From Bacteroidales bacterium (GTDB lineage Bacteria > Bacteroidota > Bacteroidia > Bacteroidales > P3), in contig JAKSMS010000001.1 of NCBI GenBank assembly GCA_024400415.1, positions 17,267 through 81,266 of the forward strand: a stretch of DNA of 64,000 bases, in the 5' to 3' direction. Within the stretch, counting starts at the first letter, position 1, and the number at the start of each line of letters is the position of its first letter. The notes below the pieces were generated by a model. It saw nothing but the letters and a program-made list of their open reading frames with translations, was not told the DNA's origin and did no database searches. Positions 1 to 64,000 of this stretch are shown piece by piece. Both the position numbers and the translations under genes were made by a program.

Positions 1-1
1 C

Positions 2-241
2 AACGACGAGCAGCGAGCCAAACTGACTGCACACTTCCAAAGCCAACCAGAAGACACCACAGACAAAGTCAACGAAGTCCTCGCCATCTATTCCACCCTC
101 AACATTCGTGCTCAAGTAGAACAAGCCATCGACCAAGAATTCGAACTTGCCAAGCAGTTTCTGGCCGAAATACACGTCGACCAAGAGCAGAAAAAACCGC
201 TCCAAACACTCACCCAAATGCTGCTCGGAAGAGAAAAATAA
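2..241 (+). CDS. polyprenyl diphosphate synthase, C-terminal end (partial)
   Basis: The reading frame enters from the left edge and stops at a TAA, giving the last 79 residues of a protein. It is highly helical, with the pattern KVNEVLAIYSTLNIRAQVEQ and a final LLGREK. I recognise this as the C-terminus of Bacteroidetes octaprenyl/heptaprenyl-type polyprenyl synthetases, which typically end in a short helix and a ..REK tail. Full-length enzymes condense isopentenyl diphosphate onto an allylic primer to make the isoprenoid tail of quinones or undecaprenyl carriers, in the cytoplasm. The DDxxD catalytic motifs lie outside the window, so the assignment rests only on the tail. Confidence 0.65.
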   Translation, partial: NDEQRAKLTAHFQSQPEDTTDKVNEVLAIYSTLNIRAQVEQAIDQEFELAKQFLAEIHVDQEQKKPLQTLTQMLLGREK

Positions 242-295
242 TCAAAAAATATGCAAAAAAATGCAAAAAAACTTTCAATATTGAAAATATATTGG

Positions 296-303
296 TAAAT
301 TTG
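296..303 (+). promoter_or_regulatory. Bacteroidetes -7 box (TAAATTTG) for the exb operon
   Basis: TAAATTTG matches the Bacteroidetes primary sigma factor -7 consensus TAnnTTTG. It lies 65 bp before the ExbB start in an AT-rich gap that follows the preceding stop codon. The -33 TTTG is not clear. Confidence 0.6.
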
Positions 304-367
304 CAGAGTTAATAGTGTACAATGAAAAAAACTAACTAATTAATTATTAATAATTTTAAACCAAATC

Positions 368-1198
368 ATGAAAAAAGTATTTGCTTTGATGTCAATAGTA
401 GGCCTATTGGCATTCACCAATTTGAATGGTGTAATGGCTCAGGATGCAGCTGCTGCTCCTGTTGCAGAAGCTACTGAAGCTGTTGCAGAAGAGGCAACCG
501 ACTCTGCAGCTGTTGCTGAAGAAGCAGTTGAAGAAGAACCAGAAGTTGCTGCTGAAGAAGCAGAGCAGTCCTTCCACCAGGTACTCAAAGAGAAGTACAT
601 CCAGGGTGGTGCAGGCTGGATGACCCCAGTGCTCCTCTGCCTCATCTTCGGTCTTGCCCTCGTTATCGAGCGCATCCTCTATCTGAACATGGCTACCACC
701 AATGTTGAGAAGCTCCTCAAAGGCATCGAAGAAAAAGTTGCTAAAGGCGACTACGAAGGTGCTAAGAACGTATGCCGCGATACCCGTGGCCCAGTTGCTT
801 CAATCTTCTACCAGGGTCTTGACCGCGTAAACAACGGCCTCGAAGACGTAGAGAAATCCCTCACCAACTATGGTGGCGTTCAGATGGCTCGCCTCGAGAG
901 CAACCTCACCTGGATCTCCCTGTTCATCGCACTTGCACCTTCATTCGGATTCCTCGGTACCGTTGTTGGTATGGTTGGCGCATTCGATGCTATTGAAGTT
1001 GCTGGCGATATCAGCCCTACAGTTGTTGCCGGTGGTATGAAAGTAGCTCTGTTGACCACCATCTTCGGTCTTATCGTAGCTATCATCCTTCAGATTTTCT
1101 ACAACTATATCCTTACCAAAATCGAGAGCCTCGTTGCCCAGATGGAAGATGGTTCTATCACCTTCATGGACATCCTCGTAAAATACAGCAAGAGATAG
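368..1198 (+). CDS. exbB: MotA/TolQ/ExbB proton channel family protein
   Basis: This inner-membrane proton channel is the ExbB/TolQ part of a complex that uses proton motive force to energise an outer-membrane process through a TonB- or TolA-like partner. The 276 residues start with a signal-like hydrophobic segment ending near residue 24 (MAQ|DAA). An Ala/Glu-rich acidic stretch follows at about residues 25-68, then a membrane helix around 83-103. The channel core is near 180-245, with the typical FLGTVVGMVGAF segment and a last long helix. The acidic N-terminal extension is common in Bacteroidetes ExbB and absent from E. coli ExbB. It is first in an operon with a small membrane protein and two ExbD genes. 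Whether it serves TonB or a Tol/gliding-type function cannot be told here. Confidence 0.9.
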   Translation: MKKVFALMSIVGLLAFTNLNGVMAQDAAAAPVAEATEAVAEEATDSAAVAEEAVEEEPEVAAEEAEQSFHQVLKEKYIQGGAGWMTPVLLCLIFGLALVIERILYLNMATTNVEKLLKGIEEKVAKGDYEGAKNVCRDTRGPVASIFYQGLDRVNNGLEDVEKSLTNYGGVQMARLESNLTWISLFIALAPSFGFLGTVVGMVGAFDAIEVAGDISPTVVAGGMKVALLTTIFGLIVAIILQIFYNYILTKIESLVAQMEDGSITFMDILVKYSKR

Positions 1199-1252
1199 TA
1201 GCATAAGGACTAAGAAGAATTAATCAACAAACCCTTTAAATCCTTAACTATC

Positions 1253-1687
1253 ATGCAAGAAAAAACCAAAAAACTCGTAACCCTCATAATGCTTGCACTG
1301 GCATTAGTGGGAGCGGCTTTGGCTATCGTATTCGCTTTGAACGAAGCCGAAGGTATGTATTGGGCAGCCTACTGGCTCACTGTAGCTCTGTTCGGCGCCG
1401 CATTCGCCCTCATTGCCGTGTTCTTTATTGCAGGTATCTGCAAAGACAAAAAGAAGCTTGTTAAATTCCTGATCGGACTTGTTGCCGTTATTGCAGTTGT
1501 GGTTGTTCTCTACTTCATTGCCCCAGGTATTGGCAATGTTCGTCCTGAAACCATCGCAAAATACGACGTAACCGAAGGCGTTGCCAAATTCGTTGAGGCA
1601 GCCATCTATCTCGTTTACGCCCTCGTTATTGGCGCAGCCCTTTCAATCGTTTACGTAGAGTGCTCAAAGGCATTCAAAAAGAAATAA
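1253..1687 (+). CDS. small four-helix membrane protein in the exb operon
   Basis: This is a 144-residue protein with about four predicted membrane segments (roughly residues 9-29, 36-60, 69-90 and 118-140) and a basic C-terminus ending FKKK. I do not recognise a catalytic motif. It sits between exbB and the first exbD, 54 bp after the former and only 6 bp before the latter, so it is almost certainly co-transcribed. Its position suggests an accessory membrane subunit of the ExbB/ExbD complex, but that is inference from neighbourhood only. Confidence 0.75.
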   Translation: MQEKTKKLVTLIMLALALVGAALAIVFALNEAEGMYWAAYWLTVALFGAAFALIAVFFIAGICKDKKKLVKFLIGLVAVIAVVVVLYFIAPGIGNVRPETIAKYDVTEGVAKFVEAAIYLVYALVIGAALSIVYVECSKAFKKK

Positions 1688-1693
1688 TTCACT

Positions 1694-2278
1694 ATGGCAA
1701 AAAGAAAAACTCCAGGTTTGAATACGAGTTCAATGTCTGATATCTCGTTCCTGCTGTTGGCCTTCTTCCTGATGGTATCCAGCATCAACTCTGATATGGG
1801 TATTGCTCGTAAACTGCCCCCTCCATTGCCACCTACACAAGAAAAACCACCAGAGATTCACCAGCGCAACATCTTCGTTGTGAAGATCAACAGCAAAGAC
1901 CGTCTCCTCTTCGATGGCGAGATTGGAAGAGTTGAAGATCTGCGTGAACGTGCCAAAACATTCCTCAGCAACCCCGACAACCTCCCCAACCTCCCAGAGA
2001 AAGAAGTCGTAGACATTCCTCTGCTTGGCAAGACTGAGGTTTCCAAGGGTGTTATCTCTCTGAGAAATGACCGCGGCACTTCTTGGGACATGTACTTCCA
2101 GGTTCAGAACGAGCTCGCAGGAGCCATCAACGAACTTAAGGATGAAATGTCTTTGGCAAAATTCAGTAAAAAATATGCCGACCTGAAAGACGCACAGCGC
2201 GACGCTATCGACAGAGCGATCCCTGTTGCTATTTCCGAGGCAGAACCAACTAAGGTAGGAGGACAGAACAATGGCTAA
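1694..2278 (+). CDS. exbD: ExbD/TolR family biopolymer transport protein (first copy)
   Basis: The 194-residue protein has the ExbD layout: a short cytoplasmic N-terminus, one membrane helix at about residues 17-34 (SDISFLLLAFFLMV, whose Asp is the conserved proton-path residue) and a periplasmic domain. A Pro-rich link (PPPLPPTQEKPP) follows the helix. It pairs with the upstream ExbB to form the proton-driven motor of the inner membrane. It is longer than the second copy, with an extra internal segment, and the two may form a heteromer. The start is 6 bp after the previous stop, and its 3' end overlaps the next gene by 8 bp. Confidence 0.88.
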   Translation: MAKRKTPGLNTSSMSDISFLLLAFFLMVSSINSDMGIARKLPPPLPPTQEKPPEIHQRNIFVVKINSKDRLLFDGEIGRVEDLRERAKTFLSNPDNLPNLPEKEVVDIPLLGKTEVSKGVISLRNDRGTSWDMYFQVQNELAGAINELKDEMSLAKFSKKYADLKDAQRDAIDRAIPVAISEAEPTKVGGQNNG

Positions 2279-2744
2279 ATTCGCAGGTAAAAACGAAAAA
2301 GAGACCCCAGCACTCAACATGGGATCTATGTCGGATATTATCTTTATGCTCTTGTTCTTCTTCATGGTAATCACCACCATGCGTGAGAGCTCTCTCTACG
2401 TTAAGATTACCGTTCCTAAGGGTACTGAAGTAAGCAAACTCGAAAAGAAGAGCTTGGTAAGCTACATCAATGTAGGTTTCCCAATGCAGGAAATGCAGGC
2501 CCAGTATGGTACTGATGCCCGTATCCAGCTCAACGACCAGATTTCTGACGTGTCAGATATCATCCAGTTCGTAGAGCTTGAGAAAGCTCAGCGTCCAGAA
2601 GAAGACCGACCATTCCTTACCATGGCTATCAAGTCTGATAAGGATGTCAAGATGGGACTTATCTCCGACATTAAGCAGGAACTTCGTACTGCTGGTGCCC
2701 TCAAGATCTTCTACAATGCAGCAAAAGACGGAGCAAGAAAATAA
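2271..2744 (+). CDS. exbD: ExbD/TolR family biopolymer transport protein (second copy)
   Basis: The 157-residue ExbD has a membrane helix at about residues 22-40 (SDIIFMLLFFFMV, with the conserved Asp) and a periplasmic domain ending in an amphipathic helix (MGLISDIKQELRTAGA) typical of the family. The start codon lies inside the end of the first exbD (8-bp overlap), which implies translational coupling. A strong Rho-independent terminator follows directly, so this is the last gene of the operon. Paired, unequal ExbD genes after one ExbB are common in Bacteroidetes. Confidence 0.88.
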   Translation: MAKFAGKNEKETPALNMGSMSDIIFMLLFFFMVITTMRESSLYVKITVPKGTEVSKLEKKSLVSYINVGFPMQEMQAQYGTDARIQLNDQISDVSDIIQFVELEKAQRPEEDRPFLTMAIKSDKDVKMGLISDIKQELRTAGALKIFYNAAKDGARK

Positions 2745-2762
2745 TCCAACTTTGCAATACTC

Positions 2763-2791
2763 AAAGGCCGCAATTATGCGGCCTTTTTTTT
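2763..2791 (+). terminator. Rho-independent terminator of the exb operon
   Basis: A perfect GGCCGCA / TGCGGCC stem with an ATTA loop is followed by eight T residues, 20 bp after the second exbD. Confidence 0.9.
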
Positions 2792-2863
2792 ATTCACATC
2801 AGACAACGAAATAATAACCGCCTTTCGGCGTTATACCTATACTTCAACACACATTCACTCCTC

Positions 2864-3565
2864 ATGTTCCAATTCCGAAAGTTCAGCATCCACGACGATC
2901 AGTCCACTATGAAGGTAGGAACTGACGCCGTACTCCTCGCCACATTGGCCTCCCCAAGCAACAAACCTTACAGCATACTAGACATCGGCACAGGAAGCGG
3001 CGTCATCGCACTCATTCTCGCCCAGCGCTATGCGCTCGCCCAGATAGATGCAATAGACATCGACGCACAATCCATCGCGCAAGCATCCCAGAATTTTTGT
3101 CAAAGTCCCTGGAGTTCTAGGCTCCGAGCTATACTCTGCGACGCACAACAATACCAGACACAATCCCCCTACGACCTCATTGTTAGCAATCCCCCCTACT
3201 TCCAGAACTCACTCAAGGCACCCGATCAACGACGAACTCTAGCACGCCACAACGACACACTCCCCTTCTCACAACTCATCCACAGCGTCAACAGGCTTCT
3301 TGCTCCCGAAGGCACATTCTCATGTATACTCCCCGTCGTAGAATCCTCCATCCTAGTACGCAACGCTCAATCATCAGGCCTGCACCTTGCCAGCATCATC
3401 CACATCCACAACCGACCCGAGAACGACCCTATCAGAACCATTACTACCTTCACACGCCAATCCACGCCTACTGTCGAAGTGAACCACAGCATTCGCAATT
3501 CCGACAACACCTATTCCGACTGGTACCGCCAACTCACATCCGACTTCTACACCCACCTAAGATAA
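2864..3565 (+). CDS. trmN6: tRNA1(Val) (adenine-37-N6)-methyltransferase
   Basis: This 233-residue class I SAM-dependent methyltransferase should methylate N6 of A37 in tRNA-Val. The N-terminal FQFRKFSI...STMKVGTDAVLL segment is the hallmark of the TrmN6/YfiC family. SAM motif I is DIGTGSGVIALILA (about residues 41-54), and the amino-methyltransferase catalytic motif is NPPYF (about residues 109-113). Length agrees with the family. It stands alone between the exb terminator and a decayed gene. It uses fewer G/C-ending codons than neighbouring housekeeping genes, but I see no disruption. Confidence 0.88.
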   Translation: MFQFRKFSIHDDQSTMKVGTDAVLLATLASPSNKPYSILDIGTGSGVIALILAQRYALAQIDAIDIDAQSIAQASQNFCQSPWSSRLRAILCDAQQYQTQSPYDLIVSNPPYFQNSLKAPDQRRTLARHNDTLPFSQLIHSVNRLLAPEGTFSCILPVVESSILVRNAQSSGLHLASIIHIHNRPENDPIRTITTFTRQSTPTVEVNHSIRNSDNTYSDWYRQLTSDFYTHLR

Positions 3566-3577
3566 AAGACGGATAAG

Positions 3578-3787
3578 TCAGCCAAGCGACTCATTATTCA
3601 TACTAAATGGTCTATTCTCCTCAACAGAATTCTCTCGCTACCCTTCCTCTTTGGCTGCTTTGCGACGAGCGTTATAGGCATCATTGATACACTTCTTACT
3701 TCAGTATTTTGAGTATAATGTCTTAGCATAGAACTTGTTACCACATTGTTCACAGACTCTTTCTATTTGAAATTTACTTGCAGGCAT
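3578..3787 (-). pseudogene. remnant of a zinc-ribbon DNA-binding / integrase N-terminus
   Basis: Reading leftwards from an ATG at 3787 gives ERVCEQCGNKFYAKTLYSKY, then a TGA where a cysteine is expected, then SKKCINDAYNARRKAAKEEG and a TAG. The frame remains open past the TAG for 19 more codons. The pattern CxxCGxxFxAxxxxxxYCSxxCxxxxYxxRR is characteristic of the N-terminal zinc ribbon of Bacteroidetes tyrosine recombinases and excisionase-like proteins. The stop replaces the third Cys, consistent with a TGT/TGC to TGA change. The rest of the protein is absent. This looks like the scar of an old mobile element between trmN6 and dnaK. Confidence 0.6.
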
Positions 3788-3916
3788 AAATAAAGTCGAA
3801 AATTATACATGCAGCTAACGCATAAAGTCGTAAATAATTGTGTGGGACAAATATGGGACAAATATAATCAAAAAAAACACTGCTATTAACTCAAAGTATT
3901 CAAAGTATATCAAAAT

Positions 3917-3947
3917 AATAGGTGTAAGCATTTGACTTACACCTATT
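3917..3947 (-). terminator. terminator hairpin after dnaK
   Basis: A perfect 12-bp stem (AATAGGTGTAAG with its complement) has a 7-nt loop. On the minus strand it is followed by a moderate T-rich stretch. It lies 35 bp beyond the dnaK stop. Confidence 0.7.
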
Positions 3948-3981
3948 TAATATTAGATTTGTATTGCTTTGATTTGGTGGA

Positions 3982-5907
3982 TTATTTCACCTCCTCATAG
4001 TCTACGTCAGTAACGTTGTCTTGGCCGTTCTGCTGCTGGTGGGAGTTGCAGTCGCCTTGGCAGTTGGGGTCGCATCCTGGCTGTGGACCTGCCTGACCGG
4101 CTTGCTGCTGTGCCTGGTACATATCCTGGCTGGCTGCCTGCCATGCGGCGTTGATCTTCTCCATAGCGGCGTCGATCTGGGTGCCGTTCTTAGCTGCGTG
4201 GGCTGCCTTGAGCTCGTTGAGGGCGTTCTCGATAGCCTGCTTCTTCTCTGCAGGAATCTTGTCGCCGTACTCTTTGAGGTTCTTCTCGCTCTGGAAAATC
4301 ATGCCGTCGGCGTTGTTGATCTTCTCAATCTCTTCCTTAGCCTTCTTGTCGGCGTCAGCATTGGCCTCTGCCTCTGCCTTCATGCGCTGGATCTCTTCGT
4401 CGGAGAGTCCGCTGGAGGCCTCGATGCGGATGTTCTGGCTCTTTCCGGTGGCCTTGTCGCAAGCGGATACGTTGAGGATACCGTTGGCATCGATATCGAA
4501 GGTTACCTCGATCTGTGGCACTCCGCGTGGTGCTGGTGGGATGCCGGCGAGGTGGAAGCGGCCGATGGTCTTGTTGTCCTTGGCCATTGGGCGCTCGCCC
4601 TGAAGCACGTGGATCTCAACTTCTGGCTGATTGTCGGCTGCGGTGGAGAATACCTGGCTCTTCTTGGTAGGGATGGTGGTGTTGGCGTCGATGAGCTTGG
4701 TCATCACTCCGCCGAGGGTCTCGATACCGAGGCTGAGCGGGGTTACGTCGAGCAGGAGCACGTCCTTTACTTCGCCGGTGAGCACGCCGCCCTGGATGGC
4801 TGCGCCTACTGCTACTACTTCGTCTGGGTTGACGCCCTTGGATGGGGTCTTGCCGAAGAATTTCTCTACGATGGCCTGGATGGCTGGGATACGGGTGGAG
4901 CCGCCTACGAGGATGACCTCGTCGATGTCGCTATTCTGAAGACCGGCATCGCGCATGGCGTTGCGGCATGGCTCGAGAGTGGCCTGGATGAGGTCGTCAC
5001 AGAGCTGCTCGAACTTAGCGCGGGTAAGGGTGCGGACGAGGTGCTGTGGCACGCCGTCGGCCACGGTGATGTATGGAAGGTTGATCTCTGTGCTCTGGCT
5101 GCTTGAGAGCTCGATCTTGGCCTTCTCGGCTGCCTCTTTGAGGCGCTGCATGGCCATTGGGTCTTTACGGAGGTCGATATTCTTCTCGGTCTGGAACTCA
5201 CTGGCGAGCCAGTTGATGATCTTAAGGTCGAAGTCGTCGCCGCCGAGGTGGGTGTTACCGTTGGTGGACTTTACTTCGAATACGCCGTCGCCGAGTTCGA
5301 GGATAGAGATATCGAAGGTGCCGCCGCCGAGGTCGAATACGGCCACTTTCATATCTTTATTCTTCTTGTCGAGACCGTAGGCGAGTGCAGCTGCGGTAGG
5401 CTCATTGACGATGCGGCGAACCTTGAGACCGGCGATTTCGCCAGCCTCCTTGGTGGCCTGGCGCTGTGCATCGTTGAAGTATGCTGGTACGGTGATAACA
5501 GCTTCGGAGATTTCGGTGCCGAGATAGTCTTCGGCGGTCTTCTTCATCTTCTGAAGCACGATGGCGCTGATCTCTTGTGGGGTATAGAGACGGCCGTTGA
5601 TGTCGACGCGTGGGGTGTTGTTGTCGCCCTTAACTACTTTGTAAGGCACTGCGGCAATTTCTTGCTGAACGCGGTCGAAGGTCTCGCCCATGAAGCGCTT
5701 GATTGAATATACGGTGTTGTGAGGGTTGGTGATAGCCTGGCGCTTGGCGGGGTCGCCTACCTTACGGTCGCCGTTCTCCACGAAACCCACGATTGAGGGG
5801 GTGGTGCGGTGTCCTTCGCTGTTGGCGATTACTACAGGCTCGTTGCCTTCCATTACTGATACGCAGGAGTTGGTGGTTCCTAAGTCGATTCCGATGATTT
5901 TACCCAT
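3982..5907 (-). CDS. dnaK: molecular chaperone DnaK (Hsp70)
   Basis: This cytosolic ATP-driven Hsp70 folds nascent and damaged proteins with DnaJ and GrpE. The 641 residues show the N-terminal phosphate loop [11 protein letters not shown] (5-15), the connect and adenosine motifs of the ATPase domain, the [18 protein letters not shown] linker/substrate-binding entry near residue 390, and a Gln/Gly-rich C-terminal tail ending YEEVK. Length is normal. No dnaJ or grpE gene adjoins it here, so it is a single-gene unit. Upstream it has a sigma-54-like -24/-12 element shared with htpG rather than an obvious TAnnTTTG box. Confidence 0.98.
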
Positions 5908-5981
5908 GATTCTATATTTTTTTATTATTAATTCTTGGTTTTGGTGCTGCCCTTACGTGGGCGCTTTCACTTATAGATATA

Positions 5982-5997
5982 TCAAATCGTGTGCCAA
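5982..5997 (-). promoter_or_regulatory. sigma-54-like -24/-12 promoter of dnaK
   Basis: On the minus strand the sequence is TTGGCAC-ACGAT-TTGA. The RpoN consensus is TGGCAC-N5-TTGC, so the -24 box is perfect, the 5-nt spacer is correct and the -12 box has TTGA instead of TTGC. The same block occurs before htpG. Confidence 0.55.
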
Positions 5998-6018
5998 CTT
6001 GCCAGGAGCACCCGAGCG

Positions 6019-6107
6019 CTGACATTTTGACACGCAAAGTCTGCCATACCGCCAAATATTAGGCTCAATCTGCCGTGAATGTCATTATGTGGTACATTTT
6101 GATGGCA
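6019..6107 (-). promoter_or_regulatory. possible upstream activator sites for dnaK
   Basis: CTGACATTTTGACAC (6019-6033) and ACATTTTGATGGCAG (6093-6107) resemble the perfect dyad CTGCCA-AAA-TGGCAG found upstream of htpG. They lie 20-110 bp upstream of the -24/-12 element, where an enhancer-binding activator would act. The relation is by eye only. Confidence 0.35.
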
Positions 6108-6169
6108 GAGATACAATAATAGCATGCGCACTACGTTATAAATCTAATTAGAAAGCAAAATTATTATTT

Positions 6170-7339
6170 ATGACTAAGAAAATACTTCTTTTGGGATCTG
6201 GCGAACTTGGAAAAGAGTTCGTGATAGCCTGCCAGCGCAAGGGCCAGTATGTGGTGGCTTGCGACTCTTATGCCGGCGCTCCTGCCATGCAGGTGGCAGA
6301 TGAATGCGAGGTGTTCAGCATGCTTGACGGCGACGCTTTGGAGGCTGCCGTAAAAAAGCACAATCCTGATTTGATCGTGCCTGAGATTGAGGCAATCCGC
6401 ACAGAGCGTCTCTATGAATTTGAGAAGCAGGGCATCCAGGTAGTGCCTTCAGCTAAGGCTGTGAACTACACCATGAACCGCAAGGCCATCCGCGAACTGG
6501 CCCATACGGAATTGGGATTGAAAACGGCCAACTACCGCTATGCTGCCACTTATGAGGAGTTTGAAAAGGCTGCCGAAGAGATTGGATACCCATTCATCGT
6601 GAAGCCGCTGATGTCCTCTTCTGGCCACGGCCAGAGCAAAGTGGACAGTCCTGCCGAACTGGCTGAAGCCTGGAAATGTGCTGCCGAGGGCGCACGTGGC
6701 GACATCAAAGAGGTGATTGTTGAGGAATTCATCAAATTTGACAGCGAGATTACCCTGCTTACCGTAACTCAGAAAAACGGCAAGACGCTGTTCTGCCAGC
6801 CTATCGGCCACGTGCAGAAGCATGGCGACTACCGCGAGAGCTTCCAGCCCGCCCCTATCACTCCCGAACAGTTGAAGACTGCCCAGGAGATGGCCGACAA
6901 AGTGACGGCTGCCCTTACCGGTGCCGGCATTTGGGGCGTAGAGTTTTTCTTAAGCGACAAAGAGGGCGTGTACTTCTCGGAGCTGAGCCCACGTCCGCAC
7001 GACACTGGCATGGTGACTCTTGCCGGAACCCAGAACCTAAGCGAATTCGAACTGCATTGCCGCGCTGTATTGGGACTGCCTATTCCTGAAATCACTCAGG
7101 AGCGTATGGGCGCCAGCGCTGTAATCCTGAGCGAGATTGAGAGCCAAGAGAAGCCCCGCTACTCTGGCGAAGAAGAGGTGTGCAAATATTCGAACACCTA
7201 CCTGCGAATCTTTGGCAAGCCCACTACCCGACTGCATCGCAGAATGGGCGTAGTGGTAAGCTATGCGCCACTTGGAGGCGACATCAATGCTTTGAGAGAC
7301 AAGTGCAAGGAGGCGGCCAGTAAGGTAAAAGTGTATTAA
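6170..7339 (+). CDS. purT: formate-dependent phosphoribosylglycinamide formyltransferase
   Basis: PurT makes formyl-GAR from GAR, formate and ATP in purine synthesis, replacing the folate-dependent PurN step. The 389 residues match the family length. The N-terminal nucleotide-binding segment is [12 protein letters not shown] (about 6-17), followed by an ATP-grasp domain with [16 protein letters not shown] near residues 144-159. [16 protein letters not shown] near 269-284 is a strong PurT/PurK signature. It is a single-gene unit between the divergent dnaK promoter region and a bidirectional terminator shared with htpG. Confidence 0.96.
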
Positions 7340-7393
7340 ACCTTAACGTTGGCGTTGACCTTGATCTGAACTTGATTGAGGCTAGATAATAAT

Positions 7394-7417
7394 AAGCCCG
7401 ACCGAATGGCCGGGCTT
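7394..7417. terminator. bidirectional terminator between purT and htpG
   Basis: AGCCCGACC-GAAT-GGCCGGGCT forms a 9-bp stem with one mismatch, flanked by A-rich and T-rich sides. It lies between convergent genes. Confidence 0.8.
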
Positions 7418-7444
7418 TATTGTTGTTGATGCCCTAGGTCTTGG

Positions 7445-9316
7445 CTATATCAGCTTGATGCTGCGGGCTATGAAGTCGGTGAGGGCCTGGCCTTTGAGGA
7501 GTCCGTTGGAGAGGAGGGCAAGGTCGGTCATCTGGCTAACGACCTGCTTCTGATGGTCGGCATCTTTGTCTTCGAGAACCTGCTTCATGAGTGGGTGGTT
7601 GATATTCACCACGAGGTTGTACATCTCGGGCATATCGCCATAGAATCCCTGCTGGCCGCTGATGGCGGACATTTCTTTATAGCGGCGCATAAACTCGTTC
7701 TGAGTGATGATCATTGGCTGCTCGTCGGCCTCGAGGCTCTCCATCATGACGGTATATTTCTTGCTGTCGAGGAGACCTTCGATGATAGGTTTGAGGGAGT
7801 CTTGCTCCTCCTTGGTCATAGACTCAGGAATCTTGTCGTCGTGCGGCACCAGTTTGTCGGCGACGTCGGAATCGACGCGGACAAAGCGACACTTCTCTAC
7901 CTTCTGCTCGAGGAGGTTGATGAAGTGGCTGTCGAGCACGCTGTCAAGAAGGAGCACGTCGTAGCCTTTCTCTTTGGCCTTGGCGATGTAGGCATGCTGT
8001 TCTTCGGCGTTGTTGGCGTAGAGGTAGCATACAACCTTGTCTTTGTCGGTCTGGAGGGGTGCAATCTTCTCACGGTAGTCGTCCATAGAGAAGTACTGGC
8101 CTTCGGTGTTCTTGAAGAGGCAGAACTTCTTGGCGCGGTCGTAGAACTTCTCTTCGCTGAGCATGCCGTATTCGATGAAGAGCTTGAGGTCATCCCACTT
8201 CTTCTCGAAATCTTCGCGGTTGTTCTTATAGAGTTCTTCTAGTTTGTCGGCCACTTTCTTGCTGATATGGCTGGAGATCTTCTTGACGTTGCTGTCGCTC
8301 TGAAGGTAGCTGCGGCTGACGTTGAGAGGGATGTCTGGCGAGTCGAGCACACCATGGAGGAGCATAAGATACTCAGGCACAACGCCCTCAACCGAGTCGG
8401 TAACGAACACCTGGTTGCAATAGAGCTGGATCTTGTTGCGAGAGGCGTCGATAGTCTTGTGGACCTTAGGGAAGTAGAGGATGCCGGTGAGGTTGAATGG
8501 GTAGTCTACGTTGAGGTGAATCTGGAAGAGTGGGTCTTCGAAGTTCATGGGATAGAGTTCGTGGTAGAACTTCTGATAGTCTTCGTCTTTCAGTTCTGAT
8601 GGGGTTTTCTTCCAAGCCGGTTCGGTATTGTTGATGATGCGCGGCTGCTTCTTCTCTACGCGTTTGGGGTTACCTTTGTCGTCTTTCTCGGTTTCGGAGT
8701 CTTCCCATACGCTTTCTTCGCCAAAGCGGATGGATACGGGCATGAAACGGCAGTATTTGCGGAGGAGCTCAAGGATGCGGTGCTCTTCTGAGAATTCCTT
8801 GCAGTCTTCGCTCAGATGGAGAATGATGTCGGTGCCGCGCTGCTCTTTAGTGCACTCTTCAAGGGAGAACGATGGGCTGCCGTCGCAGGTCCAATGTACG
8901 GCAGGAGCATCGGTGTAAGACTTGGTAACGATCTCCACCTTGTCGGCAACCATGAATGCGGAATAGAATCCGAGTCCGAAATGTCCGATGAGGTTTTCCT
9001 GTACGTCCTTGTATTTTTCGAGGAAGTCGTTGGCGCCAGAGAAGGCAATCTGGTTGATGTATTTCTCGATCTCGTCAGCACTCATACCGATACCGCGGTC
9101 GGAAATGATGAGTTTGTCGCCGTCGAGCTTCACTTCAACGGTGAGGTCGCCGAGTTCGCCTTTGAATTCGCCACGAGAAGAGAGAGCTTTGAGCTTCTGG
9201 GTGGCGTCGATGGCATTAGAGACGAGCTCACGAAGGAAGATTTCGTGATCGGAATAGAGGAATTTCTTGATGACCGGGAATATATTTTCGGTCGTAACGT
9301 TGATATTGCCTTGCAT
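7445..9316 (-). CDS. htpG: molecular chaperone HtpG (Hsp90)
   Basis: This cytosolic Hsp90 chaperone of the GHKL ATPase family has 623 residues, close to E. coli HtpG. The N-terminal ATP site shows LRELVSNAIDA (about 29-39), SDRGIGM (about 73-79) and HFGLGFYSAFMV (about 112-123). The middle and dimerisation domains follow, with the Bacteroidetes-typical sequence FYGDMPEMYNLVVNINHPLM near 560-580. Like dnaK, it is preceded by a TTGGCAC-N5-TTGA element and an upstream dyad, so the two chaperones probably respond together. It ends facing purT. Confidence 0.97.
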   Translation of the reverse strand: MQGNINVTTENIFPVIKKFLYSDHEIFLRELVSNAIDATQKLKALSSRGEFKGELGDLTVEVKLDGDKLIISDRGIGMSADEIEKYINQIAFSGANDFLEKYKDVQENLIGHFGLGFYSAFMVADKVEIVTKSYTDAPAVHWTCDGSPSFSLEECTKEQRGTDIILHLSEDCKEFSEEHRILELLRKYCRFMPVSIRFGEESVWEDSETEKDDKGNPKRVEKKQPRIINNTEPAWKKTPSELKDEDYQKFYHELYPMNFEDPLFQIHLNVDYPFNLTGILYFPKVHKTIDASRNKIQLYCNQVFVTDSVEGVVPEYLMLLHGVLDSPDIPLNVSRSYLQSDSNVKKISSHISKKVADKLEELYKNNREDFEKKWDDLKLFIEYGMLSEEKFYDRAKKFCLFKNTEGQYFSMDDYREKIAPLQTDKDKVVCYLYANNAEEQHAYIAKAKEKGYDVLLLDSVLDSHFINLLEQKVEKCRFVRVDSDVADKLVPHDDKIPESMTKEEQDSLKPIIEGLLDSKKYTVMMESLEADEQPMIITQNEFMRRYKEMSAISGQQGFYGDMPEMYNLVVNINHPLMKQVLEDKDADHQKQVVSQMTDLALLSNGLLKGQALTDFIARSIKLI

Positions 9317-9356
9317 AGTAGTACTATTTTATTATTATTTCCTACTATGACTATAT

Positions 9357-9372
9357 TCAATTAGTGTGCCAA
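9357..9372 (-). promoter_or_regulatory. sigma-54-like -24/-12 promoter of htpG
   Basis: Minus-strand TTGGCAC-ACTAA-TTGA has the RpoN -24 box, the exact 5-nt spacer and a TTGA -12 box. It lies about 40 bp upstream of the htpG start, a distance that suits a -12 element. It is the same as the dnaK element except for the spacer. Confidence 0.55.
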
Positions 9373-9382
9373 AACGACAACT

Positions 9383-9397
9383 CTGCCAAAATGGCAG
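9383..9397. promoter_or_regulatory. dyad operator upstream of htpG
   Basis: CTGCCA-AAA-TGGCAG is a perfect inverted repeat just upstream of the -24 box. It fits a binding site for a dimeric activator or repressor. Confidence 0.5.
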
Positions 9398-9409
9398 TCT
9401 TGCTGGCGG

Positions 9410-9886
9410 CTATTCCTTAAATTCGATGCCCTCTCCCCCATTCTGTTTCTGACGGTTCTCCATCTTATGTTCGAAATGCTTAAGCACAGTGTTGATGAGC
9501 AGGATGATGGTGGCTGAGGCCAGCGCTTCGATCCACATGCCGTAGCCACAGAGGCAGCCAACACCGGCTGAGCACCATACGGTAGCCGCCGAGTTAAGTC
9601 CATGAACGGTAAATCCATCGCGGATAATGACGCCAGCGCCGAGGAATCCGATGCCGGTGACGACTTGGGCAAGCACTCGAAGGTTGTCGTTATTGACGGG
9701 ACCTCCAGCGTGAATAGCACTCATTATCAAACTCTCTGAGATGAGTATAAAGATGCAGGCGCCTACGGATACGAGTGCATTTGTCGTGAGGCCTGCTGCT
9801 CGGCCGCGAATCTGGCGTTCGAGACCTATGATAGAACCGCAGAGCAAAGCGAGGGACAGACGCAGAAGAAAAGTGCTAATGGGCAT
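9410..9886 (-). CDS. MgtC/SapB family membrane protein
   Basis: The 158-residue polytopic protein carries the family signature GSIIGLERQIRGRAAGLTT (about residues 17-35), ending in conserved Gly/Arg residues next to the first helix. LGAGVIIRDG and GLNSAATVWCSAGVG follow, as in MgtC/SapB/YhiD proteins. Members act in magnesium stress and virulence in some bacteria; the activity is unsettled. It has about four membrane helices and a charged C-terminal tail (HKMENRQKQNGGEG). It lies 97 bp from the next gene upstream and may be independently transcribed. Confidence 0.85.
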   Translation of the reverse strand: MPISTFLLRLSLALLCGSIIGLERQIRGRAAGLTTNALVSVGACIFILISESLIMSAIHAGGPVNNDNLRVLAQVVTGIGFLGAGVIIRDGFTVHGLNSAATVWCSAGVGCLCGYGMWIEALASATIILLINTVLKHFEHKMENRQKQNGGEGIEFKE

Positions 9887-9982
9887 TGAGGTATCGACTG
9901 ATGATTACTAACCTTGAACTGGATGAAATACGCCTTGCACCGTGTACAGACCAGGGCTGCTCACGATGCAAGGATGAAAGGA

Positions 9983-10450
9983 TTAGAGCTTCTTCCAATA
10001 CACGGTCTCGCCAATGCCGAGGATCTTGCCAGACACTTTCAAGCGGCCGTCCTTGTCGAAAACGATGGTGCAGTTGGCATTGATGCCGCGCTGGGGATCG
10101 TAGATCTTGCAGCCGCTCCACTCTTTGTTCTTGGCGTCGTATTTGAGGCCTTTGAAGAGTACGATCTGGTCGCAGCGAACGCTGCGGAGCGACTTGTCTG
10201 GATTATTCTCGTCAAGACGGGTCTTGCCATTCTTGTCGGTAGCGTTCTTGACCCAGTAAATCTGACACTTGTAGGTGCCATTGCTAAGCTTGGTGATGTG
10301 GGTCTTGAAGGGCTCGCCGTTCTGAACGCCCTGATAGTCGCCGAGGATATTGTCGGCCTTATTGTTGAGGGGGTTCTGAGCCAATGCCATGCTGACACAT
10401 AATGAAAGCATTAGCAGGAGTGATGTGAATTTTTTCATGGTTTTTCTCAT
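9983..10450 (-). CDS. secreted DUF2147 domain protein
   Basis: The 155-residue protein has a signal peptide (MKKFTSLLLMLSLCVSMALAQ). A DUF2147 domain fills the rest: GDYQGVQNGEPFKTHI at the start, KCQIYWVKN in the middle, and the Y(D)AKNKEWSGCKIYDPQRG and LKVSGKIL signatures near the end. DUF2147 proteins are small periplasmic lipocalin-like beta barrels of unknown function. Two Met codons at the start (10450 and 10438) are both plausible; the second gives a classical signal peptide. It is downstream of rsmI on the same strand with a 20-bp gap. Confidence 0.85.
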   Translation of the reverse strand: MRKTMKKFTSLLLMLSLCVSMALAQNPLNNKADNILGDYQGVQNGEPFKTHITKLSNGTYKCQIYWVKNATDKNGKTRLDENNPDKSLRSVRCDQIVLFKGLKYDAKNKEWSGCKIYDPQRGINANCTIVFDKDGRLKVSGKILGIGETVYWKKL

Positions 10451-10470
10451 TAGTGTTATTGGAAAATTGT

Positions 10471-11148
10471 TTATTCTTCAGTTTCAAGTCCTGAGAGGAT
10501 AATCACGATTTCGCCCTTGACCTCTTTAGAGGCAAAGTGGTCATGCACTTCTTGAAGCGTTCCGCGGGCGGTTTCGTGGTGCAGTTTGCTGATTTCGCGA
10601 CTCACGCTCACTTGACGGTCGGGTCCCATAAACTCAATGAACTGCTCAAGCGCTTTGATGAGTCGGTGGGGCGACTCGTAGATGATCATGGTGCGCGTCT
10701 CTTCAGCTAGAGATTTGATCTTTGTCTGTCTGCCTTTCTTATGGGGCAAGAATCCCTCGAAGACGAATCTGTCGCAAGGCAGTCCTGAATCCACCAAGGC
10801 TGGCACAAAAGCCGTAGCGCCAGGCAGGCACTCAACCTCGATGCCCTCTTTAACGCATTCGCGCACAAGCAGAAATCCCGGATCGCTGATTCCCGGAGTG
10901 CCGGCGTCGGTCACCAAGGCGATATCAATGCCGGTCATCAGTCGGTCGATGACAGAGCGAAGCGTCTGGTGCTCGTTGAAGATATGGTATGACTGCATAG
11001 GAGTAGTGATGGCATAATGCTGCATCACCACCTTAGAGGTTCGAGTATCTTCGGCCAGAATAAGGTCGACAGATTTTAAAACCTCGACGGCACGAAAAGT
11101 CATGTCGCCGAGGTTTCCAACAGGCGTTGGTACGAGGAATAGCTTCAT
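10471..11148 (-). CDS. rsmI: 16S rRNA (cytidine-1402-2'-O)-methyltransferase
   Basis: RsmI methylates the 2'-O of C1402 in 16S rRNA using SAM, tuning decoding at the P site. The 225-residue tetrapyrrole-methylase-fold protein starts with FLVPTPVGNLGDMTFRAVEV (about 4-23), contains AEDTRTS (34-40), DAGTPGISDPG (about 81-91) and YESPHRL. The C-terminus is shorter than in E. coli RsmI (286 aa) because the small C-terminal domain is missing, which is common in Bacteroidetes. It is 14 bp downstream of yebC, probably in one operon. Confidence 0.93.
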   Translation of the reverse strand: MKLFLVPTPVGNLGDMTFRAVEVLKSVDLILAEDTRTSKVVMQHYAITTPMQSYHIFNEHQTLRSVIDRLMTGIDIALVTDAGTPGISDPGFLLVRECVKEGIEVECLPGATAFVPALVDSGLPCDRFVFEGFLPHKKGRQTKIKSLAEETRTMIIYESPHRLIKALEQFIEFMGPDRQVSVSREISKLHHETARGTLQEVHDHFASKEVKGEIVIILSGLETEE

Positions 11149-11162
11149 ATCGAGCGTTTGAA

Positions 11163-11903
11163 TTATTCTTCCTCGAAATCGTCTGGAATATCCATATCGT
11201 GGAATACGTTGGTAACGTCGTCATCCTCTTCAAGGAGGTTGATGATCTTCATCACCTTGCGGATGGTGTCGGTGTCCATCTCACGTGGAGTGTTGGCGAT
11301 ACGCTGGAGTTCAGCGCTCTCGCACTCGATGCCCATCTCTTCAAGAGTCTTCACCATGTTGCCAAAGTCTTCGTAAGCGGTGTAGAGGGTGAGGTACTCA
11401 TCGTCTGCCTCCATCTCCTCAAGACCACCGTCGATGAGGTTCATCTCAAGCTCCTCGATGTCCATCTCAGGCTTGCGTGGGACTACGAAAACGCCCTTGC
11501 GGGTGAATGCGAAGCTGAGGCTTCCGTTGGTCTCCATGGTGCCGCCGTTCTTGTTCATAATGCTGCGAACGTTGGCAACGGTGCGCATGTTGTTGTCGGA
11601 GAGACACTCGATGAAGAGTGCGATACCGTGGCTAACATGGCACTCGAAGGTGATTTCCTGGAGTACGGCTGCATCCTTATCAGAGGCCTTAGAGATAGCG
11701 CGCATAAGGGTATCTTTAGGCATGTTGCAACCACGGGCATTCTGCACGAGCAGACGCAGACGTGGGTTGGATTCAGGATCAGGACCGCCTTCGCGTACGG
11801 CTACTGCAACTTCTTTAAGAATTTTGGAATACTGTTTTGAGCGTTTGGCATCGGCTGCGCCTTTAGCTCTCTTAATCTTAGACCATTTATTGTGTCCTGA
11901 CAT
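11163..11903 (-). CDS. yebC: YebC/PmpR family protein (TACO1-type)
   Basis: The 246-residue protein opens with the family signature GHNKWSKIKRAKGAADAKRS. GGPDPESNPRLRLLVQNA and KDTLMRAIS follow, and the C-terminus is acidic. YebC/PmpR proteins were described as transcription regulators; TACO1-type members act in translation, helping ribosomes through difficult sequences. It lies between rsmI and trmB, fitting a translation-related role. There is a 38-bp AT-rich gap to trmB. Confidence 0.92.
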   Translation of the reverse strand: MSGHNKWSKIKRAKGAADAKRSKQYSKILKEVAVAVREGGPDPESNPRLRLLVQNARGCNMPKDTLMRAISKASDKDAAVLQEITFECHVSHGIALFIECLSDNNMRTVANVRSIMNKNGGTMETNGSLSFAFTRKGVFVVPRKPEMDIEELEMNLIDGGLEEMEADDEYLTLYTAYEDFGNMVKTLEEMGIECESAELQRIANTPREMDTDTIRKVMKIINLLEEDDDVTNVFHDMDIPDDFEEE

Positions 11904-11941
11904 AACGATTAATTATTAAATGATTATTAATATATAATATT

Positions 11942-12604
11942 TTATTTGATTCTGAATTTGATGTAGGTGATGGGCTTGCCCTCGGCCAGATAGCCGCTCT
12001 CATAGAAGGTCTGCACCTCCACGGCCTCACCCTCGTAGCCCGAGTTGTAGAGGTCGTTGGTGGCGAACTCCACCTCGTAGTGCCCCTCGGGAATCACTTC
12101 GTCGCGGGTATATTCGTGCAGTTCTTGTGAATCGGTCTTCAAATGCACAGGGCCGCCGGGGCGCAACATCTTTTTGTAGGTGTTGAGGAATCGTTCGCAA
12201 GTGAGGCGCTTGTTGGGCTTCTTAGGCTGTGGGTCGGGGAAGGTTACCCATATCTCGCTCACCTCGTCTTGGGCAAAGAGCCTGTCGATGGTCTCTATCT
12301 TGGTGCGGATGAAGGCCACGTTGCGCATCTGTTCCTCGATAGCGGTCTTGGCTCCGCGCCAGAGGCGGGCGCCCTTGATGTCGACTCCAATATAGTTGCA
12401 TTGAGGATTGCGACGGGCCAGGGCCACGGTATAGTCGCCCTTGCCGCAGCCGAGCTCCAAGATGATGGGATTGTCGTTCTGGAAGTATTCGTTCCACTTG
12501 CCTCGATGCTCGTAGGGGCCTGCTTGCAAATCGTCCCACGACACTTGGAAGAGGTTGTCGAACGTTAGGTTTTCTGCGAATCGCTGTAGTTTATGTTTAG
12601 CCAT
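11942..12604 (-). CDS. trmB: tRNA (guanine-46-N7)-methyltransferase
   Basis: TrmB forms m7G46 in tRNA variable loops with SAM. The 220 residues show the SAM site ILELGCGKGDYTVALA (about 48-63), GVDIKGARLWRGAK, and the family-specific VTFPDPQPKKPNKRLT (about 119-134), whose Asp and the following Lys/Arg residues bind tRNA. It ends TYIKFRIK as in other Bacteroidetes TrmB. It lies 9 bp downstream of the SPOR-protein gene, so the two are probably co-transcribed. Confidence 0.95.
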   Translation of the reverse strand: MAKHKLQRFAENLTFDNLFQVSWDDLQAGPYEHRGKWNEYFQNDNPIILELGCGKGDYTVALARRNPQCNYIGVDIKGARLWRGAKTAIEEQMRNVAFIRTKIETIDRLFAQDEVSEIWVTFPDPQPKKPNKRLTCERFLNTYKKMLRPGGPVHLKTDSQELHEYTRDEVIPEGHYEVEFATNDLYNSGYEGEAVEVQTFYESGYLAEGKPITYIKFRIK

Positions 12605-12613
12605 GTGTGTAGT

Positions 12614-13978
12614 TTAGATCATGCTGGTTGCGCTCTCGATATTCTTGATTACCACGTCGCCCTCATACCAGCTCTTTACGTGCTCGAGCTTGGCTTGTGC
12701 CTCAGTGTAGGAAGCTGCGTGGCCCATCGATACGTAGTAGCCGTTGTTCTTCTCTATGATATAGGCGGCACAGCCGTCGGCCTTGAGCAGCTTCTGCATC
12801 TGTGCTGCAGATGCGCGGCTGGTATAGAAGCCGGCGATGAGGTCGTAGGCGCCCTTCGACTTGCTGGTAGTCACGATGCTTACGGGTGCTGGATCAGCCT
12901 TTGGCTTAGGTGCTGGTGCTACGGTGGCAGCAACAAACTCTTCAGGTTCGGTTTCGATGGTGTCTATCTGGATTGGCAGCGTGATTTCTGGGGTCACGGT
13001 GTCCTGCTCAACCACTACTGGCTGTGCCTTCTTGTTGAAGAGGTCCATCAGGCGGTCGAATCCGCCGAGCCTATAGAGCGCAAACACGCCTGCCAACAAG
13101 AGCAGCAGAAGCAGCAAGAGGATAATCCAACCCCTCTTCTTTTTCTTTTCTTCTTTCACCTCTTTAGGCTGAACGGCCTTCTTCTCGCCCTTCTTCTCTA
13201 CCTTCTTAGCCTCTTTGGCAGGCATCTTGTCGAGCTTCTCAATATTCTTGATAGTCTCTGCCTCGGACTTTGAAGCAACTGCGGTTGCAGCGGCTGCTGC
13301 AGCGGCGGCCTTAACAGGCTCGGGTTCCGGTTTGGGTTCCGGTTTGGGCTCTGGGACTGGTGCTGGAGCAGGTTTGGGCGCTGGCTCTGGTGCCACTACT
13401 GGCTCTACAACTGGTTCTGGAACAGGTTCTGGAGCGGGAGCTGGTGCTGCAACTGGCTCTGGCGCAACAACAGGTTCTGGATCAGGCACAACAACAGGCT
13501 CAGGTTCAGGCACAGCGACAGGCTCTGGCTCTGGCTCTGGGGCTGGTGCTGGTGCTACGGGCTCTTCTACGATAGGCTGCTCAAAAGCTGCGAAGGGATC
13601 GTAGTTATCGTCCTTCTTATAGACATTGGCATTGATCACCGGAGCAGGCTCTTCCGCCTTGACTGGTGCTGCAGCGGCAGTCTGCTCAAGGCTGTAGCGG
13701 GTGCCGTCAAAGTTGAGGTATCCCAGCTGAGGGAACTCGTGGGAGTGGGTCTCGGCCAGCTTGTCGGTAAGGGCGTCCACATAGTTCTTCCACATCATCT
13801 CGGCGATGTTGTAGCTCACGCATTCCTTTTCGGCAATATACTGCACTATGGACTTGTCGTTGTTGAACACCTGGGTGAGCAGCGTGGTTCCGTTGGAGCT
13901 TTGGATAGTTCCGATGCCTGGAACCTCGACAGGGGTGCCTTTCTGAAGCAGTTCTACGATAAAGTCAGTTATACTCAT
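12614..13978 (-). CDS. HU-CCDC81 and SPOR domain membrane protein
   Basis: The 454-residue protein has four parts. Residues 1 to about 125 match the bacterial HU-CCDC81 pair (FIVELLQKGTPVEVPGIGTI; YIAEKECVSYNIAEMMWKNY). A low-complexity Pro/Glu/Val/Ala stretch follows at about 140-235, then a basic segment and one membrane helix at about 284-304 (a run of Leu). The C-terminal SPOR domain is at about 375-450 (YDLIAGFYTSRASAAQMQKL). SPOR domains bind denuded glycan strands at the division septum. The likely topology is cytoplasmic HU-like domain, membrane helix, periplasmic SPOR. I infer a cell-envelope or division role. Confidence 0.85.
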   Translation of the reverse strand: MSITDFIVELLQKGTPVEVPGIGTIQSSNGTTLLTQVFNNDKSIVQYIAEKECVSYNIAEMMWKNYVDALTDKLAETHSHEFPQLGYLNFDGTRYSLEQTAAAAPVKAEEPAPVINANVYKKDDNYDPFAAFEQPIVEEPVAPAPAPEPEPEPVAVPEPEPVVVPDPEPVVAPEPVAAPAPAPEPVPEPVVEPVVAPEPAPKPAPAPVPEPKPEPKPEPEPVKAAAAAAAATAVASKSEAETIKNIEKLDKMPAKEAKKVEKKGEKKAVQPKEVKEEKKKKRGWIILLLLLLLLLAGVFALYRLGGFDRLMDLFNKKAQPVVVEQDTVTPEITLPIQIDTIETEPEEFVAATVAPAPKPKADPAPVSIVTTSKSKGAYDLIAGFYTSRASAAQMQKLLKADGCAAYIIEKNNGYYVSMGHAASYTEAQAKLEHVKSWYEGDVVIKNIESATSMI

Positions 13979-13994
13979 GATACTCTTGATGTTT

Positions 13995-14753
13995 TTATTC
14001 TATTGTTGAAATATGTTTGTTGGCCTCTGCCAGATCTTCTGGGGTGTCTATGCCCACATTCTCTATCGAGGTCTCGATCATCTTGATCCTATATCCGTTT
14101 TCGAGCCAGCGCAGCTGTTCGAGCGACTCGCATTTTTCCAGTTCGCCCTGAGGCAGCTTTACCAGCTGAGGCAGCACCTCGGCCCTAAAGGCATAGATGC
14201 CCACATGCTTGAAGTAGGTGTGGCGCCTCATCCACTCCTGCTGGTCCACTCCGCGCTGGTAGGGCACGGTGAAGCGGCTGAAGTAGAGCGCCATGCCCGT
14301 GTTGGCAGTGACCACCTTCACGGCGTTGGGGCTTAGCAGCGTGGCCTCGTCGGCCACAGCCTTTTTCAGTGAAGCAATTTCTACCTGAGGGTCGTCGAAG
14401 GCCGCAATAAGCGATCTGAGCTGGGAGGGCTCCACAAAAGGCTCGTCGCCCTGCACGTTGATCACCACGTCGTAGCGTTCGCCTTGTGATTCCAGCTTGG
14501 CCAGCACCTCGCCACAGCGGTCGGTGCCGCTCTTGTGGTTCGGCGAGGTCATCATCACTCTGCCGCCGAAGGCCATCACAGCGTCGTAAATGCGCTGGTC
14601 GTCGGTGGCCACAATGGCAGCCTCCAGTTCCGGCATGGCGCTCACTCGCTCGCAAGCCCATTGTATCATAGGCTTGCCGCCCAGCATGGCAAGGGGCTTG
14701 CCCGGGAAACGGGTCGAAGCATATCTGGCAGGTATGATGGCGATGGTTTTCAT
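13995..14753 (-). CDS. kdsB: 3-deoxy-manno-octulosonate cytidylyltransferase
   Basis: KdsB activates Kdo with CTP to give CMP-Kdo for lipid A-core assembly, in the cytoplasm. The 252 residues begin with IAIIPARYASTRFPGKPLA (about 4-22), the nucleotide-binding loop of the family. IVATDD and the metal-site VVINVQGDEPFVEPSQL (about 95-111) follow, and the C-terminal NVGIDTPEDLAEAN motif is typical of KdsB. It implies an LPS- or LOS-bearing outer membrane. It sits 24 bp after the deoxynucleoside kinase gene. Confidence 0.96.
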   Translation of the reverse strand: MKTIAIIPARYASTRFPGKPLAMLGGKPMIQWACERVSAMPELEAAIVATDDQRIYDAVMAFGGRVMMTSPNHKSGTDRCGEVLAKLESQGERYDVVINVQGDEPFVEPSQLRSLIAAFDDPQVEIASLKKAVADEATLLSPNAVKVVTANTGMALYFSRFTVPYQRGVDQQEWMRRHTYFKHVGIYAFRAEVLPQLVKLPQGELEKCESLEQLRWLENGYRIKMIETSIENVGIDTPEDLAEANKHISTIE

Positions 14754-14777
14754 GGTGTAAGGTCTATAGTCAAAGTT

Positions 14778-15392
14778 TTAGAACAGTCCGTTGAATTCGG
14801 CGTCAATCTTGTTGATCACCACACCGAGATCCTCGGGATTGTCGGCAAAGTTGAGTTCCTGGATGTCCACGATGAGCTTCTTGCCCGCATCGTACTCCTC
14901 AATCCAGTTCTCGTAGCGCTGGTTAAGGCTGGTGAGGTAGTCGAGGCGGATAGCGTTCTCATATTCGCGGCCGCGCTTCTGAATCTGGCGGATGAGCGAA
15001 GGTACATCGCCGCGCAGATAGATAAGCAGGTCGGGAGCCTCGATGAACGAGTTCACCAATTCAAACATTCTGCGGTAGTTATCAAAATCGCGGGTGTTCA
15101 TCAAGCCCATCGCATGCAAGTTGGGGGCAAAGATGTAGGCGTCCTCATAGATAGTGCGGTCCTGCACAATATCCACGCCCGTATTGCGGATATCTATCAG
15201 CTGCTTGAAGCGGGTATGCAGATAGTAGATCTGAAGGTTGAACGACCATCGGCGCATATCCTCATAAAAGCTATTGATGTACGGGTTGTTTTCGGTAACC
15301 TCAAACAAGGGAGTATAGCCATAATGCTTGGCCAATTGTTTGGTCAGAGTAGTCTTTCCGGAACCGATATTTCCTGCAATCGCGATGTGCAT
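14778..15392 (-). CDS. deoxynucleoside kinase
   Basis: The protein phosphorylates deoxynucleosides for salvage. I start it at the ATG at 15392, which places the P-loop IAGNIGSGKTTLTKQL right at the N-terminus; the frame could extend to a TTG at 15428, which is less likely. The 204 residues contain DRTIYEDAYIFAPNLH (the DRS-type active-site motif), an ERMF-like lid and LIYLRGDVPSLIRQIQKRGR (the lid and base-binding region). It fits the dCK/dGK/Drosophila-kinase family found in Bacteroidetes. A TATATTTG promoter box lies about 95 bp upstream. Confidence 0.9.
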   Translation of the reverse strand: MHIAIAGNIGSGKTTLTKQLAKHYGYTPLFEVTENNPYINSFYEDMRRWSFNLQIYYLHTRFKQLIDIRNTGVDIVQDRTIYEDAYIFAPNLHAMGLMNTRDFDNYRRMFELVNSFIEAPDLLIYLRGDVPSLIRQIQKRGREYENAIRLDYLTSLNQRYENWIEEYDAGKKLIVDIQELNFADNPEDLGVVINKIDAEFNGLF

Positions 15393-15486
15393 AACTAGTT
15401 TTTTATTCGAGTCAATAATCGCTGCCAAGCCTTTACTTGCTGAAAAATAAAGTCATAGGCGCATTAGCAGCATATTTTCAATCAAG

Positions 15487-15494
15487 CAAATATA
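15487..15494 (-). promoter_or_regulatory. Bacteroidetes -7 box (TATATTTG) for the minus-strand gene run
   Basis: The minus-strand TATATTTG matches TAnnTTTG and lies about 95 bp upstream of the deoxynucleoside kinase start. From there to 16,539 I see no credible gene: 1.1 kb holding only this promoter, a 100-bp palindromic repeat and the rpsO promoter. Confidence 0.55.
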
Positions 15495-15975
15495 CGAAAA
15501 AAATTTGAATCATATATAAAAATATGATTTTTTTTGAACTCATGTCACCAATATGTGGCGACAACCCTGACGCCGCAAGATGGCAGCCAGCCCCTACCCA
15601 GCGGCATCAAGGCAGCCACGATTGCCATTTTTTCGGAAATCACGGCGCAAATCAAGTCGATGTGCAACAAACTGACAGCATTTAACAGCACCTGATTCCA
15701 CGACCATTCCTCAGGACAGCCCTACCCTATCAGCAGCTTTCGCGCCCAATGAGCAAAAATGGTTATAATATTGAAATCAAGACATTTGCATAAACATCGT
15801 AAAAAACCTCAATCATCTAGAAAACAGCCACTCAACCCATTTCCAGAACCAAAACTATGGCATTTTCAGCAAAAGATAATTGCAAAGACAAAGAAGCAAC
15901 AGACATGCTACAACATATTGACAAATAAAATATTGCTAACGTCTCAGAGGGTCCCAAAACCTATCCTAACTGACT

Positions 15976-16074
15976 CATATGTGCTATATGTGTGCTATAT
16001 ATGTGCTATATTTGTGCTATTACATAAGGATAGCAGATATATAGCACATATATAGCACACATATAGCACATATG
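15976..16074. repeat. palindromic 11-bp-phased repeat, copy 1
   Basis: Two 45-bp arms (15976-16020 and 16030-16074) are inverted copies differing at about three positions, with a 9-bp centre. Each arm contains four TGCTAT cores spaced exactly 11 bp apart (starts 15982, 15993, 16004, 16015; mirrored ATAGCA at 16030, 16041, 16052, 16063). Outer flanks include CTGGTTCATATG on one side. It lies between the divergent deoxynucleoside kinase and rpsO genes. Confidence 0.95.
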
Positions 16075-16484
16075 AACCAGATATGGACCAGATATGACAC
16101 AAATGTAAGGGCAGTAAGGGACTATCGCGCCGCTACTATGCACAAATGGCAACGCCTAGATTAAAGCAAGAAGCATGATTTTGCAACACAATACATCGAT
16201 ATTTCCTAAATGGTTGCGGCTTGCCATTGAGCCAGAGCGCCAAATGAACATTAAAATCGCCTAGAAAGTCTTAATTTTAGTTAAAATCAATAACTACGAG
16301 GATAAAATCAGCAATAGAAAGGTAATGAAAAAAGTATAGAAAAAGAAAAAATTGGTATGATTTGTAGAACTGAAAATTAGCGAATTAGAAAAATCATAAA
16401 AATATTTAGTATTGATTTTCAACACAATACAAAAACACATAGGAAGAAACAAAAAAAAATGCATCCAGATTCAAAAAAAGTTAG

Positions 16485-16492
16485 TATCTTTG
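16485..16492 (+). promoter_or_regulatory. Bacteroidetes -7 box (TATCTTTG) for rpsO-pnp
   Basis: TATCTTTG lies 47 bp upstream of the rpsO start and matches TAnnTTTG. An A-rich tract precedes it; the -33 box is not clear. Confidence 0.65.
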
Positions 16493-16539
16493 CAAACTGA
16501 AATTTGAAATCGAATAAACAATTAAAAAAGTAAAATAAA

Positions 16540-16809
16540 ATGTATCTTACCAAAGAAAAGAGAGAAGAAATCTTCGCACAGTATGGTGCAAACGCAAAAG
16601 ACAGCGGTTCAACCGAGGCACAGATCGCCCTGTTCACCTACAGAATCCAGCACCTCACCGAGCTGATGAAGCAGAACAAGAAGGACCAGGTTACCGAGCG
16701 CGCACTCGTTGGTCTCGTTGGAAAGCGTCGTCGTATGCTTGACTATCTGAAAGCAAACGATATCGAGCGCTATCGTGCTATCCTGAAGAAACTCAACCTC
16801 AGAAAATAA
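16540..16809 (+). CDS. rpsO: 30S ribosomal protein S15
   Basis: The 89-residue protein has the S15 length and signatures: GSTEAQIALFTYRIQHLTEL (about 22-41) and ALVGLVGKRRRMLDYLK (about 58-74), which bind the 16S rRNA central domain. The gene is followed by a terminator-like hairpin and then pnp, the same order as the E. coli rpsO-pnp operon, where PNPase autoregulation acts through a processed leader hairpin. Confidence 0.98.
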   Translation: MYLTKEKREEIFAQYGANAKDSGSTEAQIALFTYRIQHLTELMKQNKKDQVTERALVGLVGKRRRMLDYLKANDIERYRAILKKLNLRK

Positions 16810-16839
16810 TTTCGAAGGTATTCGAGACAATAAAGAAAC

Positions 16840-16874
16840 AAGGCAAATAGAAAGATATGCTATTTGCCTTTTTC
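16840..16874 (+). terminator. terminator hairpin after rpsO
   Basis: An 11-bp perfect stem, AAGGCAAATAG / CTATTTGCCTT, is followed by TTTC and T-rich sequence. It probably gives partial termination before pnp, since no strong separate pnp promoter is evident. Confidence 0.75.
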
Positions 16875-16887
16875 TTCATATTATAGG

Positions 16888-16910
16888 CTTATGCCGACGG
16901 TCGGCATAAG
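16888..16910. promoter_or_regulatory. perfect dyad in the rpsO-pnp gap
   Basis: CTTATGCCGAC and GTCGGCATAAG form an 11-bp inverted repeat around a single central base, 26 bp before the pnp start. As RNA it would be a stem in the pnp leader, analogous in position to the RNase III/PNPase-controlled hairpin of E. coli. As DNA it could be an operator. Confidence 0.5.
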
Positions 16911-16936
16911 TAGTCGGAAGAAAAATAAAGAAAAAG

Positions 16937-19186
16937 ATGAACATTATCACCAAAACCATCGATCTTGGCAATGGCCAGATCATCACTATTGAGACCGGCA
17001 AGCTGGCCAAGCAGGCCGACGGCGCTGCTGTGGTTCGCATGAACGACACCATGCTCCTCGCTACCGTATGCTCAAAGAAAGAAGCCGGTGAGCATGTAGA
17101 CTTCATGCCTCTCACCGTTGAATATCAAGAGAAATATGCTGCTATGGGCAAGTTCCCCGGTGGCTTCTTCAAACGTGAGGCACGCCCAAGCGAGCATGAA
17201 ATCCTCATTGCCCGCCTCGTTGACCGCGCACTCCGCCCTCTGTTCCCAGACAACTTCCACGCTGAAGTTCAGGTACAGATCACCCTCATCAGCGGCGACA
17301 AGAACACCGCTCCTGACGCACTGGCAGCTCTTGCAGCAGCATCTGCCATCGCCGTATCAGACCTTCCATTCAATGGCCCAGTTTCTGAGGTTCGCGTAAG
17401 CTACCTCAACGGCCAGTACGTAATCAATACTCCACTCCCAGAGATCGACAATGCTGACCTCGACCTGATCGTGGCCGCCACTGAGGACAACATCATGATG
17501 GTGGAAGGCGAAATGAAGGAAGTGAGCGAGGACTGCATGCTCAACGCCCTCAAGGCCGCCCACGAGGCTATCAAGCTGCAATGCCGCGCCATTGCTGAGC
17601 TCACCGTTGAGGCCGGCAAGACCGAAAAACGCGAGTACTGCCACGAGGTAAACGACGACGAACTCCGCGCCAAGATGCAGGAGGCTCTCTATCAGAAGTG
17701 CTACGACTTTGCTAAGCAGGGCATCGCTAACAAGCTGATGCGCGAAGAGGGCTTTGCCAACATTAAGAAAGAATATATTGAAAACAACTTCACCGAGGAA
17801 GACTTGGAGAACGACGATCTGACCTACATGATCGACCGTTACTACCATGACATCGAGAAAGAGGCCATGCGCGACATGGTGCTCAACGAGCGCATCCGTC
17901 TTGACGGCCGCCAGCTCGACGAGATTCGTCCTATCTGGAGCGAAGTGAGCCCACTGCCTTCAGCACACGGCAGCGCCATCTTCACCCGTGGCGAGACTCA
18001 GTCACTCTCAACCTGCACACTCGGCACCAAGCTCGACGAGCAGACTATCGACGGCGCAGTAATCGAAGGCAGCCGCCGCTTCCTCCTCCACTATAACTTC
18101 CCAGCATTTGCTACTGGCGAGGTGAAGGGCAACCGCGGCCTCAGCCGTCGCGAGGTAGGCCACGGCCACCTGGCATGGCGCGCACTTAAGGAAGTGCTTC
18201 CCACCGAAGACCAGTGCCCATATACCATCCGCGTAGTGAGCGACATCCTCGAGTCTAACGGCTCTTCATCCATGGCAACCGTTTGTGCCGGCTGTCTGGC
18301 ACTCATGGATGCAGGTGTGCCTATCCGCAAGCCTGTTACCGGTATTGCTATGGGCCTTATTTCTAAGGGCGACAAGTGGGCAGTACTCTCCGACATCCTC
18401 GGCGATGAGGACCACTTGGGAGATATGGACTTCAAGGTATGCGGTACCCGCGACGGTATCACCGCCTGCCAGATGGATATCAAGGTTGACGGCCTCAGCT
18501 ATGACGTATTGGCCAAGGCTCTCGACCAGGCCAAGCAGGGCCGCCTCTTCATCATGGACAAGATCCAGGAGACTCTGGCTGAGCCACGTGAGGATTACAA
18601 AGACTTCGTTCCTCGCATCCAGCAGATTACCATTCCAAAGGACTTCATCGGCGCCGTTATCGGTAAGGGTGGCGAGGTTATCCAGAAAATCCAGAAGGAG
18701 ACCAACTCTATCATTACCATCGAAGAGGATGGCGAGATTGGCCGCGTAGATGTTGCTGCCGTTGATAAGGCAAGCATCGAAGCAGCAATCAAGTGGATTA
18801 AAGAAATCTGCACCGTTCCTGAGGTTGGTCAGATTTATGATGCCAAGGTTGTCAGCATCGTTGAATTCGGCGCATTTCTCGAGTTCCTTCCTGGCAAGGA
18901 AGGCCTGATGCACATCAGCGAATATGACTACGCTCGCACTGAGACCCTCGAAGGACTTGTGAACGTTGGCGACACCATCCAGGTGAAGATTATTGCCATC
19001 GATGAGAAGAACGGCAAACTCAAACTGAGCCGCAAAGCCCTCCTGCCTAAACCAGAAGGCTATGTAGAGCCAGAACAGCGTCCACGTGCTCCACGTCGCG
19101 AAGGCGACCGTCCTCGCAGAGAGGGAGATCGCGGTCCACGTCGCGATGGAGATCGTCCTCGTCGTAGCGATGATCGCCGCAAATAA
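16937..19186 (+). CDS. pnp: polyribonucleotide nucleotidyltransferase (PNPase)
   Basis: PNPase degrades RNA 3' to 5' using phosphate and can also polymerise. The 749 residues show two RNase PH domains (about 10-225 and 320-545) with [14 protein letters not shown] and the second-domain [20 protein letters not shown] domain has the GxxG loop [14 protein letters not shown] near 570, and an S1 domain occupies about 635-705 ([20 protein letters not shown]). The tail is made of RREGDRP-type repeats rich in Arg and Asp (about 715-749), which may bind RNA or partners. It is the second gene after rpsO and ends at a strong terminator. Confidence 0.98.
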
Positions 19187-19216
19187 TTGAGACACAAAAG
19201 ACTCAATCATAAAAAA

Positions 19217-19250
19217 AAGAGAGCAGAATTCTGCTCTCTTTTCTTTGTTC
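19217..19250 (+). terminator. Rho-independent terminator of rpsO-pnp
   Basis: A perfect 12-bp palindromic stem AAGAGAGCAGAA / TTCTGCTCTCTT has A8 before it and T-rich sequence after it. Confidence 0.85.
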
Positions 19251-19300
19251 TTTGCGGCTATCGACCGAATAGTTGATCTAATCTGTCTCCTATATGTGGT

Positions 19301-21049
19301 CTATATCGACTCAACCTTGAAATGGCCAAATTCAGGATGAACCTTATAAAAGTTTACCGACTTGGCTGGCACCTTGAGAACAATATGTTCGATGTCTGTA
19401 CCCGTGAAAGTCAAGTTGCCCAACTCGGGTGGTAAAGCTGCACGAATCACCAGAGTCTTGAGCGACTTCATATCGGCCAATGCACACGGACCTATATATT
19501 TGATGCCTTTACCAATCTCAAGATATTCACATTGATCAGACCAGCGGAAGGCATAGCCATTAATCTCTTTCACCTTGTCACCTACTACAATATATTTAAA
19601 GCCAGTAGACCAAAAGGCGCCGCCATCGATAATTCTCAGACTTTGAGGCAAAATGATAGTATCCAAACCACCAACAGTTGCTAGTTCGCCTTCTGGCAAA
19701 GCATCCAAATTGTCGGGCAAAGACAGACGATCTGGCCATATGTCTGCCAACAGTTTTGGACATAAATGTTCTACAGATTGGTCAACAATCACTTCTTTTA
19801 GATGAGAACAACAGAAGAAGAAATGTGGAGGATCTACCTTATCGGAACGGGTGCAATTTTTAGATTTTACAATCAAAGTAGTGATATCAGTTGCACAAAA
19901 AGCATCATGACCTATTTTCTTAAGCGAGGCTGGCAGCATCAATGTATCTTTCAACTCATCGCACTCAAAAAAAGCCAAAGCCTCTATCGATAGCAGTCCT
20001 TCGTGCAATACAAGCTGCTTGATATTCTTGTTATGAGCGAATGCCGACTCCCCTATTGTGGTAAGCGGATAAGAGAATGGTCCCCATTTCACCGACTTAG
20101 GTATCTCTACCCGCCCATTCACATAAGAACCTGCTACCACACATGCTTCGCCATCTATAATATTGCAGTTGAGGTAATAACCATCACCAAGATCGGCACG
20201 TACACCTGAAGCATTGAGGTGTTTGAGGTTATTTATGCCCAACAACGTAGCCACAACGAGCAGTACTATCACAATAACACTCACAATCTGGCGAATGTTA
20301 AAGAACATATCACGCATTACGGCGTCAGCATTAGGATAACGCCGATCACGCGAACGACGAGTACACTTTCTATACGCCCTTCCATACCGATGTGGAAAAA
20401 TCAACTTAAGAACCTTGCCGAAACTATAGATATCCGACCGACAATCCAAAGGCTTGAGTTCAAGCTGCTCGGGAGAGGCATACTCACGTGTATAGGCCGG
20501 ATCTTTAAGAATTGCATATTCGTCTTTGTCGGAAAGGCCAAAGTCGATAATCTTTACGTTAGACCCGTTCTGCGTTACCAGAATATTCGTCGGTTTGATA
20601 TCTCGATGCACTATCTGCAGGCTGTGATAATAGCTCATAGCCTCAAGAATCTGCTTGCAGACCCTCTTACGTGCTGATACAGATGGATCCTCCGAAAGAA
20701 AGATATCCAATGTGCGTCCATCCACAAATGAAGTAATGATGCACTTGCCTAACTTTTCAACAGTCTCAAATCCCACCGTCTGCACGATAGCTGGATGATC
20801 CATTCTAATGGATATCTCAAATTCCTTGCGAAGCAGATTTTCGAAATAGGGAGCACCCATATACTCTGGCTTGAGGGACTTAAGAACGAAATATTTGCCC
20901 CATCGAATAGCTTTGGTCAGCCTATTGAACCCCTGAGAAGGAATCTCGTCTAGGAGAATAAACACATCAGACAAATCTGACGCCACACTATGAGACTGGT
21001 ATATAGTGCTAGATTCAGGCTCAGAGCTTTGGATTGGTTTGTTTGGCAT
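19301..21049 (-). CDS. membrane Ser/Thr protein kinase with BspA-type leucine-rich repeats
   Basis: I start it at the ATG at 21049; an upstream TTG at 21073 lies inside a hairpin after alaS. The 582 residues carry an N-terminal kinase domain: VLKSLKPEY has the ATP-binding Lys, HRDIKPTNIL is the catalytic loop (about residue 150) and IDFGLSD is the DFG motif. A membrane helix follows (IVSVIVIVLLVVATLLG, about 250-267). The outer half has LRR_5/BspA-like repeats such as TTIGESAFAHNKNIKQLVL and LKKIGHDAFCATDITTLIV. It probably phosphorylates cytoplasmic proteins in response to an external ligand; substrates are unknown. It is convergent with pnp. Confidence 0.88.
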   Translation of the reverse strand: MPNKPIQSSEPESSTIYQSHSVASDLSDVFILLDEIPSQGFNRLTKAIRWGKYFVLKSLKPEYMGAPYFENLLRKEFEISIRMDHPAIVQTVGFETVEKLGKCIITSFVDGRTLDIFLSEDPSVSARKRVCKQILEAMSYYHSLQIVHRDIKPTNILVTQNGSNVKIIDFGLSDKDEYAILKDPAYTREYASPEQLELKPLDCRSDIYSFGKVLKLIFPHRYGRAYRKCTRRSRDRRYPNADAVMRDMFFNIRQIVSVIVIVLLVVATLLGINNLKHLNASGVRADLGDGYYLNCNIIDGEACVVAGSYVNGRVEIPKSVKWGPFSYPLTTIGESAFAHNKNIKQLVLHEGLLSIEALAFFECDELKDTLMLPASLKKIGHDAFCATDITTLIVKSKNCTRSDKVDPPHFFFCCSHLKEVIVDQSVEHLCPKLLADIWPDRLSLPDNLDALPEGELATVGGLDTIILPQSLRIIDGGAFWSTGFKYIVVGDKVKEINGYAFRWSDQCEYLEIGKGIKYIGPCALADMKSLKTLVIRAALPPELGNLTFTGTDIEHIVLKVPAKSVNFYKVHPEFGHFKVESI

Positions 21050-21071
21050 TTTGTAAAGACTATATAATAGC

Positions 21072-21108
21072 AATAAGGAAGCCGACTCTATGGGACGGCC
21101 TCCTTATT
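21072..21108 (-). terminator. hairpin between alaS and the kinase gene
   Basis: The 13-position stem AATAAGGA(A)GCCG / CGGC(C)TCCTTATT has one mismatch and a loop of about 11 nt. It follows the alaS stop closely. The following T stretch is weak, so termination may be partial. Confidence 0.6.
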
Positions 21109-21122
21109 ACCATATTGTAGAT

Positions 21123-23720
21123 TTAGGCGTTTATGATAGACAATGCTGCCTGCATAGCATTTTCGAGGCCAGCAAGATTCTTGCCGCCTGCAGTAGCCAG
21201 CTGTGGCTGTCCGCCACCACCGCCCTGGATTTCCTTGCCTGCTGTACGAACTATCTGTCCGGCGTTGAGACCGGCGTCAACACGATCCTGTCCGAGTGCA
21301 ACCATGAGTGATGGCTTGTCGCCAAAACTTGAACCAAGAATAATGGCGCAGGATGGGTGTTCATTGCGAAGTTGGAGCACAACGTCCTTCAGAAGGTTCA
21401 CGTCAGAATCGATACGCTCTACCAGAATAGGACTCTGAGACAGCTTCTCTTCAAATCCCTTACGCATTGCTTGGGCCTGAGCCTGCTGGAAACGGGCCAC
21501 TTCTGCGCGAAGCTGGTTATTCTCTTCTTGGAGTTTTTGGATAGCGGAAGCAAGATCCTTAGGATTCTTCATCATCTCTTTCAGTTTGTTCAACTCTTGC
21601 TCTCGCTCATTAGCTAATGCCTCTGCCTTGGCAGCAGTAACGGCCTCGATTCGGCGCATACCTGCAGCAACAGCACTTTCGTAAACAATCTTAAAGCTAC
21701 CGATATTGCCAGTGGCTGGCACATGGGTACCACCGCAGAACTCTACGCTTTCTGCATATTTCACCACACGCACAAACTCGCCATATTTCTCACCAAAGAG
21801 TGCCATGGCGCCCAGCTTGCGAGCCTCTTCAATAGGCATGGCTCGATTCTCTTCAAGCTGGATATTGCGACGAATATCAATATTTACAAGACGTTCTACT
21901 TCGGCAATCTCCTCATCGGTGAGTTTAGCAAAATGGCTGAAGTCGAAACGGAGACGATCAGCATCAACACTCGAACCTTTCTGCTCAACATGGTTGCCCA
22001 ACACTGTACGAAGTGCCTTATGAAGCAAGTGAGTTGCAGTATGGTTATTCTGGGTAGCCTGGCGGCGCTCTTCATCAACTTGTGCCGTAAAGGTTGCGCT
22101 CAAATCTGAAGGCAGTTTCGAAACCAAATGAATGATAAGGTTGTTCTCCTTCTTGGTGTCGAATACGGCAACGCTTTCACCATTAGCAGTGATGGTACCT
22201 TTATCTCCGGCCTGACCACCGCCTTCTCCATAGAATGGGGTTTGATCAAACACCAATTGGTAAAACTCTTTGTCTTTGGTCTTCACCTTACGATAGCGGA
22301 TTATCTCAACCTCAGCAGTCAAGGTGTCATAGCCGATGAATTTCTCTTCTTGTTCTGCATTTACGTTCACCCAGTCGTCGCTCTCTACTGAAGCTGCTGC
22401 ACGGCTACGCTGTTTCTGCTCTTCCAATCCTTTCTGGAATCCTTCCATATCAACGCCCCAACCCTGCTCAGAAGCCATCAGTTGGGTAAGGTCGATTGGG
22501 AAACCGTATGTGTCGAAAAGTTCGAAAGCAAAGGCTCCATCAATCACCTTAGCATCAGATTTCTCGATGTAGCGTTCGAACTTGCCGATTCCATTAGCGA
22601 GGGTGCGGAGGAACGACTGCTCTTCTTCAAGAATGATGCGCTGCACGAGATCCTGCTGTTTCTTCAGTTCTGGGAACTGCTCGCCCATCTGGGCAACAAG
22701 AGTAGACACTAGGCCATTCATGAAAGGTGCCTTGAAGTCTAGGAAAGTATATCCATAGCGGATGGCACGGCGCAAGATACGGCGGATTACATAGCCAGCC
22801 TTTGCATTGCTTGGCAACTGGCCATCAGCAATAGAGAAGCTTACAGCTCTCAAATGGTCGGCACATACGCGCATTGCGATGTCAGCCTTCTCATCCTGGC
22901 CATAGGTACGGTTGCTACGACGAGCAATCTCTTGAATCAGAGGTTGGAAAACGTCGGTGTCATAGTTAGACTTCTTGCCCTGCATCACCATGCATAGGCG
23001 CTCAAAGCCCATACCGGTATCAATATGCTTGGCCTTCAGTGGCTCGAGAGTGCCGTTAGCCAAGCGGTTGAACTGCATGAACACGAGATTCCATATCTCG
23101 ATTACAAGAGGGTTGTCCTTATTCACCAGTTCTGCTCCAGGTATCTTGGCCTTCTCAGATTCGTCACGAAGGTCTACATGTATTTCGCTGCAAGGACCGC
23201 AAGGACCCTGGTCGCCCATTTCCCAGAAGTTATCATGCTTGTTGCCTTTGAGGATGCGGTCTTCGGAGATATGCTCTTTCCACATCTCATAGGCCTCAGT
23301 ATCCATTTCAAGTCCCTCAGCCTCATCGCCGCCAAATACGGTCACATATAGGTTATTCTTATCTATCTTCATCACCTCAGTGAGGAATTCCCAACCATAG
23401 GCGATGGCCTCTTTCTTGAAATAGTCGCCAAACGACCAGTTGCCCAACATCTCAAACATAGTATGATGATACGTATCGTGGCCAACCTCTTCCAAGTCGT
23501 TGTGCTTGCCGCTAACGCGCAGACACTTCTGAGAGTCGCTTACTCTAGGATACTGAGCAGGAGCATTGCCTAAGAAGATATCTTTAAACTGGTTCATACC
23601 AGCATTGGTAAACATCAGTGTGGGGTCGTTTTTCACTACCATAGGGGCAGAAGGAACGATATGGTGTCCCTTCGATTCGAAAAACTTAAGAAACTGTGAA
23701 CGTATTTCGTTAGAAGTCAT
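21123..23720 (-). CDS. alaS: alanyl-tRNA synthetase
   Basis: AlaRS charges tRNA-Ala and edits misacylated Ser/Gly. The 865 residues include the class II catalytic core (VPSAPMVVKNDPTLMFTNAG; HHTMFEMLGNWSFGDYFK), the editing domain with HTATHLLHKAL and CGGTHVPATG (zinc ligands H-H and C-H), a coiled coil and a C-terminal oligomerisation segment with GGGGGQPQLATAGG. Length is normal. A GroES-like gene lies 30 bp upstream on the same strand and appears to share its promoter. Confidence 0.98.
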   Translation of the reverse strand: MTSNEIRSQFLKFFESKGHHIVPSAPMVVKNDPTLMFTNAGMNQFKDIFLGNAPAQYPRVSDSQKCLRVSGKHNDLEEVGHDTYHHTMFEMLGNWSFGDYFKKEAIAYGWEFLTEVMKIDKNNLYVTVFGGDEAEGLEMDTEAYEMWKEHISEDRILKGNKHDNFWEMGDQGPCGPCSEIHVDLRDESEKAKIPGAELVNKDNPLVIEIWNLVFMQFNRLANGTLEPLKAKHIDTGMGFERLCMVMQGKKSNYDTDVFQPLIQEIARRSNRTYGQDEKADIAMRVCADHLRAVSFSIADGQLPSNAKAGYVIRRILRRAIRYGYTFLDFKAPFMNGLVSTLVAQMGEQFPELKKQQDLVQRIILEEEQSFLRTLANGIGKFERYIEKSDAKVIDGAFAFELFDTYGFPIDLTQLMASEQGWGVDMEGFQKGLEEQKQRSRAAASVESDDWVNVNAEQEEKFIGYDTLTAEVEIIRYRKVKTKDKEFYQLVFDQTPFYGEGGGQAGDKGTITANGESVAVFDTKKENNLIIHLVSKLPSDLSATFTAQVDEERRQATQNNHTATHLLHKALRTVLGNHVEQKGSSVDADRLRFDFSHFAKLTDEEIAEVERLVNIDIRRNIQLEENRAMPIEEARKLGAMALFGEKYGEFVRVVKYAESVEFCGGTHVPATGNIGSFKIVYESAVAAGMRRIEAVTAAKAEALANEREQELNKLKEMMKNPKDLASAIQKLQEENNQLRAEVARFQQAQAQAMRKGFEEKLSQSPILVERIDSDVNLLKDVVLQLRNEHPSCAIILGSSFGDKPSLMVALGQDRVDAGLNAGQIVRTAGKEIQGGGGGQPQLATAGGKNLAGLENAMQAALSIINA

Positions 23721-23750
23721 ATTATTGTTTTTTTCTATTATTCTTAATCA

Positions 23751-24107
23751 TTAAAAGTCATCTCGTTCCACCATGAGTATCGAACTCTGGGGAACAATAT
23801 AGTATTTCTCGCCTTCGTACTTTATCTCGACGGCATTCTTTTGCAGGAATAGTGCCATGTCGCCTTCACGAACCTGTAGGGGCATGTAGCGTACCTCATT
23901 TCCTTTGCCAGACCACGCTTCACTATCAGAGTCCCCCGGAATAGCATATCCAGGACCAGCCTTGAGGATAAATCCTTGCTGGATCTGCTCTTTCTCTTGA
24001 TAACCCGAAGGCAGAAACAGACCGCTCTTGGTCTTATCAGCAGCCTCATTAGGTTTTATTAGCACCCTATCCCCAATCACAATCAATTTGTCAAGTGCGT
24101 GATTCAT
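23751..24107 (-). CDS. GroES-like co-chaperonin family protein
   Basis: The 118-residue protein has the GroES fold signature: IGDRVLIKPNEAADKTKSGL (about 11-30), a mobile-loop-like segment with PSGYQEKEQIQQGFIL, and a C-terminal KYYIVPQSSILMV strand. It is longer than canonical GroES (~90-97 aa) because of an insert around residues 55-75 (SDSEAWSGKGNEVRYMPLQ). No groEL is adjacent. This variant is known in Bacteroidetes as a stand-alone co-chaperone GroES; whether it caps GroEL is not known to me. It has an ordinary TAAATTTG promoter, unlike dnaK and htpG here. Confidence 0.82.
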   Translation of the reverse strand: MNHALDKLIVIGDRVLIKPNEAADKTKSGLFLPSGYQEKEQIQQGFILKAGPGYAIPGDSDSEAWSGKGNEVRYMPLQVREGDMALFLQKNAVEIKYEGEKYYIVPQSSILMVERDDF

Positions 24108-24156
24108 ACAATTATAGTCAAAATATTATTATATAATAATTATATATAGAAATATG

Positions 24157-24164
24157 CAAATTTA
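24157..24164 (-). promoter_or_regulatory. Bacteroidetes -7 box (TAAATTTG) for the GroES-like gene and alaS
   Basis: Minus-strand TAAATTTG, 50 bp upstream of the GroES-like start, matches TAnnTTTG. Confidence 0.6.
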
Positions 24165-24223
24165 CACTTTTTTTCCAAATCCTAGGGGGATTGCTTACAC
24201 TTTTTTTTGTTTATGCATCAGAT

Positions 24224-25186
24224 TCAGTATATTATCGACAGAATATCAACAATTACCCCGGCATTGTCCACCTGCGGAACGTCAGGCCTTTCCACGCTAG
24301 AAGCGCCTTCCAGCAGCTGCCTAGCCTGCTCTATCACGGCAAGATCCAATCCATCTGAGGCAATTTCTACATGGTTTATTATCGAGTGCTCCTGATCTAC
24401 ATCAAGATGAAGCTCCACTAATCCCCAGTCAAACTGGGCAGAATACTGTGCCACAAAGTTCTTCCATCGCCCGAACAGCCACTCTGGACTTTCCATCTCT
24501 TGTATCAGCTGCCGCACTTCTGGACAAGCTATCAGATGGTCGAAATCCACCACCTCAGCCTTGCTTCCATACTCTTTTTCAAAAGCTTCTATCAACCGAG
24601 GCACGATATTCACAGCCGTAACAGGCGCCAAATCGGAAAGGTTTACCACACGGCTCTGAACCGAGGCCACGCCATGCTTTTTCAGTTTGGCCGGCTTCAC
24701 TTTCAGATAGCGCTGCAAGTCCTCAATATTGCCCTTGATCAAGATCGTTCCGTGATGCAGATGCTGATATTTGCCCTTATTGAAGGCATTGCCGCTAAAT
24801 TTGCGCCCCTCGCATAGCACATCGTTGCGTCCGCTCACCTCGGTATGAAGCCCATACGACTCAACAGCCCGCTGCAGTACAGAGAACTGGCGGGTTTGAT
24901 CATAGAACTCGTGAGGCACAATGAAACTGAAATTCAGATTGCCGTCATCATGATAGACAGCACCACCACCAGTACGACGACGCATCACATATCCTCCATC
25001 TGCAATCAACTGGTCCACATTGCATTCAGCATAAGGGTTCTGATTCTGTCCGATCACCACCGTACGGCGGTTTTTCCAAAGATATAGCGTGACAGTGTCA
25101 GCAACATCCAAGCCCAAAAGGTAGTTTTCCACAGCCACATTGACATATGGATTGGTCTGATTGCTAATGACTAATTGAATTTTCAT
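24224..25186 (-). CDS. lplA: lipoate-protein ligase A
   Basis: LplA attaches free lipoate, via lipoyl-AMP, to E2 or GcvH proteins in the cytoplasm. The 320 residues show VIGQNQNPYAECN (about 45-57), the family motif MRRRTGGGAVYHDDGNLNFS (about 68-87), GRNDVLCEGRKFSGNAF and HHGTILIKGN. A C-terminal accessory domain (about 240-320) is present, as in E. coli-type enzymes. The start codon overlaps the porQ stop by 4 bp (ATGA), so lplA is translated downstream of porQ or coupled to it. Confidence 0.93.
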   Translation of the reverse strand: MKIQLVISNQTNPYVNVAVENYLLGLDVADTVTLYLWKNRRTVVIGQNQNPYAECNVDQLIADGGYVMRRRTGGGAVYHDDGNLNFSFIVPHEFYDQTRQFSVLQRAVESYGLHTEVSGRNDVLCEGRKFSGNAFNKGKYQHLHHGTILIKGNIEDLQRYLKVKPAKLKKHGVASVQSRVVNLSDLAPVTAVNIVPRLIEAFEKEYGSKAEVVDFDHLIACPEVRQLIQEMESPEWLFGRWKNFVAQYSAQFDWGLVELHLDVDQEHSIINHVEIASDGLDLAVIEQARQLLEGASSVERPDVPQVDNAGVIVDILSIIY

Positions 25187-26244
25187 TTGAGAAAGCGGTC
25201 TAATGAGGTCGTAATAGAGATAAAGTTCGGAGCCTTGCCAAGATAATAGTTGTTGCGCGAATAAGCAATATCAATACCTTTGACGCGGAATCCCACTCCG
25301 AAAGAGAATCCGCTAGTATTCAATGAGGTCAGACTAACCGAACGGGTTTCTGCTGCCTTTCTATAGCTATAGCCCAATCGAGCGAAGAAGGCCTTGCCCA
25401 AACTCAGTTCAATGCCTGCGTTCAGATGACGGAATAGGTTGTCGGCAAAAGCCGCTATCGGCGACTGCGTGGCCACTTCGCCCGTGAAGAGATCTTCCGA
25501 CGTGGTAGGATACAGCGGGTCTTCATATCTGAGATCCCATTTCTGCAATTCATTGGCCGAGAAATAGAGGCGGAACGGAGCGTTCTCCAACTTGTAGCTC
25601 ATAGCGGCACCAAGCTCGAAATGAATACTTTCCGTCGTCCCATCAAAAGTAAGGATTTGAGCACCGATATTGCGGGCCATAACAGTGGCTGCAAACTGCT
25701 TGGAGTCGCTCACATAGCTGCCTGCCACATTCATAGCAATGGCCAGGCCCGTATATTGCTCATAGGACGAAAGCACCGGACTCAAGCTGGCGCCAACCGA
25801 AAAATTACTATCGATGGGCAGACCCCATGCCACATTCAAAGCATAGTCGGCTGCCGAAAAACGGCCCTCATACTGTTCAGCCTCATCGTAGCCCTCAAAT
25901 CGGCCATAACTATTGCAGCGCATCCCAACCACAAAGGCGCCCAGTCTGCCCTTTTCAAAGCCATAGCTTATCGAGGCGAAGTTGGAACCCGAAAAAAGTC
26001 CCACATAATTAAAAGTCAGATTATTGGCAAATCGTTTGTCTATCAGCGAAGGATTATCCGTCGCAACGTTGAAATCCCTGTCCCACACGGCCAAGTAGTT
26101 CATGCCGAGCGCCGACGTACGGGCCGAAGCTGAAAGGTCGAGCACCGAGAGCGTATTCATTCCTGCCACTTGGGCAAAGGCTCCCATCGGAAGGAGAACT
26201 GCCCACAGCAATATTACCAAGAATCTTAAAAAAGACGACCTCAT
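25183..26244 (-). CDS. porQ: type IX secretion system outer-membrane protein PorQ
   Basis: The 353-residue protein has a signal peptide (FLVILLWAVLLPMGAFA) and then NTLSVLDLSASARTSALG (about 30-47), the start signature of the PorQ/PorV family of outer-membrane beta barrels. Alternating aromatic strands continue to the C-terminus (LGKAFFARLGYSYRK; FSFGVGFRVKGIDIAYS). PorQ is part of the type IX secretion machinery, which exports large surface proteins in Bacteroidetes. It is followed by lplA with a 4-bp overlap. The large secreted protein at the right end of the window is a plausible cargo. Confidence 0.82.
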   Translation of the reverse strand: MRSSFLRFLVILLWAVLLPMGAFAQVAGMNTLSVLDLSASARTSALGMNYLAVWDRDFNVATDNPSLIDKRFANNLTFNYVGLFSGSNFASISYGFEKGRLGAFVVGMRCNSYGRFEGYDEAEQYEGRFSAADYALNVAWGLPIDSNFSVGASLSPVLSSYEQYTGLAIAMNVAGSYVSDSKQFAATVMARNIGAQILTFDGTTESIHFELGAAMSYKLENAPFRLYFSANELQKWDLRYEDPLYPTTSEDLFTGEVATQSPIAAFADNLFRHLNAGIELSLGKAFFARLGYSYRKAAETRSVSLTSLNTSGFSFGVGFRVKGIDIAYSRNNYYLGKAPNFISITTSLDRFLK

Positions 26245-26268
26245 GCTCTACTATTACAAAACCTTATG

Positions 26269-26763
26269 TTATTTCCAAACCTCTTTGCCATTCTTGTCGA
26301 GGTAGCCCACGCGCATGGTCTTTCCCTCGCGAATCTTTATTATATATTGCCCGTTGTAGATCATGACCTCATCATACTTAAAATCGGTCACGAACACGCC
26401 CTGCACATTGATAAAGGCCCACTTGCCCTTCTTTCTCAAAGCTGCAAAATTAACGGGATAGTGATTCTTCGGATAATCGATCTCGCACAGTGCGGCATCG
26501 TAAGTGATATCCGTAAGTTTCTCGCCACTCACACCCACAAAGCCCCATTTCCCCTTCTGCGACACAGGATACATGCCTCCATTTGTCTCGTAGAGCACAG
26601 CAGAATATTTCGGCATAATGGTCCAACGCTCGTTGTCGTCCACATATCCCCACAGGCCGTTGTCAGCCTTGCACGGATAATAGGCAGGATAGGGCGAAGT
26701 CTGAGCCTTGAGCATAGTCAGTCCTAAGGCTGCAAAGAGTGTAAGTATGGCTGCTTTTTTCAT
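26269..26763 (-). CDS. secreted WG-repeat protein
   Basis: The 164-residue protein has a signal peptide (LTLFAALGLTMLKA, cleavage near residue 20) and four copies of the WG (KWG) repeat: GLWGYVDDNERWTIMPKYS, GKWGFVGVSGEKLTDITYD, GKWAFINVQGVFVTDFKYDE and a degenerate VGYLDKNGKEVWK at the end. WG-repeat proteins are beta-propeller-like surface or periplasmic proteins of unknown function. It sits 24 bp upstream of porQ on the same strand and could be co-transcribed with it. Confidence 0.8.
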   Translation of the reverse strand: MKKAAILTLFAALGLTMLKAQTSPYPAYYPCKADNGLWGYVDDNERWTIMPKYSAVLYETNGGMYPVSQKGKWGFVGVSGEKLTDITYDAALCEIDYPKNHYPVNFAALRKKGKWAFINVQGVFVTDFKYDEVMIYNGQYIIKIREGKTMRVGYLDKNGKEVWK

Positions 26764-26823
26764 AGTTTTTAGATTTGTATGGTCCCAAAGATTGTTGTCT
26801 GAACAGAACAGCCTTGAGTCCTA

Positions 26824-26876
26824 AAAAAATATAGGGAGAAGATATCCTCACGCCTGAGGATGCCTTCTCCCCTATT
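26824..26876 (-). terminator. terminator of the kdd-kamA operon
   Basis: A long stem pairs TAGGGAGAAG and ATCCTCA with TGAGGAT and CTTCTCCCCTA around a 4-nt loop. On the minus strand it runs into a T-rich stretch containing T7, 12 bp after the kamA stop. Confidence 0.85.
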
Positions 26877-26887
26877 ATCAGAGCTGA

Positions 26888-28141
26888 TTAGCGCTTCTTG
26901 TTGCGCTCGTGGCGCATCAGGTGGCTAGGCTCGAGTGAGAGACGGTCGTTGGTCTCGAGCAGAGAGGAAACGCCTTCTTCAATCTTCTTCTTAGCCTGGC
27001 AGTCTGGGCAGTGGCACTCCTCAACGTAGCCCTTAGGCTCGGTGTAGGTGGTGATCACGCCTTCGAAGTTGCGGAGGATAACCTTGTGTGGGCTCTGTGA
27101 AATCACATACTGTGGCATGACAGGGGTCTTTCCGCCACCGCCTGGAGCATCTACCACGAAGGTTGGGATGCAGTAGCCAGAGGTATGGCCGCGGAGGCCT
27201 TCGATAATCTCGATACCCTTGCTAACTGGGGTACGGAAGTGCTCGATACCCATAGAGAGGTCGCACTGGTAGATGTAGTAAGGACGAACGCGGTTCTTTA
27301 CAAGCACCTGTACGAGGTTCTTCATCACGTGAACGCAGTCGTTAACGCCGCGGAGCAGCACGGTCTGGTTGCCCAATGGGATACCAGCGTTGGCCAGCTT
27401 AGCGAGAGCAGCACTTGCTTCAGGAGTCATCTCGTTAGGATGGTTGAAGTGGGTGTTGAGCCATACTGGGTGATACTTAGCGAGGGTCTGGCAGAGATGG
27501 TCGGTGATACGCTGTGGGCAAACCACTGGGGTGCGGCTGCCGAGGCGAACTACCTCAACATGCTTGATCTTGCGCAGACGGCCGATGATGTAGTCGAGCT
27601 TCTCGTCGCTAACCATCAGGGAGTCACCGCCAGAGAGTAGCACGTCGCGTACGCACTCAGTCTTCTCGATGTATGCGAGGCACTTCTCGATGCGCTCGTC
27701 TGGGCTCTCAGCGTCCTTCTGGCCTGCAAAACGACGGCGGGTGCAGTGGCGGCAGTACATGGAGCACATATCGGTGATCAGGAAGAGCACGCGGTCTGGG
27801 TAGCGGTGGGTAAGTCCTGGTGCAGGGCTGTCCTCATCCTCATGGAGTGGGTCCAGAAGGTCGGCCTCTGAGATATAGGTCTCAGCGTCGATAGGCACAC
27901 ACTGGCGACGGATAGGATCGTAAGGATCGTTAGGGTCGATCAGCGAGATGTAGTAAGGGGTGATGGCCATACGGAATTTGGCCAGCGCCTTGGCGCAGCC
28001 CTCCTCCTGCTCAGGAGTGAGGTTTACATATTTCTTGAGCTGCTCGAGGGTCTCGATGCGGTTGTTCACCTGCCAGGTCCAGTCGTTCCACTGAGCGTCG
28101 GTAACCTCTGGGAAGAGCTCTTTTCTTCTATTGACTTGCAT
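26888..28141 (-). CDS. kamA: lysine 2,3-aminomutase
   Basis: KamA converts L-lysine to L-beta-lysine, the first step of anaerobic lysine fermentation, using a [4Fe-4S] cluster, SAM and PLP. The 417 residues show the radical-SAM cluster motif C126-SMY-C130-RH-C133, followed by TRRRFAGQ. SGGDSLMVSDEKLDYI comes next, then the PLP-lysine region VVDAPGGGGKTPVMPQY (about 321-337). A C-terminal CHCPDCQAKKK segment probably binds zinc, as in clostridial KamA. It follows kdd on the same strand, separated by a hairpin-bearing gap. The rest of the lysine cluster (kamDE, kce, kal) is not in the window. Confidence 0.96.
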   Translation of the reverse strand: MQVNRRKELFPEVTDAQWNDWTWQVNNRIETLEQLKKYVNLTPEQEEGCAKALAKFRMAITPYYISLIDPNDPYDPIRRQCVPIDAETYISEADLLDPLHEDEDSPAPGLTHRYPDRVLFLITDMCSMYCRHCTRRRFAGQKDAESPDERIEKCLAYIEKTECVRDVLLSGGDSLMVSDEKLDYIIGRLRKIKHVEVVRLGSRTPVVCPQRITDHLCQTLAKYHPVWLNTHFNHPNEMTPEASAALAKLANAGIPLGNQTVLLRGVNDCVHVMKNLVQVLVKNRVRPYYIYQCDLSMGIEHFRTPVSKGIEIIEGLRGHTSGYCIPTFVVDAPGGGGKTPVMPQYVISQSPHKVILRNFEGVITTYTEPKGYVEECHCPDCQAKKKIEEGVSSLLETNDRLSLEPSHLMRHERNKKR

Positions 28142-28173
28142 AGTTTATTATTAGGATTTAATGATTTAAAGAC

Positions 28174-28209
28174 AGGATGCACCTGCCTGGTCCCGGCATT
28201 GTGCATCCT
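28174..28209 (-). other. hairpin between kdd and kamA
   Basis: A perfect 9-bp stem AGGATGCAC / GTGCATCCT encloses an inner TGCC / GGCA stem. It lies in the 86-bp gap between the two lysine genes and has no T-run on either strand. It may be an mRNA processing or stability element that separates kdd from kamA expression. Confidence 0.6.
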
Positions 28210-28227
28210 GCTGTGTGCACTATGGGA

Positions 28228-29301
28228 TTAAGCGTAGAGCTCTTCGAAGATCTTGCGGAGTTTCTCGCTCTCGCGGAGTTCCTGAAGGGTGAACTCAGCG
28301 TGGCCCTTGGTGTAGCCGTTGCCCATGATCATGTTTACGTCCATGCCGATACCCTCAGCACCGAGGCTGGCCTTGGTGAAGCTGGTAGCCATAGAGAAGA
28401 AGTAAACGGTTCCGTCGTCCTTGGTGCAGAGCACTGCGGTCATTTCCTGATCAGGAACGTTTACGCAGTTGATGGTAACGTCGGCCATCTTGCCATTGGT
28501 GAGTTCGTATACGCGCTCGTAGATTTCAACAGGGGTCTTGCCGGCTACAGACTCAACAACGTCGCAGAACTGGAGGTCTTTCAGACGGTTGGTAGATTTT
28601 GGGCTGTTGGTGAGGCCGATAACCTTACCGGTAACGCCAACGCGCTTCTTAGCCTCGTAAGCGCAGAGCATACCGCTCTTGCCACCAGCGCCCATGATAA
28701 CTACGGTCTGGCCATACTGGCAGAGACGTGCGGTCTGTGCGGGAGCACCAGCAACATCGAGTGCGGAGAGGGCGAGCTTCTCGGGCATGTCGGTAGGAAT
28801 CTTAGCGTAGATACCGCTCTCGAAGAGGATAGCCTTACCCTTGATGTCAACCTGGTCGATCTCAGGACGGATCTCGAGGATCTCGTCGATGCGGAGAGGA
28901 GTAAGTGACAGAGAAACGAGGGTAGCAATGCGATCGCCCTCTTTCAGATCGATCTTGCCCTTCAGAGCGTCGCCGATCTTCTCTACCTTACCAAGGAGCA
29001 TACCGCCAGAACCGGTTCTGCGGTTGCGATGTTTGCCCTGGAGCTCAACGTTGAGAAGCATTTCCTTCTTAACCTCTTCCATGATTTTCTCCTCGCTTGC
29101 ACCAGCACCAGCCTGCTCTTTAGCATAGTTGTGGATGTCGGTGAATGAAGCAGAGTCAATATTCAGAGTCTGTACGTCGATGAGGATCTCATTGTCCCAG
29201 ATCTCGTCCATATTGTTATCAAGTTTGTTTGCTGGCTGTGGCAGCACGCCCTTAGGCTCAATTACACGGTGGGTACCGAATTTGTTACCTTTTTTCTGCA
29301 T
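28228..29301 (-). CDS. kdd: L-erythro-3,5-diaminohexanoate dehydrogenase
   Basis: Kdd oxidatively deaminates 3,5-diaminohexanoate to 3-keto-5-aminohexanoate with NAD(P), the step after the two aminomutases in lysine fermentation. The 357-residue medium-chain-reductase-like protein opens with GTHRVIEPKGVLPQPA and DEILIDVQTLNIDSASF-like sequence characteristic of Kdd. The Rossmann segment is VVIMGAGGKSGMLCAYEAK (about 202-220). Length fits the family (~345-350). It is the first gene of the kdd-kamA operon, with a TATCTTTG box about 65 bp upstream. Confidence 0.93.
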   Translation of the reverse strand: MQKKGNKFGTHRVIEPKGVLPQPANKLDNNMDEIWDNEILIDVQTLNIDSASFTDIHNYAKEQAGAGASEEKIMEEVKKEMLLNVELQGKHRNRRTGSGGMLLGKVEKIGDALKGKIDLKEGDRIATLVSLSLTPLRIDEILEIRPEIDQVDIKGKAILFESGIYAKIPTDMPEKLALSALDVAGAPAQTARLCQYGQTVVIMGAGGKSGMLCAYEAKKRVGVTGKVIGLTNSPKSTNRLKDLQFCDVVESVAGKTPVEIYERVYELTNGKMADVTINCVNVPDQEMTAVLCTKDDGTVYFFSMATSFTKASLGAEGIGMDVNMIMGNGYTKGHAEFTLQELRESEKLRKIFEELYA

Positions 29302-29364
29302 AATAGAATTGCTATTTATTGATTATTAATTTTTTAATGAATTATTTCCGTTAAATCTGTTCCA

Positions 29365-29372
29365 CAAAGATA
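29365..29372 (-). promoter_or_regulatory. Bacteroidetes -7 box (TATCTTTG) for kdd-kamA
   Basis: Minus-strand TATCTTTG, about 65 bp upstream of kdd, matches TAnnTTTG. The rest of the 700-bp gap to 30,011 holds the second palindromic repeat and the promoter of the divergent gene, and no credible gene. Confidence 0.6.
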
Positions 29373-29636
29373 CGAAATCTTTTTGAAATGCCCGCACATA
29401 AAATAAAAAATATTTATCAACATCTAATTGGCGATAACTATTTCCGCCATGCTCATAACGCAAATAAAGCGTTCCGTAGGACCACCTATCCGGCCCCCAC
29501 TCACTCAAACGCAGACAGACTCTGAGTACTCATCTTCGACACGGACTGCAGCGCAAGAATGAGTCGGATTGCAGATACAGATAATAAAACACGATGGCGA
29601 AATACTTGCTAAAGCCTACGTCAATCTTATCTGGCT

Positions 29637-29735
29637 TATATGTGCTATATGTGTGCTATATATGTGCTATATTTCTGCTATCTTATAAGGATAGGACATA
29701 TATAGCACATATATAGCACACATATAGCACATATG
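29637..29735. repeat. palindromic 11-bp-phased repeat, copy 2
   Basis: This is the same structure as copy 1: about 45-bp inverted arms of four 11-bp units with TGCTAT/ATAGCA cores, around a centre reading CTTATAAGG. The innermost right unit reads ATAGGA instead of ATAGCA. It lies between the divergent kdd and DUF4919 genes. Confidence 0.95.
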
Positions 29736-29928
29736 AAGGAGATTAGATTGATTTATAACAATTTATTGAGCCACCATCTCCTACTCATCAGCAATGGGTA
29801 ATTCTAAGGGACGTCCAGAACATTCCGAAACAAGCCATCCTTACTCAAAACCAACATCTTACAATAAAAATGGCGCATAGGTTAAAAAAAAAAGCCGGCA
29901 TACGTCTCACATATCAAAAAAAAAGTAG

Positions 29929-29936
29929 TACCTTTG
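29929..29936 (+). promoter_or_regulatory. Bacteroidetes -7 box (TACCTTTG) for the DUF4919 gene
   Basis: TACCTTTG, 74 bp before the start codon, matches TAnnTTTG and follows an A-rich tract. Confidence 0.6.
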
Positions 29937-30010
29937 CAACCGCAATAACTCTATAAGTCTAACAACTTGAACCCTATTCAAAATCAACATATAAATATTA
30001 ATACGCCAAT

Positions 30011-31165
30011 ATGAAAAAAGTATTCCTAACAACATGCCTGCTGCTCATCATCAACCTCGGATTTGCCCAAACCGACTCAACGAATGTGGTTTCATACCTG
30101 ACCCCAAACTACGACCACATCAAGCGCGTGATGAACGACAAGCAGAGTCCGCAGTACCTGCCCAAACTGGCCAAGATGGTTGAGGATGCCGACACCTCCA
30201 TCACGATCGAGGACCTGATAGTGCTCTACTACGGCCAGGCACTCAAAGACAGCTACGACCCCTACGGACAAGTAGAACAGTTGGCAAAGATACGGAAAAT
30301 ACTCAAGCAGAAAGATATCAGCAAGAAGGATGCCGACAAGATACTGTCGCTCTGCGACGACATCATCAAGGACAACCCTGCCGAGCCCAGAGCCTACTGG
30401 TACAGATACATCGGATACAACATCCTGGTCAAATACCACAATGGCGACACCTCCTTGATTGACAAAGCCGATACCCAACTCAGAATGATACTGGCTGCCA
30501 TACAGTCGACCGGCAACGGCGCCTCGATGGAGACGGCCATGCACGTCACCCACACGGCCCACGAATACTTCCTGCTCAACTTGTTCGACTTCAAATTTGA
30601 CGGACAGGCTCTCGTGTACGACAAGCAGGGCCACGCATACGACCAGATGAATGTGAAAGAAAACCCTTATGGAATAGAATCGCTGTATTTCAACGTCGAC
30701 GCCATTATCCGTTCCTGGAGTAGGGTGCTGAATGACGAACCCAAGCTGTCGGACAAGCCCGTCTCGGAAATCACAGTCGACCTCGGCACCAAGTTCGTGC
30801 TAGAGATGGTGAAGACTAGCAAAAAGAAGAGCACATTCAAAATCGTGTCAGTAGAAAAGGTTGGCGACACTATACTTAAGAACGATCCCGCCCTGTTTCC
30901 CGACGACATTCCCGAAAACCAGATTATCGGCTACTTCTGCCAGACGGCATTCCTGTCGGCAGGCGACGGAGCCCACCCATGCCTGATTACCAAGAAGGGC
31001 AATGCTGCCATCAACTTCCAGATGGAAACCGAGATCGAATACTCGCACAGCGGCGAATTTCAGAGCACCTCAAACAACGGCATAATCGGCACCGTAAAAG
31101 GCATAGAGATGTGGAGCGGCCCCCTCTCAAGAATCCGTATCAGCAACATCCGCGTCATGAAATAG
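30011..31165 (+). CDS. secreted DUF4919 family protein with C-terminal extension
   Basis: The 384-residue protein has a signal peptide (VFLTTCLLLIINLGFA, cleavage near residue 20). Residues ~28-235 resemble DUF4919 proteins of Bacteroidetes: an N-terminal PNYDHIKRVMNDKQSPQYLP, then DLIVLYYGQAL and a helical segment with PRAYWYRYIGYNILVKY. The C-terminal 150 residues are beta-rich and unassigned. The function is unknown; it is probably periplasmic. Its 3' end overlaps the convergent anmK by 11 bp, with no terminator between them. Confidence 0.75.
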   Translation: MKKVFLTTCLLLIINLGFAQTDSTNVVSYLTPNYDHIKRVMNDKQSPQYLPKLAKMVEDADTSITIEDLIVLYYGQALKDSYDPYGQVEQLAKIRKILKQKDISKKDADKILSLCDDIIKDNPAEPRAYWYRYIGYNILVKYHNGDTSLIDKADTQLRMILAAIQSTGNGASMETAMHVTHTAHEYFLLNLFDFKFDGQALVYDKQGHAYDQMNVKENPYGIESLYFNVDAIIRSWSRVLNDEPKLSDKPVSEITVDLGTKFVLEMVKTSKKKSTFKIVSVEKVGDTILKNDPALFPDDIPENQIIGYFCQTAFLSAGDGAHPCLITKKGNAAINFQMETEIEYSHSGEFQSTSNNGIIGTVKGIEMWSGPLSRIRISNIRVMK

Positions 31166-32225
31166 CCGACGGGGCGATACCGGAAATAACGCCGCCAACG
31201 GAGTCGGCGACTGCACCAGTGACGGACCTTAGTGCATTTGATCTCCCCTGAACCCTAAGATAGCCCAAAAGGGCGAAAATGAGGGCCTCCTTGTAATCCA
31301 CAACCAGGTGGTCTGGAACAGTAATCCGGCAATGGGGCGCGAGTGCCTTGAATCTTTCCACGAGGAAGGCATTCTTGGCGCCTCCTCCGGTAGCGATCAT
31401 CGTATGAAGATGGTTTTGGTTGAGGACGGACGACACCTGAAGGGCCACATGCTCTACAATCGTACGCAAACGATCCTCTACAGAAATGGAATCGTTGAGC
31501 AACAATGGTTGAAATGATTCGACGAACCACTCCTTGCCCAAAGACTTTGGGGCGGGAATGGCGTAGTAGTCGAGCGATTGGAGCTGGGCAAGCAGCACGT
31601 CGTCCACACGGCCAGACTGCGCCATAAGTCCATCCATGTCATAGGGTTGGCCATTCATTGACGCAAGCATATTGAGAGCCATATTGCAGGGAGAAACATC
31701 GAAAGCCAAGCGTTCTCCACAGGCCTCAAACGAAATATTCGAGAAGCCGCCCAAATTGAGGCATGCATCATAATTAGAAAACAATAATTTGTCCCCAATA
31801 GGCACTAATGGAGCGCCCTGTCCTCCAAGCGCGACATCAAGATTGCGGAAACGGGAGATGACGGGCAGACGGGTCTCGGCAGCAATGGCGTCGCCATCGC
31901 CAATCTGGGTTGTAAGCAGTCGTTGCGGCTGATGGAATATGGTGTGGCCGTGGGAAGCAATGAAGTCGACGGGACCCGGATGGCGCTGGCGGAAAGCGCA
32001 GACACAGCGGCCGAAATAATGGCCAAGCTCGACATCGGCCAAGGCGTAATCAAGTGCTGACGCGTTCTCCAAGGTGCTGAGTCGCGAAACCCAATCAGCG
32101 TCATAGGGAATAGTCTCGGCTGCTAGAATCTTATAGGTAATGCCATCGTCGAATTCGGCGATGGAGCAATAGGCGATATCCAATCCGTCGAGCGAAGTGC
32201 CCGACATAAGAGCGATTATATTCAT
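31155..32225 (-). CDS. anmK: anhydro-N-acetylmuramic acid kinase
   Basis: AnmK hydrolyses and phosphorylates anhydro-MurNAc released from peptidoglycan, giving MurNAc-6-phosphate for recycling. The 356 residues start with IIALMSGTSLDGLDIAYC, the family's ATP-site signature. DFIASHGHTIFHQP (about 107-120) follows, then LNLGGFSNISF and ATGGGAKNAFLVER (about 289-302). It is the last gene of an MBOAT-SGNH-anmK operon: its ATG overlaps the SGNH stop (ATGA). It ends in TGA inside the end of the opposing DUF4919 gene. Together with Mpl at 56-57 kb it shows a wall-recycling capacity. Confidence 0.95.
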   Translation of the reverse strand: MNIIALMSGTSLDGLDIAYCSIAEFDDGITYKILAAETIPYDADWVSRLSTLENASALDYALADVELGHYFGRCVCAFRQRHPGPVDFIASHGHTIFHQPQRLLTTQIGDGDAIAAETRLPVISRFRNLDVALGGQGAPLVPIGDKLLFSNYDACLNLGGFSNISFEACGERLAFDVSPCNMALNMLASMNGQPYDMDGLMAQSGRVDDVLLAQLQSLDYYAIPAPKSLGKEWFVESFQPLLLNDSISVEDRLRTIVEHVALQVSSVLNQNHLHTMIATGGGAKNAFLVERFKALAPHCRITVPDHLVVDYKEALIFALLGYLRVQGRSNALRSVTGAVADSVGGVISGIAPSAIS

Positions 32226-33151
32226 GGAGCAAGAAGATGTTGAGACTCAATCAAATCAGCCACCTGAGAGCAAACTATCTGCACGCCACGATGATTGAGA
32301 TGATCTAGGTCGGTGAAATATAGCGAATCGGGGGTTGGCAAAAGCGGCAACTGGTAAAAGGGCCCGAATGTGGCCATGAGATCAGTATACTGGCCGTAGT
32401 TGGCATAGGACTGACTCAATGCATGGGAGGAGGGCACCTCAACCAGTATGAATGGTATGTCATGATGACGCAAAAGATCAAGGCACTTGGAAAGCGATTG
32501 AACCTGTTCTGGAAGCACTTGGATATCTTGTAGCGGAATAGAATCAGGCACAAAGACGGGTTCCTGGGGAATGTAGACAAAACCTCCAGGCACATAGGCC
32601 CAGCCCTCTACAATCGAATCTTCCTCAAAATGATCTAACGCGCCACAAAACCATTGACGGATGAGTGAGTAGCAGAAGGTATTGAAGACCTTAAGATTGC
32701 GATAATCCAATGCCATAGAGGCTGACGCAGGTGTGATGGGGACATTGGAGAGGAGATCGACAGCGCCCTCTACCCCATCGTAGGCCATAATGTCGGGATG
32801 CACCTCGAAAACTACAAGTTTCGGATTAAGACGAATGAGATATTGCTGAAGGAGGACATAGGTCTGGACTGGGGTCTGATTAGAAGAGCCGAGATTGAAG
32901 GTCCGATAGCCGAGAGAGTCGAAATAGCGGGTGTCAAAAGTACGGTAAGCATGGCTAGAACCAAGGAAAAGAATGTCGACAGGACCGTAGCCGGCAGCTT
33001 CGGAAGCACGAGTATAGAGATGACCGTAGTTGCCTAATCGGTAATTGACCGTACGCAAGAGGCCAGTACCTCCTAGTAAGGAAAGCCACAGCAAAAAGCC
33101 GGAAGCTGCCACGATAGCAAAGAGGACTATTTTTGAAATAAACTTACGCAT
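32222..33151 (-). CDS. membrane-anchored SGNH-type acyltransferase partner
   Basis: The 309-residue protein has an N-terminal membrane helix (IVLFAIVAASGFLLWLSLL) and a periplasmic SGNH-hydrolase-like domain. Block I is ILFLGSSHAYRTFD (nucleophile Ser in GSSH, about residues 60-73), and block V is TDLDHLNHRGVQI near the C-terminus with the catalytic Asp and His. Such proteins accept acyl groups from an MBOAT partner and transfer them to extracytoplasmic glycans (AlgJ/AlgX, DltD, PatB). The MBOAT gene is 2 bp upstream, and anmK overlaps its stop by 4 bp. The acylated glycan is not shown by the sequence. Confidence 0.8.
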   Translation of the reverse strand: MRKFISKIVLFAIVAASGFLLWLSLLGGTGLLRTVNYRLGNYGHLYTRASEAAGYGPVDILFLGSSHAYRTFDTRYFDSLGYRTFNLGSSNQTPVQTYVLLQQYLIRLNPKLVVFEVHPDIMAYDGVEGAVDLLSNVPITPASASMALDYRNLKVFNTFCYSLIRQWFCGALDHFEEDSIVEGWAYVPGGFVYIPQEPVFVPDSIPLQDIQVLPEQVQSLSKCLDLLRHHDIPFILVEVPSSHALSQSYANYGQYTDLMATFGPFYQLPLLPTPDSLYFTDLDHLNHRGVQIVCSQVADLIESQHLLAP

Positions 33152-33153
33152 GG

Positions 33154-34578
33154 CTAGAATTGGAAATAGATAAAAGGCATCTCAGAAGTGGGGGCACAAG
33201 TGAGCACCATTGACAATAATACGATATAGAATCCCCAACGCAGGATGCGACTGCAAGGCTGCAAAGCGAAGGTATGGGATTGATTGCGATTGACCCATTC
33301 TACAACAAACATTACTGCAATCGAAAAGACGAGGACTCCCATAATAGGAACTGAATGCACAAATGGCGCAGAGAACAGTCCGACGGAGAAGATTTCAGCA
33401 ATATAATTGACAGCAAATCCGATACTAGGAGAACGGAAGATAATCCATCCCAAAACCACCAAAATAAAGGTGAAAAGCATCTGGAAAAGTTCCACTAATG
33501 ATGGTAGGATCCGGCCAGATGCCGCCACATCTACAAAGCGGCGATTGCGGCCGAGGAGGATGAGCGGAATGAAGAGCAACGCATGATAGAGACCCCATGC
33601 AAGGAAGGTCCAGTTGGCACCATGCCAGAAACCGCTAAGAAGAAAGATTATGAAGGTGTTGCGTATCACCTTCAGACGAGAGCATCGGCTGCCCCCTAGA
33701 GGAATGTAGACATAGTCGCGGAACCATGACGAGAGCGAGATATGCCAACGGCGCCAGAACTCTGCAATATCGCGAGAAAAATAGGGTACACTAAAATTGC
33801 GACGCAGTTGAATTCCAAATAGTTTCGAACAGCCTATTGCAATATCGCTATAACCCGAAAAATCGCCATAAATCTGAATTGTGAATAGGACGGCCGCCAA
33901 GAATAGAGATGACCCGGAATAGGATTCTGGAGAAGAGAAAACAAGGTCGACATACTCGGCGCAATTGTCGGCAACAACGACCTTCTTAAAGAATCCCCAA
34001 AGCATCTGCCGCAAGCCATCGACTGCGACAGAATACTGAAATTGGCGCGGCTTGAGAAACTGAGGCAGCAATGAAGACGCACGCTCGATTGGGCCAGCAA
34101 CCAGCTGTGGAAAGAAGCTGACATAGGCAAAAAATGCAACAGGATCAGTAGTAGGGACCACCTGACGTCGGTAGACGTCGATGCTATAGCTAAGCGCCTG
34201 GAAAGTGTAGAAGCTGATACCGACGGGAAGAACGAGATGAAGAATGAGAGGATCGCGGATGCCGAATAGTTGGGAGAAGGAAAGGGAGAAAAAATCGAAA
34301 TACTTAAAAAGCCCCAATACCGTAAGATTCAACAACACATTTACCCATAAGACCAATCGAGAAAAAGTATGACGCCGAATAAGGAGTCCGCTAAGGAAAG
34401 AGCATAACGAAGTGAATGCGATTAATAGGAGGAATCGAGGGTCCCATAATCCATAGAAGAGATAAGAAACTGCCACAATAAAGAGATTCTGCCACCTGAG
34501 GGACGCCTTGGAAAGAGCCCAATACCCACAAAAGGCCAATGGCAGAAAGATTATGAATTGTAGCGAGTTAAACAGCAT
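33154..34578 (-). CDS. MBOAT family O-acyltransferase (AlgI/DltB/PatA-like)
   Basis: I start it at the ATG at 34578 (MLFNSLQFIIFLPLAF, the usual beginning of this family); a TTG at 34602 would add eight residues. The 474-residue polytopic protein has about ten helices. Key parts are VLPVGISFYTFQALSYSIDVYR, FFPQLVAGPIERA, YSDIAIGCSKLFG, FWRRWHISLSSWFRDYVYIPLGGS and FLLSGFWHGANWTF, whose His is catalytic. It moves an acyl group across the inner membrane for an SGNH partner, here the next gene. The length and motifs fit the AlgI group best. Confidence 0.92.
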   Translation of the reverse strand: MLFNSLQFIIFLPLAFCGYWALSKASLRWQNLFIVAVSYLFYGLWDPRFLLLIAFTSLCSFLSGLLIRRHTFSRLVLWVNVLLNLTVLGLFKYFDFFSLSFSQLFGIRDPLILHLVLPVGISFYTFQALSYSIDVYRRQVVPTTDPVAFFAYVSFFPQLVAGPIERASSLLPQFLKPRQFQYSVAVDGLRQMLWGFFKKVVVADNCAEYVDLVFSSPESYSGSSLFLAAVLFTIQIYGDFSGYSDIAIGCSKLFGIQLRRNFSVPYFSRDIAEFWRRWHISLSSWFRDYVYIPLGGSRCSRLKVIRNTFIIFLLSGFWHGANWTFLAWGLYHALLFIPLILLGRNRRFVDVAASGRILPSLVELFQMLFTFILVVLGWIIFRSPSIGFAVNYIAEIFSVGLFSAPFVHSVPIMGVLVFSIAVMFVVEWVNRNQSHTFALQPCSRILRWGFYIVLLSMVLTCAPTSEMPFIYFQF

Positions 34579-34648
34579 AGCAGACAGAATAACGAAAGGC
34601 AAAATTACTATTTTTTTAGATTTTCGAGCAAAAATCGAAAAAAAATCT

Positions 34649-34656
34649 TATTTTTG
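34649..34656 (+). promoter_or_regulatory. Bacteroidetes -7 box (TATTTTTG) for ridA-bcd-etfBA
   Basis: TATTTTTG, 46 bp upstream of the ridA start, matches TAnnTTTG and follows an A/T-rich tract. Confidence 0.6.
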
Positions 34657-34701
34657 CAAAATCTTTTTAAAGTAAAAAACAATTAAAAAATATTCATAAT
34701 C

Positions 34702-35076
34702 ATGAACAAAGTCATCAACACTCCCAAAGCTCCAGCAGCTATCGGACCTTACAGCCAGGCAATCCTTGCAGGTAACACACTTTACATTAGCGGCCAGGTT
34801 CCACTGAACCCTGAGACCAAAGAAATGCCAGAGGGCATCACCGCACAGACTGAGCAGGTGATGAAGAACATCGAGGCAATCCTGACTGAGGCCGGCTTCA
34901 CCTTCAAGGACGTAGTAAAGAGCACCTGCCTGCTCGCCGACATGGAGTACTTCAAGCCTATGAACGAAGTATATGCCAAGTACTACTCAAGCGACTGCCC
35001 TGCACGCGCAGCATTCGCAGTAAAGGGACTCCCTCTGGGTGCATTGGTTGAGATTGAGACCATCGCTGTAAAATAA
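34702..35076 (+). CDS. ridA: RidA family enamine/imine deaminase
   Basis: RidA hydrolyses reactive enamines and imines, such as 2-aminoacrylate, to ketones and ammonia. The 124 residues show PAAIGPYSQAILAGNTLYIS (about 11-30), GQVPLNPET, and the C-terminal PARAAFAVKGLPLGALVEIE with the conserved Arg that binds carboxylate. It is first in an apparent operon with the acyl-CoA dehydrogenase and ETF genes (32-bp gap). This suggests that an amino-acid-derived enamine arises in the same pathway, but a general detoxifying role is equally possible. Confidence 0.94.
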   Translation: MNKVINTPKAPAAIGPYSQAILAGNTLYISGQVPLNPETKEMPEGITAQTEQVMKNIEAILTEAGFTFKDVVKSTCLLADMEYFKPMNEVYAKYYSSDCPARAAFAVKGLPLGALVEIETIAVK

Positions 35077-35108
35077 ATTTTGATTGAGAAAGACACAAAC
35101 ATATAAAC

Positions 35109-36248
35109 ATGGATTTCAGTATAAACAAGACAGAAGAACTCTTCCTGCAGATGATTCGCGAATTTGCAGAGAAAGAGGTAAAGCCTTTGGCAGCACAGGT
35201 CGATGAGGAAGAGATGTTCCCAATGGAGACCGTGAAGAAAATGGCCAAACTTGGCCTGATGGGCATTCCTGTGCCTAAGCAGTATGGCGGAGCTGGCGGA
35301 ACCAACATCATGTACGGCATGGCTGTAGAAGAGCTGAGCCGCGTATGTGCCACTACCGGCGTAATACTTTCAGCACACACTTCACTCTGCTGCGCCCCTA
35401 TCATGGAGAACGGCACTGAGGAACAGAAGATGAAATATCTGCCTAAGCTTGCTAGTGGCGAATGGATTGGTGCATTTGCCCTTACCGAGCCAGGCGCTGG
35501 CACCGACGCTGCCGGCCAGCAGACAACCGCAGTACTCGACGGTGACGAATGGGTGCTGAACGGAAGCAAGATCTTCATCACCAACGGTAGCTACGCAAAC
35601 GTATTCATCATCATAGCCATGACCGACAAGAGCCTTGGCACCAAGGGTATCAGCGCATTCATCGTTGAGAAGGACACTCCAGGCTTCACCATCGGTAAGA
35701 AGGAGAAGAAGATGGGTATCCGCGGAAGCGCCACTACCGAACTCATTTTCCAGGACTGCCGCATTCCTAAGGAGAACCTCCTCGGACCTCTCGGCAAGGG
35801 ATTCGGTATCGCCATGAAGACCCTCGACGGCGGCCGCATCGGTATTGCCGCACAGGCACTCGGTATCGCCCAGGGCGCTATCGACGAAACCGTAAAATAC
35901 ACCAAGGAGCGCAAGCAGTTCGGCCGCTCGATCAGCCAGTTCCAGAACACCCAGTTCCAGATGGCAGACCTCGAGACTAAGACTCAGGCAGCACGCTTGC
36001 TCGTTCGCAGCGCACACTATAAGAAGGACCACGGCATCAACTACTCCGTTGACGCTGCTATGGCAAAACTCTTCTGCGCAGAGACCGCTATGGAGGTAAC
36101 CACCAAGGCTGTACAGTTCTTCGGCGGCTATGGCTACACCCGTGAGTACCCAGTTGAGCGCATGATGCGCGACGCCAAGATCACCGAGATCTACGAAGGC
36201 ACCAGCGAGGTACAGCGCATGGTAATCTCAGGCAAACTGTTCAAATAA
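35109..36248 (+). CDS. bcd: acyl-CoA dehydrogenase (butyryl-CoA dehydrogenase type)
   Basis: This FAD enzyme interconverts short acyl-CoA and enoyl-CoA, with electrons passing to the ETF encoded next. The 379 residues match the short-chain/butyryl-CoA dehydrogenase length. FALTEPGAGTDAAGQQTTA (about 124-142) and IFITNGSYANVFIIIAMTDK are family signatures. ARKQFG-like KERKQFGRSISQFQNTQFQM occurs near 270. The catalytic base Glu lies in ITEIYEGTSEVQRMVISG near residue 364. The close link to etfBA suggests a crotonyl-CoA reducing role in butyrate formation, possibly electron-bifurcating. Confidence 0.93.
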   Translation: MDFSINKTEELFLQMIREFAEKEVKPLAAQVDEEEMFPMETVKKMAKLGLMGIPVPKQYGGAGGTNIMYGMAVEELSRVCATTGVILSAHTSLCCAPIMENGTEEQKMKYLPKLASGEWIGAFALTEPGAGTDAAGQQTTAVLDGDEWVLNGSKIFITNGSYANVFIIIAMTDKSLGTKGISAFIVEKDTPGFTIGKKEKKMGIRGSATTELIFQDCRIPKENLLGPLGKGFGIAMKTLDGGRIGIAAQALGIAQGAIDETVKYTKERKQFGRSISQFQNTQFQMADLETKTQAARLLVRSAHYKKDHGINYSVDAAMAKLFCAETAMEVTTKAVQFFGGYGYTREYPVERMMRDAKITEIYEGTSEVQRMVISGKLFK

Positions 36249-36289
36249 TATCGAGAAATCGAATTTTTCTAACACTGAATAATTAGACA

Positions 36290-37072
36290 ATGAAAATAGT
36301 CGTTTGTATAAAGCAAGTGCCCGATACCGCTGAGGTAAAGATCAACCCAGTTACCGGTACACTTATCCGCGAAGGCGTGCCAAGCATCATGAACCCTGAC
36401 GACAAGGGCGGTTTGGAATTCGCACTTCAACTCAAAGAACAATACGGTGCAGAGGTTACCGTAATCACTATGGGCCTTCCACAGTCTGACGCTATCCTTC
36501 GCGAAGCATTCGCTATGGGCGCAGACAAGGCCATACTTCTCACCGACCGCCGCCTTGGTGGCGCCGATACCCTGGCAACTTCAAGTGCCATCGCTGGCGC
36601 TCTCCGCAAGATGGAATATGACCTGATCATCACTGGTCGTCAAGCCATCGACGGCGATACCGCCCAGGTTGGTCCACAGATTGCCGAACACCTCGACCTT
36701 CCTCAGGTATCATACCTGGTTGACCTCCAATACGACGGAAACAAAACCATCACCGTACGTAAAGAGACCGAAGACGGCTACGAGGTACTGCAGATGGAGA
36801 CCCCTTGCCTGGTTACCGTATTGGCAAGCGCCGTTAAACCACGCTACATGAACGTAGCTGGCATCGTTGAGGCATACAACCGCGAGGTGGAGATTTGGAA
36901 CGCTGACATGATCGAGGTTCCTGCCGAGCATATCGGAAAGGCCGGATCACCTACCAGCGTTGCAAAGAGTTTCCCCAAGAGCGTAAAGCCTGCTGGCGAG
37001 AAATTTGAGGTTAGTGCAGAAGAAGCAGTAGACCTGATCATCAACAAACTCAAAGAAAAACACATAATCTAA
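36290..37072 (+). CDS. etfB: electron transfer flavoprotein beta subunit
   Basis: EtfB forms the flavoprotein heterodimer that exchanges electrons with the acyl-CoA dehydrogenase. The 260 residues begin KIVVCIKQVPDTAEVKINP, contain MNPDDKGGLEFALQLKE and the ETF-beta signature region LIITGRQAIDGDTAQVGP (about 112-129). The RQAIDGDTAQVGP sequence is typical of anaerobic ETFs, some of which bifurcate electrons; deciding this needs the cofactor residues of EtfA as well. It is 41 bp after bcd and 6 bp before etfA. Confidence 0.95.
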   Translation: MKIVVCIKQVPDTAEVKINPVTGTLIREGVPSIMNPDDKGGLEFALQLKEQYGAEVTVITMGLPQSDAILREAFAMGADKAILLTDRRLGGADTLATSSAIAGALRKMEYDLIITGRQAIDGDTAQVGPQIAEHLDLPQVSYLVDLQYDGNKTITVRKETEDGYEVLQMETPCLVTVLASAVKPRYMNVAGIVEAYNREVEIWNADMIEVPAEHIGKAGSPTSVAKSFPKSVKPAGEKFEVSAEEAVDLIINKLKEKHII

Positions 37073-37078
37073 GAAGCA

Positions 37079-38083
37079 ATGGATACTACTCAATATAAAG
37101 ACGTATACGTATTTGCAGAACAGCGCGACGGAAAAATCCAGAACGTTGCACTCGAACTGCTGGGCAAGGCACGCGAACTAGCCGACACCCTTAACGAGAA
37201 AGTAGTTGCAATCTTCCTTGGCAAAGGTATCAAAGACCAGGCTCAGAGCTTGATTGCAGCCGGTGCCGACAAGGTTATGGTTGTTGACGACGCAGTTCTC
37301 GACCACTATATGACCGAGCCTTACAGCCAGGCCATTACCCAAATCATCAAAGAGCAGAAACCCAGCATCCTGATGATTGGCGCAACCACCATCGGACGCG
37401 ATCTCGCTCCAAGATTGTCAGCTCGCAACCGTACCGGTCTTACTGCTGATGCCACTAAGTTAGAGATCAGCGAGGAGCGCGACTTCATGATGACTCGTCC
37501 TGCATTCGGCGGCAACCTCATGGCCACCATCCTCTGCAAAGACCATCGTCCTCAGATGTCTACCGTTCGTCCCGGCGTAATGCAGAAAATGAAGGCAGAC
37601 AACACTCGCAAGGGTGAAATCGTTGACTATAAGATCAATTTTGACATGGCTAAGATTAACCGTGTTAAGCTGATCAAGGTTGTAAAGGAAGAGAAAACTT
37701 CTGCCGATATCGCCGAGGCAAAAATACTCGTTGCCGGCGGTCGTGGCGTACAGAATGCAGAAGGCGTAAAGAAACTCGAAGCCCTTGCAGAACAGCTTGG
37801 CGGTGAGGTTGCAGCCAGCCGCGCACTTACTGATGCCGGCATCATGGATCATGACCGTCAGGTTGGTCAGACTGGTAAAACCGTTCGTCCTAACCTATAT
37901 ATCGCATGCGGTATCAGTGGCGCCATCCAGCACGTATCCGGCATGGAGGAGAGCGACCTCATCATCGCTATCAACAAAGACAAGACTGCCCCAATTTTCC
38001 AGGTTGCAGATCTCGGCATTGTTGGCGACCTCAACAAAATTGTACCTATGCTGACCGAACGTCTAAAGAACATGGAGAAATAA
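37079..38083 (+). CDS. etfA: electron transfer flavoprotein alpha subunit
   Basis: The 334-residue EtfA carries the FAD-binding C-terminal domain: [20 protein letters not shown] (about 219-238), [29 protein letters not shown] (about 260-279) and [17 protein letters not shown] at the end. The N-terminal half resembles EtfB. It completes the RidA-Bcd-EtfB-EtfA transcription unit, which ends at a strong terminator. Confidence 0.95.
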
Positions 38084-38103
38084 TACACATATTTATTTCT
38101 ACA

Positions 38104-38135
38104 AAAAAAGCCTCACTTTTGTGGGGCTTTTTTTG
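38104..38135 (+). terminator. Rho-independent terminator of ridA-bcd-etfBA
   Basis: The stem AAGCCTCAC / GTGGGGCTT, with a TTTT loop, has A-rich and T-rich flanks, 20 bp after etfA. Confidence 0.88.
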
Positions 38136-38212
38136 TTCATCATAGTAAAACAAGAATTAGCACATTCATACTTCAAATAAGTGATGCTTATAAAAGTTTT
38201 TTCAATTATTAT

Positions 38213-38243
38213 TTTGTCAATATTAAAAAAAAATGTAACTTTG
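38213..38243 (+). promoter_or_regulatory. full Bacteroidetes promoter of the polysaccharide export operon
   Basis: TTTG at 38213-38216, 19 bp, then TAACTTTG at 38236-38243 is an exact match to the Bacteroidetes consensus, 63 bp before the export gene. Confidence 0.75.
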
Positions 38244-38305
38244 CATATAGTATATTTTATATAGAAGAAAACAATTAACGTAGAATCAAAGAAATACGAC
38301 ATTAT

Positions 38306-39097
38306 ATGAAAAAACAAATTGGATTATTGTTCACAATTACGGCACTACTGCTTTCAATGTCATCATGCGGTTCTTGGAAACAGGTAGCCTACTTCCAGAA
38401 CCACGAATCCATCAACAACACCCCCACACCTACACCAACAATGGTGATGGTAAGACCTGGCGACAAAATATCAATTTACGTAAAAACAAGCGATCCTGAA
38501 ACTGGTGAACTTTTCAACCTAATCAACTTAGAGAGAAGTTATCAGACTGGTAATAGCAAAATAGGTTACACTATTGATGCTAATGGAAACATTGACTTTC
38601 CAGAACTAGGAGTTCTTCATGTAGCCGGTCATTCTAGAAGCCAGATCGCTCAGATGATAAAAAGTGAACTTGAAAAGAAAGGCCAAGCAAACAACGCCAT
38701 TGTAACTGTAGAATTTCTAGACCTCACAGTTTCAGTCTTAGGCGAAGTTAGAAATCCTGGCAGATTCCTTATTGACAAGGATGTAATTTCTATTATAGAT
38801 GCTATCGGCATGGCAGGTGACCTTACTATTGATGGTGAAAGAAAGAACGTAATGGTTATGAGAAGTGAAAATGGCAAACAAACCATTTACACTATAAACA
38901 TGTGCGATGCAGAGAACGTACTGTCATCTCCAGCATACTACCTTCAACAGAATGACGTAGTATACGTACAGCCAACCACTAAAAAAGCACGTACGTCAAC
39001 TGTTAATGGCAACAATGCACTTTCCGCATCATTCTGGTTATCCGTTGCATCAACCGCAGTTACGGTATTCACCTTTATCTTTGCCGTTAAAAAATAA
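38306..39097 (+). CDS. polysaccharide export outer-membrane lipoprotein (Wza family)
   Basis: The 263-residue protein is a lipoprotein by its N-terminus (LLLSMSSCGSWK, lipobox Cys near residue 22). It has a polysaccharide biosynthesis/export domain (VRPGDKISIYV at about 49-59) and a SLBB-type segment (VSVLGEVRNPGRFLIDKD). A C-terminal hydrophobic helix (SASFWLSVASTAVTVFTFIFAV) is typical of Wza-like proteins of Bacteroidetes. It would form the outer-membrane pore for capsule or exopolysaccharide, working with the BY-kinase co-polymerase next to it. The three-gene block has lower GC and more A-ending codons than the housekeeping genes around it. Confidence 0.9.
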   Translation: MKKQIGLLFTITALLLSMSSCGSWKQVAYFQNHESINNTPTPTPTMVMVRPGDKISIYVKTSDPETGELFNLINLERSYQTGNSKIGYTIDANGNIDFPELGVLHVAGHSRSQIAQMIKSELEKKGQANNAIVTVEFLDLTVSVLGEVRNPGRFLIDKDVISIIDAIGMAGDLTIDGERKNVMVMRSENGKQTIYTINMCDAENVLSSPAYYLQQNDVVYVQPTTKKARTSTVNGNNALSASFWLSVASTAVTVFTFIFAVKK

Positions 39098-39149
39098 TAA
39101 TACGATTTTCTTCGTTGCCATATAAATAACGAATAATATATATGTAATA

Positions 39150-41570
39150 ATGGAAGAGACTAAGAATAACACTCAGATTTCAGATACACTAAATGAGATA
39201 TCCATCAAGGATATTTGGTATATCGTACTCGCCAACTGGAAGTGGTTTGCACTTTCAATCTTTTGTGCACTTCTTATCGGTGTATTCTACCTAATGAAAA
39301 CACCTAAGGTTTACACACGAAACACACAGGTGCAAATAAAGAACGACAAGGCGGGTGGTGCATCAAGCATGATGTCTAACGAGTTTAGCAACCTTGGATT
39401 TCTTAAAGAACAGTCTTCTGTAAACAATGAGATTCATGCTTTCCAGTCCAAGGATTATATCCGCGGTGCTGTACAACGCTTGAACCTTGACATCAACTAC
39501 ACCACCGATGGCTTTCTCAAGCAAAATACCCTATATGGTACAGACAAGCCACTGGTAGTTAACTTCCTTAGCCTGACTTATGATGATGCAGCATCATTTG
39601 ACATTTCTGTTGAAAAAGATGGTCGCACTCTTAAGTTGAGCAACTTTGTATTGAACAAAGAAAAAATGGATTCAAAATCCATGACTGGCAAATTCAATGA
39701 CACACTCACCACTCCTATCGGAGCAATTGTCATTGCCCCGATGGCTCGTTCATTTAACGATATCACATTCCCAATCCATGTAAAGAAAAGCACTCTTGAA
39801 GCAACAACATTAAGATACATGAGTGCATTAAACACTTCTCTTCTTGACAAACAAGCCGATGTCATCTCTATAACAGTTAATGATATTTCTATAGAAAGAG
39901 GTGATGATATCCTCGATGCGCTTATTGAAGTATACAACGAACATTGGGTTGAAGATAAAAACCTCATGGCAAAAAGTACTTCTAGCTTTATAGACGATCG
40001 TCTTGAAGTAATTCAGCAAGAACTTAGCAATGTCGATGTTGATATCTCATCATATAAGAGTTCTCAGATGCTCCCAGATGTAAAGGCTGCAGCAAAACTC
40101 TATATGGAAGAAAGCAATGAAATCAACAAGCAGATACTTGAGCTCAACAACCAACTGCAGATGACTAAGTTCATTAGAGAGTATCTCACCAACGATAATA
40201 AAAAAGATGACCTTATTCCATCAAACACTGGAGTTAGCAGCGGCGTTGAGAAACAGATTAGCGAGTACAATGAGATGATGCTCCAGCGCATCAGAATCGT
40301 TTCTAGCAGTAGTGCCCAGAACTCAATGGTAAAAAATCTTGATCGCTCACTTGAGAATATGCGTCAGGCAATTATCGCATCTGTTGATAACTTGATTCAC
40401 TCTCTTAACACGCAAATCAACAATCTCCAGCAGAACGAGCGCAGAATGAACACTCGCATTGCTGACAATCCAAACCAGGCCCGCAAACTGCTCTCTGTTG
40501 AGCGTCAACAAGCCGTAAAAGAAGCCCTTTACCTATTCTTGCTCCAAAAACGAGAAGAGAACGAACTGTCCCAGGCCTTCACTGCATACAACACTAGAAT
40601 CATCCAGTCACCGACCGGTTCTAATATCCCAACCTCACCTAAACGCAGTATGGTTCTACTCGTTGCTGTTATTCTTGGAGCCGCACTTCCGGCTGGCGTC
40701 CTTTTCATTAAGGAGACCACTAACACAACCGTTCGCGGCCGCAAAGACTTAGAAAGACTTACTATCCCATTTATCGGAGAGATACCTTTCCATGGTGTTC
40801 AGCACAATAAGTCTGGTATTAAGAAAGCAATCAAGAAAGCAAGTAAAACTGAAGACAAATATCGGATTGTCGTTGCACCAGGAAAACGCGATATTAGTAA
40901 TGAAGCATTCCGAGTGCTGCGTACCAATATTGAGTTTTTGGCCAACCCTGAAGGATGCACGACATTCCAATATACATCATTCAATGCTGGTAGTGGTAAA
41001 TCCTATATTTGTATGAACATGGGTGTTTGCCTTTCCCTCAAAGAAAAGCGAGTACTTCTTATCGATGGTGACCTTCGCCATGCATCTCTTTCTGCATATA
41101 TCGGAAGTCCTAAGACCGGCATCTGTAACTACTTGAATGGATCAGAAACTAATATTGACAACTTAATCATTAAGTTCCAAGACTCCACTCTCGATATCAT
41201 TCCTGTAGGTAAAATTCCACCTAACCCAACCGAGCTTGTAGGTAATGGAAAACTCCCAAAACTTATTGAGAGTATGAAGAGCCGCTATGACTTTATCATT
41301 ATCGACTGTCCTCCTGTTGATATCGTTGCAGATACCCAAATAATCGCTAAAATGGTCGATAGAACCCTCTTCGTTATCCGTACTGGCCTTATGGAGCGCA
41401 GCATGGTGCCTGAAGTTCAGAGCATCAGCGATACTGGTAGATTCAAGAACATGTCTATCATCCTTAATGGAACAGGCTATGAGAAGGGTAAGTACTACTA
41501 CCACCATGGCTATGGATATGGCTACGGCTACGGTTATGGTTATAGTCACAACTATTACACTGAATCATAA
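39150..41570 (+). CDS. Wzc-type polysaccharide co-polymerase / BY-kinase
   Basis: The 806-residue inner-membrane protein has two membrane helices (about 27-47 and 510-530) around a periplasmic Wzz-like coiled-coil domain. The cytoplasmic tyrosine kinase follows: Walker A NAGSGKSYICMNMG (about 610-623), Walker A' VLLIDGDLRHAS (about 634-645) and Walker B FIIIDCPPVDIVAD (about 712-725). The C-terminus is a Tyr cluster with Gly-Tyr alternation (GYGYGYGYGYGYSHNYY), the autophosphorylation tail. It controls chain length and export of surface polysaccharide. Its stop codon overlaps the phosphatase start (TAATG). Confidence 0.93.
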   Translation: MEETKNNTQISDTLNEISIKDIWYIVLANWKWFALSIFCALLIGVFYLMKTPKVYTRNTQVQIKNDKAGGASSMMSNEFSNLGFLKEQSSVNNEIHAFQSKDYIRGAVQRLNLDINYTTDGFLKQNTLYGTDKPLVVNFLSLTYDDAASFDISVEKDGRTLKLSNFVLNKEKMDSKSMTGKFNDTLTTPIGAIVIAPMARSFNDITFPIHVKKSTLEATTLRYMSALNTSLLDKQADVISITVNDISIERGDDILDALIEVYNEHWVEDKNLMAKSTSSFIDDRLEVIQQELSNVDVDISSYKSSQMLPDVKAAAKLYMEESNEINKQILELNNQLQMTKFIREYLTNDNKKDDLIPSNTGVSSGVEKQISEYNEMMLQRIRIVSSSSAQNSMVKNLDRSLENMRQAIIASVDNLIHSLNTQINNLQQNERRMNTRIADNPNQARKLLSVERQQAVKEALYLFLLQKREENELSQAFTAYNTRIIQSPTGSNIPTSPKRSMVLLVAVILGAALPAGVLFIKETTNTTVRGRKDLERLTIPFIGEIPFHGVQHNKSGIKKAIKKASKTEDKYRIVVAPGKRDISNEAFRVLRTNIEFLANPEGCTTFQYTSFNAGSGKSYICMNMGVCLSLKEKRVLLIDGDLRHASLSAYIGSPKTGICNYLNGSETNIDNLIIKFQDSTLDIIPVGKIPPNPTELVGNGKLPKLIESMKSRYDFIIIDCPPVDIVADTQIIAKMVDRTLFVIRTGLMERSMVPEVQSISDTGRFKNMSIILNGTGYEKGKYYYHHGYGYGYGYGYGYSHNYYTES

Positions 41571-42298
41571 TGCTATTTTTTAAAGATACTACTACATTAA
41601 AGAAATCGGACCTCTTGAATAAGATGTCCGATTTCCATTGTCATTTACTCCCAGGTGTTGATGACGGAATTAAAGTGATCGAGGATACGCTCAAGATACT
41701 ATCTTACTATGAATCTCTCGGAATTAGCACCGTATGGATGACGCCTCATGTCATGGAGGATATTCCAAATACAACTGAGAAACTAAAAGAGCGCTTCCAT
41801 TACGTGCTTACTCAGTACAATGGTCCTATCAAGCTGCACCTTGCTGCGGAATACATGATGGACAATGAATTCTCAAATAGAATAGATAAGAAGGACTTTC
41901 TTCCTCTTGGAGAAGACCAAGACCAAGTATTAGTTGAGACTTCTACATTTAACGGACCTCGCCACATGGAGGATATCTTTAACAGGATCAAATCAGCAGG
42001 TTTCTTCCCTGTTTTGGCTCATCCTGAAAGATACACCTACATGAAAAAGGAAGACTATCTCAAATGGAAAAATCAAGACATCAAATTCCAGCTCAACATG
42101 CCTTCTCTTCATGGCCTATATGGCAAGAATGAAAAAGAAAAAGCCGAGTGGATGCTCCTGAACGACATGTACGACTACTATGGAACAGACACTCACACAA
42201 CTCGACATATTGCCAATACCGATCTACCGTTTGCCGAATTTGAATTCAAAAAGAAACTTCTCCCGCACTTAGAAGAATTGATAGAAAAAGCAATATAG
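41570..42298 (+). CDS. PHP-type protein tyrosine phosphatase (CpsB/YwqE family)
   Basis: The 242-residue metal-dependent phosphatase removes phosphate from the BY-kinase tail. It shows DFHCHLLPGVDDGI (about 22-35), the first metal-binding motif of the PHP family, followed by TPHVMED, AEYMMDNEF, AHPERY and the C-terminal YGTDTHTT. Its ATG overlaps the kinase stop, so kinase and phosphatase are translationally coupled. No glycosyltransferase, flippase or polymerase follows; a terminator ends the operon at once. Confidence 0.93.
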   Translation: MLFFKDTTTLKKSDLLNKMSDFHCHLLPGVDDGIKVIEDTLKILSYYESLGISTVWMTPHVMEDIPNTTEKLKERFHYVLTQYNGPIKLHLAAEYMMDNEFSNRIDKKDFLPLGEDQDQVLVETSTFNGPRHMEDIFNRIKSAGFFPVLAHPERYTYMKKEDYLKWKNQDIKFQLNMPSLHGLYGKNEKEKAEWMLLNDMYDYYGTDTHTTRHIANTDLPFAEFEFKKKLLPHLEELIEKAI

Positions 42299-42301
42299 CA
42301 A

Positions 42302-42333
42302 AAAGAAAGGTCATCGTTTGATGACCTTTCTTT
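42302..42333. terminator. bidirectional terminator between the export operon and yajC
   Basis: The 14-bp perfect stem AAAGAAAGGTCATC / GATGACCTTTCTTT, with a 4-nt loop, is flanked by A and T runs between convergent genes. Confidence 0.9.
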
Positions 42334-42355
42334 TTTATTATTCTCTAAAAAATAA

Positions 42356-42652
42356 TTACATTTTCTCACCAGGAAGTGGCTGAAGTGTCGAGAGCATTAC
42401 CTTCATATTTACTCCAGGAGCTGCTTCTACCAATGCTTCTGTTTGAGTGGTATTCTTTACTACTACATGTATACCGCCAGCAGTCATTACCTTATCTCCT
42501 GGCTTCAACCCACGACGATAGGCTTCTTCTTTCTTAACCTGTTGGGATTGTGGTCGAATCATAAAGAAGTAAAATACTGCAATCAAAGCAACTACCATAA
42601 TAGTAGTTTTCCAACCATTACTAATGTCGAGTACAATAAAATCTAATATCAT
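42356..42652 (-). CDS. yajC: preprotein translocase accessory subunit YajC
   Basis: The 98-residue protein has one membrane helix (TTIMVVALIAVFYFFMI, about 16-32), then RPQSQQVKKEEAYRRGLKPG and KVMTAGGIHVVV, the YajC signature. It associates with SecDF-YidC at the Sec translocon. Its start overlaps the terC stop by 4 bp, a pairing I do not associate with a functional link. Confidence 0.93.
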   Translation of the reverse strand: MILDFIVLDISNGWKTTIMVVALIAVFYFFMIRPQSQQVKKEEAYRRGLKPGDKVMTAGGIHVVVKNTTQTEALVEAAPGVNMKVMLSTLQPLPGEKM

Positions 42653-43704
42653 ATTGTTGCGTTTTTATTTGAAGGTTTCTTAATAATTAGAGAAAAAAGA
42701 ATGCTAAACACCAATATTCCAAGTATTATCACCAAAGATGCGATTGTCGATACTGAGATATGGAAGAACTCATTGATAAGCATCTTGGAACCGATGAAGA
42801 TTAACAGGCAACCCAAGCCATATTTCAAAAGCCAGAACTTATCTGTAATTCCACTCAAAAGGAAAAATAAGGATCTTAATCCCATTATGGCAAATATGTT
42901 GGAAAAATAGATGATAAACGTATCTTGAGTTACTGAGAATACTGCTGGAATACTGTCAACAGCAAAGATCACATCACTAAATTCTACCACAAGAAGCACA
43001 AGAAATAATGGCGTGATATATTTCTTTCCATCTATACGTGTAAAGAAATTGTGACCATCCATTTCTCGAGAAACTCTAAAATACTTGCTCGCGAATTTTA
43101 CAGCAGGGTGGTTTGAGGTGTCAATTTTCTCGTCACCTTTATCAACAAACATCTTGGCGCCGCTATATAATAGTATGACACCAAAAATGGCCAATACCCA
43201 CGAAAACTTGGTTACCAAGGCGCCTAACGCAAAGATGAAAAGGAATCTCAAAACAATCGCACCCATGATACCCCAGAACAGAACTCTGTGATAATACTTC
43301 TTATCTATTCCAAAGCTCACGAATATCATAATCATCACAAAGATATTGTCAATCGACAATGATTCTTCCAAAAAATATCCTGCCAGATATTGAGTAGTCA
43401 TCTCTTTGCGATAGATCTCAAGGTTAGCCATGAAACCTGATTCTAGATTCATCTTACCGGCCAGATCCGTACCAGCTACATAGCTGAGGAGATCCTCCAT
43501 ATTGGTAATACCATGAATCCATTCTGCATGCGTTCGTATAATGATAGCAAAAATCATTGCCAGCAGTATCCAGATACCTGTCCAAATCGAGGCCTCCTTT
43601 ATACCAATTTCATGATCTTTCTTATGAAACACACCTAAATCCATTGCCAACATAAAGACAATGAACACTATAAATGCAATGAAGAATAAATAACGAGTTA
43701 TCAT
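42649..43704 (-). CDS. TerC family integral membrane protein
   Basis: The 351-residue polytopic protein shows TerC motifs: VFMLAMDLGVFHKKDHEI at the N-terminus, ESLSIDNIFVMIMIFVSFG (about 113-131) with the metal-binding acidic residues, and VVEFSDVIFAVDSIPAVFSV (about 230-249). TerC proteins are linked to metal (especially manganese) homeostasis and to co-translocational metal loading of exported proteins. It fits the Alx/TerC subgroup of about 320-350 aa. A TATTTTTG box lies immediately upstream. Confidence 0.92.
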   Translation of the reverse strand: MITRYLFFIAFIVFIVFMLAMDLGVFHKKDHEIGIKEASIWTGIWILLAMIFAIIIRTHAEWIHGITNMEDLLSYVAGTDLAGKMNLESGFMANLEIYRKEMTTQYLAGYFLEESLSIDNIFVMIMIFVSFGIDKKYYHRVLFWGIMGAIVLRFLFIFALGALVTKFSWVLAIFGVILLYSGAKMFVDKGDEKIDTSNHPAVKFASKYFRVSREMDGHNFFTRIDGKKYITPLFLVLLVVEFSDVIFAVDSIPAVFSVTQDTFIIYFSNIFAIMGLRSLFFLLSGITDKFWLLKYGLGCLLIFIGSKMLINEFFHISVSTIASLVIILGILVFSILFSLIIKKPSNKNATI

Positions 43705-43712
43705 AATGAATG

Positions 43713-43720
43713 CAAAAATA
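43713..43720 (-). promoter_or_regulatory. Bacteroidetes -7 box (TATTTTTG) for terC-yajC
   Basis: Minus-strand TATTTTTG lies only 8 bp before the terC start codon, which implies a very short leader. Confidence 0.45.
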
Positions 43721-43778
43721 CGATTTTTCTTTGAATTGGTAAAATTTTTTAGAATCTATAACGTTCATAGATTACATT

Positions 43779-44339
43779 ATGAATACACATGACGCTATTT
43801 CGGCTAACGCTACTAGTTCACAATTGTTTCTATCCTTCTTCAAGATTGGATCTTTTACTATTGGTGGCGGTTTTGCCATGATTCCACTTATGGAGCAGGA
43901 ACTAGTCGACAAAAAACGCTGGCTTACTCGAGAAGAATTCCTCGACTGCTTATCGATCGGACAAGCCATGCCTGGTATTTTTGCCGTCAATATGGCCAGC
44001 AGCATTGGTTATAGGCTCAACGGAATAAAAGGTGCCCTATCGGCCATCGTTGGCAATATTTGCATGCCCGTTCTAACTATTCTGCTACTCGCAATGTTTT
44101 TTCGTCATTTCAAAGACTACACAGTCGTTGAACACATCTTTATGGGCATTCGGCCCGCTGTTGTTGCTCTTATTGCTGCGCCTGTTTTTAATCTGGCTAA
44201 ATCTGCCAAGGTCAATTGGAGCAATTGTTGGATTCCTATCTTAGCCGCACTCTTAATTTGGATCTGGGGTTTCTCGCCGGTCTGGATCATTCTGGGGACT
44301 ATCGTTCTTGGTATAGTTTATAGGAGGATCCGATCATGA
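43779..44339 (+). CDS. chromate transporter family protein, half 1
   Basis: The 186-residue membrane protein has the CHR domain: FLSFFKIGSFTIGGGFAMIPLMEQE (about 19-43; quoted in two parts: FLSFFKIGSFTIG, GGFAMIPLMEQE), then SIGQAMPGIFAVNMASSIGY. It is one half of a short-chain (split) chromate transporter that works as a heterodimer with the next gene. In most gut anaerobes the real substrate is unknown. Its TGA stop overlaps the next ATG. Confidence 0.9.
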   Translation: MNTHDAISANATSSQLFLSFFKIGSFTIGGGFAMIPLMEQELVDKKRWLTREEFLDCLSIGQAMPGIFAVNMASSIGYRLNGIKGALSAIVGNICMPVLTILLLAMFFRHFKDYTVVEHIFMGIRPAVVALIAAPVFNLAKSAKVNWSNCWIPILAALLIWIWGFSPVWIILGTIVLGIVYRRIRS

Positions 44340-44911
44340 TTTTTCTCCAACTATTTTTAACATTTCTCAAGATCGGCATTTTCACTTTTGGTGGAGGTTA
44401 TGCCATGATTGCACTGATACAGGACGAAGTTGTATCCCAGCATCATTGGCTGACATCTCAGGAATTTACCGACCTAGTGGCAATCAGCCAAACCACTCCA
44501 GGGCCTATTGGCATCAATACTGCTACTTACTCAGGATATACTGCTATCGTCAATGCCGGCTATGACCATCTTTGGGGAATACTCGGCGCCATCATGGCTT
44601 CTTTTGCTGTAATTCTCCTCCCTACCCTACTTATGTTCGTGGTCACCAAACTCTTACAGCGATACATCAACACACCTGCTGTTTCATATCTGCTGCAACT
44701 ATTGCGACTCGTCGTTGTCGGACTCATTGCTTCTGCTGCCTTGGGATTACTCAGCACTGAAAATTTCGGCAATCCTGGCTCCAATTTTCAATTTCTGCTC
44801 AGCATCATCATCTTTATTGCAGCATTCATTGCCTCATACCGATTTAAGGTTAGCCCTATCTTGCTTATCTGCCTCAGCGGCATTATTGGATTAGTAGCCT
44901 ACAGCCTGTAA
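44336..44911 (+). CDS. chromate transporter family protein, half 2
   Basis: The 191-residue CHR-domain protein (FGGGYAMIALIQDEV; LVAISQTTPGPIGINTATYS) is paralogous to the upstream half. It overlaps that gene by 4 bp (ATGA), so the halves are made together and probably have opposite membrane topology. A terminator shared with korB follows. Confidence 0.9.
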   Translation: MIFLQLFLTFLKIGIFTFGGGYAMIALIQDEVVSQHHWLTSQEFTDLVAISQTTPGPIGINTATYSGYTAIVNAGYDHLWGILGAIMASFAVILLPTLLMFVVTKLLQRYINTPAVSYLLQLLRLVVVGLIASAALGLLSTENFGNPGSNFQFLLSIIIFIAAFIASYRFKVSPILLICLSGIIGLVAYSL

Positions 44912-44934
44912 TCATCTATCCCCCATATTTATGA

Positions 44935-44966
44935 AAGAATCCTCACCATTGCTGATGAGGATTCTT
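44935..44966. terminator. bidirectional terminator between the chr pair and korB
   Basis: The 11-bp stem AAGAATCCTCA / TGAGGATTCTT lies between convergent genes, with T-rich sequence on the plus side. Confidence 0.8.
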
Positions 44967-44986
44967 ATCTTTATATGGGATTGATT

Positions 44987-46018
44987 TTAGATTTCCCAAG
45001 TGTCGCCGCTGTTGAGCAGGTCGTCTACACACTTATATTTGCCGTTAGCCTTCTGGTCGTCCATCTGGGCTTCGTACATCTCGGTGTAGGTGTCTTTGCG
45101 AACATTGCGGATAACGCCAAGTGCAACGGGCATATCGCCGTGCATGCGGGCAAGCATCATGTGTACGCCGGTGTCCTCGGTGGTCTCGTCGTGAACCATG
45201 ATGTCGTCGATCGTAACGCCGTTCTCTCCGATAACGACAGCCTCCAGCTGGTGGCCGTTGAAACAGATACCCTTGTTCTTCTCTTTGCCGAAGATCATTG
45301 GCTTGCCGTGCTCAAGAACGATAGTCTTGTCGTCGCGAACGTCCTTGTTGGTGATAGGAGCATGGGTCTTATCGTTGAAGATCATGCAGTTCTGAAGAAC
45401 CTCTACCACGCTGGCACCATTGTGTTCTGATGCGCGAACCATCATATTGGTGGTCAGCTTAGGATCGCAGTCGATGGTGCGTGCAAAGAAGGTACCCTGT
45501 GCACCCATTACCAGCTCGCCTGGGTTGAATGGGTAGTCGATGGTACCGAATGGGCTGGTCTTGGTGATCATGCCGAACTTGGTAGTAGGGCTGTACTGAC
45601 CTTTGGTAAGACCGTAGATCTCGTTGTTGTGGATGGTGATGTTCACATCCATGTTGCGACGGCAGATGTGGATAAGGTGGTTGCCGCCGATGGCCATTGA
45701 GTCGCCGTCGCCCATATTGATCCAAACGCTCAGAGCAGGGTTGGCCAGCTTAACGCCAGTGGCGATAGCGCAGGCACGACCATGGATTGAGTGGAATCCA
45801 TAGGTATCTACATAATAAGGTATACGCGAGGAGCAGCCGATACCCGAAACGAGCACGATATTCTCCTTCTTATGCTTAGTCTGAGGATAAGCGTTCAGCA
45901 GTGAGTTCAGGATGAAGTGGTCGCCGCAACCTGGGCACCATTTTACCATCTGGTCGCTCTTGAAGTCCTTATTGGTCAGAGTTTCTTTAGTCTCTGGCAC
46001 ATATTTTCTTTCCATCAT
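44987..46018 (-). CDS. korB: 2-oxoglutarate:ferredoxin oxidoreductase beta subunit
   Basis: KorB carries the thiamine-diphosphate site of the enzyme that makes succinyl-CoA and reduced ferredoxin (or runs in reverse). The 343 residues show KWCPGCGDHFILNS (about 26-39), GIGCSSRIPYYVDTYGFHSI, the TPP-binding GDGDSMAIGGNHLIH (about 103-117) and NNEIYGLTKGQYSPTT. It is 5 bp downstream of korA. I favour 2-oxoglutarate over other 2-oxoacids because of the overall KorAB arrangement; the substrate is inferred. Confidence 0.92.
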   Translation of the reverse strand: MMERKYVPETKETLTNKDFKSDQMVKWCPGCGDHFILNSLLNAYPQTKHKKENIVLVSGIGCSSRIPYYVDTYGFHSIHGRACAIATGVKLANPALSVWINMGDGDSMAIGGNHLIHICRRNMDVNITIHNNEIYGLTKGQYSPTTKFGMITKTSPFGTIDYPFNPGELVMGAQGTFFARTIDCDPKLTTNMMVRASEHNGASVVEVLQNCMIFNDKTHAPITNKDVRDDKTIVLEHGKPMIFGKEKNKGICFNGHQLEAVVIGENGVTIDDIMVHDETTEDTGVHMMLARMHGDMPVALGVIRNVRKDTYTEMYEAQMDDQKANGKYKCVDDLLNSGDTWEI

Positions 46019-46023
46019 AGTGC

Positions 46024-47871
46024 TTATTCTCCCAATATTTTGTTAAACTCATCTTTTAATTCACCCACCTCGAATGGCAGACCCATTACCTTATTGTACT
46101 GGTGCATTGGGCACTCTGGGAACTGGGTGCGCAGATAGCCGAGGAACTGGCCATTGTTGAGCTCGCAAACCACAATCTTCTTGTATTTGCGGAGGATGTC
46201 GCCAGTATTCTTTGGCAGAGGGCTGATATAGTTGAAGTGGGTGTAAGCCACCTTCTTGCCTTCAGCATTCATTTCCTCTACTGCCTTGGTCAGCGAACCA
46301 GCAGTGCCGCCCCAGCCGATTACGAGAAGGTCGCCGTCTGGGTCGCCCATTACTTCCTGCTCTGGGATGTAGTTGGCCACGCGGTTTACCTTTTCCTGGC
46401 GGTTCCAGGTCATGGTCTTGTGGTTCTCTGGATCGGTGCTCAGGTGGCCTTCGCCATCTGCCTTCTCCAGACCGCCGATGCGGTGGCGCAGGCCTTCCAT
46501 TCCTGGGAGAGCCCATTCGCGTGCGAGGGTCTCTGGATCGCGTCTGTATGGACGGTAGTTTGGATCGTTTGGAGTAGCCAGTCTTGGAGTGATGCTTGGC
46601 AGGTCGGCAACCTTTGGAATGCGGAACAGCTGTGAGCCGTTGCCCAGATAGCCGTCGGTCAGCAGCACCACAGGAGTCATGTGCTCCAGTGCCAGCTTGG
46701 CTGCGGTATATGCCCAATAGAAGCAGTTTGCTGAGCTTGAAGCTGCCACTACGATGAGTGGAGCCTCGCCGTTGCGGCCGTAGAGGGCCTGGTTGAGGTC
46801 GCTCTGCTCGGTCTTGGTTGGCAGACCGGTAGAAGGACCGCCGCGCTGTACGTCTACCACAACGAGTGGAAGCTCGGCCATCACGGCCAATCCGAGAGCC
46901 TCGCTCTTAAGCGAGAGGCCGGGACCAGAAGTAGAGGTACATGCGAGTGCGCCTGCGTATGAAGCTCCAATTGAAGAGCAGATACCGGCAATTTCGTCCT
47001 CAGCCTGGAACACTTTCACGCCAAGGCTCTTATATTTTGAGAGCTCTACCATAACGTCGGTAGCTGGGGTGATAGGATAGCTTCCGAGGAAGATATTTCT
47101 ACCACTGCGCTCGCTGGCTGCCATAAGGCCCCAAGCGGTAGCCACATTACCGGTGATATTGCGGTAGCGGCCCTTAGGCATCTCTGCAGGAGCTGCCTCA
47201 ACAATCTTAGAGTGGATAAGCTCCAGCTTGTCGGCGAACTCGTAGCCTTCGCTCAAAACAGCCTTGTTCAAAGCGATAACTGCAGGCTTCTTAGCGAACT
47301 TGCGCTCGAGATATGCAAAGGTCTTGTCGAGGGTCTTGTGGGTCAGGTAGAACACCATACCCAGAGCGAACATATTGCGGCACTTGCTGTAGGTGGCTGC
47401 GTCAACGCCCTGCTCCTTGCCGATGCGCTCGGTGAAGGAAGTGATAGGGGCCTTGATGATGGTATATGCGAGCTCAAGCTCCTCGGTGAATGGACTTTCG
47501 GTATAGCCGGCCTTGGTAAGGTGGTCGTCTGAGAAGGTGTCAACGTCAACGATGACAGTTGCGCCCTTCTTGGCCCATTTCAGGTTTGACTTAAAAGAAG
47601 CAGGATTCATGGCGATCAGGATGTCTGCCTTGTCGCCAGAGCTGTAGATGTGGTTGCCCACATGCACCTGGTAGCCAGAAACGCCGGCAACGGTGTCGTG
47701 AGGTGCACGAATCTCAGCTGGATAGTCAGGGAAGGTGGCAATATCGTTGCCAGTAAGTGCGGCTGCATCGGAGAAAAGATTGCCCGAAAGCTGCATGCCG
47801 TCACCAGAATCGCCAGCAAAGCGAACCACGACATCTTCCATGTTGTTGATAACAAGCTGTTCTTGTGACAT
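46024..47871 (-). CDS. korA: 2-oxoglutarate:ferredoxin oxidoreductase alpha subunit (gamma-alpha fusion)
   Basis: The 615 residues fuse the gamma domain (VRFAGDSGDGMQLSG at about 15-29; PAEIRAPHDTVAGVSG) to the alpha domain (GSYPITPATDVMVELSKY, about 262-279; STSGPGLSLKSEALGLAV). The C-terminal part ends with EVGELKDEFNKILGE. This fused layout with a separate KorB is typical of Bacteroidetes and other anaerobes. Together they link the oxidative or reductive TCA branch and amino-acid fermentation to ferredoxin. Confidence 0.94.
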   Translation of the reverse strand: MSQEQLVINNMEDVVVRFAGDSGDGMQLSGNLFSDAAALTGNDIATFPDYPAEIRAPHDTVAGVSGYQVHVGNHIYSSGDKADILIAMNPASFKSNLKWAKKGATVIVDVDTFSDDHLTKAGYTESPFTEELELAYTIIKAPITSFTERIGKEQGVDAATYSKCRNMFALGMVFYLTHKTLDKTFAYLERKFAKKPAVIALNKAVLSEGYEFADKLELIHSKIVEAAPAEMPKGRYRNITGNVATAWGLMAASERSGRNIFLGSYPITPATDVMVELSKYKSLGVKVFQAEDEIAGICSSIGASYAGALACTSTSGPGLSLKSEALGLAVMAELPLVVVDVQRGGPSTGLPTKTEQSDLNQALYGRNGEAPLIVVAASSSANCFYWAYTAAKLALEHMTPVVLLTDGYLGNGSQLFRIPKVADLPSITPRLATPNDPNYRPYRRDPETLAREWALPGMEGLRHRIGGLEKADGEGHLSTDPENHKTMTWNRQEKVNRVANYIPEQEVMGDPDGDLLVIGWGGTAGSLTKAVEEMNAEGKKVAYTHFNYISPLPKNTGDILRKYKKIVVCELNNGQFLGYLRTQFPECPMHQYNKVMGLPFEVGELKDEFNKILGE

Positions 47872-47914
47872 TTTATAATAGTTTTTGTGTTTTTATATAA
47901 TCTTTATTGATTTG

Positions 47915-47922
47915 CAAAGATA
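47915..47922 (-). promoter_or_regulatory. Bacteroidetes -7 box (TATCTTTG) for korAB
   Basis: Minus-strand TATCTTTG, 44 bp upstream of the korA start, matches TAnnTTTG. Confidence 0.6.
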
Positions 47923-48036
47923 CGACATTTTTCTCGAACGGCAATGAAAAATCGCAACTTTTTTATCAACTCGTAGCTGTTCGCTTCTTTTCCGCCTTTT
48001 TCCGAGCACAAAAACGCACCCCTGCGCACAAAAAAA

Positions 48037-48056
48037 AGCAGCCCTCTTGAGCTGCT
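48037..48056 (-). terminator. terminator of the tRNA-Glu unit
   Basis: The stem AGCAGC / GCTGCT runs into T8 on the minus strand, directly after the downstream tRNA-Glu. Confidence 0.8.
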
Positions 48057-48062
48057 GTCTTG

Positions 48063-48136
48063 TACCGCATATGAGAGTCGAACTCATGATCTTCTGCGTG
48101 AGAGGCAGATGTCCTGGACCACTAGACGAATGCGGC
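48063..48136 (-). tRNA. tRNA-Glu (anticodon CUC), copy 2
   Basis: The minus strand folds as a 74-nt tRNA: acceptor stem GCCGCAT / ATGCGGT, D arm GTC...GAC, anticodon loop CTCTCAC with CTC at 34-36, and T arm ATGAG-TTCGACT-CTCAT. CCA is not encoded. It is identical in sequence to the copy 115 bp upstream. Confidence 0.95.
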
Positions 48137-48177
48137 AGTCTTTAGTATTTTTAGCATGCCTGTCTCGGCTGCTTTTG

Positions 48178-48251
48178 TACCGCATATGAGAGTCGAACTC
48201 ATGATCTTCTGCGTGAGAGGCAGATGTCCTGGACCACTAGACGAATGCGGC
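48178..48251 (-). tRNA. tRNA-Glu (anticodon CUC), copy 1
   Basis: This is the same 74-nt cloverleaf as the downstream copy, with a 41-bp spacer between them. It is nearest the promoter at 48274. The CUC isoacceptor reads GAG codons. Confidence 0.95.
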
Positions 48252-48273
48252 AGTCTTCTTTCGAAATCGGGTG

Positions 48274-48281
48274 CAAAAGTA
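48274..48281 (-). promoter_or_regulatory. Bacteroidetes -7 box (TACTTTTG) for the tRNA-Glu pair
   Basis: Minus-strand TACTTTTG lies 22 bp upstream of the first tRNA and is followed by T-rich sequence. Confidence 0.6.
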
Positions 48282-48351
48282 CACACTTTTTTTCAATTAC
48301 ACAACTTTTTTTTTCTACTTTGCACTCGAAAATATCACACAACATTGATAA

Positions 48352-48987
48352 TCAATACCTACTTAATTCGTTTTTTTTCTTCTTTCGCCACAGCATAATC
48401 AGTATAAAACCCGTCAGCATACCGCCCAAATGAGCAAAATGAGCCACTCCGTCGTTGTACATCAGGCCCTCAAACAGCTCAATAACGGCGTAACCTATTA
48501 CAAACCACTTCGCTTTGATAGGTGCAATGAAATATAGATAGATCCTCTCGTTGGGGAACATCATGCCGAAAGCCAGCAATATGCCATACACAGCTCCGCT
48601 GGCGCCAAGGGTGACATGGAAGCCCGGAATCAGCATATTCACGGCCGCAGCGCCCAATCCGCAAGCAAAGTAGTAGATCAAGAAGCGCCTGGTGCCCCAA
48701 AAGTTCTCAATCACATAACCGAACATCCACAGAGCGAACATGTTGAAGAACAGGTGGCTGAAGTTGCCATGCATAAACATATAGGTGATCGGCTGCCAAA
48801 ACTGGAAGTGGAACGTGCCCTCCTGGAAAGTAGCCGGCTCAAAGGGCAGCAGGCACAGATTGAAGGCCACCACAGGATTGTAGCGCAGCAGCACCTCTCT
48901 CGCCAAAAAGCAGATCACATTGATAATAAGCAGGTTCTTCACCGCCGGCGGCAGCATTCTGAACCCTTGAGGAGCATATTCTGACAT
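48352..48987 (-). CDS. rhomboid family intramembrane serine protease
   Basis: The 211-residue protein has about six membrane helices and the rhomboid catalytic motif GASGAVYGILLAFGMMFP (Ser of GxSG near residue 130). The second catalytic residue, His, is in HFAHLGGMLTGFIL near 182. The early segment YMFMHGNFSHLFFNMFALWMFG carries the conserved HxxxN oxyanion-side residues. It cleaves membrane proteins within or next to the bilayer; the substrate is unknown. It is cytoplasmic at both ends by charge (KKKKNE at the C-terminus). Confidence 0.93.
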   Translation of the reverse strand: MSEYAPQGFRMLPPAVKNLLIINVICFLAREVLLRYNPVVAFNLCLLPFEPATFQEGTFHFQFWQPITYMFMHGNFSHLFFNMFALWMFGYVIENFWGTRRFLIYYFACGLGAAAVNMLIPGFHVTLGASGAVYGILLAFGMMFPNERIYLYFIAPIKAKWFVIGYAVIELFEGLMYNDGVAHFAHLGGMLTGFILIMLWRKKKKNELSRY

Positions 48988-49056
48988 AGCAATTGAGTTT
49001 CTATAGTTTATTATTATTTTTTGATAACGGCGCAGATCCTTATTTATTGCGTGCCG

Positions 49057-49467
49057 TCAATATACTGCCACCAGCAGTATTTCAAAAATCAGCGTGGCAT
49101 TCTTGGGAATATCGCCAGCGCCGCGGCTGCCGTAGCCCATCTCCGAAGGGATATACACCTCCCAATGGTCGCCCACATGCATGTTTACCAAGGCAATCTG
49201 GAATCCGCTGATCAGCTCATTCACGCGGAAAGCCGCAGGCGTGCCTTTCGAGAACGTCTCGTCGAACACCCTTCCGGTAATCAGCGAGCCCTTGTAGTGG
49301 CAGGTCACCACGCTTCGGGGATTCACCTCTCCCCTGCCGTCGCCCGACTCTATCACCCTATACAGCACGCCTCCGCGCAGCTCGCCAATGCCCTCCTGGC
49401 CCCGCAGCTGCTCCAGAAACTGCTCATTCTTCAGTTTGTTCAGATCCTTTTTCGACTGGTTGCTCAT
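49057..49467 (-). CDS. FKBP-type peptidyl-prolyl cis-trans isomerase
   Basis: The 136-residue protein has no signal peptide, so it should be cytoplasmic. After a Lys-rich helix (about 1-25) the FKBP domain shows VTCHYKGSLITGRVFDETFS (about 54-73), ELISGFQIALVNMHVGDHWEVYIPS (the usual Trp and hydrophobic pocket residues, split here as ELISGFQIALVNM, HVGDHWEVYIPS) and a C-terminal LIFEILLVAVY. In Bacteroidetes most FKBP-like proteins are lipoproteins, so a short cytoplasmic one is slightly unusual. Confidence 0.88.
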   Translation of the reverse strand: MSNQSKKDLNKLKNEQFLEQLRGQEGIGELRGGVLYRVIESGDGRGEVNPRSVVTCHYKGSLITGRVFDETFSKGTPAAFRVNELISGFQIALVNMHVGDHWEVYIPSEMGYGSRGAGDIPKNATLIFEILLVAVY

Positions 49468-49494
49468 GTGTGACTAGTGTTAATCTACAAAAAA

Positions 49495-49520
49495 AGAGGA
49501 CTCCATCGTGCGAATCCTCT
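49495..49520 (-). terminator. terminator of the CAU tRNA
   Basis: The stem AGAGGA / TCCTCT runs into seven or more T on the minus strand, just after the tRNA 3' end. Confidence 0.75.
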
Positions 49521-49525
49521 CCTTG

Positions 49526-49599
49526 TGGCCCCTCCCCGGCTCGAACGGGGGACCCACTGATTATGAGTCAGTTGCTCTAACCAACTGAGCTAAGGGGCC
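49526..49599 (-). tRNA. tRNA with anticodon CAU, probably tRNA-Ile2
   Basis: The 74-nt cloverleaf on the minus strand has acceptor stem GGCCCCT / AGGGGCC, D-arm AGCTCAGTTGGTTAGAGCA and an anticodon loop containing CAT. The acceptor stem and first 15 bases match E. coli tRNA-Ile2 (ileX), whose C34 becomes lysidine to read AUA, rather than elongator or initiator tRNA-Met. Identity as Ile2 is therefore favoured but rests on memory of that sequence. Confidence 0.85.
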
Positions 49600-49625
49600 A
49601 TGATTTCTTCTTTCGAAATCGAGTG

Positions 49626-49633
49626 CAAAATTA
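49626..49633 (-). promoter_or_regulatory. Bacteroidetes -7 box (TAATTTTG) for the CAU tRNA
   Basis: Minus-strand TAATTTTG lies 26 bp upstream of the tRNA 5' end, a suitable distance. Confidence 0.6.
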
Positions 49634-49775
49634 CGAATAAAAATTCATACGGGCAAATTTTTTGTCAAATATTTTTTCTATCGCCATCATTTAGCAGCCA
49701 AACTGGCCCAGTCTTAATCCCCGCAAAACGGCACAAAACAGAAACTTATCCCCATCCTAGCTGGTTCCAAAAAAG

Positions 49776-49877
49776 TTCATATGTGCTATATATGTGCTAT
49801 ATGTGTGCTATATTTGTACTATTCTATAGGATAGCAGATATATAGCACACATATAGCACATATATAGCACATATGAA
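49776..49877. repeat. palindromic 11-bp-phased repeat, copy 3 (swapped units)
   Basis: The 45-bp inverted arms surround an 8-bp centre (TCTATAGG). Cores recur every 11 bp as in the other copies, the innermost left core being TACTAT. The second and third units (ATATGTGCTAT and ATGTGTGCTAT) are in the opposite order from copies 1, 2 and 4, and the swap is present in both arms. It lies between the divergent tRNA and typA genes. Confidence 0.95.
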
Positions 49878-49952
49878 CCAGATACAACCCAGTTATGGCA
49901 CCAGTAAGGGCCTGGCATGGAGAAGGCATTTCATCACTAAATTCAAATAATA

Positions 49953-49984
49953 TTTGTACAATTTAAAAAAAAAGCGTAACTTTG
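49953..49984 (+). promoter_or_regulatory. full Bacteroidetes promoter of typA
   Basis: TTTG at 49953-49956, a 20-bp spacer, then TAACTTTG at 49977-49984, 26 bp before the start codon. Confidence 0.75.
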
Positions 49985-50010
49985 CACGCTTAAAGTAAAT
50001 AGTAATATCG

Positions 50011-51852
50011 ATGCAAAATATTCGTAACGTTGCAATTATAGCTCACGTCGACCATGGCAAGACCACCTTGGTTGACCGTATTCTCCATCAATCCAAGCTT
50101 TTTAGAGAGAACCAGGAGACTGGCGACCTCATCCTTGACAACAATGACCTCGAGCGCGAACGCGGCATAACCATTCTCTCGAAGAACGTTTCCGTGCGCT
50201 ACAAGGGATTCAAGATCAACATTATCGATACCCCTGGCCATAGCGACTTTGGCGGAGAGGTAGAGCGCGTGCTCAACATGGCCGACGGCGTGCTGCTGGT
50301 AGTAGACGCCTTCGAAGGCCCTATGCCCCAGACCCGCTTCGTGCTGCAGAAGGCCATCGAATTGGGACTGAAGCCCATCGTGGTGATCAACAAGGTTGAC
50401 AAGCCCAACTGCGACCCAGACCTCACCCAGGAGGCCGTATTCGACCTGATGTTCAACCTGGGCGCCAACAACGACCAGCTCGACTTCCCAACCGCATACG
50501 GCAGTGCCAAGAATGGCTGGATGGGCGCCGACTGGCGCGAGCAGACTGAGGACATCAGCTACCTGATGGACCTCATCATCGAGACCCTCCCAGCACCTAA
50601 GATTGAGGATGGCAACACCCAGATGATGATTTCATCGCTCGACTACAGCAGCTATATCGGCCGCATCGCCGTAGGCCGCCTGACCCGCGGCACGCTGCAG
50701 GCCGGACAGGAAATCACCCTCGTGAAGCGCGACGGCAAGCAGATCAAGAGCCGCGTGAAGGAGCTCTACACCTTTGAGGGCCTCGGCAAAGAGCGCATCA
50801 AGGTGCCCGCCGAAGCTGGCGAAATCTGCGCCGTGCTGCTCGACCTCGACAAGAACGTGGCCTTCGAGATTGGCGACTCCATCTGCGACGCCGAAAATCC
50901 CGAGCCTCTTACCCCTATCAAGGTGGACGAGCCTACGATGAGCATGCTCTTCACCATCAACAACTCGCCATTCTTCGGCAAGGAAGGCAAGTTTGTAACC
51001 AGCCGCCACATTCGCGAGCGCCTCTTCAAGGAGCTGGAGAAGAACCTGGCCCTGCGCATCGAGGAGACCAACTCTCCTGACGCCCTCCTGGTGTTCGGCC
51101 GCGGCATCCTCCACCTCAGCATCCTTATCGAGACCATGCGTCGCGAAGGCTACGAGCTGCAGGTGGGCCAGCCAAAGGTTATCATCAAGGAAATCGACGG
51201 CCAGAAGTGCGAGCCTATCGAGCAGCTGACCGTATTGGTGCCCGAAGAATTCTCAAGCAAGGTAATCGACGTAGTAACCCGCCGCAAGGGCGATGTAGGC
51301 AACATCGAGACCAAGGGCGACCGCGTACAGCTCGACTTCAACATTCCTTCACGAGGCATCATCGGATTGAGAAACACCCTTCTTACCGCCACCAACGGCG
51401 AGGCAGTAATAGCCCACCGCCTGGTAGGATTCGAGCCTTGGAAGGGCGAGATAGACACCCACAAGATGGGCGCCCTCATCGCCAAAGAAACCGGAGAGAG
51501 CACGGCCTATAGCATCAGCAAGCTCCAGGACCGCGGCCCATTCTTCATCGAGCCTGGCGATATGGTATACACCGGAGAGGTGATCGGCGAGAGCCTCCGT
51601 CCTGGCAACGACATCGTGATCAACGTCGTAACCGCCAAGAACCTTACCAACATGCGCAGCAAGAGTGCCGACGACAAGTCGACCTGCTCGCCTGCCATCA
51701 AGTTCTCTCTCGAAGAGGCCATGGAGTACATTCGCGAGGATGAGTACCTTGAGATTACTCCAGAGAACCTCCGCATCCGCAAGATCATCCTCGACGAGAC
51801 CGAGCGCAAGCGCGCCAAGATTGCCGCTGAGGCTGCTGCTTCAAACGATTAA
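50011..51852 (+). CDS. typA: ribosome-associated GTPase TypA/BipA
   Basis: BipA is a translational GTPase that aids 50S assembly and growth under stress. The 613 residues show the G1 loop [15 protein letters not shown] (about 9-23), [11 protein letters not shown] (switch I region), [15 protein letters not shown] (G3) and [10 protein letters not shown] (G4). Beta-barrel and EF-G-like domains follow, then the BipA-specific C-terminal domain with [20 protein letters not shown]-type sequence near 550. Length is typical. It is a single-gene unit with its own promoter and a terminator. Confidence 0.97.
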
Positions 51853-51874
51853 TGCCTTTTAATAGGAAATAAAT

Positions 51875-51898
51875 AAGGGGACTCGACCGAGTCCCCTT
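51875..51898. terminator. terminator after typA
   Basis: The perfect 10-bp stem AAGGGGACTC / GAGTCCCCTT lies 22 bp after typA and is placed to serve the convergent membrane regulator gene as well. Confidence 0.85.
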
Positions 51899-51917
51899 TA
51901 TCTGTATAGCAGAGCCG

Positions 51918-53138
51918 CTATTGGATTCCCTCAGAAATCCATTCGAGAATCGACTGGCCCATTTGTTTTTGGAAGACCATCTTTAAATTGTCCTCATTGT
52001 TAAAGCCGCATCTAAGGGCAATATTTTTAACGAAGTCGGTATGGAGCACCTTGTAGCGAAGCATGAGGGCATCATCGTCTTCGGACTGGAGAAGCATGAG
52101 GGCTATAGCTCGATCGATTCTAAGAGAATCCACATATTCCATAAAGTTACAGCCATGAATAAGGCGAATAGCCTCGGTAAGGTCCAGTGGGTCGGCGCCG
52201 ATCTTGCTGCAGACGTCGTCGAAAGAGAGCTTGCGGTCAAGGAAACCTTTCTGATGGTTGACAATTTCTTCCATCTGCGAGGAGAGTTCCTTATAGCGAG
52301 CCAACTGTTCGCGAGGTCCCAGCCAGCTGATGTTGCCAAGACGTCGATCACGAAGATCCAACATGCCATTCATCTCCTCAGCCGTATATGACGCTGCTGA
52401 TACCACAAAGCCAAGAAGAAGCGACACCAAAGAAGTAATCACACTCACCGCAACTATCAGGCCGACATTTTCAAGTTCATAGACGGGATTAGTGACCAAC
52501 ACTATGGCACAAAACAGGACCGAAACACCCATAATTATCAGCATCACGCGATTCCGATTCTCCATTTTTGGCCTGCCATTGGCTGCCATATAGTTATCGA
52601 GCACGACAAAATACTTCATGAGTCGCCTGATAGACGAAAACACCACCCATACGATCTGCACAAGCAACACCGCCAAGAAGAAATACTTGCCAATAATCAC
52701 AAGTTGGTCGTATTCAAATACGCCGATGAGGGACGGATCGCTATTGTACATTACGTTCTCCATATATTGGCGGTAAGTGTCACGTCCGGCCACCATAGCC
52801 GAGCCCACAATAATCAACGACGAGACTATCGGCACCGCAAATAATGCCCTGATCTTGCTCGATGCTCCTTCAGAATTAGTGAGCTTGTTAATAAAAAGGC
52901 CGAATAGTCCTGGAGCAAACAATGCCACCACGCAATACAATATTACAATAAAATATTCGCCCCGAAGATTGACATTAAACAGGCAGGAGTAGAGCATGAT
53001 AGCCACTCCTATCACGATAGCGGCCACAGAATAGAGCCATTGCACAGGACGCACCTCCTTGAAGAATAACACGAATATGATCGGCCAAACCAAGGTGGTC
53101 AAACCTGGAATTAGATATAACCATGATAATAGAGTCAT
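51918..53138 (-). CDS. membrane protein with C-terminal AraC-type DNA-binding domain
   Basis: The 406-residue protein has six or seven predicted membrane helices in its first ~250 residues. A cytoplasmic linker (SSQMEEIVNHQKGFLDRKL) and a helix-turn-helix region of AraC/XylS type follow (about 300-405: SFDDVCSKIGADPLDLTEAI; DFVKNIALRCGFNNEDNLKM). The second half has the typical AraC ending FQKQMGQSILEWI. It is likely a membrane-bound transcription regulator that senses an envelope signal; target and ligand are unknown. It overlaps its paralogue's stop by 4 bp (ATGA). Confidence 0.75.
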   Translation of the reverse strand: MTLLSWLYLIPGLTTLVWPIIFVLFFKEVRPVQWLYSVAAIVIGVAIMLYSCLFNVNLRGEYFIVILYCVVALFAPGLFGLFINKLTNSEGASSKIRALFAVPIVSSLIIVGSAMVAGRDTYRQYMENVMYNSDPSLIGVFEYDQLVIIGKYFFLAVLLVQIVWVVFSSIRRLMKYFVVLDNYMAANGRPKMENRNRVMLIIMGVSVLFCAIVLVTNPVYELENVGLIVAVSVITSLVSLLLGFVVSAASYTAEEMNGMLDLRDRRLGNISWLGPREQLARYKELSSQMEEIVNHQKGFLDRKLSFDDVCSKIGADPLDLTEAIRLIHGCNFMEYVDSLRIDRAIALMLLQSEDDDALMLRYKVLHTDFVKNIALRCGFNNEDNLKMVFQKQMGQSILEWISEGIQ

Positions 53139-53965
53139 TGCTGTTCAGTATTAGAGTTGCTCAGATCGTCTGAGTCACGTTTTGCCATAAGCATCTGCTT
53201 CACCGAAATATCCAACATATTGGCATACTCGCCCATCATGTATTGTACTGCCGAAAATACGATTAGCAACACATAGAGCACTCCCATTTGGGCAACCGTT
53301 TCCGGATATGGATTCATAACCACGTAGATAATAATCAAGCAAGAGAGGAATGCCAAACCGGCCACCATGAATGCACTTCTAGCCTTGCTCTTCAGTGAAG
53401 GGTTGTATTCGATCAGGCGAACCCTATAGCGTCTAAGGCGGAAATAGCCTAAGCCAATAAAGAATACCATCTGAATGAAGACAAAAAGTTCAAAACCCCA
53501 ATATCCAAAGATATGCATGGCATTATAGAAGAAGTTTTGCGTTAGAGAATAATCCTTTCTCATTAGTACACGTTGGGCATATTCGCCATACTGCTCTTCC
53601 CCTAAATTAAATACAATAACTACAAAAATGATGCAATAAAGTATCGGGGGCATGAAGGCTATTCTCCTATCCTTAAGTGTAGCACCTTGATGACGGGTAA
53701 GCTCGCACAGGAAAATATAATAAAAAGGAAACGTAAAGACGCACACTATTGTATACAGCACGTCACCAATATAAGGATGGTTGATAATACCATAATTGTT
53801 GGCGGCAAAAAACACTATTGCCAACGAGACCATAAACTGCATTGCCGATAAGTCCCATTGCGCCAGTAGCACCGGCTTGGAGGTGAAGATGGTTCTGATA
53901 GGCCATATCAGCGTAGCCATTGCCGGTGTTAGGAAGATGAGGAATATCAGAAGATCTGGATTCAT
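53135..53965 (-). CDS. paralogous membrane protein lacking the DNA-binding domain
   Basis: The 276-residue protein has about seven membrane helices and is related to the membrane half of the next gene. Both begin with a PxxxTLxWPI segment, and both have a helix followed by an xLTxxxGAxxKxRxxF loop and a YxxYxxxVxxxxDxSL segment. It ends with a short charged tail (QMLMAKRDSDDLSNSNTEQQ) instead of a helix-turn-helix. I know no function. The overlap with the regulator suggests that the two form a sensor pair or heteromer. Confidence 0.7.
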   Translation of the reverse strand: MNPDLLIFLIFLTPAMATLIWPIRTIFTSKPVLLAQWDLSAMQFMVSLAIVFFAANNYGIINHPYIGDVLYTIVCVFTFPFYYIFLCELTRHQGATLKDRRIAFMPPILYCIIFVVIVFNLGEEQYGEYAQRVLMRKDYSLTQNFFYNAMHIFGYWGFELFVFIQMVFFIGLGYFRLRRYRVRLIEYNPSLKSKARSAFMVAGLAFLSCLIIIYVVMNPYPETVAQMGVLYVLLIVFSAVQYMMGEYANMLDISVKQMLMAKRDSDDLSNSNTEQQ

Positions 53966-53991
53966 AATAATGTTATTAATGATTAACTATT

Positions 53992-55143
53992 TTAGCGGGG
54001 ATCGGTCCAGTCGCCATTCTCCTTGATGAGGTTTACAAGTTCCTCAACAGCATTTTCCTGCGGGATGTTGCGGCGGACCACTTCTTTGCCCTTATAGAGG
54101 GTGATGGTGCCTATGCCGCTGCCCACATAGCCGTAGTGGGCGTCAGCCATCTCGCCAGGACCATTTACGATGCAGCCCATCACGCCGATCTTGAGTCCCT
54201 TAAGATGCTGGGTGCGTGCCTGGATGGCATGGAGGGCGGTCTGGATATCATACTGGGTTCTACCGCAACTCGGGCAAGCGATATACTCTGCCTTGGAGAT
54301 GCGGGCGCCGACGGCCTGAAGAATGTCGTAGGCCACGGGAATCTCGGCCACGGGGTCTTCAGTAAGAGATACGCGGATGGTGTCGCCAATGCCGTCGAGC
54401 AGCAGTGCGCCTATACCGGCAGCACTCTTCAGCCTGCCCTGGTCGCCATCGCCGGCTTCGGTAACTCCGAGGTGGATGGGATAATCCATGCCCAGTTCCT
54501 GCATCTTTTCCACAAAGCGGCGTGTGCTGTCCACCATCACCTTCACGTTCGAGGCCTTCATCGAGAACACCAACTTGTGGTAGTCCTGCTGGCGGCACAC
54601 CTCAGCAAACTCGATAGCCGACTGAGCCATGCCCTCGGCCGTGTTGCCGTAGCGCCCCATAATACGCTCACTCAACGAACCATGGTTGGTGCCGATACGC
54701 ATGGCGGTGCCATGCTGCTTGCACACCTCTATGAGGCTCTGCATGCGCTCGGCGATGCGCTTCAGTTCGTCGTTGTACTCCTGCTCGGTATAGTCCACCT
54801 TGCCGGTATTGCGGTCGGTGAAGTTGCCGGGGTTGACGCGCACCTTGTCCACTATCTTGGCTGCTATCTCGGCAGCGGCGGGGTTGAAGTGGATGTCGGC
54901 CACCAGCGGCACATTGCAGTTGCGCTTGAGCAGTTCGTTCTTGATGTTATATAGGTTTTCAGCCGACTTGCTGTCCGAGGCGGTGATGCGCACCATCTCG
55001 CAACCAGCCTCCACCAATCGGAGGGTCTGGTCCACAGTCTTCATGGTGTCGAGGGTCGGGGTGTTGGTCATGCTCTGCACCCTCACCGGCGCACCTCCTC
55101 CAAAAGTGAGGTTACCTATCTCTATCTGTCTACTTTTATACAT
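53992..55143 (-). CDS. ispG: 4-hydroxy-3-methylbut-2-enyl-diphosphate synthase, compact form
   Basis: IspG reduces MEcPP to HMBPP in the MEP isoprenoid pathway with a [4Fe-4S] cluster. The 383 residues show the TIM-barrel start IGNLTFGGGAPVRVQSMTNT, VADIHFNPAAAEIAAK and VRVNPGNFTD. The cluster ligands are C290-PS-C293 and C324 with Glu331 (GCIVNGPGE). The sequence (GTAMRIGTNHGSLSERIM; HLGVTEAGDGDQGRLKSA) is of the plant/Bacteroidetes type, whose members are usually ~600 aa with a large central insert. Here the TEDPVAEIPVAYDILQ region leads directly into the cluster domain, so the insert is absent. Confidence 0.94.
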   Translation of the reverse strand: MYKSRQIEIGNLTFGGGAPVRVQSMTNTPTLDTMKTVDQTLRLVEAGCEMVRITASDSKSAENLYNIKNELLKRNCNVPLVADIHFNPAAAEIAAKIVDKVRVNPGNFTDRNTGKVDYTEQEYNDELKRIAERMQSLIEVCKQHGTAMRIGTNHGSLSERIMGRYGNTAEGMAQSAIEFAEVCRQQDYHKLVFSMKASNVKVMVDSTRRFVEKMQELGMDYPIHLGVTEAGDGDQGRLKSAAGIGALLLDGIGDTIRVSLTEDPVAEIPVAYDILQAVGARISKAEYIACPSCGRTQYDIQTALHAIQARTQHLKGLKIGVMGCIVNGPGEMADAHYGYVGSGIGTITLYKGKEVVRRNIPQENAVEELVNLIKENGDWTDPR

Positions 55144-55156
55144 ATTATCTTTTTTT

Positions 55157-55201
55157 TGTTCGCTCTACGAGCGAGAAATAATTTCTCGGCAAAGCCGAAC
55201 C
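55157..55201. repeat. cluster of small GC hairpins between ispG and the Smr gene
   Basis: Three adjoining dyads (TTCGCTC-TAC-GAGCGAG, GAGAAAT-A-ATTTCTC and TCGGC-AAA-GCCGA) fill the 62-bp gap. The CGGCAAA motif also appears beside the two small-gene cassettes at 57.4 and 59.1 kb. This may be a processing element or a scar of a similar insertion. Confidence 0.5.
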
Positions 55202-55205
55202 ACGA

Positions 55206-55889
55206 CTATTTGTTCGAAAAATACACATCTATGGCGCCTACGCCGTATTTCGACATCGGGGCGTCGAGGGTGTAGATGCCTGGGTACTGCTTCAGTTCCT
55301 TCTGCAGTTCGTCCTTCAGTATGCCCTTGCCCACCCCATGGATGAAGGTCACCTTTTTCACGCCGTTGGCCATGGCGTGGTTCATACAGGTGCGGAAGTA
55401 GCGCATCTGCAACTCAAAGGCCTCATGGGGCTGCAGCTTGGCGCTGTCGGGGGTCAGCATGTCGATATGCAGATCCACCTCGGCTTCGCCGTTGCCCACC
55501 ATGTGCTGGATGAGGATGTTGTCGGCGATGCTTTTGGCATTCGTGCGCTGCAGGCTTTCGAGCTGTTTCTTGAGCTTGGCCACCTGGTCTTTGAGGTTGG
55601 CCACCTGGTTCTTGAGGGCCTTGATTTCGTCCTCGGGGGTCTGCACGGGCTTGGGAGCGGGTGCGGGATTGTCCTTGTTGGGCATGGGCACCTCGCCTGC
55701 CACCTTTTGGTTGAACATCTTGCCGGCACCGGTCATGTCGGCCATGCGGATCAGTTCGGCAGCCACCATCGGCATGTCGAATCCGGTTTCGTCTTCAACG
55801 AAGACAAAGTCCTGGGTAACCTTGGTCACCACGCCCCCACCCACCTGGTTGAGGAATTTTACCTTGTCTCCTACTTCAAATTTTGCCAT
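55206..55889 (-). CDS. DUF2027 and Smr domain protein
   Basis: The 227-residue protein begins with a DUF2027/SH3-like segment (KFEVGDKVKFLNQVGGGVVT), then a Pro-rich link, then a heptad coiled coil (about 84-112, repeating NQVANLKDQVAKLKKQ). It ends in an Smr domain (about 130-225: EVDLHIDMLTPDSAKLQP and KKVTFIHGVGKGILKDELQK, with the Smr HGxGxG loop). Smr domains are found at the C-terminus of MutS2 and as stand-alone nucleases; the DLHI variant replaces the usual LDLHG. Nucleic-acid binding or nicking is plausible. It lies upstream of ispG on the same strand. Confidence 0.85.
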   Translation of the reverse strand: MAKFEVGDKVKFLNQVGGGVVTKVTQDFVFVEDETGFDMPMVAAELIRMADMTGAGKMFNQKVAGEVPMPNKDNPAPAPKPVQTPEDEIKALKNQVANLKDQVAKLKKQLESLQRTNAKSIADNILIQHMVGNGEAEVDLHIDMLTPDSAKLQPHEAFELQMRYFRTCMNHAMANGVKKVTFIHGVGKGILKDELQKELKQYPGIYTLDAPMSKYGVGAIDVYFSNK

Positions 55890-55954
55890 ATTATCTATTT
55901 TTATCTTTCACAATAATTATAATCATTCAACTGCTGGTTGAGTTCATCTATCCG

Positions 55955-57322
55955 CTATTTGATCAGTTCGTCGGCGAGCTGGGCAAAGTCGATGCCGTCG
56001 AAGTTGCCGCTGCTCATCATCAGCAAGTTGTACTTCTGGTTGCCGTCCATCAGCTCATGGAGGCAGCGCACCACCTCCTGAGATTCACAGAACACCTTAA
56101 TCTCCCTATTGCCGAAGGCCTCGTAGACCTGCTCGGTGGTGAGCGGCGGCAGCTTCTTGTGGGCCACGGCGTGGGGGTTGAAATAGACGATGGGCACCTC
56201 GGCCTTGTCCATGCAGCCTTTGTACTGCTTCAAGAACTCGGCCGTCAGCGAACTGAAGGTATGCAGCTCCATGCATGCAATCAGAGGCTTCTCGCTATAT
56301 TGCTCCTTCATGGCCGAGATGGTGGCTCGCAGCTTCGAGGGGGCGTGTGCAAAGTCCTTGTACATCACCTGCTCCGTGGTGCGCTTCACCAGTTCGAGGC
56401 GTTTGCTGGCGCCGCCGAACGAGGAGATGGCCTCGTCGAACTGCACGTCGCTTACACCCAACTTCTGGCAGGCATAGCGGGCAGCGGTCATATTGAGCAG
56501 GTTGTGGTTACCGAACACCGACAGCGGCACTCTCCTACCCTCGCTGACGAGGTAGGTCACGCCATTTTCCACCACATGCTCGGGCACGCGGTAGGGGCGC
56601 TTCTCGATGTCAGTGCGCTGGTTCTTCTCGGCCACGTCGCGCACCTCCTTATCGTCGTCGCAGTAGATGAGGGTGCCGTTGGGCATGATCAGGTCCACGA
56701 ACTGGGCAAACTGGTCCTTGTATATCTCAAAGGTGGGGAACACGTTGATGTGGTCCCACTCGATGCCGGTCATGATGGCGATGTCGGGCTTGTAGAGGTG
56801 GAACTTCGGACGGCGGTCGATGGGCGAGGTCAGGTATTCGTCGCCCTCGATGACCATCACCTTGGCGCTTTCGCTGAGTCGCACCATCACCTCAAAGCCT
56901 TCCAATTGGGCGCCCACCATGTAGTCGGCCTCGATGCCGCAGTGCTGCAGCACATGGAGTATCATGGCCGTGGTGGTGGTCTTGCCGTGACTGCCGCCTA
57001 TCACGATGCGCAGCTTGTCCTTCGACTGCTCGTAGAGGTACTCGGGGTAGCTGTATATCTTCAGACCCAGTTCTTGGGCGCGGATGAGTTCGGGGTTGTC
57101 CAGTCGGGCGTGCATGCCTAAGACCACGGCGTCAAGGTCGGTGGTGATGCGGTCGGGGTTCCACCCTATCGAGTCGGGCAGCAGACCATATTTCTGCAGA
57201 CGGCTCTTGGCTGGATCGAAGATCTCGTCGTCCGAGCCGGTCACGTTGACGCCCTTCAAATGAAGGGCTATTGCTAAGTTGTGCATGGCGCTCCCGCCAA
57301 TAGCTATAAAGTGTACGTTCAT
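55955..57322 (-). CDS. mpl: UDP-N-acetylmuramate--L-Ala-gamma-D-Glu-meso-DAP ligase (Mpl-type Mur ligase)
   Basis: Mpl joins recycled tripeptide to UDP-MurNAc, bypassing MurC-E. The 455 residues show the Mur-ligase N-terminal Rossmann fold (HFIAIGGSAMHNLAIALHLKG), the ATP loop GGSHGKTTTTAMIL (about 108-121), EGDEYLTSPIDRRPKF and TGIEWDHINVFP, and FGGASKRLELV in the third domain. DEYLTSPIDRRPKF distinguishes Mpl from MurC. With AnmK at 31-32 kb it supports wall recycling. The short gap before the HD gene upstream is filled by an inserted small-gene cassette. Confidence 0.9.
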   Translation of the reverse strand: MNVHFIAIGGSAMHNLAIALHLKGVNVTGSDDEIFDPAKSRLQKYGLLPDSIGWNPDRITTDLDAVVLGMHARLDNPELIRAQELGLKIYSYPEYLYEQSKDKLRIVIGGSHGKTTTTAMILHVLQHCGIEADYMVGAQLEGFEVMVRLSESAKVMVIEGDEYLTSPIDRRPKFHLYKPDIAIMTGIEWDHINVFPTFEIYKDQFAQFVDLIMPNGTLIYCDDDKEVRDVAEKNQRTDIEKRPYRVPEHVVENGVTYLVSEGRRVPLSVFGNHNLLNMTAARYACQKLGVSDVQFDEAISSFGGASKRLELVKRTTEQVMYKDFAHAPSKLRATISAMKEQYSEKPLIACMELHTFSSLTAEFLKQYKGCMDKAEVPIVYFNPHAVAHKKLPPLTTEQVYEAFGNREIKVFCESQEVVRCLHELMDGNQKYNLLMMSSGNFDGIDFAQLADELIK

Positions 57323-57331
57323 ATTCTATTT

Positions 57332-57400
57332 GTAGTTAAGTAGATGAGTAGTTATTCGCTATGCTCATGCCGCAAGCGGCAAAGTAGTTAAGACAAATGA
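57332..57400. repeat. left inverted repeat of cassette A
   Basis: It contains three GTAGnnnn units at exactly 8-bp spacing (57332, 57340, 57348), a GCCGC-AA-GCGGC mini-hairpin (57369-57380) and the inner arm GTAGTTAAGACAAATGA (57384-57400). GATGAGTAGTTAT (57343-57355) and the inner arm both recur inverted to the right of the gene. Confidence 0.85.
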
Positions 57401-57409
57401 ACCATTCAT

Positions 57410-57793
57410 CTAAAAATCATCTGTTATTGCAGTTTTGCTTATTATACCCCTACAATAGGAATTTAACAGTTTACTTGTTTCTTCTATTTTAATGTGCAGC
57501 TCTTCGAATTCAGAATCGTCGATATATTCTAAATCTCTAGACAAGATATGATAGTCACGACACTCTTCCAAACTTCCTTGGGCGATATTGTAGAATCGTA
57601 ATTTGTCGTTATGGCCCAGTTTCTTATAGCCCTCCGCTATATTGGCCTCAATCGACACTGCCGCTCTACGGAACTGAGAAACCAAACAAAATTTCTCATC
57701 TGCCGGGAAATGCTTTGTGACACGATAAACCGACAAGACGAAATCATGCGCCTTTTGCCATGCCACTACATTTTCAAAACTATATGTTGACAT
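57410..57793 (-). CDS. four-helix-bundle protein (S23/IVP-like)
   Basis: The 127-residue protein shows the S23/four-helix-bundle pattern: FENVVAWQKAHDFVLSVYRV (about 6-25), LVSQFRRAAVSIEANIAEGY (about 37-56) and an EARDYLIL-like EECRDYHILSRDLEYI (about 76-91). The family (PF05635 type) was first seen as the protein encoded in intervening sequences of 23S rRNA genes and includes the Avd accessory protein of diversity-generating retroelements. No catalytic residues are known. It lies inside inverted repeats that fill the gap between mpl and the HD gene, so it looks like an inserted cassette. Confidence 0.88.
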   Translation of the reverse strand: MSTYSFENVVAWQKAHDFVLSVYRVTKHFPADEKFCLVSQFRRAAVSIEANIAEGYKKLGHNDKLRFYNIAQGSLEECRDYHILSRDLEYIDDSEFEELHIKIEETSKLLNSYCRGIISKTAITDDF

Positions 57794-57809
57794 AATTGAA
57801 ATTATCTGA

Positions 57810-57873
57810 TCATTCGTCTTAACTACATTAACTACCCATCTACATAACTACTCATCAAAACTACTAAACTACT
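57810..57873. repeat. right inverted repeat of cassette A
   Basis: TCATTCGTCTTAACTAC (57810-57826) mirrors the left inner arm with one mismatch, and ATAACTACTCATC (57844-57856) mirrors the left outer arm exactly. CTAC tetramers recur at 57823, 57832, 57840, 57848, 57861 and 57869, mostly 8 bp apart. The repeat runs directly into the stop codon of the HD gene. Confidence 0.85.
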
Positions 57874-59100
57874 CTACTTCAGTTCCTTCGGGAACGTGAT
57901 ATAGTATTTCGTTACCGATTTTTCGAGGAAGTGGCGGTCGAGCTGGTCGCTGGCCTCGGAGATGCTCTTCACCTCGCCGGTCTTGAACAGCACTTTGATC
58001 TCGCGGTCGTTGAAATCGTAGGCATGGTTCTGAAGTCTGCCCGTGGTCACAAAGTAGTCGGCATCAGCTTCATCAATGGCATAGAGCAGCTGCGTGCGCG
58101 ACTTCTGAGTTTCAAGATAATCGCCGTCGAATGGCTGTTCGCCCTCGCGGATAGCGGGCAAGCGGCGGTTGATGAGGTTTGTGGCCAGCGTGCGGAGAAG
58201 GAAGTCGTCGTGCAGCATCCATCCCTTGATAGCCGTAGTCACGTCGGTATCGTCAATCATGGCAAACTTATCAAGCAGCGACCTATCCCTCTCGAAGTCC
58301 TCCTTCGTATAGCGGTTGCCAAGAAACTCCATGAGCGGTTGCGGTCCTTCCACCCTTACGCCCTGCTCTACCAAGTTGCGGGCACGACGCAGCACGCTCA
58401 GCAGCATGGAGTCGGCGGCTATCACGGTCTTGTGCATATACACCTGCCAGTACATCAGTCGGCGCGAGATGATGAACTTCTCTATCGAATACACGCCCTT
58501 CTCATCCACCACCAGCTCGTCGTTGCGCACGTTGAGCATATTGATGATGCGCTCCGTGCCCACTATGCCCTCGCTCACTCCGGAGTAGAAGCTGTCACGG
58601 CTCAGATAGTCGAGGCGGTCCATGTCGAGCTGGCCGCTCACCAGCTGATGCAGGTAGCGCTTGGGATAAGTGTCCTCAAAGATGGCTATCGCCGTCTCGA
58701 GACGTCCTCCGAACTGCTCATTGAGTCGGCGCATGAACATGCTGGAGAACACCTCGTGGTGCACATTCACCAGCACAAACTCCGAGGTATGGGAGAATGG
58801 GCCATGGCCGATGTCGTGCAGCAGGATGGCGAGCTTCACGCCCAGTTCCTCGTCATGGGTCATCTGCACGCCTTTCATCTTGAGCACATCGATAGCACGG
58901 CACATCAAGTTGAGGGCGCCCAGCATGTGGCTGAAGCGGTTGTGCACGGCACCGGGATACACCAGATAGGTCAATCCCAGCTGCTTGATATGGCGCTGGC
59001 GTTGGAAGTAGGGATGCTGCAGCACATCGAAGATCAAGTCGTCCTCAATAGTCAGAAACCCATACACCGGGTCATTGATGATCTTTCTCTTATTTGTCAT
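57874..59100 (-). CDS. HD-domain phosphohydrolase (dGTPase/SAMHD1-like, YwfO type)
   Basis: The 408-residue protein has the HD superfamily metal site: HNRFSHMLGALNLMCRAI (first His, about 54-71), LLHDIGHGPFSHTSE (HD pair, about 92-106) and DRLDYLSRDSFYSGV (conserved Asp). The sequence FLTIEDDLIFDVLQHPYFQR at the start is typical of the YwfO/SAMHD1-like group that hydrolyses dNTPs. It could control nucleotide pools or act in phage defence; the sequence does not decide. It is flanked on both sides by hairpin-framed small-gene cassettes. Confidence 0.9.
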   Translation of the reverse strand: MTNKRKIINDPVYGFLTIEDDLIFDVLQHPYFQRQRHIKQLGLTYLVYPGAVHNRFSHMLGALNLMCRAIDVLKMKGVQMTHDEELGVKLAILLHDIGHGPFSHTSEFVLVNVHHEVFSSMFMRRLNEQFGGRLETAIAIFEDTYPKRYLHQLVSGQLDMDRLDYLSRDSFYSGVSEGIVGTERIINMLNVRNDELVVDEKGVYSIEKFIISRRLMYWQVYMHKTVIAADSMLLSVLRRARNLVEQGVRVEGPQPLMEFLGNRYTKEDFERDRSLLDKFAMIDDTDVTTAIKGWMLHDDFLLRTLATNLINRRLPAIREGEQPFDGDYLETQKSRTQLLYAIDEADADYFVTTGRLQNHAYDFNDREIKVLFKTGEVKSISEASDQLDRHFLEKSVTKYYITFPKELK

Positions 59101-59124
59101 AACGGTTCATAGCCTTCGGCAAAA

Positions 59125-59162
59125 CACGAATTACCATGAATTGCCCATGAATTATCATTAAT
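59125..59162. repeat. left inverted repeat of cassette B
   Basis: Three CATGAATTA-like units (10-11 bp spacing) run from 59125 to the stop codon of the GxxExxY gene. They match the inverted right arm at 31 of 38 positions. GCC-TTC-GGCAAAA just outside (59112-59123) resembles the mini-hairpin of cassette A. Confidence 0.85.
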
Positions 59163-59638
59163 TATTCTGTTCTTTCTACGCAATCCGAATCCCAGTGCAC
59201 AGGTTCGAACACAAACTCCATATTTTTATCCAACAATTGATATTCATCCAGTTCCTCAGAATAGCCATATCGTTCTCCATGAAGACTATCTTGACCGAAA
59301 TTAATCAAAAGACCAACTTTTAGACCGGTCAGCCTCAAATAGTTGAATAATTGCGCACGATGCCCTGACGTCAACTTGTTGGCAGACTTTAATTCCACGC
59401 ACACATCGTCCACCATGAGATCCATACGGTACTTTTTATCCAACAATGTGCCTTTATAATAGCATCTAACCTCCTGTTCCCGTTTGCAATTCACTCCGCG
59501 AGCTTTCAGTTCAAGCGAAAGGGCCTCATTATAGAGTGGTTCCAACAACCCCTTTCCTAACGAAGAATGAACCTCCATGGCCGCACCTATCACATTGAAC
59601 ACAACATCCTTATATTGAGAATAGCCTGACATTGACAT
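59162..59638 (-). CDS. GxxExxY family protein (PD-(D/E)XK-like)
   Basis: The 158-residue protein shows VFNVIGAAMEVHSSLGKG and the family-naming motif GLLEPLYNEAL (G-x2-E-x2-Y, about residues 31-37). LDKKYRMDLMVDDVCVELKS follows (Asp...Glu-x-Lys of a PD-(D/E)XK nuclease-like core, about 70-89), then NYLRLTGLKVGLLINFG. The family is widespread, short and of unproven function. The whole gene is bracketed by 38-bp inverted repeats that touch its start and stop codons, which marks it as an inserted cassette. Confidence 0.88.
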   Translation of the reverse strand: MSMSGYSQYKDVVFNVIGAAMEVHSSLGKGLLEPLYNEALSLELKARGVNCKREQEVRCYYKGTLLDKKYRMDLMVDDVCVELKSANKLTSGHRAQLFNYLRLTGLKVGLLINFGQDSLHGERYGYSEELDEYQLLDKNMEFVFEPVHWDSDCVERTE

Positions 59639-59674
59639 TTATGTTAATTCATGGATAATTTATGCTAATTCATG
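59637..59674. repeat. right inverted repeat of cassette B
   Basis: The repeat units TTAATTCATGG, ATAATTTATGC and TAATTCATGCC mirror the left arm over 38 bp. The arm includes the region of the gene's start codon. Confidence 0.85.
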
Positions 59675-59686
59675 CCAAGCGAAGCG

Positions 59687-60028
59687 TTAAAAAATGCAAG
59701 CCACGAACGCCGCTGGCGTAGTGCCGGTATTTTTTATAGAGTGGCGGTTGCCGTCGGCGGTGAACACCACGTCGCCGGCGTGGAGGATATGGGTCTCGTC
59801 GTTGTCGGTCACCGTCACCTCTCCCTCGAGGATGTAGTATATCTCGGCATCGTCCACATGGGCGTGCTCCTTGATCATGCTGCCCACGGGCAGGTCTATG
59901 CGGTTGAAGCATTTGAGGCGGCCGCCCATCTCTGCGGAGGTCAGCACCAGGTTCTTGATCACCTCGCCGTCGAAGTTGCCCACATTGGCAGCCGACTGGC
60001 GCTCTACGTTTTCTTTCTTCTTGATCAT
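59687..60028 (-). CDS. cupin domain protein
   Basis: The 113-residue protein is a single cupin barrel: PVGSMIKEHAHVDDAEIYYI (about 46-65, the G(X)5HXH...E metal motif) and HILHAGDVVFTADGNRHSIKN (about 82-102, split here: HILHAGDVVF, TADGNRHSIKN; second motif with His). The substrate is unknown; metal-binding small-molecule sensing or isomerisation are typical roles. A 51-bp gap with 8-bp-phased CTAG repeats separates it from the next gene upstream. Confidence 0.88.
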   Translation of the reverse strand: MIKKKENVERQSAANVGNFDGEVIKNLVLTSAEMGGRLKCFNRIDLPVGSMIKEHAHVDDAEIYYILEGEVTVTDNDETHILHAGDVVFTADGNRHSIKNTGTTPAAFVACIF

Positions 60029-60042
60029 AGCGTTATTTTTTA

Positions 60043-60074
60043 CTAGGAAACTAGTTATCTAGCCAACTAGTTTT
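60043..60074. repeat. four CTAG tetramers at exact 8-bp spacing
   Basis: CTAGGAAA, CTAGTTAT, CTAGCCAA and CTAGTTTT follow each other without interruption. Inside, AAACTAGTT and AACTAGTTT form a perfect 9-bp inverted repeat. The 8-bp phase equals that of the GTAGnnnn repeat around cassette A, but no gene is enclosed here. Confidence 0.85.
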
Positions 60075-60078
60075 ATCC

Positions 60079-60498
60079 TTAATCATTCAATTTCAGTTTC
60101 TGGCCGAAGATGCGGGCAGCGCAGGCCACATACTCGTTGCAGGGCTTCTTCTTGATGCCGCTATCCTCCAATCCCAGCAGGCGGCGACACACGATGTCGC
60201 CATTCACCTCGCGAAACTCGTCGGCCATCGACTTCACCAGGTTGTGGTTCATCATCATGTCGGCGCGGTCCCTTACCGGGGCTATGACCTGGCTCAGCAG
60301 GGCCATGCCGGTCACGCATCCGCACACCTCGTTCATCTTAGCCAGTCCGCGGCCGAAGGGAGCCGCCGTGGCCAGCGCCACCTCAGGCTTCATGTCCAGC
60401 AGGTCGGCATAGGCCATCACCACCGATTGGGCACAATTGAGGCCCTCTTCATGAAGCTGTCGCGCCTTCGAAACGCGCTGTTCAATATCTATTTCCAT
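60079..60498 (-). CDS. C_GCAxxG_C_C family protein
   Basis: The 139-residue protein has the family cysteine pattern: GLNCAQSVVMAYADLL (about 15-30), APFGRGLAKMNEVCGCVTGM (about 46-65, with the GCxxG-type pair), VCRRLLG and PCNEYVACAARI near the C-terminus. The conserved cysteines suggest a redox or metal-cluster role; members often sit near redox and transport genes of anaerobes. The function is not established. It is upstream of the cupin gene on the same strand. Confidence 0.88.
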   Translation of the reverse strand: MEIDIEQRVSKARQLHEEGLNCAQSVVMAYADLLDMKPEVALATAAPFGRGLAKMNEVCGCVTGMALLSQVIAPVRDRADMMMNHNLVKSMADEFREVNGDIVCRRLLGLEDSGIKKKPCNEYVACAARIFGQKLKLND

Positions 60499-60536
60499 AT
60501 CTTGATATGTTTTGAGTTCGAAAAATAATCGTCTGC

Positions 60537-60544
60537 AAAATTAC
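60537..60544 (-). promoter_or_regulatory. Bacteroidetes -7 box (TAATTTTG) for the C_GCAxxG-cupin unit
   Basis: Minus-strand TAATTTTG, about 40 bp upstream of the start codon, matches TAnnTTTG. Confidence 0.55.
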
Positions 60545-60587
60545 TAAATATATTTGAAAAAAACAAATTATAATAACACAAAAAAAA

Positions 60588-60610
60588 GAGCAGACCCATC
60601 GAGCCTGCCC
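60588..60610 (-). terminator. terminator of the small lipoprotein gene
   Basis: The stem GGGCAG / CTGCTC (one G-U) is followed by T8 on the minus strand, 26 bp after the lipoprotein stop. Confidence 0.75.
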
Positions 60611-60635
60611 CTATAGACTGAAAGTCAACAAACTA

Positions 60636-61028
60636 TCATTTCTTCAGCACCAATGTCATTTTAGACTCAATCCCGTCTGCCATCTCTGTTGTAGAGAGCG
60701 TCATCGACCGCTTCTCGAGATTGTCCACATGAAACACTTCCGTCTCGCCATCCGACTGCAGGGTCAGAACGTCCGACGCCATGGTCCACGATCCCTTGCG
60801 GACCACATCGCCATTAGCCGATTCCCATGTCCCTTCAGCCGTGAATTCCAGCGCCAAGTCACGCATATTGCTGCTTATATCGTAGGTGTAGCCGTCCAAC
60901 TGCGACGTGGCATAATCCAACTCCCACCTTCCAATCAGCAGATCCTCCGGCTCCTTAGAGCATGAGGTAAGGTTGATGAACATAAAAGTCGAAAATACTA
61001 TAACAACAAATGCAATAATTCTTCTCAT
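60636..61028 (-). CDS. small lipocalin-like lipoprotein
   Basis: The 130-residue protein has a lipoprotein signal (FSTFMFINLTSCSKEP, lipobox Cys near residue 23). A beta-rich domain starting LLIGRWELDYA and continuing LALEFTAEGTWESANGDVVR and GSWTMASDVLTLQSDG follows, the pattern of lipocalin-like (DUF4923/DUF5004-type) lipoproteins of Bacteroidetes. The precise family is uncertain. It is a single-gene unit. Confidence 0.75.
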   Translation of the reverse strand: MRRIIAFVVIVFSTFMFINLTSCSKEPEDLLIGRWELDYATSQLDGYTYDISSNMRDLALEFTAEGTWESANGDVVRKGSWTMASDVLTLQSDGETEVFHVDNLEKRSMTLSTTEMADGIESKMTLVLKK

Positions 61029-61110
61029 AGATGCGTAATTTTTATAATGTGCTTACTTTTTCTTAATAACGCACTTATTTAGAATATATTGTATAAAAAT
61101 TCATATTTTT

Positions 61111-61141
61111 TTTGGCATTTCGAAAATAATACGTATATTTG
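61111..61141 (+). promoter_or_regulatory. full Bacteroidetes promoter upstream of palindrome copy 4
   Basis: TTTG at 61111-61114, 19 bp, then TATATTTG at 61134-61141. A transcript from it would carry palindrome copy 4 in its 5' leader before the DUF6266-like gene. Confidence 0.65.
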
Positions 61142-61236
61142 CATATAATAATAACCGCTCAAAAATCCAATAAAATGCTATATAACAATATATTAATAGC
61201 GAATATAAGGCACGCATACCTGGATTATATCTGGTT

Positions 61237-61334
61237 CATATGTGCTATATGTGTGCTATATATGTGCTATATATATGCTATCTTATAGAATAGGACAAAT
61301 ATAGCACATATATAGCACACATATAGCAGATATG
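61237..61334. repeat. palindromic 11-bp-phased repeat, copy 4
   Basis: It has arms of four 11-bp units like copies 1 and 2, with a centre reading CTTATAGAA. The innermost left unit reads ATGCTAT and the innermost right ATAGGA. The flank ATCTGGTTCATATG on the left equals the right flanks (inverted) of copies 1 and 3. It lies between the divergent lipoprotein and DUF6266-like genes. Confidence 0.95.
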
Positions 61335-61407
61335 CGCCATCTAGGATTGAGCTAGGAAGCAGTTGATAAAGAAACAGAAATTAATAACACAAAAATACAT
61401 CACAACT

Positions 61408-62016
61408 ATGAAGAATACCTCTCGTAAGAACAAAAGCAGCATGGCCACAACCGAATACACCCGCAATGGCATTACCGTTTTGCGCGTGAAGCACTCCAAC
61501 ATCAAGAAGTCTAGTGACAACATGAAGGACAACCGCAAAAAATTCGCTGCCCGCCAAGCCATTCTGACCAAATTCGCCGACTCCTACAAGATAGGATTCG
61601 ACCAGCTGAAGCAGCAGGGACAGACAGCCTACAACGCCGGCGTTTCGTTTAACACCTCTCATGCCGTAAACGACGGCGTAGTGGACATGAACATGCTGCA
61701 GATGAGCCAGGGACCTCTGCCTGGCGTTCGCATCACCCGCTGCGAAATCGTCGACCAGAAGCTGGTTGTAGAATGGGACTCTGAGATGACTCCTGCACTT
61801 GGCGCCGACGACGCCATCGTGGCAACTGTGGCCAAAGAGAAGATGGACATCAGGCCATTCATGGTGATGCACGACGGCCTGCGCCGCAAGCACGGACGCC
61901 TTGAGCGCGAATTAGACCGCAACTGGCTCAGCGACAGCATATACGTATATCTTTTCGCCTTCCGCAGCGAGATCAACTCCTGCAGCAATACCTCCTGCGC
62001 CAAGATCGACAGATAA
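61408..62016 (+). CDS. DUF6266-like protein
   Basis: I start at the ATG at 61408; the frame could extend to a TTG at 61363, next to the palindrome. The 202 residues show a basic N-terminus (KNTSRKNKSSM), NRKKFAARQAILTKFADSYK, IGFDQLKQQGQTAYNAGVSF and later beta strands (QKLVVEWDSEM; SIYVYLFAFRSEINS). The middle segment resembles DUF6266 proteins of Bacteroidetes (a helix, then KxxTAFNAAxSY-like text, then a beta sandwich), of unknown role. The N-terminus is more basic than I recall for that family. No signal peptide is visible. Confidence 0.7.
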   Translation: MKNTSRKNKSSMATTEYTRNGITVLRVKHSNIKKSSDNMKDNRKKFAARQAILTKFADSYKIGFDQLKQQGQTAYNAGVSFNTSHAVNDGVVDMNMLQMSQGPLPGVRITRCEIVDQKLVVEWDSEMTPALGADDAIVATVAKEKMDIRPFMVMHDGLRRKHGRLERELDRNWLSDSIYVYLFAFRSEINSCSNTSCAKIDR

Positions 62017-62048
62017 ACCGTCAGCACGACATTTTGCCAACCCGAAAT

Positions 62049-62080
62049 AAGGACTGCCCCACGGCGGTCCTTTAATATTT
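62049..62080 (+). terminator. terminator after the DUF6266-like gene
   Basis: The stem GGACTGCC / GGCGGTCC (one G-U pair, CCAC loop) is followed by a T-rich stretch, 34 bp after the stop. Confidence 0.75.
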
Positions 62081-62086
62081 TTTAAG

Positions 62087-62112
62087 AAGTTATCGACAAG
62101 TGTTGATAACTT
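62087..62112. other. AT-rich dyad with two DnaA-box-like halves
   Basis: AAGTTATCGACA and TGTTGATAACTT form a 12-bp inverted repeat (one G-T pair). Each half resembles the DnaA box TTATNCACA with one mismatch (TTATCGACA, TTATCAACA). It sits just before the -33 box of the next gene, so it could equally be an operator. Confidence 0.4.
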
Positions 62113-62115
62113 TAT

Positions 62116-62146
62116 TTTGCCAATCCACAAAATACATCTATTTTTG
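62116..62146 (+). promoter_or_regulatory. full Bacteroidetes promoter of the secreted FN3 protein
   Basis: TTTG at 62116-62119, 19 bp, then TATTTTTG at 62139-62146. The leader of about 150 nt contains an ACGCG / CGCGT hairpin around 62216-62235. Confidence 0.7.
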
Positions 62147-62305
62147 CAGACGATGTATTATATTGCATACAACATAAAAACTGCGAAAAAATCAACACGT
62201 TACGCTGTCACACGCATACGCGTCGAGAGCGCGTGTATAGATATTGTCACCCTTAATTCTTGAAAAAAACACAATTAATCCTTAAATAAACTAAACTCAT
62301 TAAAA

Positions 62306-64000
62306 ATGAAAAAACTGATTACAAGTTTGTTCGTGATTGTAGCGATGATGCTGCCTCTGATGACTCAGGCGCAGACCCACTACAATGTTGTAGTCGGCAG
62401 CCAAGGCACTACCAACGGGTATGTGCCCAACTACACCTACTACAACTACTCATTCTCACAGAACATCATCCCAGCCAACAGCATAAGTCTGTCTGGCGTG
62501 ATTGACACTCTGTGGTATTACGTAAACTCCGGCTCAGCCACCCGCGGCATCACCGTGTCGATGGCCGAAATGGGCAAGAGCTCGTTCTCTAGCAGCACCG
62601 ACGTGATCCCTACCAGCGCGTTCACCCAGGTGTATGCAGGATCCATCACCTGGTCCACCGGCTGGGTAGGCATTCCACTCGACACCCCATTTGATTATCA
62701 GGACACTGCAAACCTGATCATCATGGTGCGCGACTCCACCGGAAGCTACGTCAGCTCCCAGCAGTTTTCCGGCTCCAACGGCTCGGCCAACGTAAGCCTC
62801 TACCAGTACCAAGACAGCGGCCCATGCTCGCCAGAGGTTGCCGGCTCGAGCAAAGGCACTTCCGCATTCACTCCCTACATGCGTATCGGCATCAGCTCCT
62901 ACGACGTGTACTGCACTCCTCTCGACGGCATCAGCATGAGCAGCGTAACTGCTTATGACGCAATCGCCAACATCGACGAAGGCGGCTATGCTACCGCATG
63001 GGACGTTATCGTTTCTGACTCCGCTATCACCGACTTCGAATCGGCATACTACACTACCACCTATTCCGAAGCCTACTCTATCTCTGGCCTCGACCCCAAC
63101 ACTAGATATTATGTATACGCACGCGCAAACTGCGGCAGCTCTGTAAGCGGATGGTTCGGCCCCGCTATCTTCACCACCGCCTGCGCCGGCACCACCAACG
63201 TGCCTTACAGCCAAGACTTCGAAGGCCTCGCCACCGGCGAGATTCCTAACTGCTGGATGCAGTTCGCAACCGGCAGCAGCTCGGCTTGCTCCAACTTCCC
63301 TTGCGCATACGCTCACGCACCTAATGCTCGCAACAGCCAGATATACTTCGAGATGGAATCCAGCTCAGGAGAGACCGAGATCATCGCCCTCCCAGAGATG
63401 GACAACATTTCAGCTCTCGAGCTCGACTTCTACTACGGCACCAGCTCTTCACTCCGTCCTATCCTTGAGGTGGGCGTGATGGAAGACACCGCCTTCGTGG
63501 TGGTTGACACCGTAGACATCACCGCCAGCACCAGCATCACCAACTACGTGCCTGCCCGCGTGCTCTTCGGCAACTACACCGGCAGCGGCAACCGCATCGC
63601 CATGCGCACCACCAAGAGCGGCAACTACACCCTCTTCATCGAGGACTTAGAGGTGATCAACGCTCCTACCTGCAACACCATGCCTGGCAGCGTATCTATC
63701 GTTAGCCTCGACTCAGCAGAGTGCACCCTCTCATGGGGCGCAGCTGTCAACCAGTTCAGCTATGCAGTATATATTGCCAACGACAGCTCATGGGTAAACG
63801 TATACGACTCCACCGTCGTTCTCACCGGCCTCAACCCTAACACCCTCTACACCGGTAAGATCTACCACATCTGCGCTGCTGGCGACTCCAGCTACTCAGT
63901 AAACTTCTCGTTCCGCACCGACTGCGGCGCTATGGCACTCCCATACACCGAGACCTTCGAAGGCCAGACCTCCGGAACCCCATCCTGCTGGACCGTGATC
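62306..64000 (+). CDS. large secreted protein with FN3 and MAM-like repeats (partial)
   Basis: The frame runs from ATG at 62306 to the end of the window (565 codons) without a stop. It has a signal peptide (LITSLFVIVAMMLPLMTQAQ). A first region of about 180 residues (NVVVGSQGTTNGYVPNYTYY; TLWYYVNSGSATRGI) resembles adhesin/peptidase-associated beta domains. An FN3-like repeat (AYSISGLDPNTRYYVYARA) follows, then a MAM/cleaved-adhesin-like domain starting VPYSQDFEGLATGEIPNCW. A second FN3 ends VLTGLNPNTLYTGKIYHICA, and the next LPYTETFEGQTSGTPSCW begins a repeat of the unit. Such proteins of Bacteroidales are usual type IX secretion cargo; the C-terminal sorting domain would lie outside the window. 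Confidence 0.88.
   Translation, partial: MKKLITSLFVIVAMMLPLMTQAQTHYNVVVGSQGTTNGYVPNYTYYNYSFSQNIIPANSISLSGVIDTLWYYVNSGSATRGITVSMAEMGKSSFSSSTDVIPTSAFTQVYAGSITWSTGWVGIPLDTPFDYQDTANLIIMVRDSTGSYVSSQQFSGSNGSANVSLYQYQDSGPCSPEVAGSSKGTSAFTPYMRIGISSYDVYCTPLDGISMSSVTAYDAIANIDEGGYATAWDVIVSDSAITDFESAYYTTTYSEAYSISGLDPNTRYYVYARANCGSSVSGWFGPAIFTTACAGTTNVPYSQDFEGLATGEIPNCWMQFATGSSSACSNFPCAYAHAPNARNSQIYFEMESSSGETEIIALPEMDNISALELDFYYGTSSSLRPILEVGVMEDTAFVVVDTVDITASTSITNYVPARVLFGNYTGSGNRIAMRTTKSGNYTLFIEDLEVINAPTCNTMPGSVSIVSLDSAECTLSWGAAVNQFSYAVYIANDSSWVNVYDSTVVLTGLNPNTLYTGKIYHICAAGDSSYSVNFSFRTDCGAMALPYTETFEGQTSGTPSCWTVI

What the first reader, a model, noticed from the sequence alone, without database searches (positions are those of the whole stretch)
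15976..61334. Family of four ~100-bp palindromes built from 11-bp units
Copies at 15976-16074, 29637-29735, 49776-49877 and 61237-61334 share two ~45-bp inverted arms around an 8-9 bp centre. Every arm is four units with TGCTAT (or ATAGCA) cores exactly 11 bp apart, close to one DNA turn, so eight sites lie on one face of the helix. This is unlike REP/BIME hairpins, which are GC-rich and shorter. It could be a binding platform for a cooperative or nucleoid-type protein, or a cruciform. I know of no description.
Basis: seen in the sequence. Interest (0 to 1): 0.8.

Follow-up and report, generated by a model that had tools for sequence, protein, structure and literature searches.

The report
Species-dialect palindromes of 11-base units
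A group of bacteria carries dozens of DNA palindromes between genes, each built from repeats of exactly 11 bases; some sites are shared by related species while the 11-base wording differs from species to species, like dialects, and I found no description of such a repeat.

Summary
The four palindromes are real: 44-bp arms of four 11-bp units around an 8-9 bp centre. The window's genome holds at least 46 (44 aligned, 2 more read), mostly beside unrelated housekeeping genes. Two dialects searched in plasmid, phage and viral collections gave no match.

Unbiased samples of ten species of the genus (718 kb) hold 31 tandem arrays of period 11, 14 palindromic; periods 10 and 12 give 4 each, none palindromic; ten other families of the order give none in 272 kb. 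Unit words differ between species; the 11-bp step does not. Cores are uniform within the own genome and framed by diverged shells in 11-bp register; core type and orientation are independent of the shells. Three sites of species G085 all carry arrays or array fragments in its close relative G007, whose words overlap but differ; a YitT-tRNA-Gly spacer has arrays in five of seven species read, with at least four wordings. In distant species most tested sites are empty.

In the own genome the elements favour divergent gene pairs and mostly lie upstream of promoter motifs, so RNA roles are unlikely. Best reading: DNA platforms for a head-to-tail protein, homogenised by gene conversion. Protein and mechanism are inferred.

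The parts
15977..16020 (+). Copy 1, left arm: four 11-bp units (consensus ATATGTGCTAT)
16021..16029 (.). Copy 1, asymmetric centre
16030..16073 (-). Copy 1, right arm, inverted
15913..15976 (.). Copy 1, left shell: diverged units in 11-bp register (extent approximate, from the profile over 43 copies)
16074..16137 (.). Copy 1, right shell (extent approximate)
29638..29681 (+). Copy 2, left arm
29682..29690 (.). Copy 2, centre
29691..29734 (-). Copy 2, right arm
49779..49822 (+). Copy 3, left arm
49823..49830 (.). Copy 3, centre
49831..49874 (-). Copy 3, right arm
61238..61281 (+). Copy 4, left arm
61282..61289 (.). Copy 4, centre
61290..61333 (-). Copy 4, right arm
49525..49599 (-). tRNA-Met, neighbour of copy 3
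50011..51852 (+). typA, divergent neighbour of copy 3; promoter motif TAACTTTGC 34 bases before the start lies between element and gene
14778..15428 (-). deoxynucleoside kinase, neighbour of copy 1
16540..16809 (+). ribosomal protein S15, neighbour of copy 1
28228..29301 (-). protein with a zinc-binding dehydrogenase domain, neighbour of copy 2
30011..31165 (+). DUF4919 protein, neighbour of copy 2

Best explanation
The palindromes belong to a genus-wide class of dispersed, mostly untranscribed DNA elements of about 100-200 bp. Each has a core of tandem 11-bp units in two inverted arms, framed by older, diverged units in the same register. Shown: architecture, copy number, fixed 11-bp step, dialects, sites shared between some species, position mostly upstream of promoter motifs in the own genome. 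Inferred: (a) each unit is one site for a sequence-specific protein that binds head to tail once per 11 bp and assembles on 8 strong core sites plus weaker shell sites, in spacers between divergent promoters, where it would insulate the two promoters or set their topology; (b) the cores are homogenised across sites by ectopic gene conversion, perhaps started by breakage of the extruded palindrome centre, with pairing in either orientation because the arms are palindromic; (c) so a new unit word spreads to all sites of a genome and the reader protein follows it, or the reverse, giving dialects at old sites.
For: Genome-wide copies: 46 read in the own genome. Period 11 is specific: 31 arrays in 718 kb of ten genus species, 14 palindromic (background 1 of 200 random places); lags 10 and 12: 4 each, 0 palindromic; outgroup families 0 in 272 kb; local shuffles 0. 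Between-copy identity 0.92-0.99 in units 1-4, then 0.55, 0.48, 0.34 and about 0.26 from unit 10; shells hold 998 bits at period 11, at most 347 at the other periods 5-17. Core type is uncoupled from shells (Mantel r 0.088, p 0.12) and core orientation relative to shells is random (32 opposite, 28 same among the 60 closest shell pairs, 36 copies). Shared sites: all three tested G085 loci have an array or array fragment in G007, and the YitT-tRNA-Gly spacer has arrays in G085, G007, G067, G012 and G004. DNA level: 42 of 59 gene starts facing an element have a TAnnTTTG motif between element and gene, 3 only beyond it, 14 none; reversed-motif control 3 of 59. Divergent pairs enriched, odds ratio 5.5 and 8.9 for residual gaps above 150 and 200 bp. 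In shell unit 5 the A, T, G and C at four unit positions stay at 79-98% while others are near 45-50%, as in a binding motif. Precedent for reading tandem 11-bp repeats: CarH (PMC9304148, passages).
Against: No binding protein was identified. No conversion event was observed; the sharp edge after unit 4 (0.957 to 0.546) is not what ragged conversion tracts would give, and orientation could also flip by recombination between the arms. Only one pair of close relatives tests positions well, and its vocabularies overlap: CATATACTTCT and CATATAGTTCT occur in both G085 and G007, while the commonest G085 words (CATATAGTATT, CATATAGTATA) and the G007 words TATATCGTTCT and TATATTGTATT do not; at one of the three sites G007 shows only a 20-odd-base arm end beside an N gap. 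In more distant species arrays are mostly absent: YitT site 2 of 4 present, L386 site 0 of 4, L373 site 0 of 7, the last with one flank only. The preference for divergent pairs is not significant in the other species (9 of 21 against 29 of 112, p 0.12). Copy 4 has a promoter motif only beyond the element. The indel test meant to show a constraint on spacing was inconclusive. Unit words are shared by several species, so dialects are not strictly one per species.
Confidence: 0.42

Rival explanations
1. Selfish palindromic satellites or MITE-like DNA with no host function. They spread by an unknown trans-acting enzyme or by slippage and conversion, and keep 11 bp because unequal exchange changes unit number and not unit length.
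For: Dispersed, intergenic, uniform core, many families in the genus and several per genome; absent at many orthologous sites in distant species.
Against: No transposase family recurs among 89 neighbours (25 of 194 families were listed, so a single case could be hidden), no RAYT in the own genome, no target duplication at the tested edges; sites shared with a close relative; bias to divergent, promoter-upstream spacers in the own genome; no 10- or 12-bp palindromic arrays in the sample.
Confidence: 0.28
2. Operators of one conventional regulator (OmpR/PhoB-like, MerR/CarH-like or ParR-like), which bind 11-bp direct repeats; the loci are its regulon.
For: [quoted passage not shown] PhoB and R1 parC repeats are recalled. 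Elements mostly sit upstream of promoter motifs.
Against: Neighbours share no evident function: recA, tRNA synthetases, PEPCK, SHMT, typA, S15; several unit words per genome in other species; inverted double arms with 8 units are unusual for operators (recalled).
Confidence: 0.12
3. Topological elements: gyrase-type wrapping sites or supercoil-driven cruciforms between divergent promoters.
For: Divergent location, strong hairpins, the own dialect is GC-phased; E. coli gyrase prefers a 130-bp motif with phased GC and also cleaves BIMEs (PMC6379681, passages).
Against: Across 32 unit words GC phasing is 0.180 against 0.200 for permuted words; arrays run almost to the centre, without the 36-bp central part of the gyrase motif; conserved mismatches beside the centre and long one-armed arrays argue against a required cruciform.
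Confidence: 0.1
4. RNA hairpins: terminators, mRNA stabilisers or leader structures.
For: Long hairpins; 3 of 59 gene starts, one at copy 4, have a promoter motif only beyond the element.
Against: 42 of 59 facing starts have the motif between element and gene; 2 of 37 copies lie in convergent gaps; the YitT-tRNA-Gly spacer has its own hairpin beside the array, read by eye; no Rfam match at the copies at gathering threshold.
Confidence: 0.04

Closest known systems
REP/BIME elements and REPINs with RAYT transposases (PMC3116915 and PMC3733652; start of abstract and passages)
   Same: Dispersed intergenic palindromes that differ between species
   Different: REPs are 20-40 bp; here a 97-bp core of 11-bp units, no RAYT in the own genome, no GTAG/CGTC tag at the core edges, some sites shared between species while units differ
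MITEs (features recalled)
   Same: Short inverted-repeat elements without genes
   Different: No target duplication at the tested edges, no related transposase seen; the core evolves apart from its shells
DNA uptake sequence dialects of Neisseriaceae (PMC3630211; search listing and start of abstract only)
   Same: Short words repeated through the genome in species dialects
   Different: Here a few dozen loci with tandem and inverted arrays, promoter-upstream; no link to uptake tested
CarH operators of tandem 11-bp direct repeats (PMC9304148; passages)
   Same: Head-to-tail 11-bp repeats, conserved and less conserved units side by side
   Different: Operators of three to five repeats at the regulated promoters, no pair of inverted multi-unit arms, in the passages seen
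Gyrase sites of E. coli (PMC6379681; passages)
   Same: Long periodic, roughly symmetric DNA motif; also found at dispersed repeats
   Different: Arrays here show no general GC phasing
PINSR of Prevotella intermedia (PMC4755523; abstract and passages)
   Same: Lineage-specific intergenic repeat of the same phylum
   Different: 188 bp, no terminal inverted repeats; no 11-bp units mentioned in the passages seen

Membership tests
REP/REPIN | Associated RAYT (Y1) transposase in the genome | tested here: not met
   PF01797 has no match in the own genome (81% complete, so a missing stretch cannot be excluded) nor in G017; 73 of 120 genus genomes have one
REP/REPIN | 20-40 bp palindrome with GTAG or CGTC tag at one end (PMC3733652) | tested here: not met
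   97-bp core; within 16 bp outside the core GTAG 0 of 44 and CGTC 0 of 44, inside the core 1 and 0
MITE | Cognate transposon with the same ends | tested here: inconclusive
   No transposase family recurs among 89 flanking proteins, 25 of 194 families listed; genome not screened for all transposases
MITE | Target-site duplication | tested here: not met
   Direct duplications of 5-9 bp at the core edge or at six shell edges: 0 of 44; of 3-4 bp: 0 to 3 of 44; other edges not tried
Gyrase site / BIME | GC content phased with the helix | tested here: not met
   32 hand-picked unit words: mean first-harmonic power 0.180, permuted 0.200; the own word alone 0.44
Gyrase site / BIME | Gyrase cleavage in vivo | not testable with these tools
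   needs Topo-Seq
11-bp direct-repeat operator (CarH, PhoB type) | Tandem 11-bp head-to-tail units upstream of promoters | tested here: met
11-bp direct-repeat operator (CarH, PhoB type) | Cognate regulator and coherent regulon | tested here: inconclusive
   neighbours functionally mixed; regulator not sought genome-wide
DUS dialect | Recognition in DNA uptake by a ComP-like receptor | not tested
   no test made
Transcription terminator / Rfam RNA | Location at 3' ends or match to an RNA family | tested here: not met
   2 of 37 in convergent gaps, 24 divergent; Rfam scan of the window finds only three tRNAs at gathering threshold

The most novel reading that the evidence does not exclude
A genus-wide system of long-lived chromosomal sites whose 11-bp recognition word is rewritten in concert at all sites of a genome and co-evolves with a DNA-reading protein: a bacterial counterpart of the turnover of centromere satellites or recombination-hotspot motifs, acting on divergent promoters.
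Probability: 0.35. Interest if true: 0.92.

Novelty: categorically new. Interest (0 to 1): 0.78.

Why it matters
Bacterial intergenic repeats are usually read either as selfish insertions or as fixed protein sites (recalled). Here sites are shared by related species while their sequence differs genome-wide, with the 11-bp step and the array layout kept. If true, it shows concerted evolution of dispersed, probably regulatory DNA in bacteria, offers some fifty natural replicates per genome to study it, and points to an unknown DNA-reading protein. It also gives an easily searched signature, period-11 palindromes, across a genus of at least 120 species held here.

Tried and rejected
Regulon: 89 of 90 candidate neighbours were scanned together (the S15 one was scanned); 194 Pfam families matched, 25 listed, none in more than 3 members. 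RAYT mobilisation: no match in the own genome. Phage, plasmid or viral origin: no match, tested with the own dialect and one other (G028) only; no insertion-sequence library was searched. DNA bending or gyrase. RNA role. The typA locus: 30 loci fetched, 29 of relatives and the own one, read by eye, where for minus-strand loci my cut showed the wrong end; nothing is concluded from it except that a later scan found period-11 arrays in two of them. Indel constraint in shells: inconclusive, gapped alignment of weakly alike shells overfits. Old elements without a core in 288 kb of own sequence: three pattern hits, none convincing. Positional overlap G000-G017: 2 shared neighbourhoods, about what chance could give by my rough estimate. 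One genome-contig scan returned two stray exact hits, looked at once. Papers: sought a description and showed none in their listings; the library holds open-access papers only.

Rows dropped before counts: one spurious cluster in L090; one copy with a short flank (43 of 44); 8 of 44 copies (36 used: standard 4+4 arms and long flanks only); copies without two called neighbours in orientation counts (37 of 44). Arrays without two called neighbours (21 of 31 used). Gene calls come from my own codon-usage caller, not an annotation; promoter calls are motif matches.
Full report
Observation. The four copies exist at the stated places. Each has two 44-bp arms of four 11-bp units (consensus ATATGTGCTAT, third base A, G or T in unit 3) around a centre of 8 or 9 bp. 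A two-unit probe finds 23 matches in the window and none in 100 dinucleotide-preserving shuffles. Folded as DNA strands the four give z-scores of -9.9 to -13.1.

Extent in the genome. The window lies in an unnamed assembly of 1.84 Mb in 79 contigs, 81% complete. A pattern search gives 140 forward and 145 reverse arm hits with no hit of the reversed control; a BLAST-type search gives 51 first-look candidates of which 40 were scored. I aligned 44 copies and read two more, one of them cut by a contig end; a further place on contig 6 is listed but was not fetched. At least 36 of the 44 have exactly four plus four core units. The organism is a bacteroidote by inference: the best structural match of its S15 is 7jil, which I recall as a Flavobacterium ribosome, type IX secretion domains occur among the neighbours, and the promoters are of the TAnnTTTG type (motif recalled).

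Anatomy. Aligned on the centre, the copies are nearly identical in units 1-4 (mean between-copy identity 0.92, 0.99, 0.94, 0.96), then fall to 0.55, 0.48, 0.34, 0.28 and about 0.26 from unit 10 (43 copies). The outer units are not random: folded at period 11 the shells hold 998 bits, at most 347 at any other period from 5 to 17, and a distant-flank control 12-22. In unit 5 the A at -53 is kept in 84 of 86 arms and several other positions are near 45-50%, so conservation is position-specific. The innermost unit is asymmetric: position -7 is C on one arm and G on the other in 41 of 43 copies (orientation was set by this) and differs in all 43; at -9 the arms read A/T in 21, T/A in 16, A/A in 6 and T/T in 0. 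In unit 3, by contrast, the two arms of a copy agree more than chance (0.964 against 0.936, none of 5,000 permutations). The ends of unit 5 are again unlike each other within a copy (2 homotypic pairs, 8.5 expected, p 0.002).

Core and shells evolve apart. Core differences do not track shell differences (36 copies, Mantel r 0.088, p 0.12), and among the 60 closest shell pairs the core lies in the same orientation 28 times and the opposite 32 times. So the core is replaced or flipped independently of its frame. Ectopic gene conversion in either orientation explains this; inversion by recombination between the arms plus selection on the core also could.

Genus-wide class. Within 3 mismatches the own dialect is absent from 60 relatives (36 of the genus, 24 of other families) except for a related dialect, GTGATATATAT, in G017. 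A relaxed pattern over 120 genus genomes, and hits of its reversed control, showed that other species have other 11-bp units. An unbiased test followed: 718 kb from ten species hold 31 arrays of period 11, 14 of them palindromic (1 of 200 random places reaches that palindrome score), against 4, none palindromic, each for periods 10 and 12; ten same-order families hold none in 272 kb; locally shuffled sequence none. Seven of the ten species had arrays in the sample: G016 4, G002 2, G122 3, G116 1, G028 8, G108 4, G135 9; G143, G127 and G110 (only 17 kb) had none, though G127 has some elsewhere. Period 8 gives 17 arrays, 2 palindromic, unexplained. Units are very different, for example TTGTTCTTCGA (G028), TTGTTGTCCAG (G122), CATCATCCAGG (G135), CATATAGTATT (G085). 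They are not strictly one per species: the G028 element matches places in G114, G090, G108, G098 and G130 at 86-92% identity, and some genomes hold several words. Arrays can be one-armed (G017, G135).

Shared sites, other words. Twenty-three G085 copies show the same onion: uniform core, shells of other units in register. Flanks of eight G085 loci were prepared and three were sent to 12 genomes. The close relative G007 (82-92% in the flanks) has an array beside all three (L421, L422, L423): at one only one flank is on the contig, at two the assembly has N inside the array, and in L422 only a short arm end is legible. Vocabularies overlap: CATATACTTCT and CATATAGTTCT occur in both, the commonest G085 words CATATAGTATT and CATATAGTATA are not seen in the G007 arrays read, nor the G007 words TATATCGTTCT and TATATTGTATT in G085. 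At the spacer between a YitT-family gene and tRNA-Gly(CCC), followed by a Bax1-I family gene, G067 (TATATTGTTCT), G012 (TTGTTCTTCGG) and G004 (ATGGTAGGTAT) also have arrays, while G098 and G084 have none; the other genomes searched were not read there. At the other two loci arrays are absent from the species fetched besides G007 (0 of 4 and 0 of 7, the latter with one flank only). In another pair, G018 and G143, one array has no counterpart in G143, G021 or G026, and one has a degenerate 11-bp-phased stretch in G143, read by eye. Between G000 and G017 two neighbourhoods are shared, about chance. So sites are shared by near relatives and gained or lost over longer times.

Setting. In the own genome 24 of 37 copies with both neighbours called lie between divergent genes, 11 co-directional, 2 convergent. 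With 200 bp subtracted for the element, divergent gaps remain enriched (residual gap above 150 bp: 22 of 30 against 10 of 30, p 0.004; above 200 bp: 22 of 28 against 7 of 24, p 0.0006). In the other species the trend is weak (9 of 21 against 29 of 112, p 0.12). Of 59 gene starts that face an element, 42 have a TAnnTTTG motif between element and gene, 3 only beyond it and 14 none; the reversed motif is found between element and gene in 3 of 59. The elements are thus mostly outside transcripts. Neighbours are mixed, largely housekeeping genes, and no transposase family recurs among them.

What it is not. No RAYT match in the own genome; no match in plasmid, phage or viral collections for the two dialects tested; no Rfam family at the copies; no REP tag and no target duplication at the edges tried. 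GC phasing of 32 unit words is no better than in permuted words, which removes a general gyrase or nucleosome-like bending motif, although the own dialect is phased.

Mechanism. I commit to a DNA platform for a protein that reads one 11-bp unit per subunit head to tail, placed upstream of divergent promoters, with cores kept uniform by copying between sites. Shown: layout, period, dialects, some shared sites, promoter-upstream setting. Inferred: the protein, the copying mechanism, the effect on the promoters. A precedent for reading tandem 11-bp repeats exists (CarH, PMC9304148, passages).

Novelty. Searches of the open-access library showed no description in their listings. The nearest kinds are REPINs, MITEs, uptake-sequence dialects and 11-bp operators; each fails a tested feature or is untested. 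I rate it categorically new with the reservation that, if only the selfish reading survives, it would be a new variant of interspersed palindromic repeats.

Noticed in passing
L227-L266 (genus sample): Tandem arrays of period 8 are also frequent: 17 in 718 kb, 2 palindromic; none in the 272 kb of outgroup families.
   Followed up: no
L081 5250-5600; L082 1800-2250: Contigs labelled as a Euryarchaeota MAG and a Mailhella MAG each hold a few tandem units of the window's dialect; mis-binned contigs or independent arrays.
   Followed up: no
L439 (G004, YitT-tRNA-Gly spacer): Beside its 11-bp array lies a long inverted repeat with arms of about 24 bp, as if a second, nested palindrome (read by eye).
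   Followed up: no
L199, L209, L219 (G067), L421, L422 (G007): Assemblies break at or carry N stretches inside these arrays, so short-read genomes may undercount them.
   Followed up: partly
L106 and L104, right shells: Some copies have unusually long and regular shells of TAG- or TGG-centred units.
   Followed up: no
120 genus genomes: Y1/RAYT-like transposases match in 73 of 120 species of the genus; genomes with and without them both carry period-11 arrays.
   Followed up: partly
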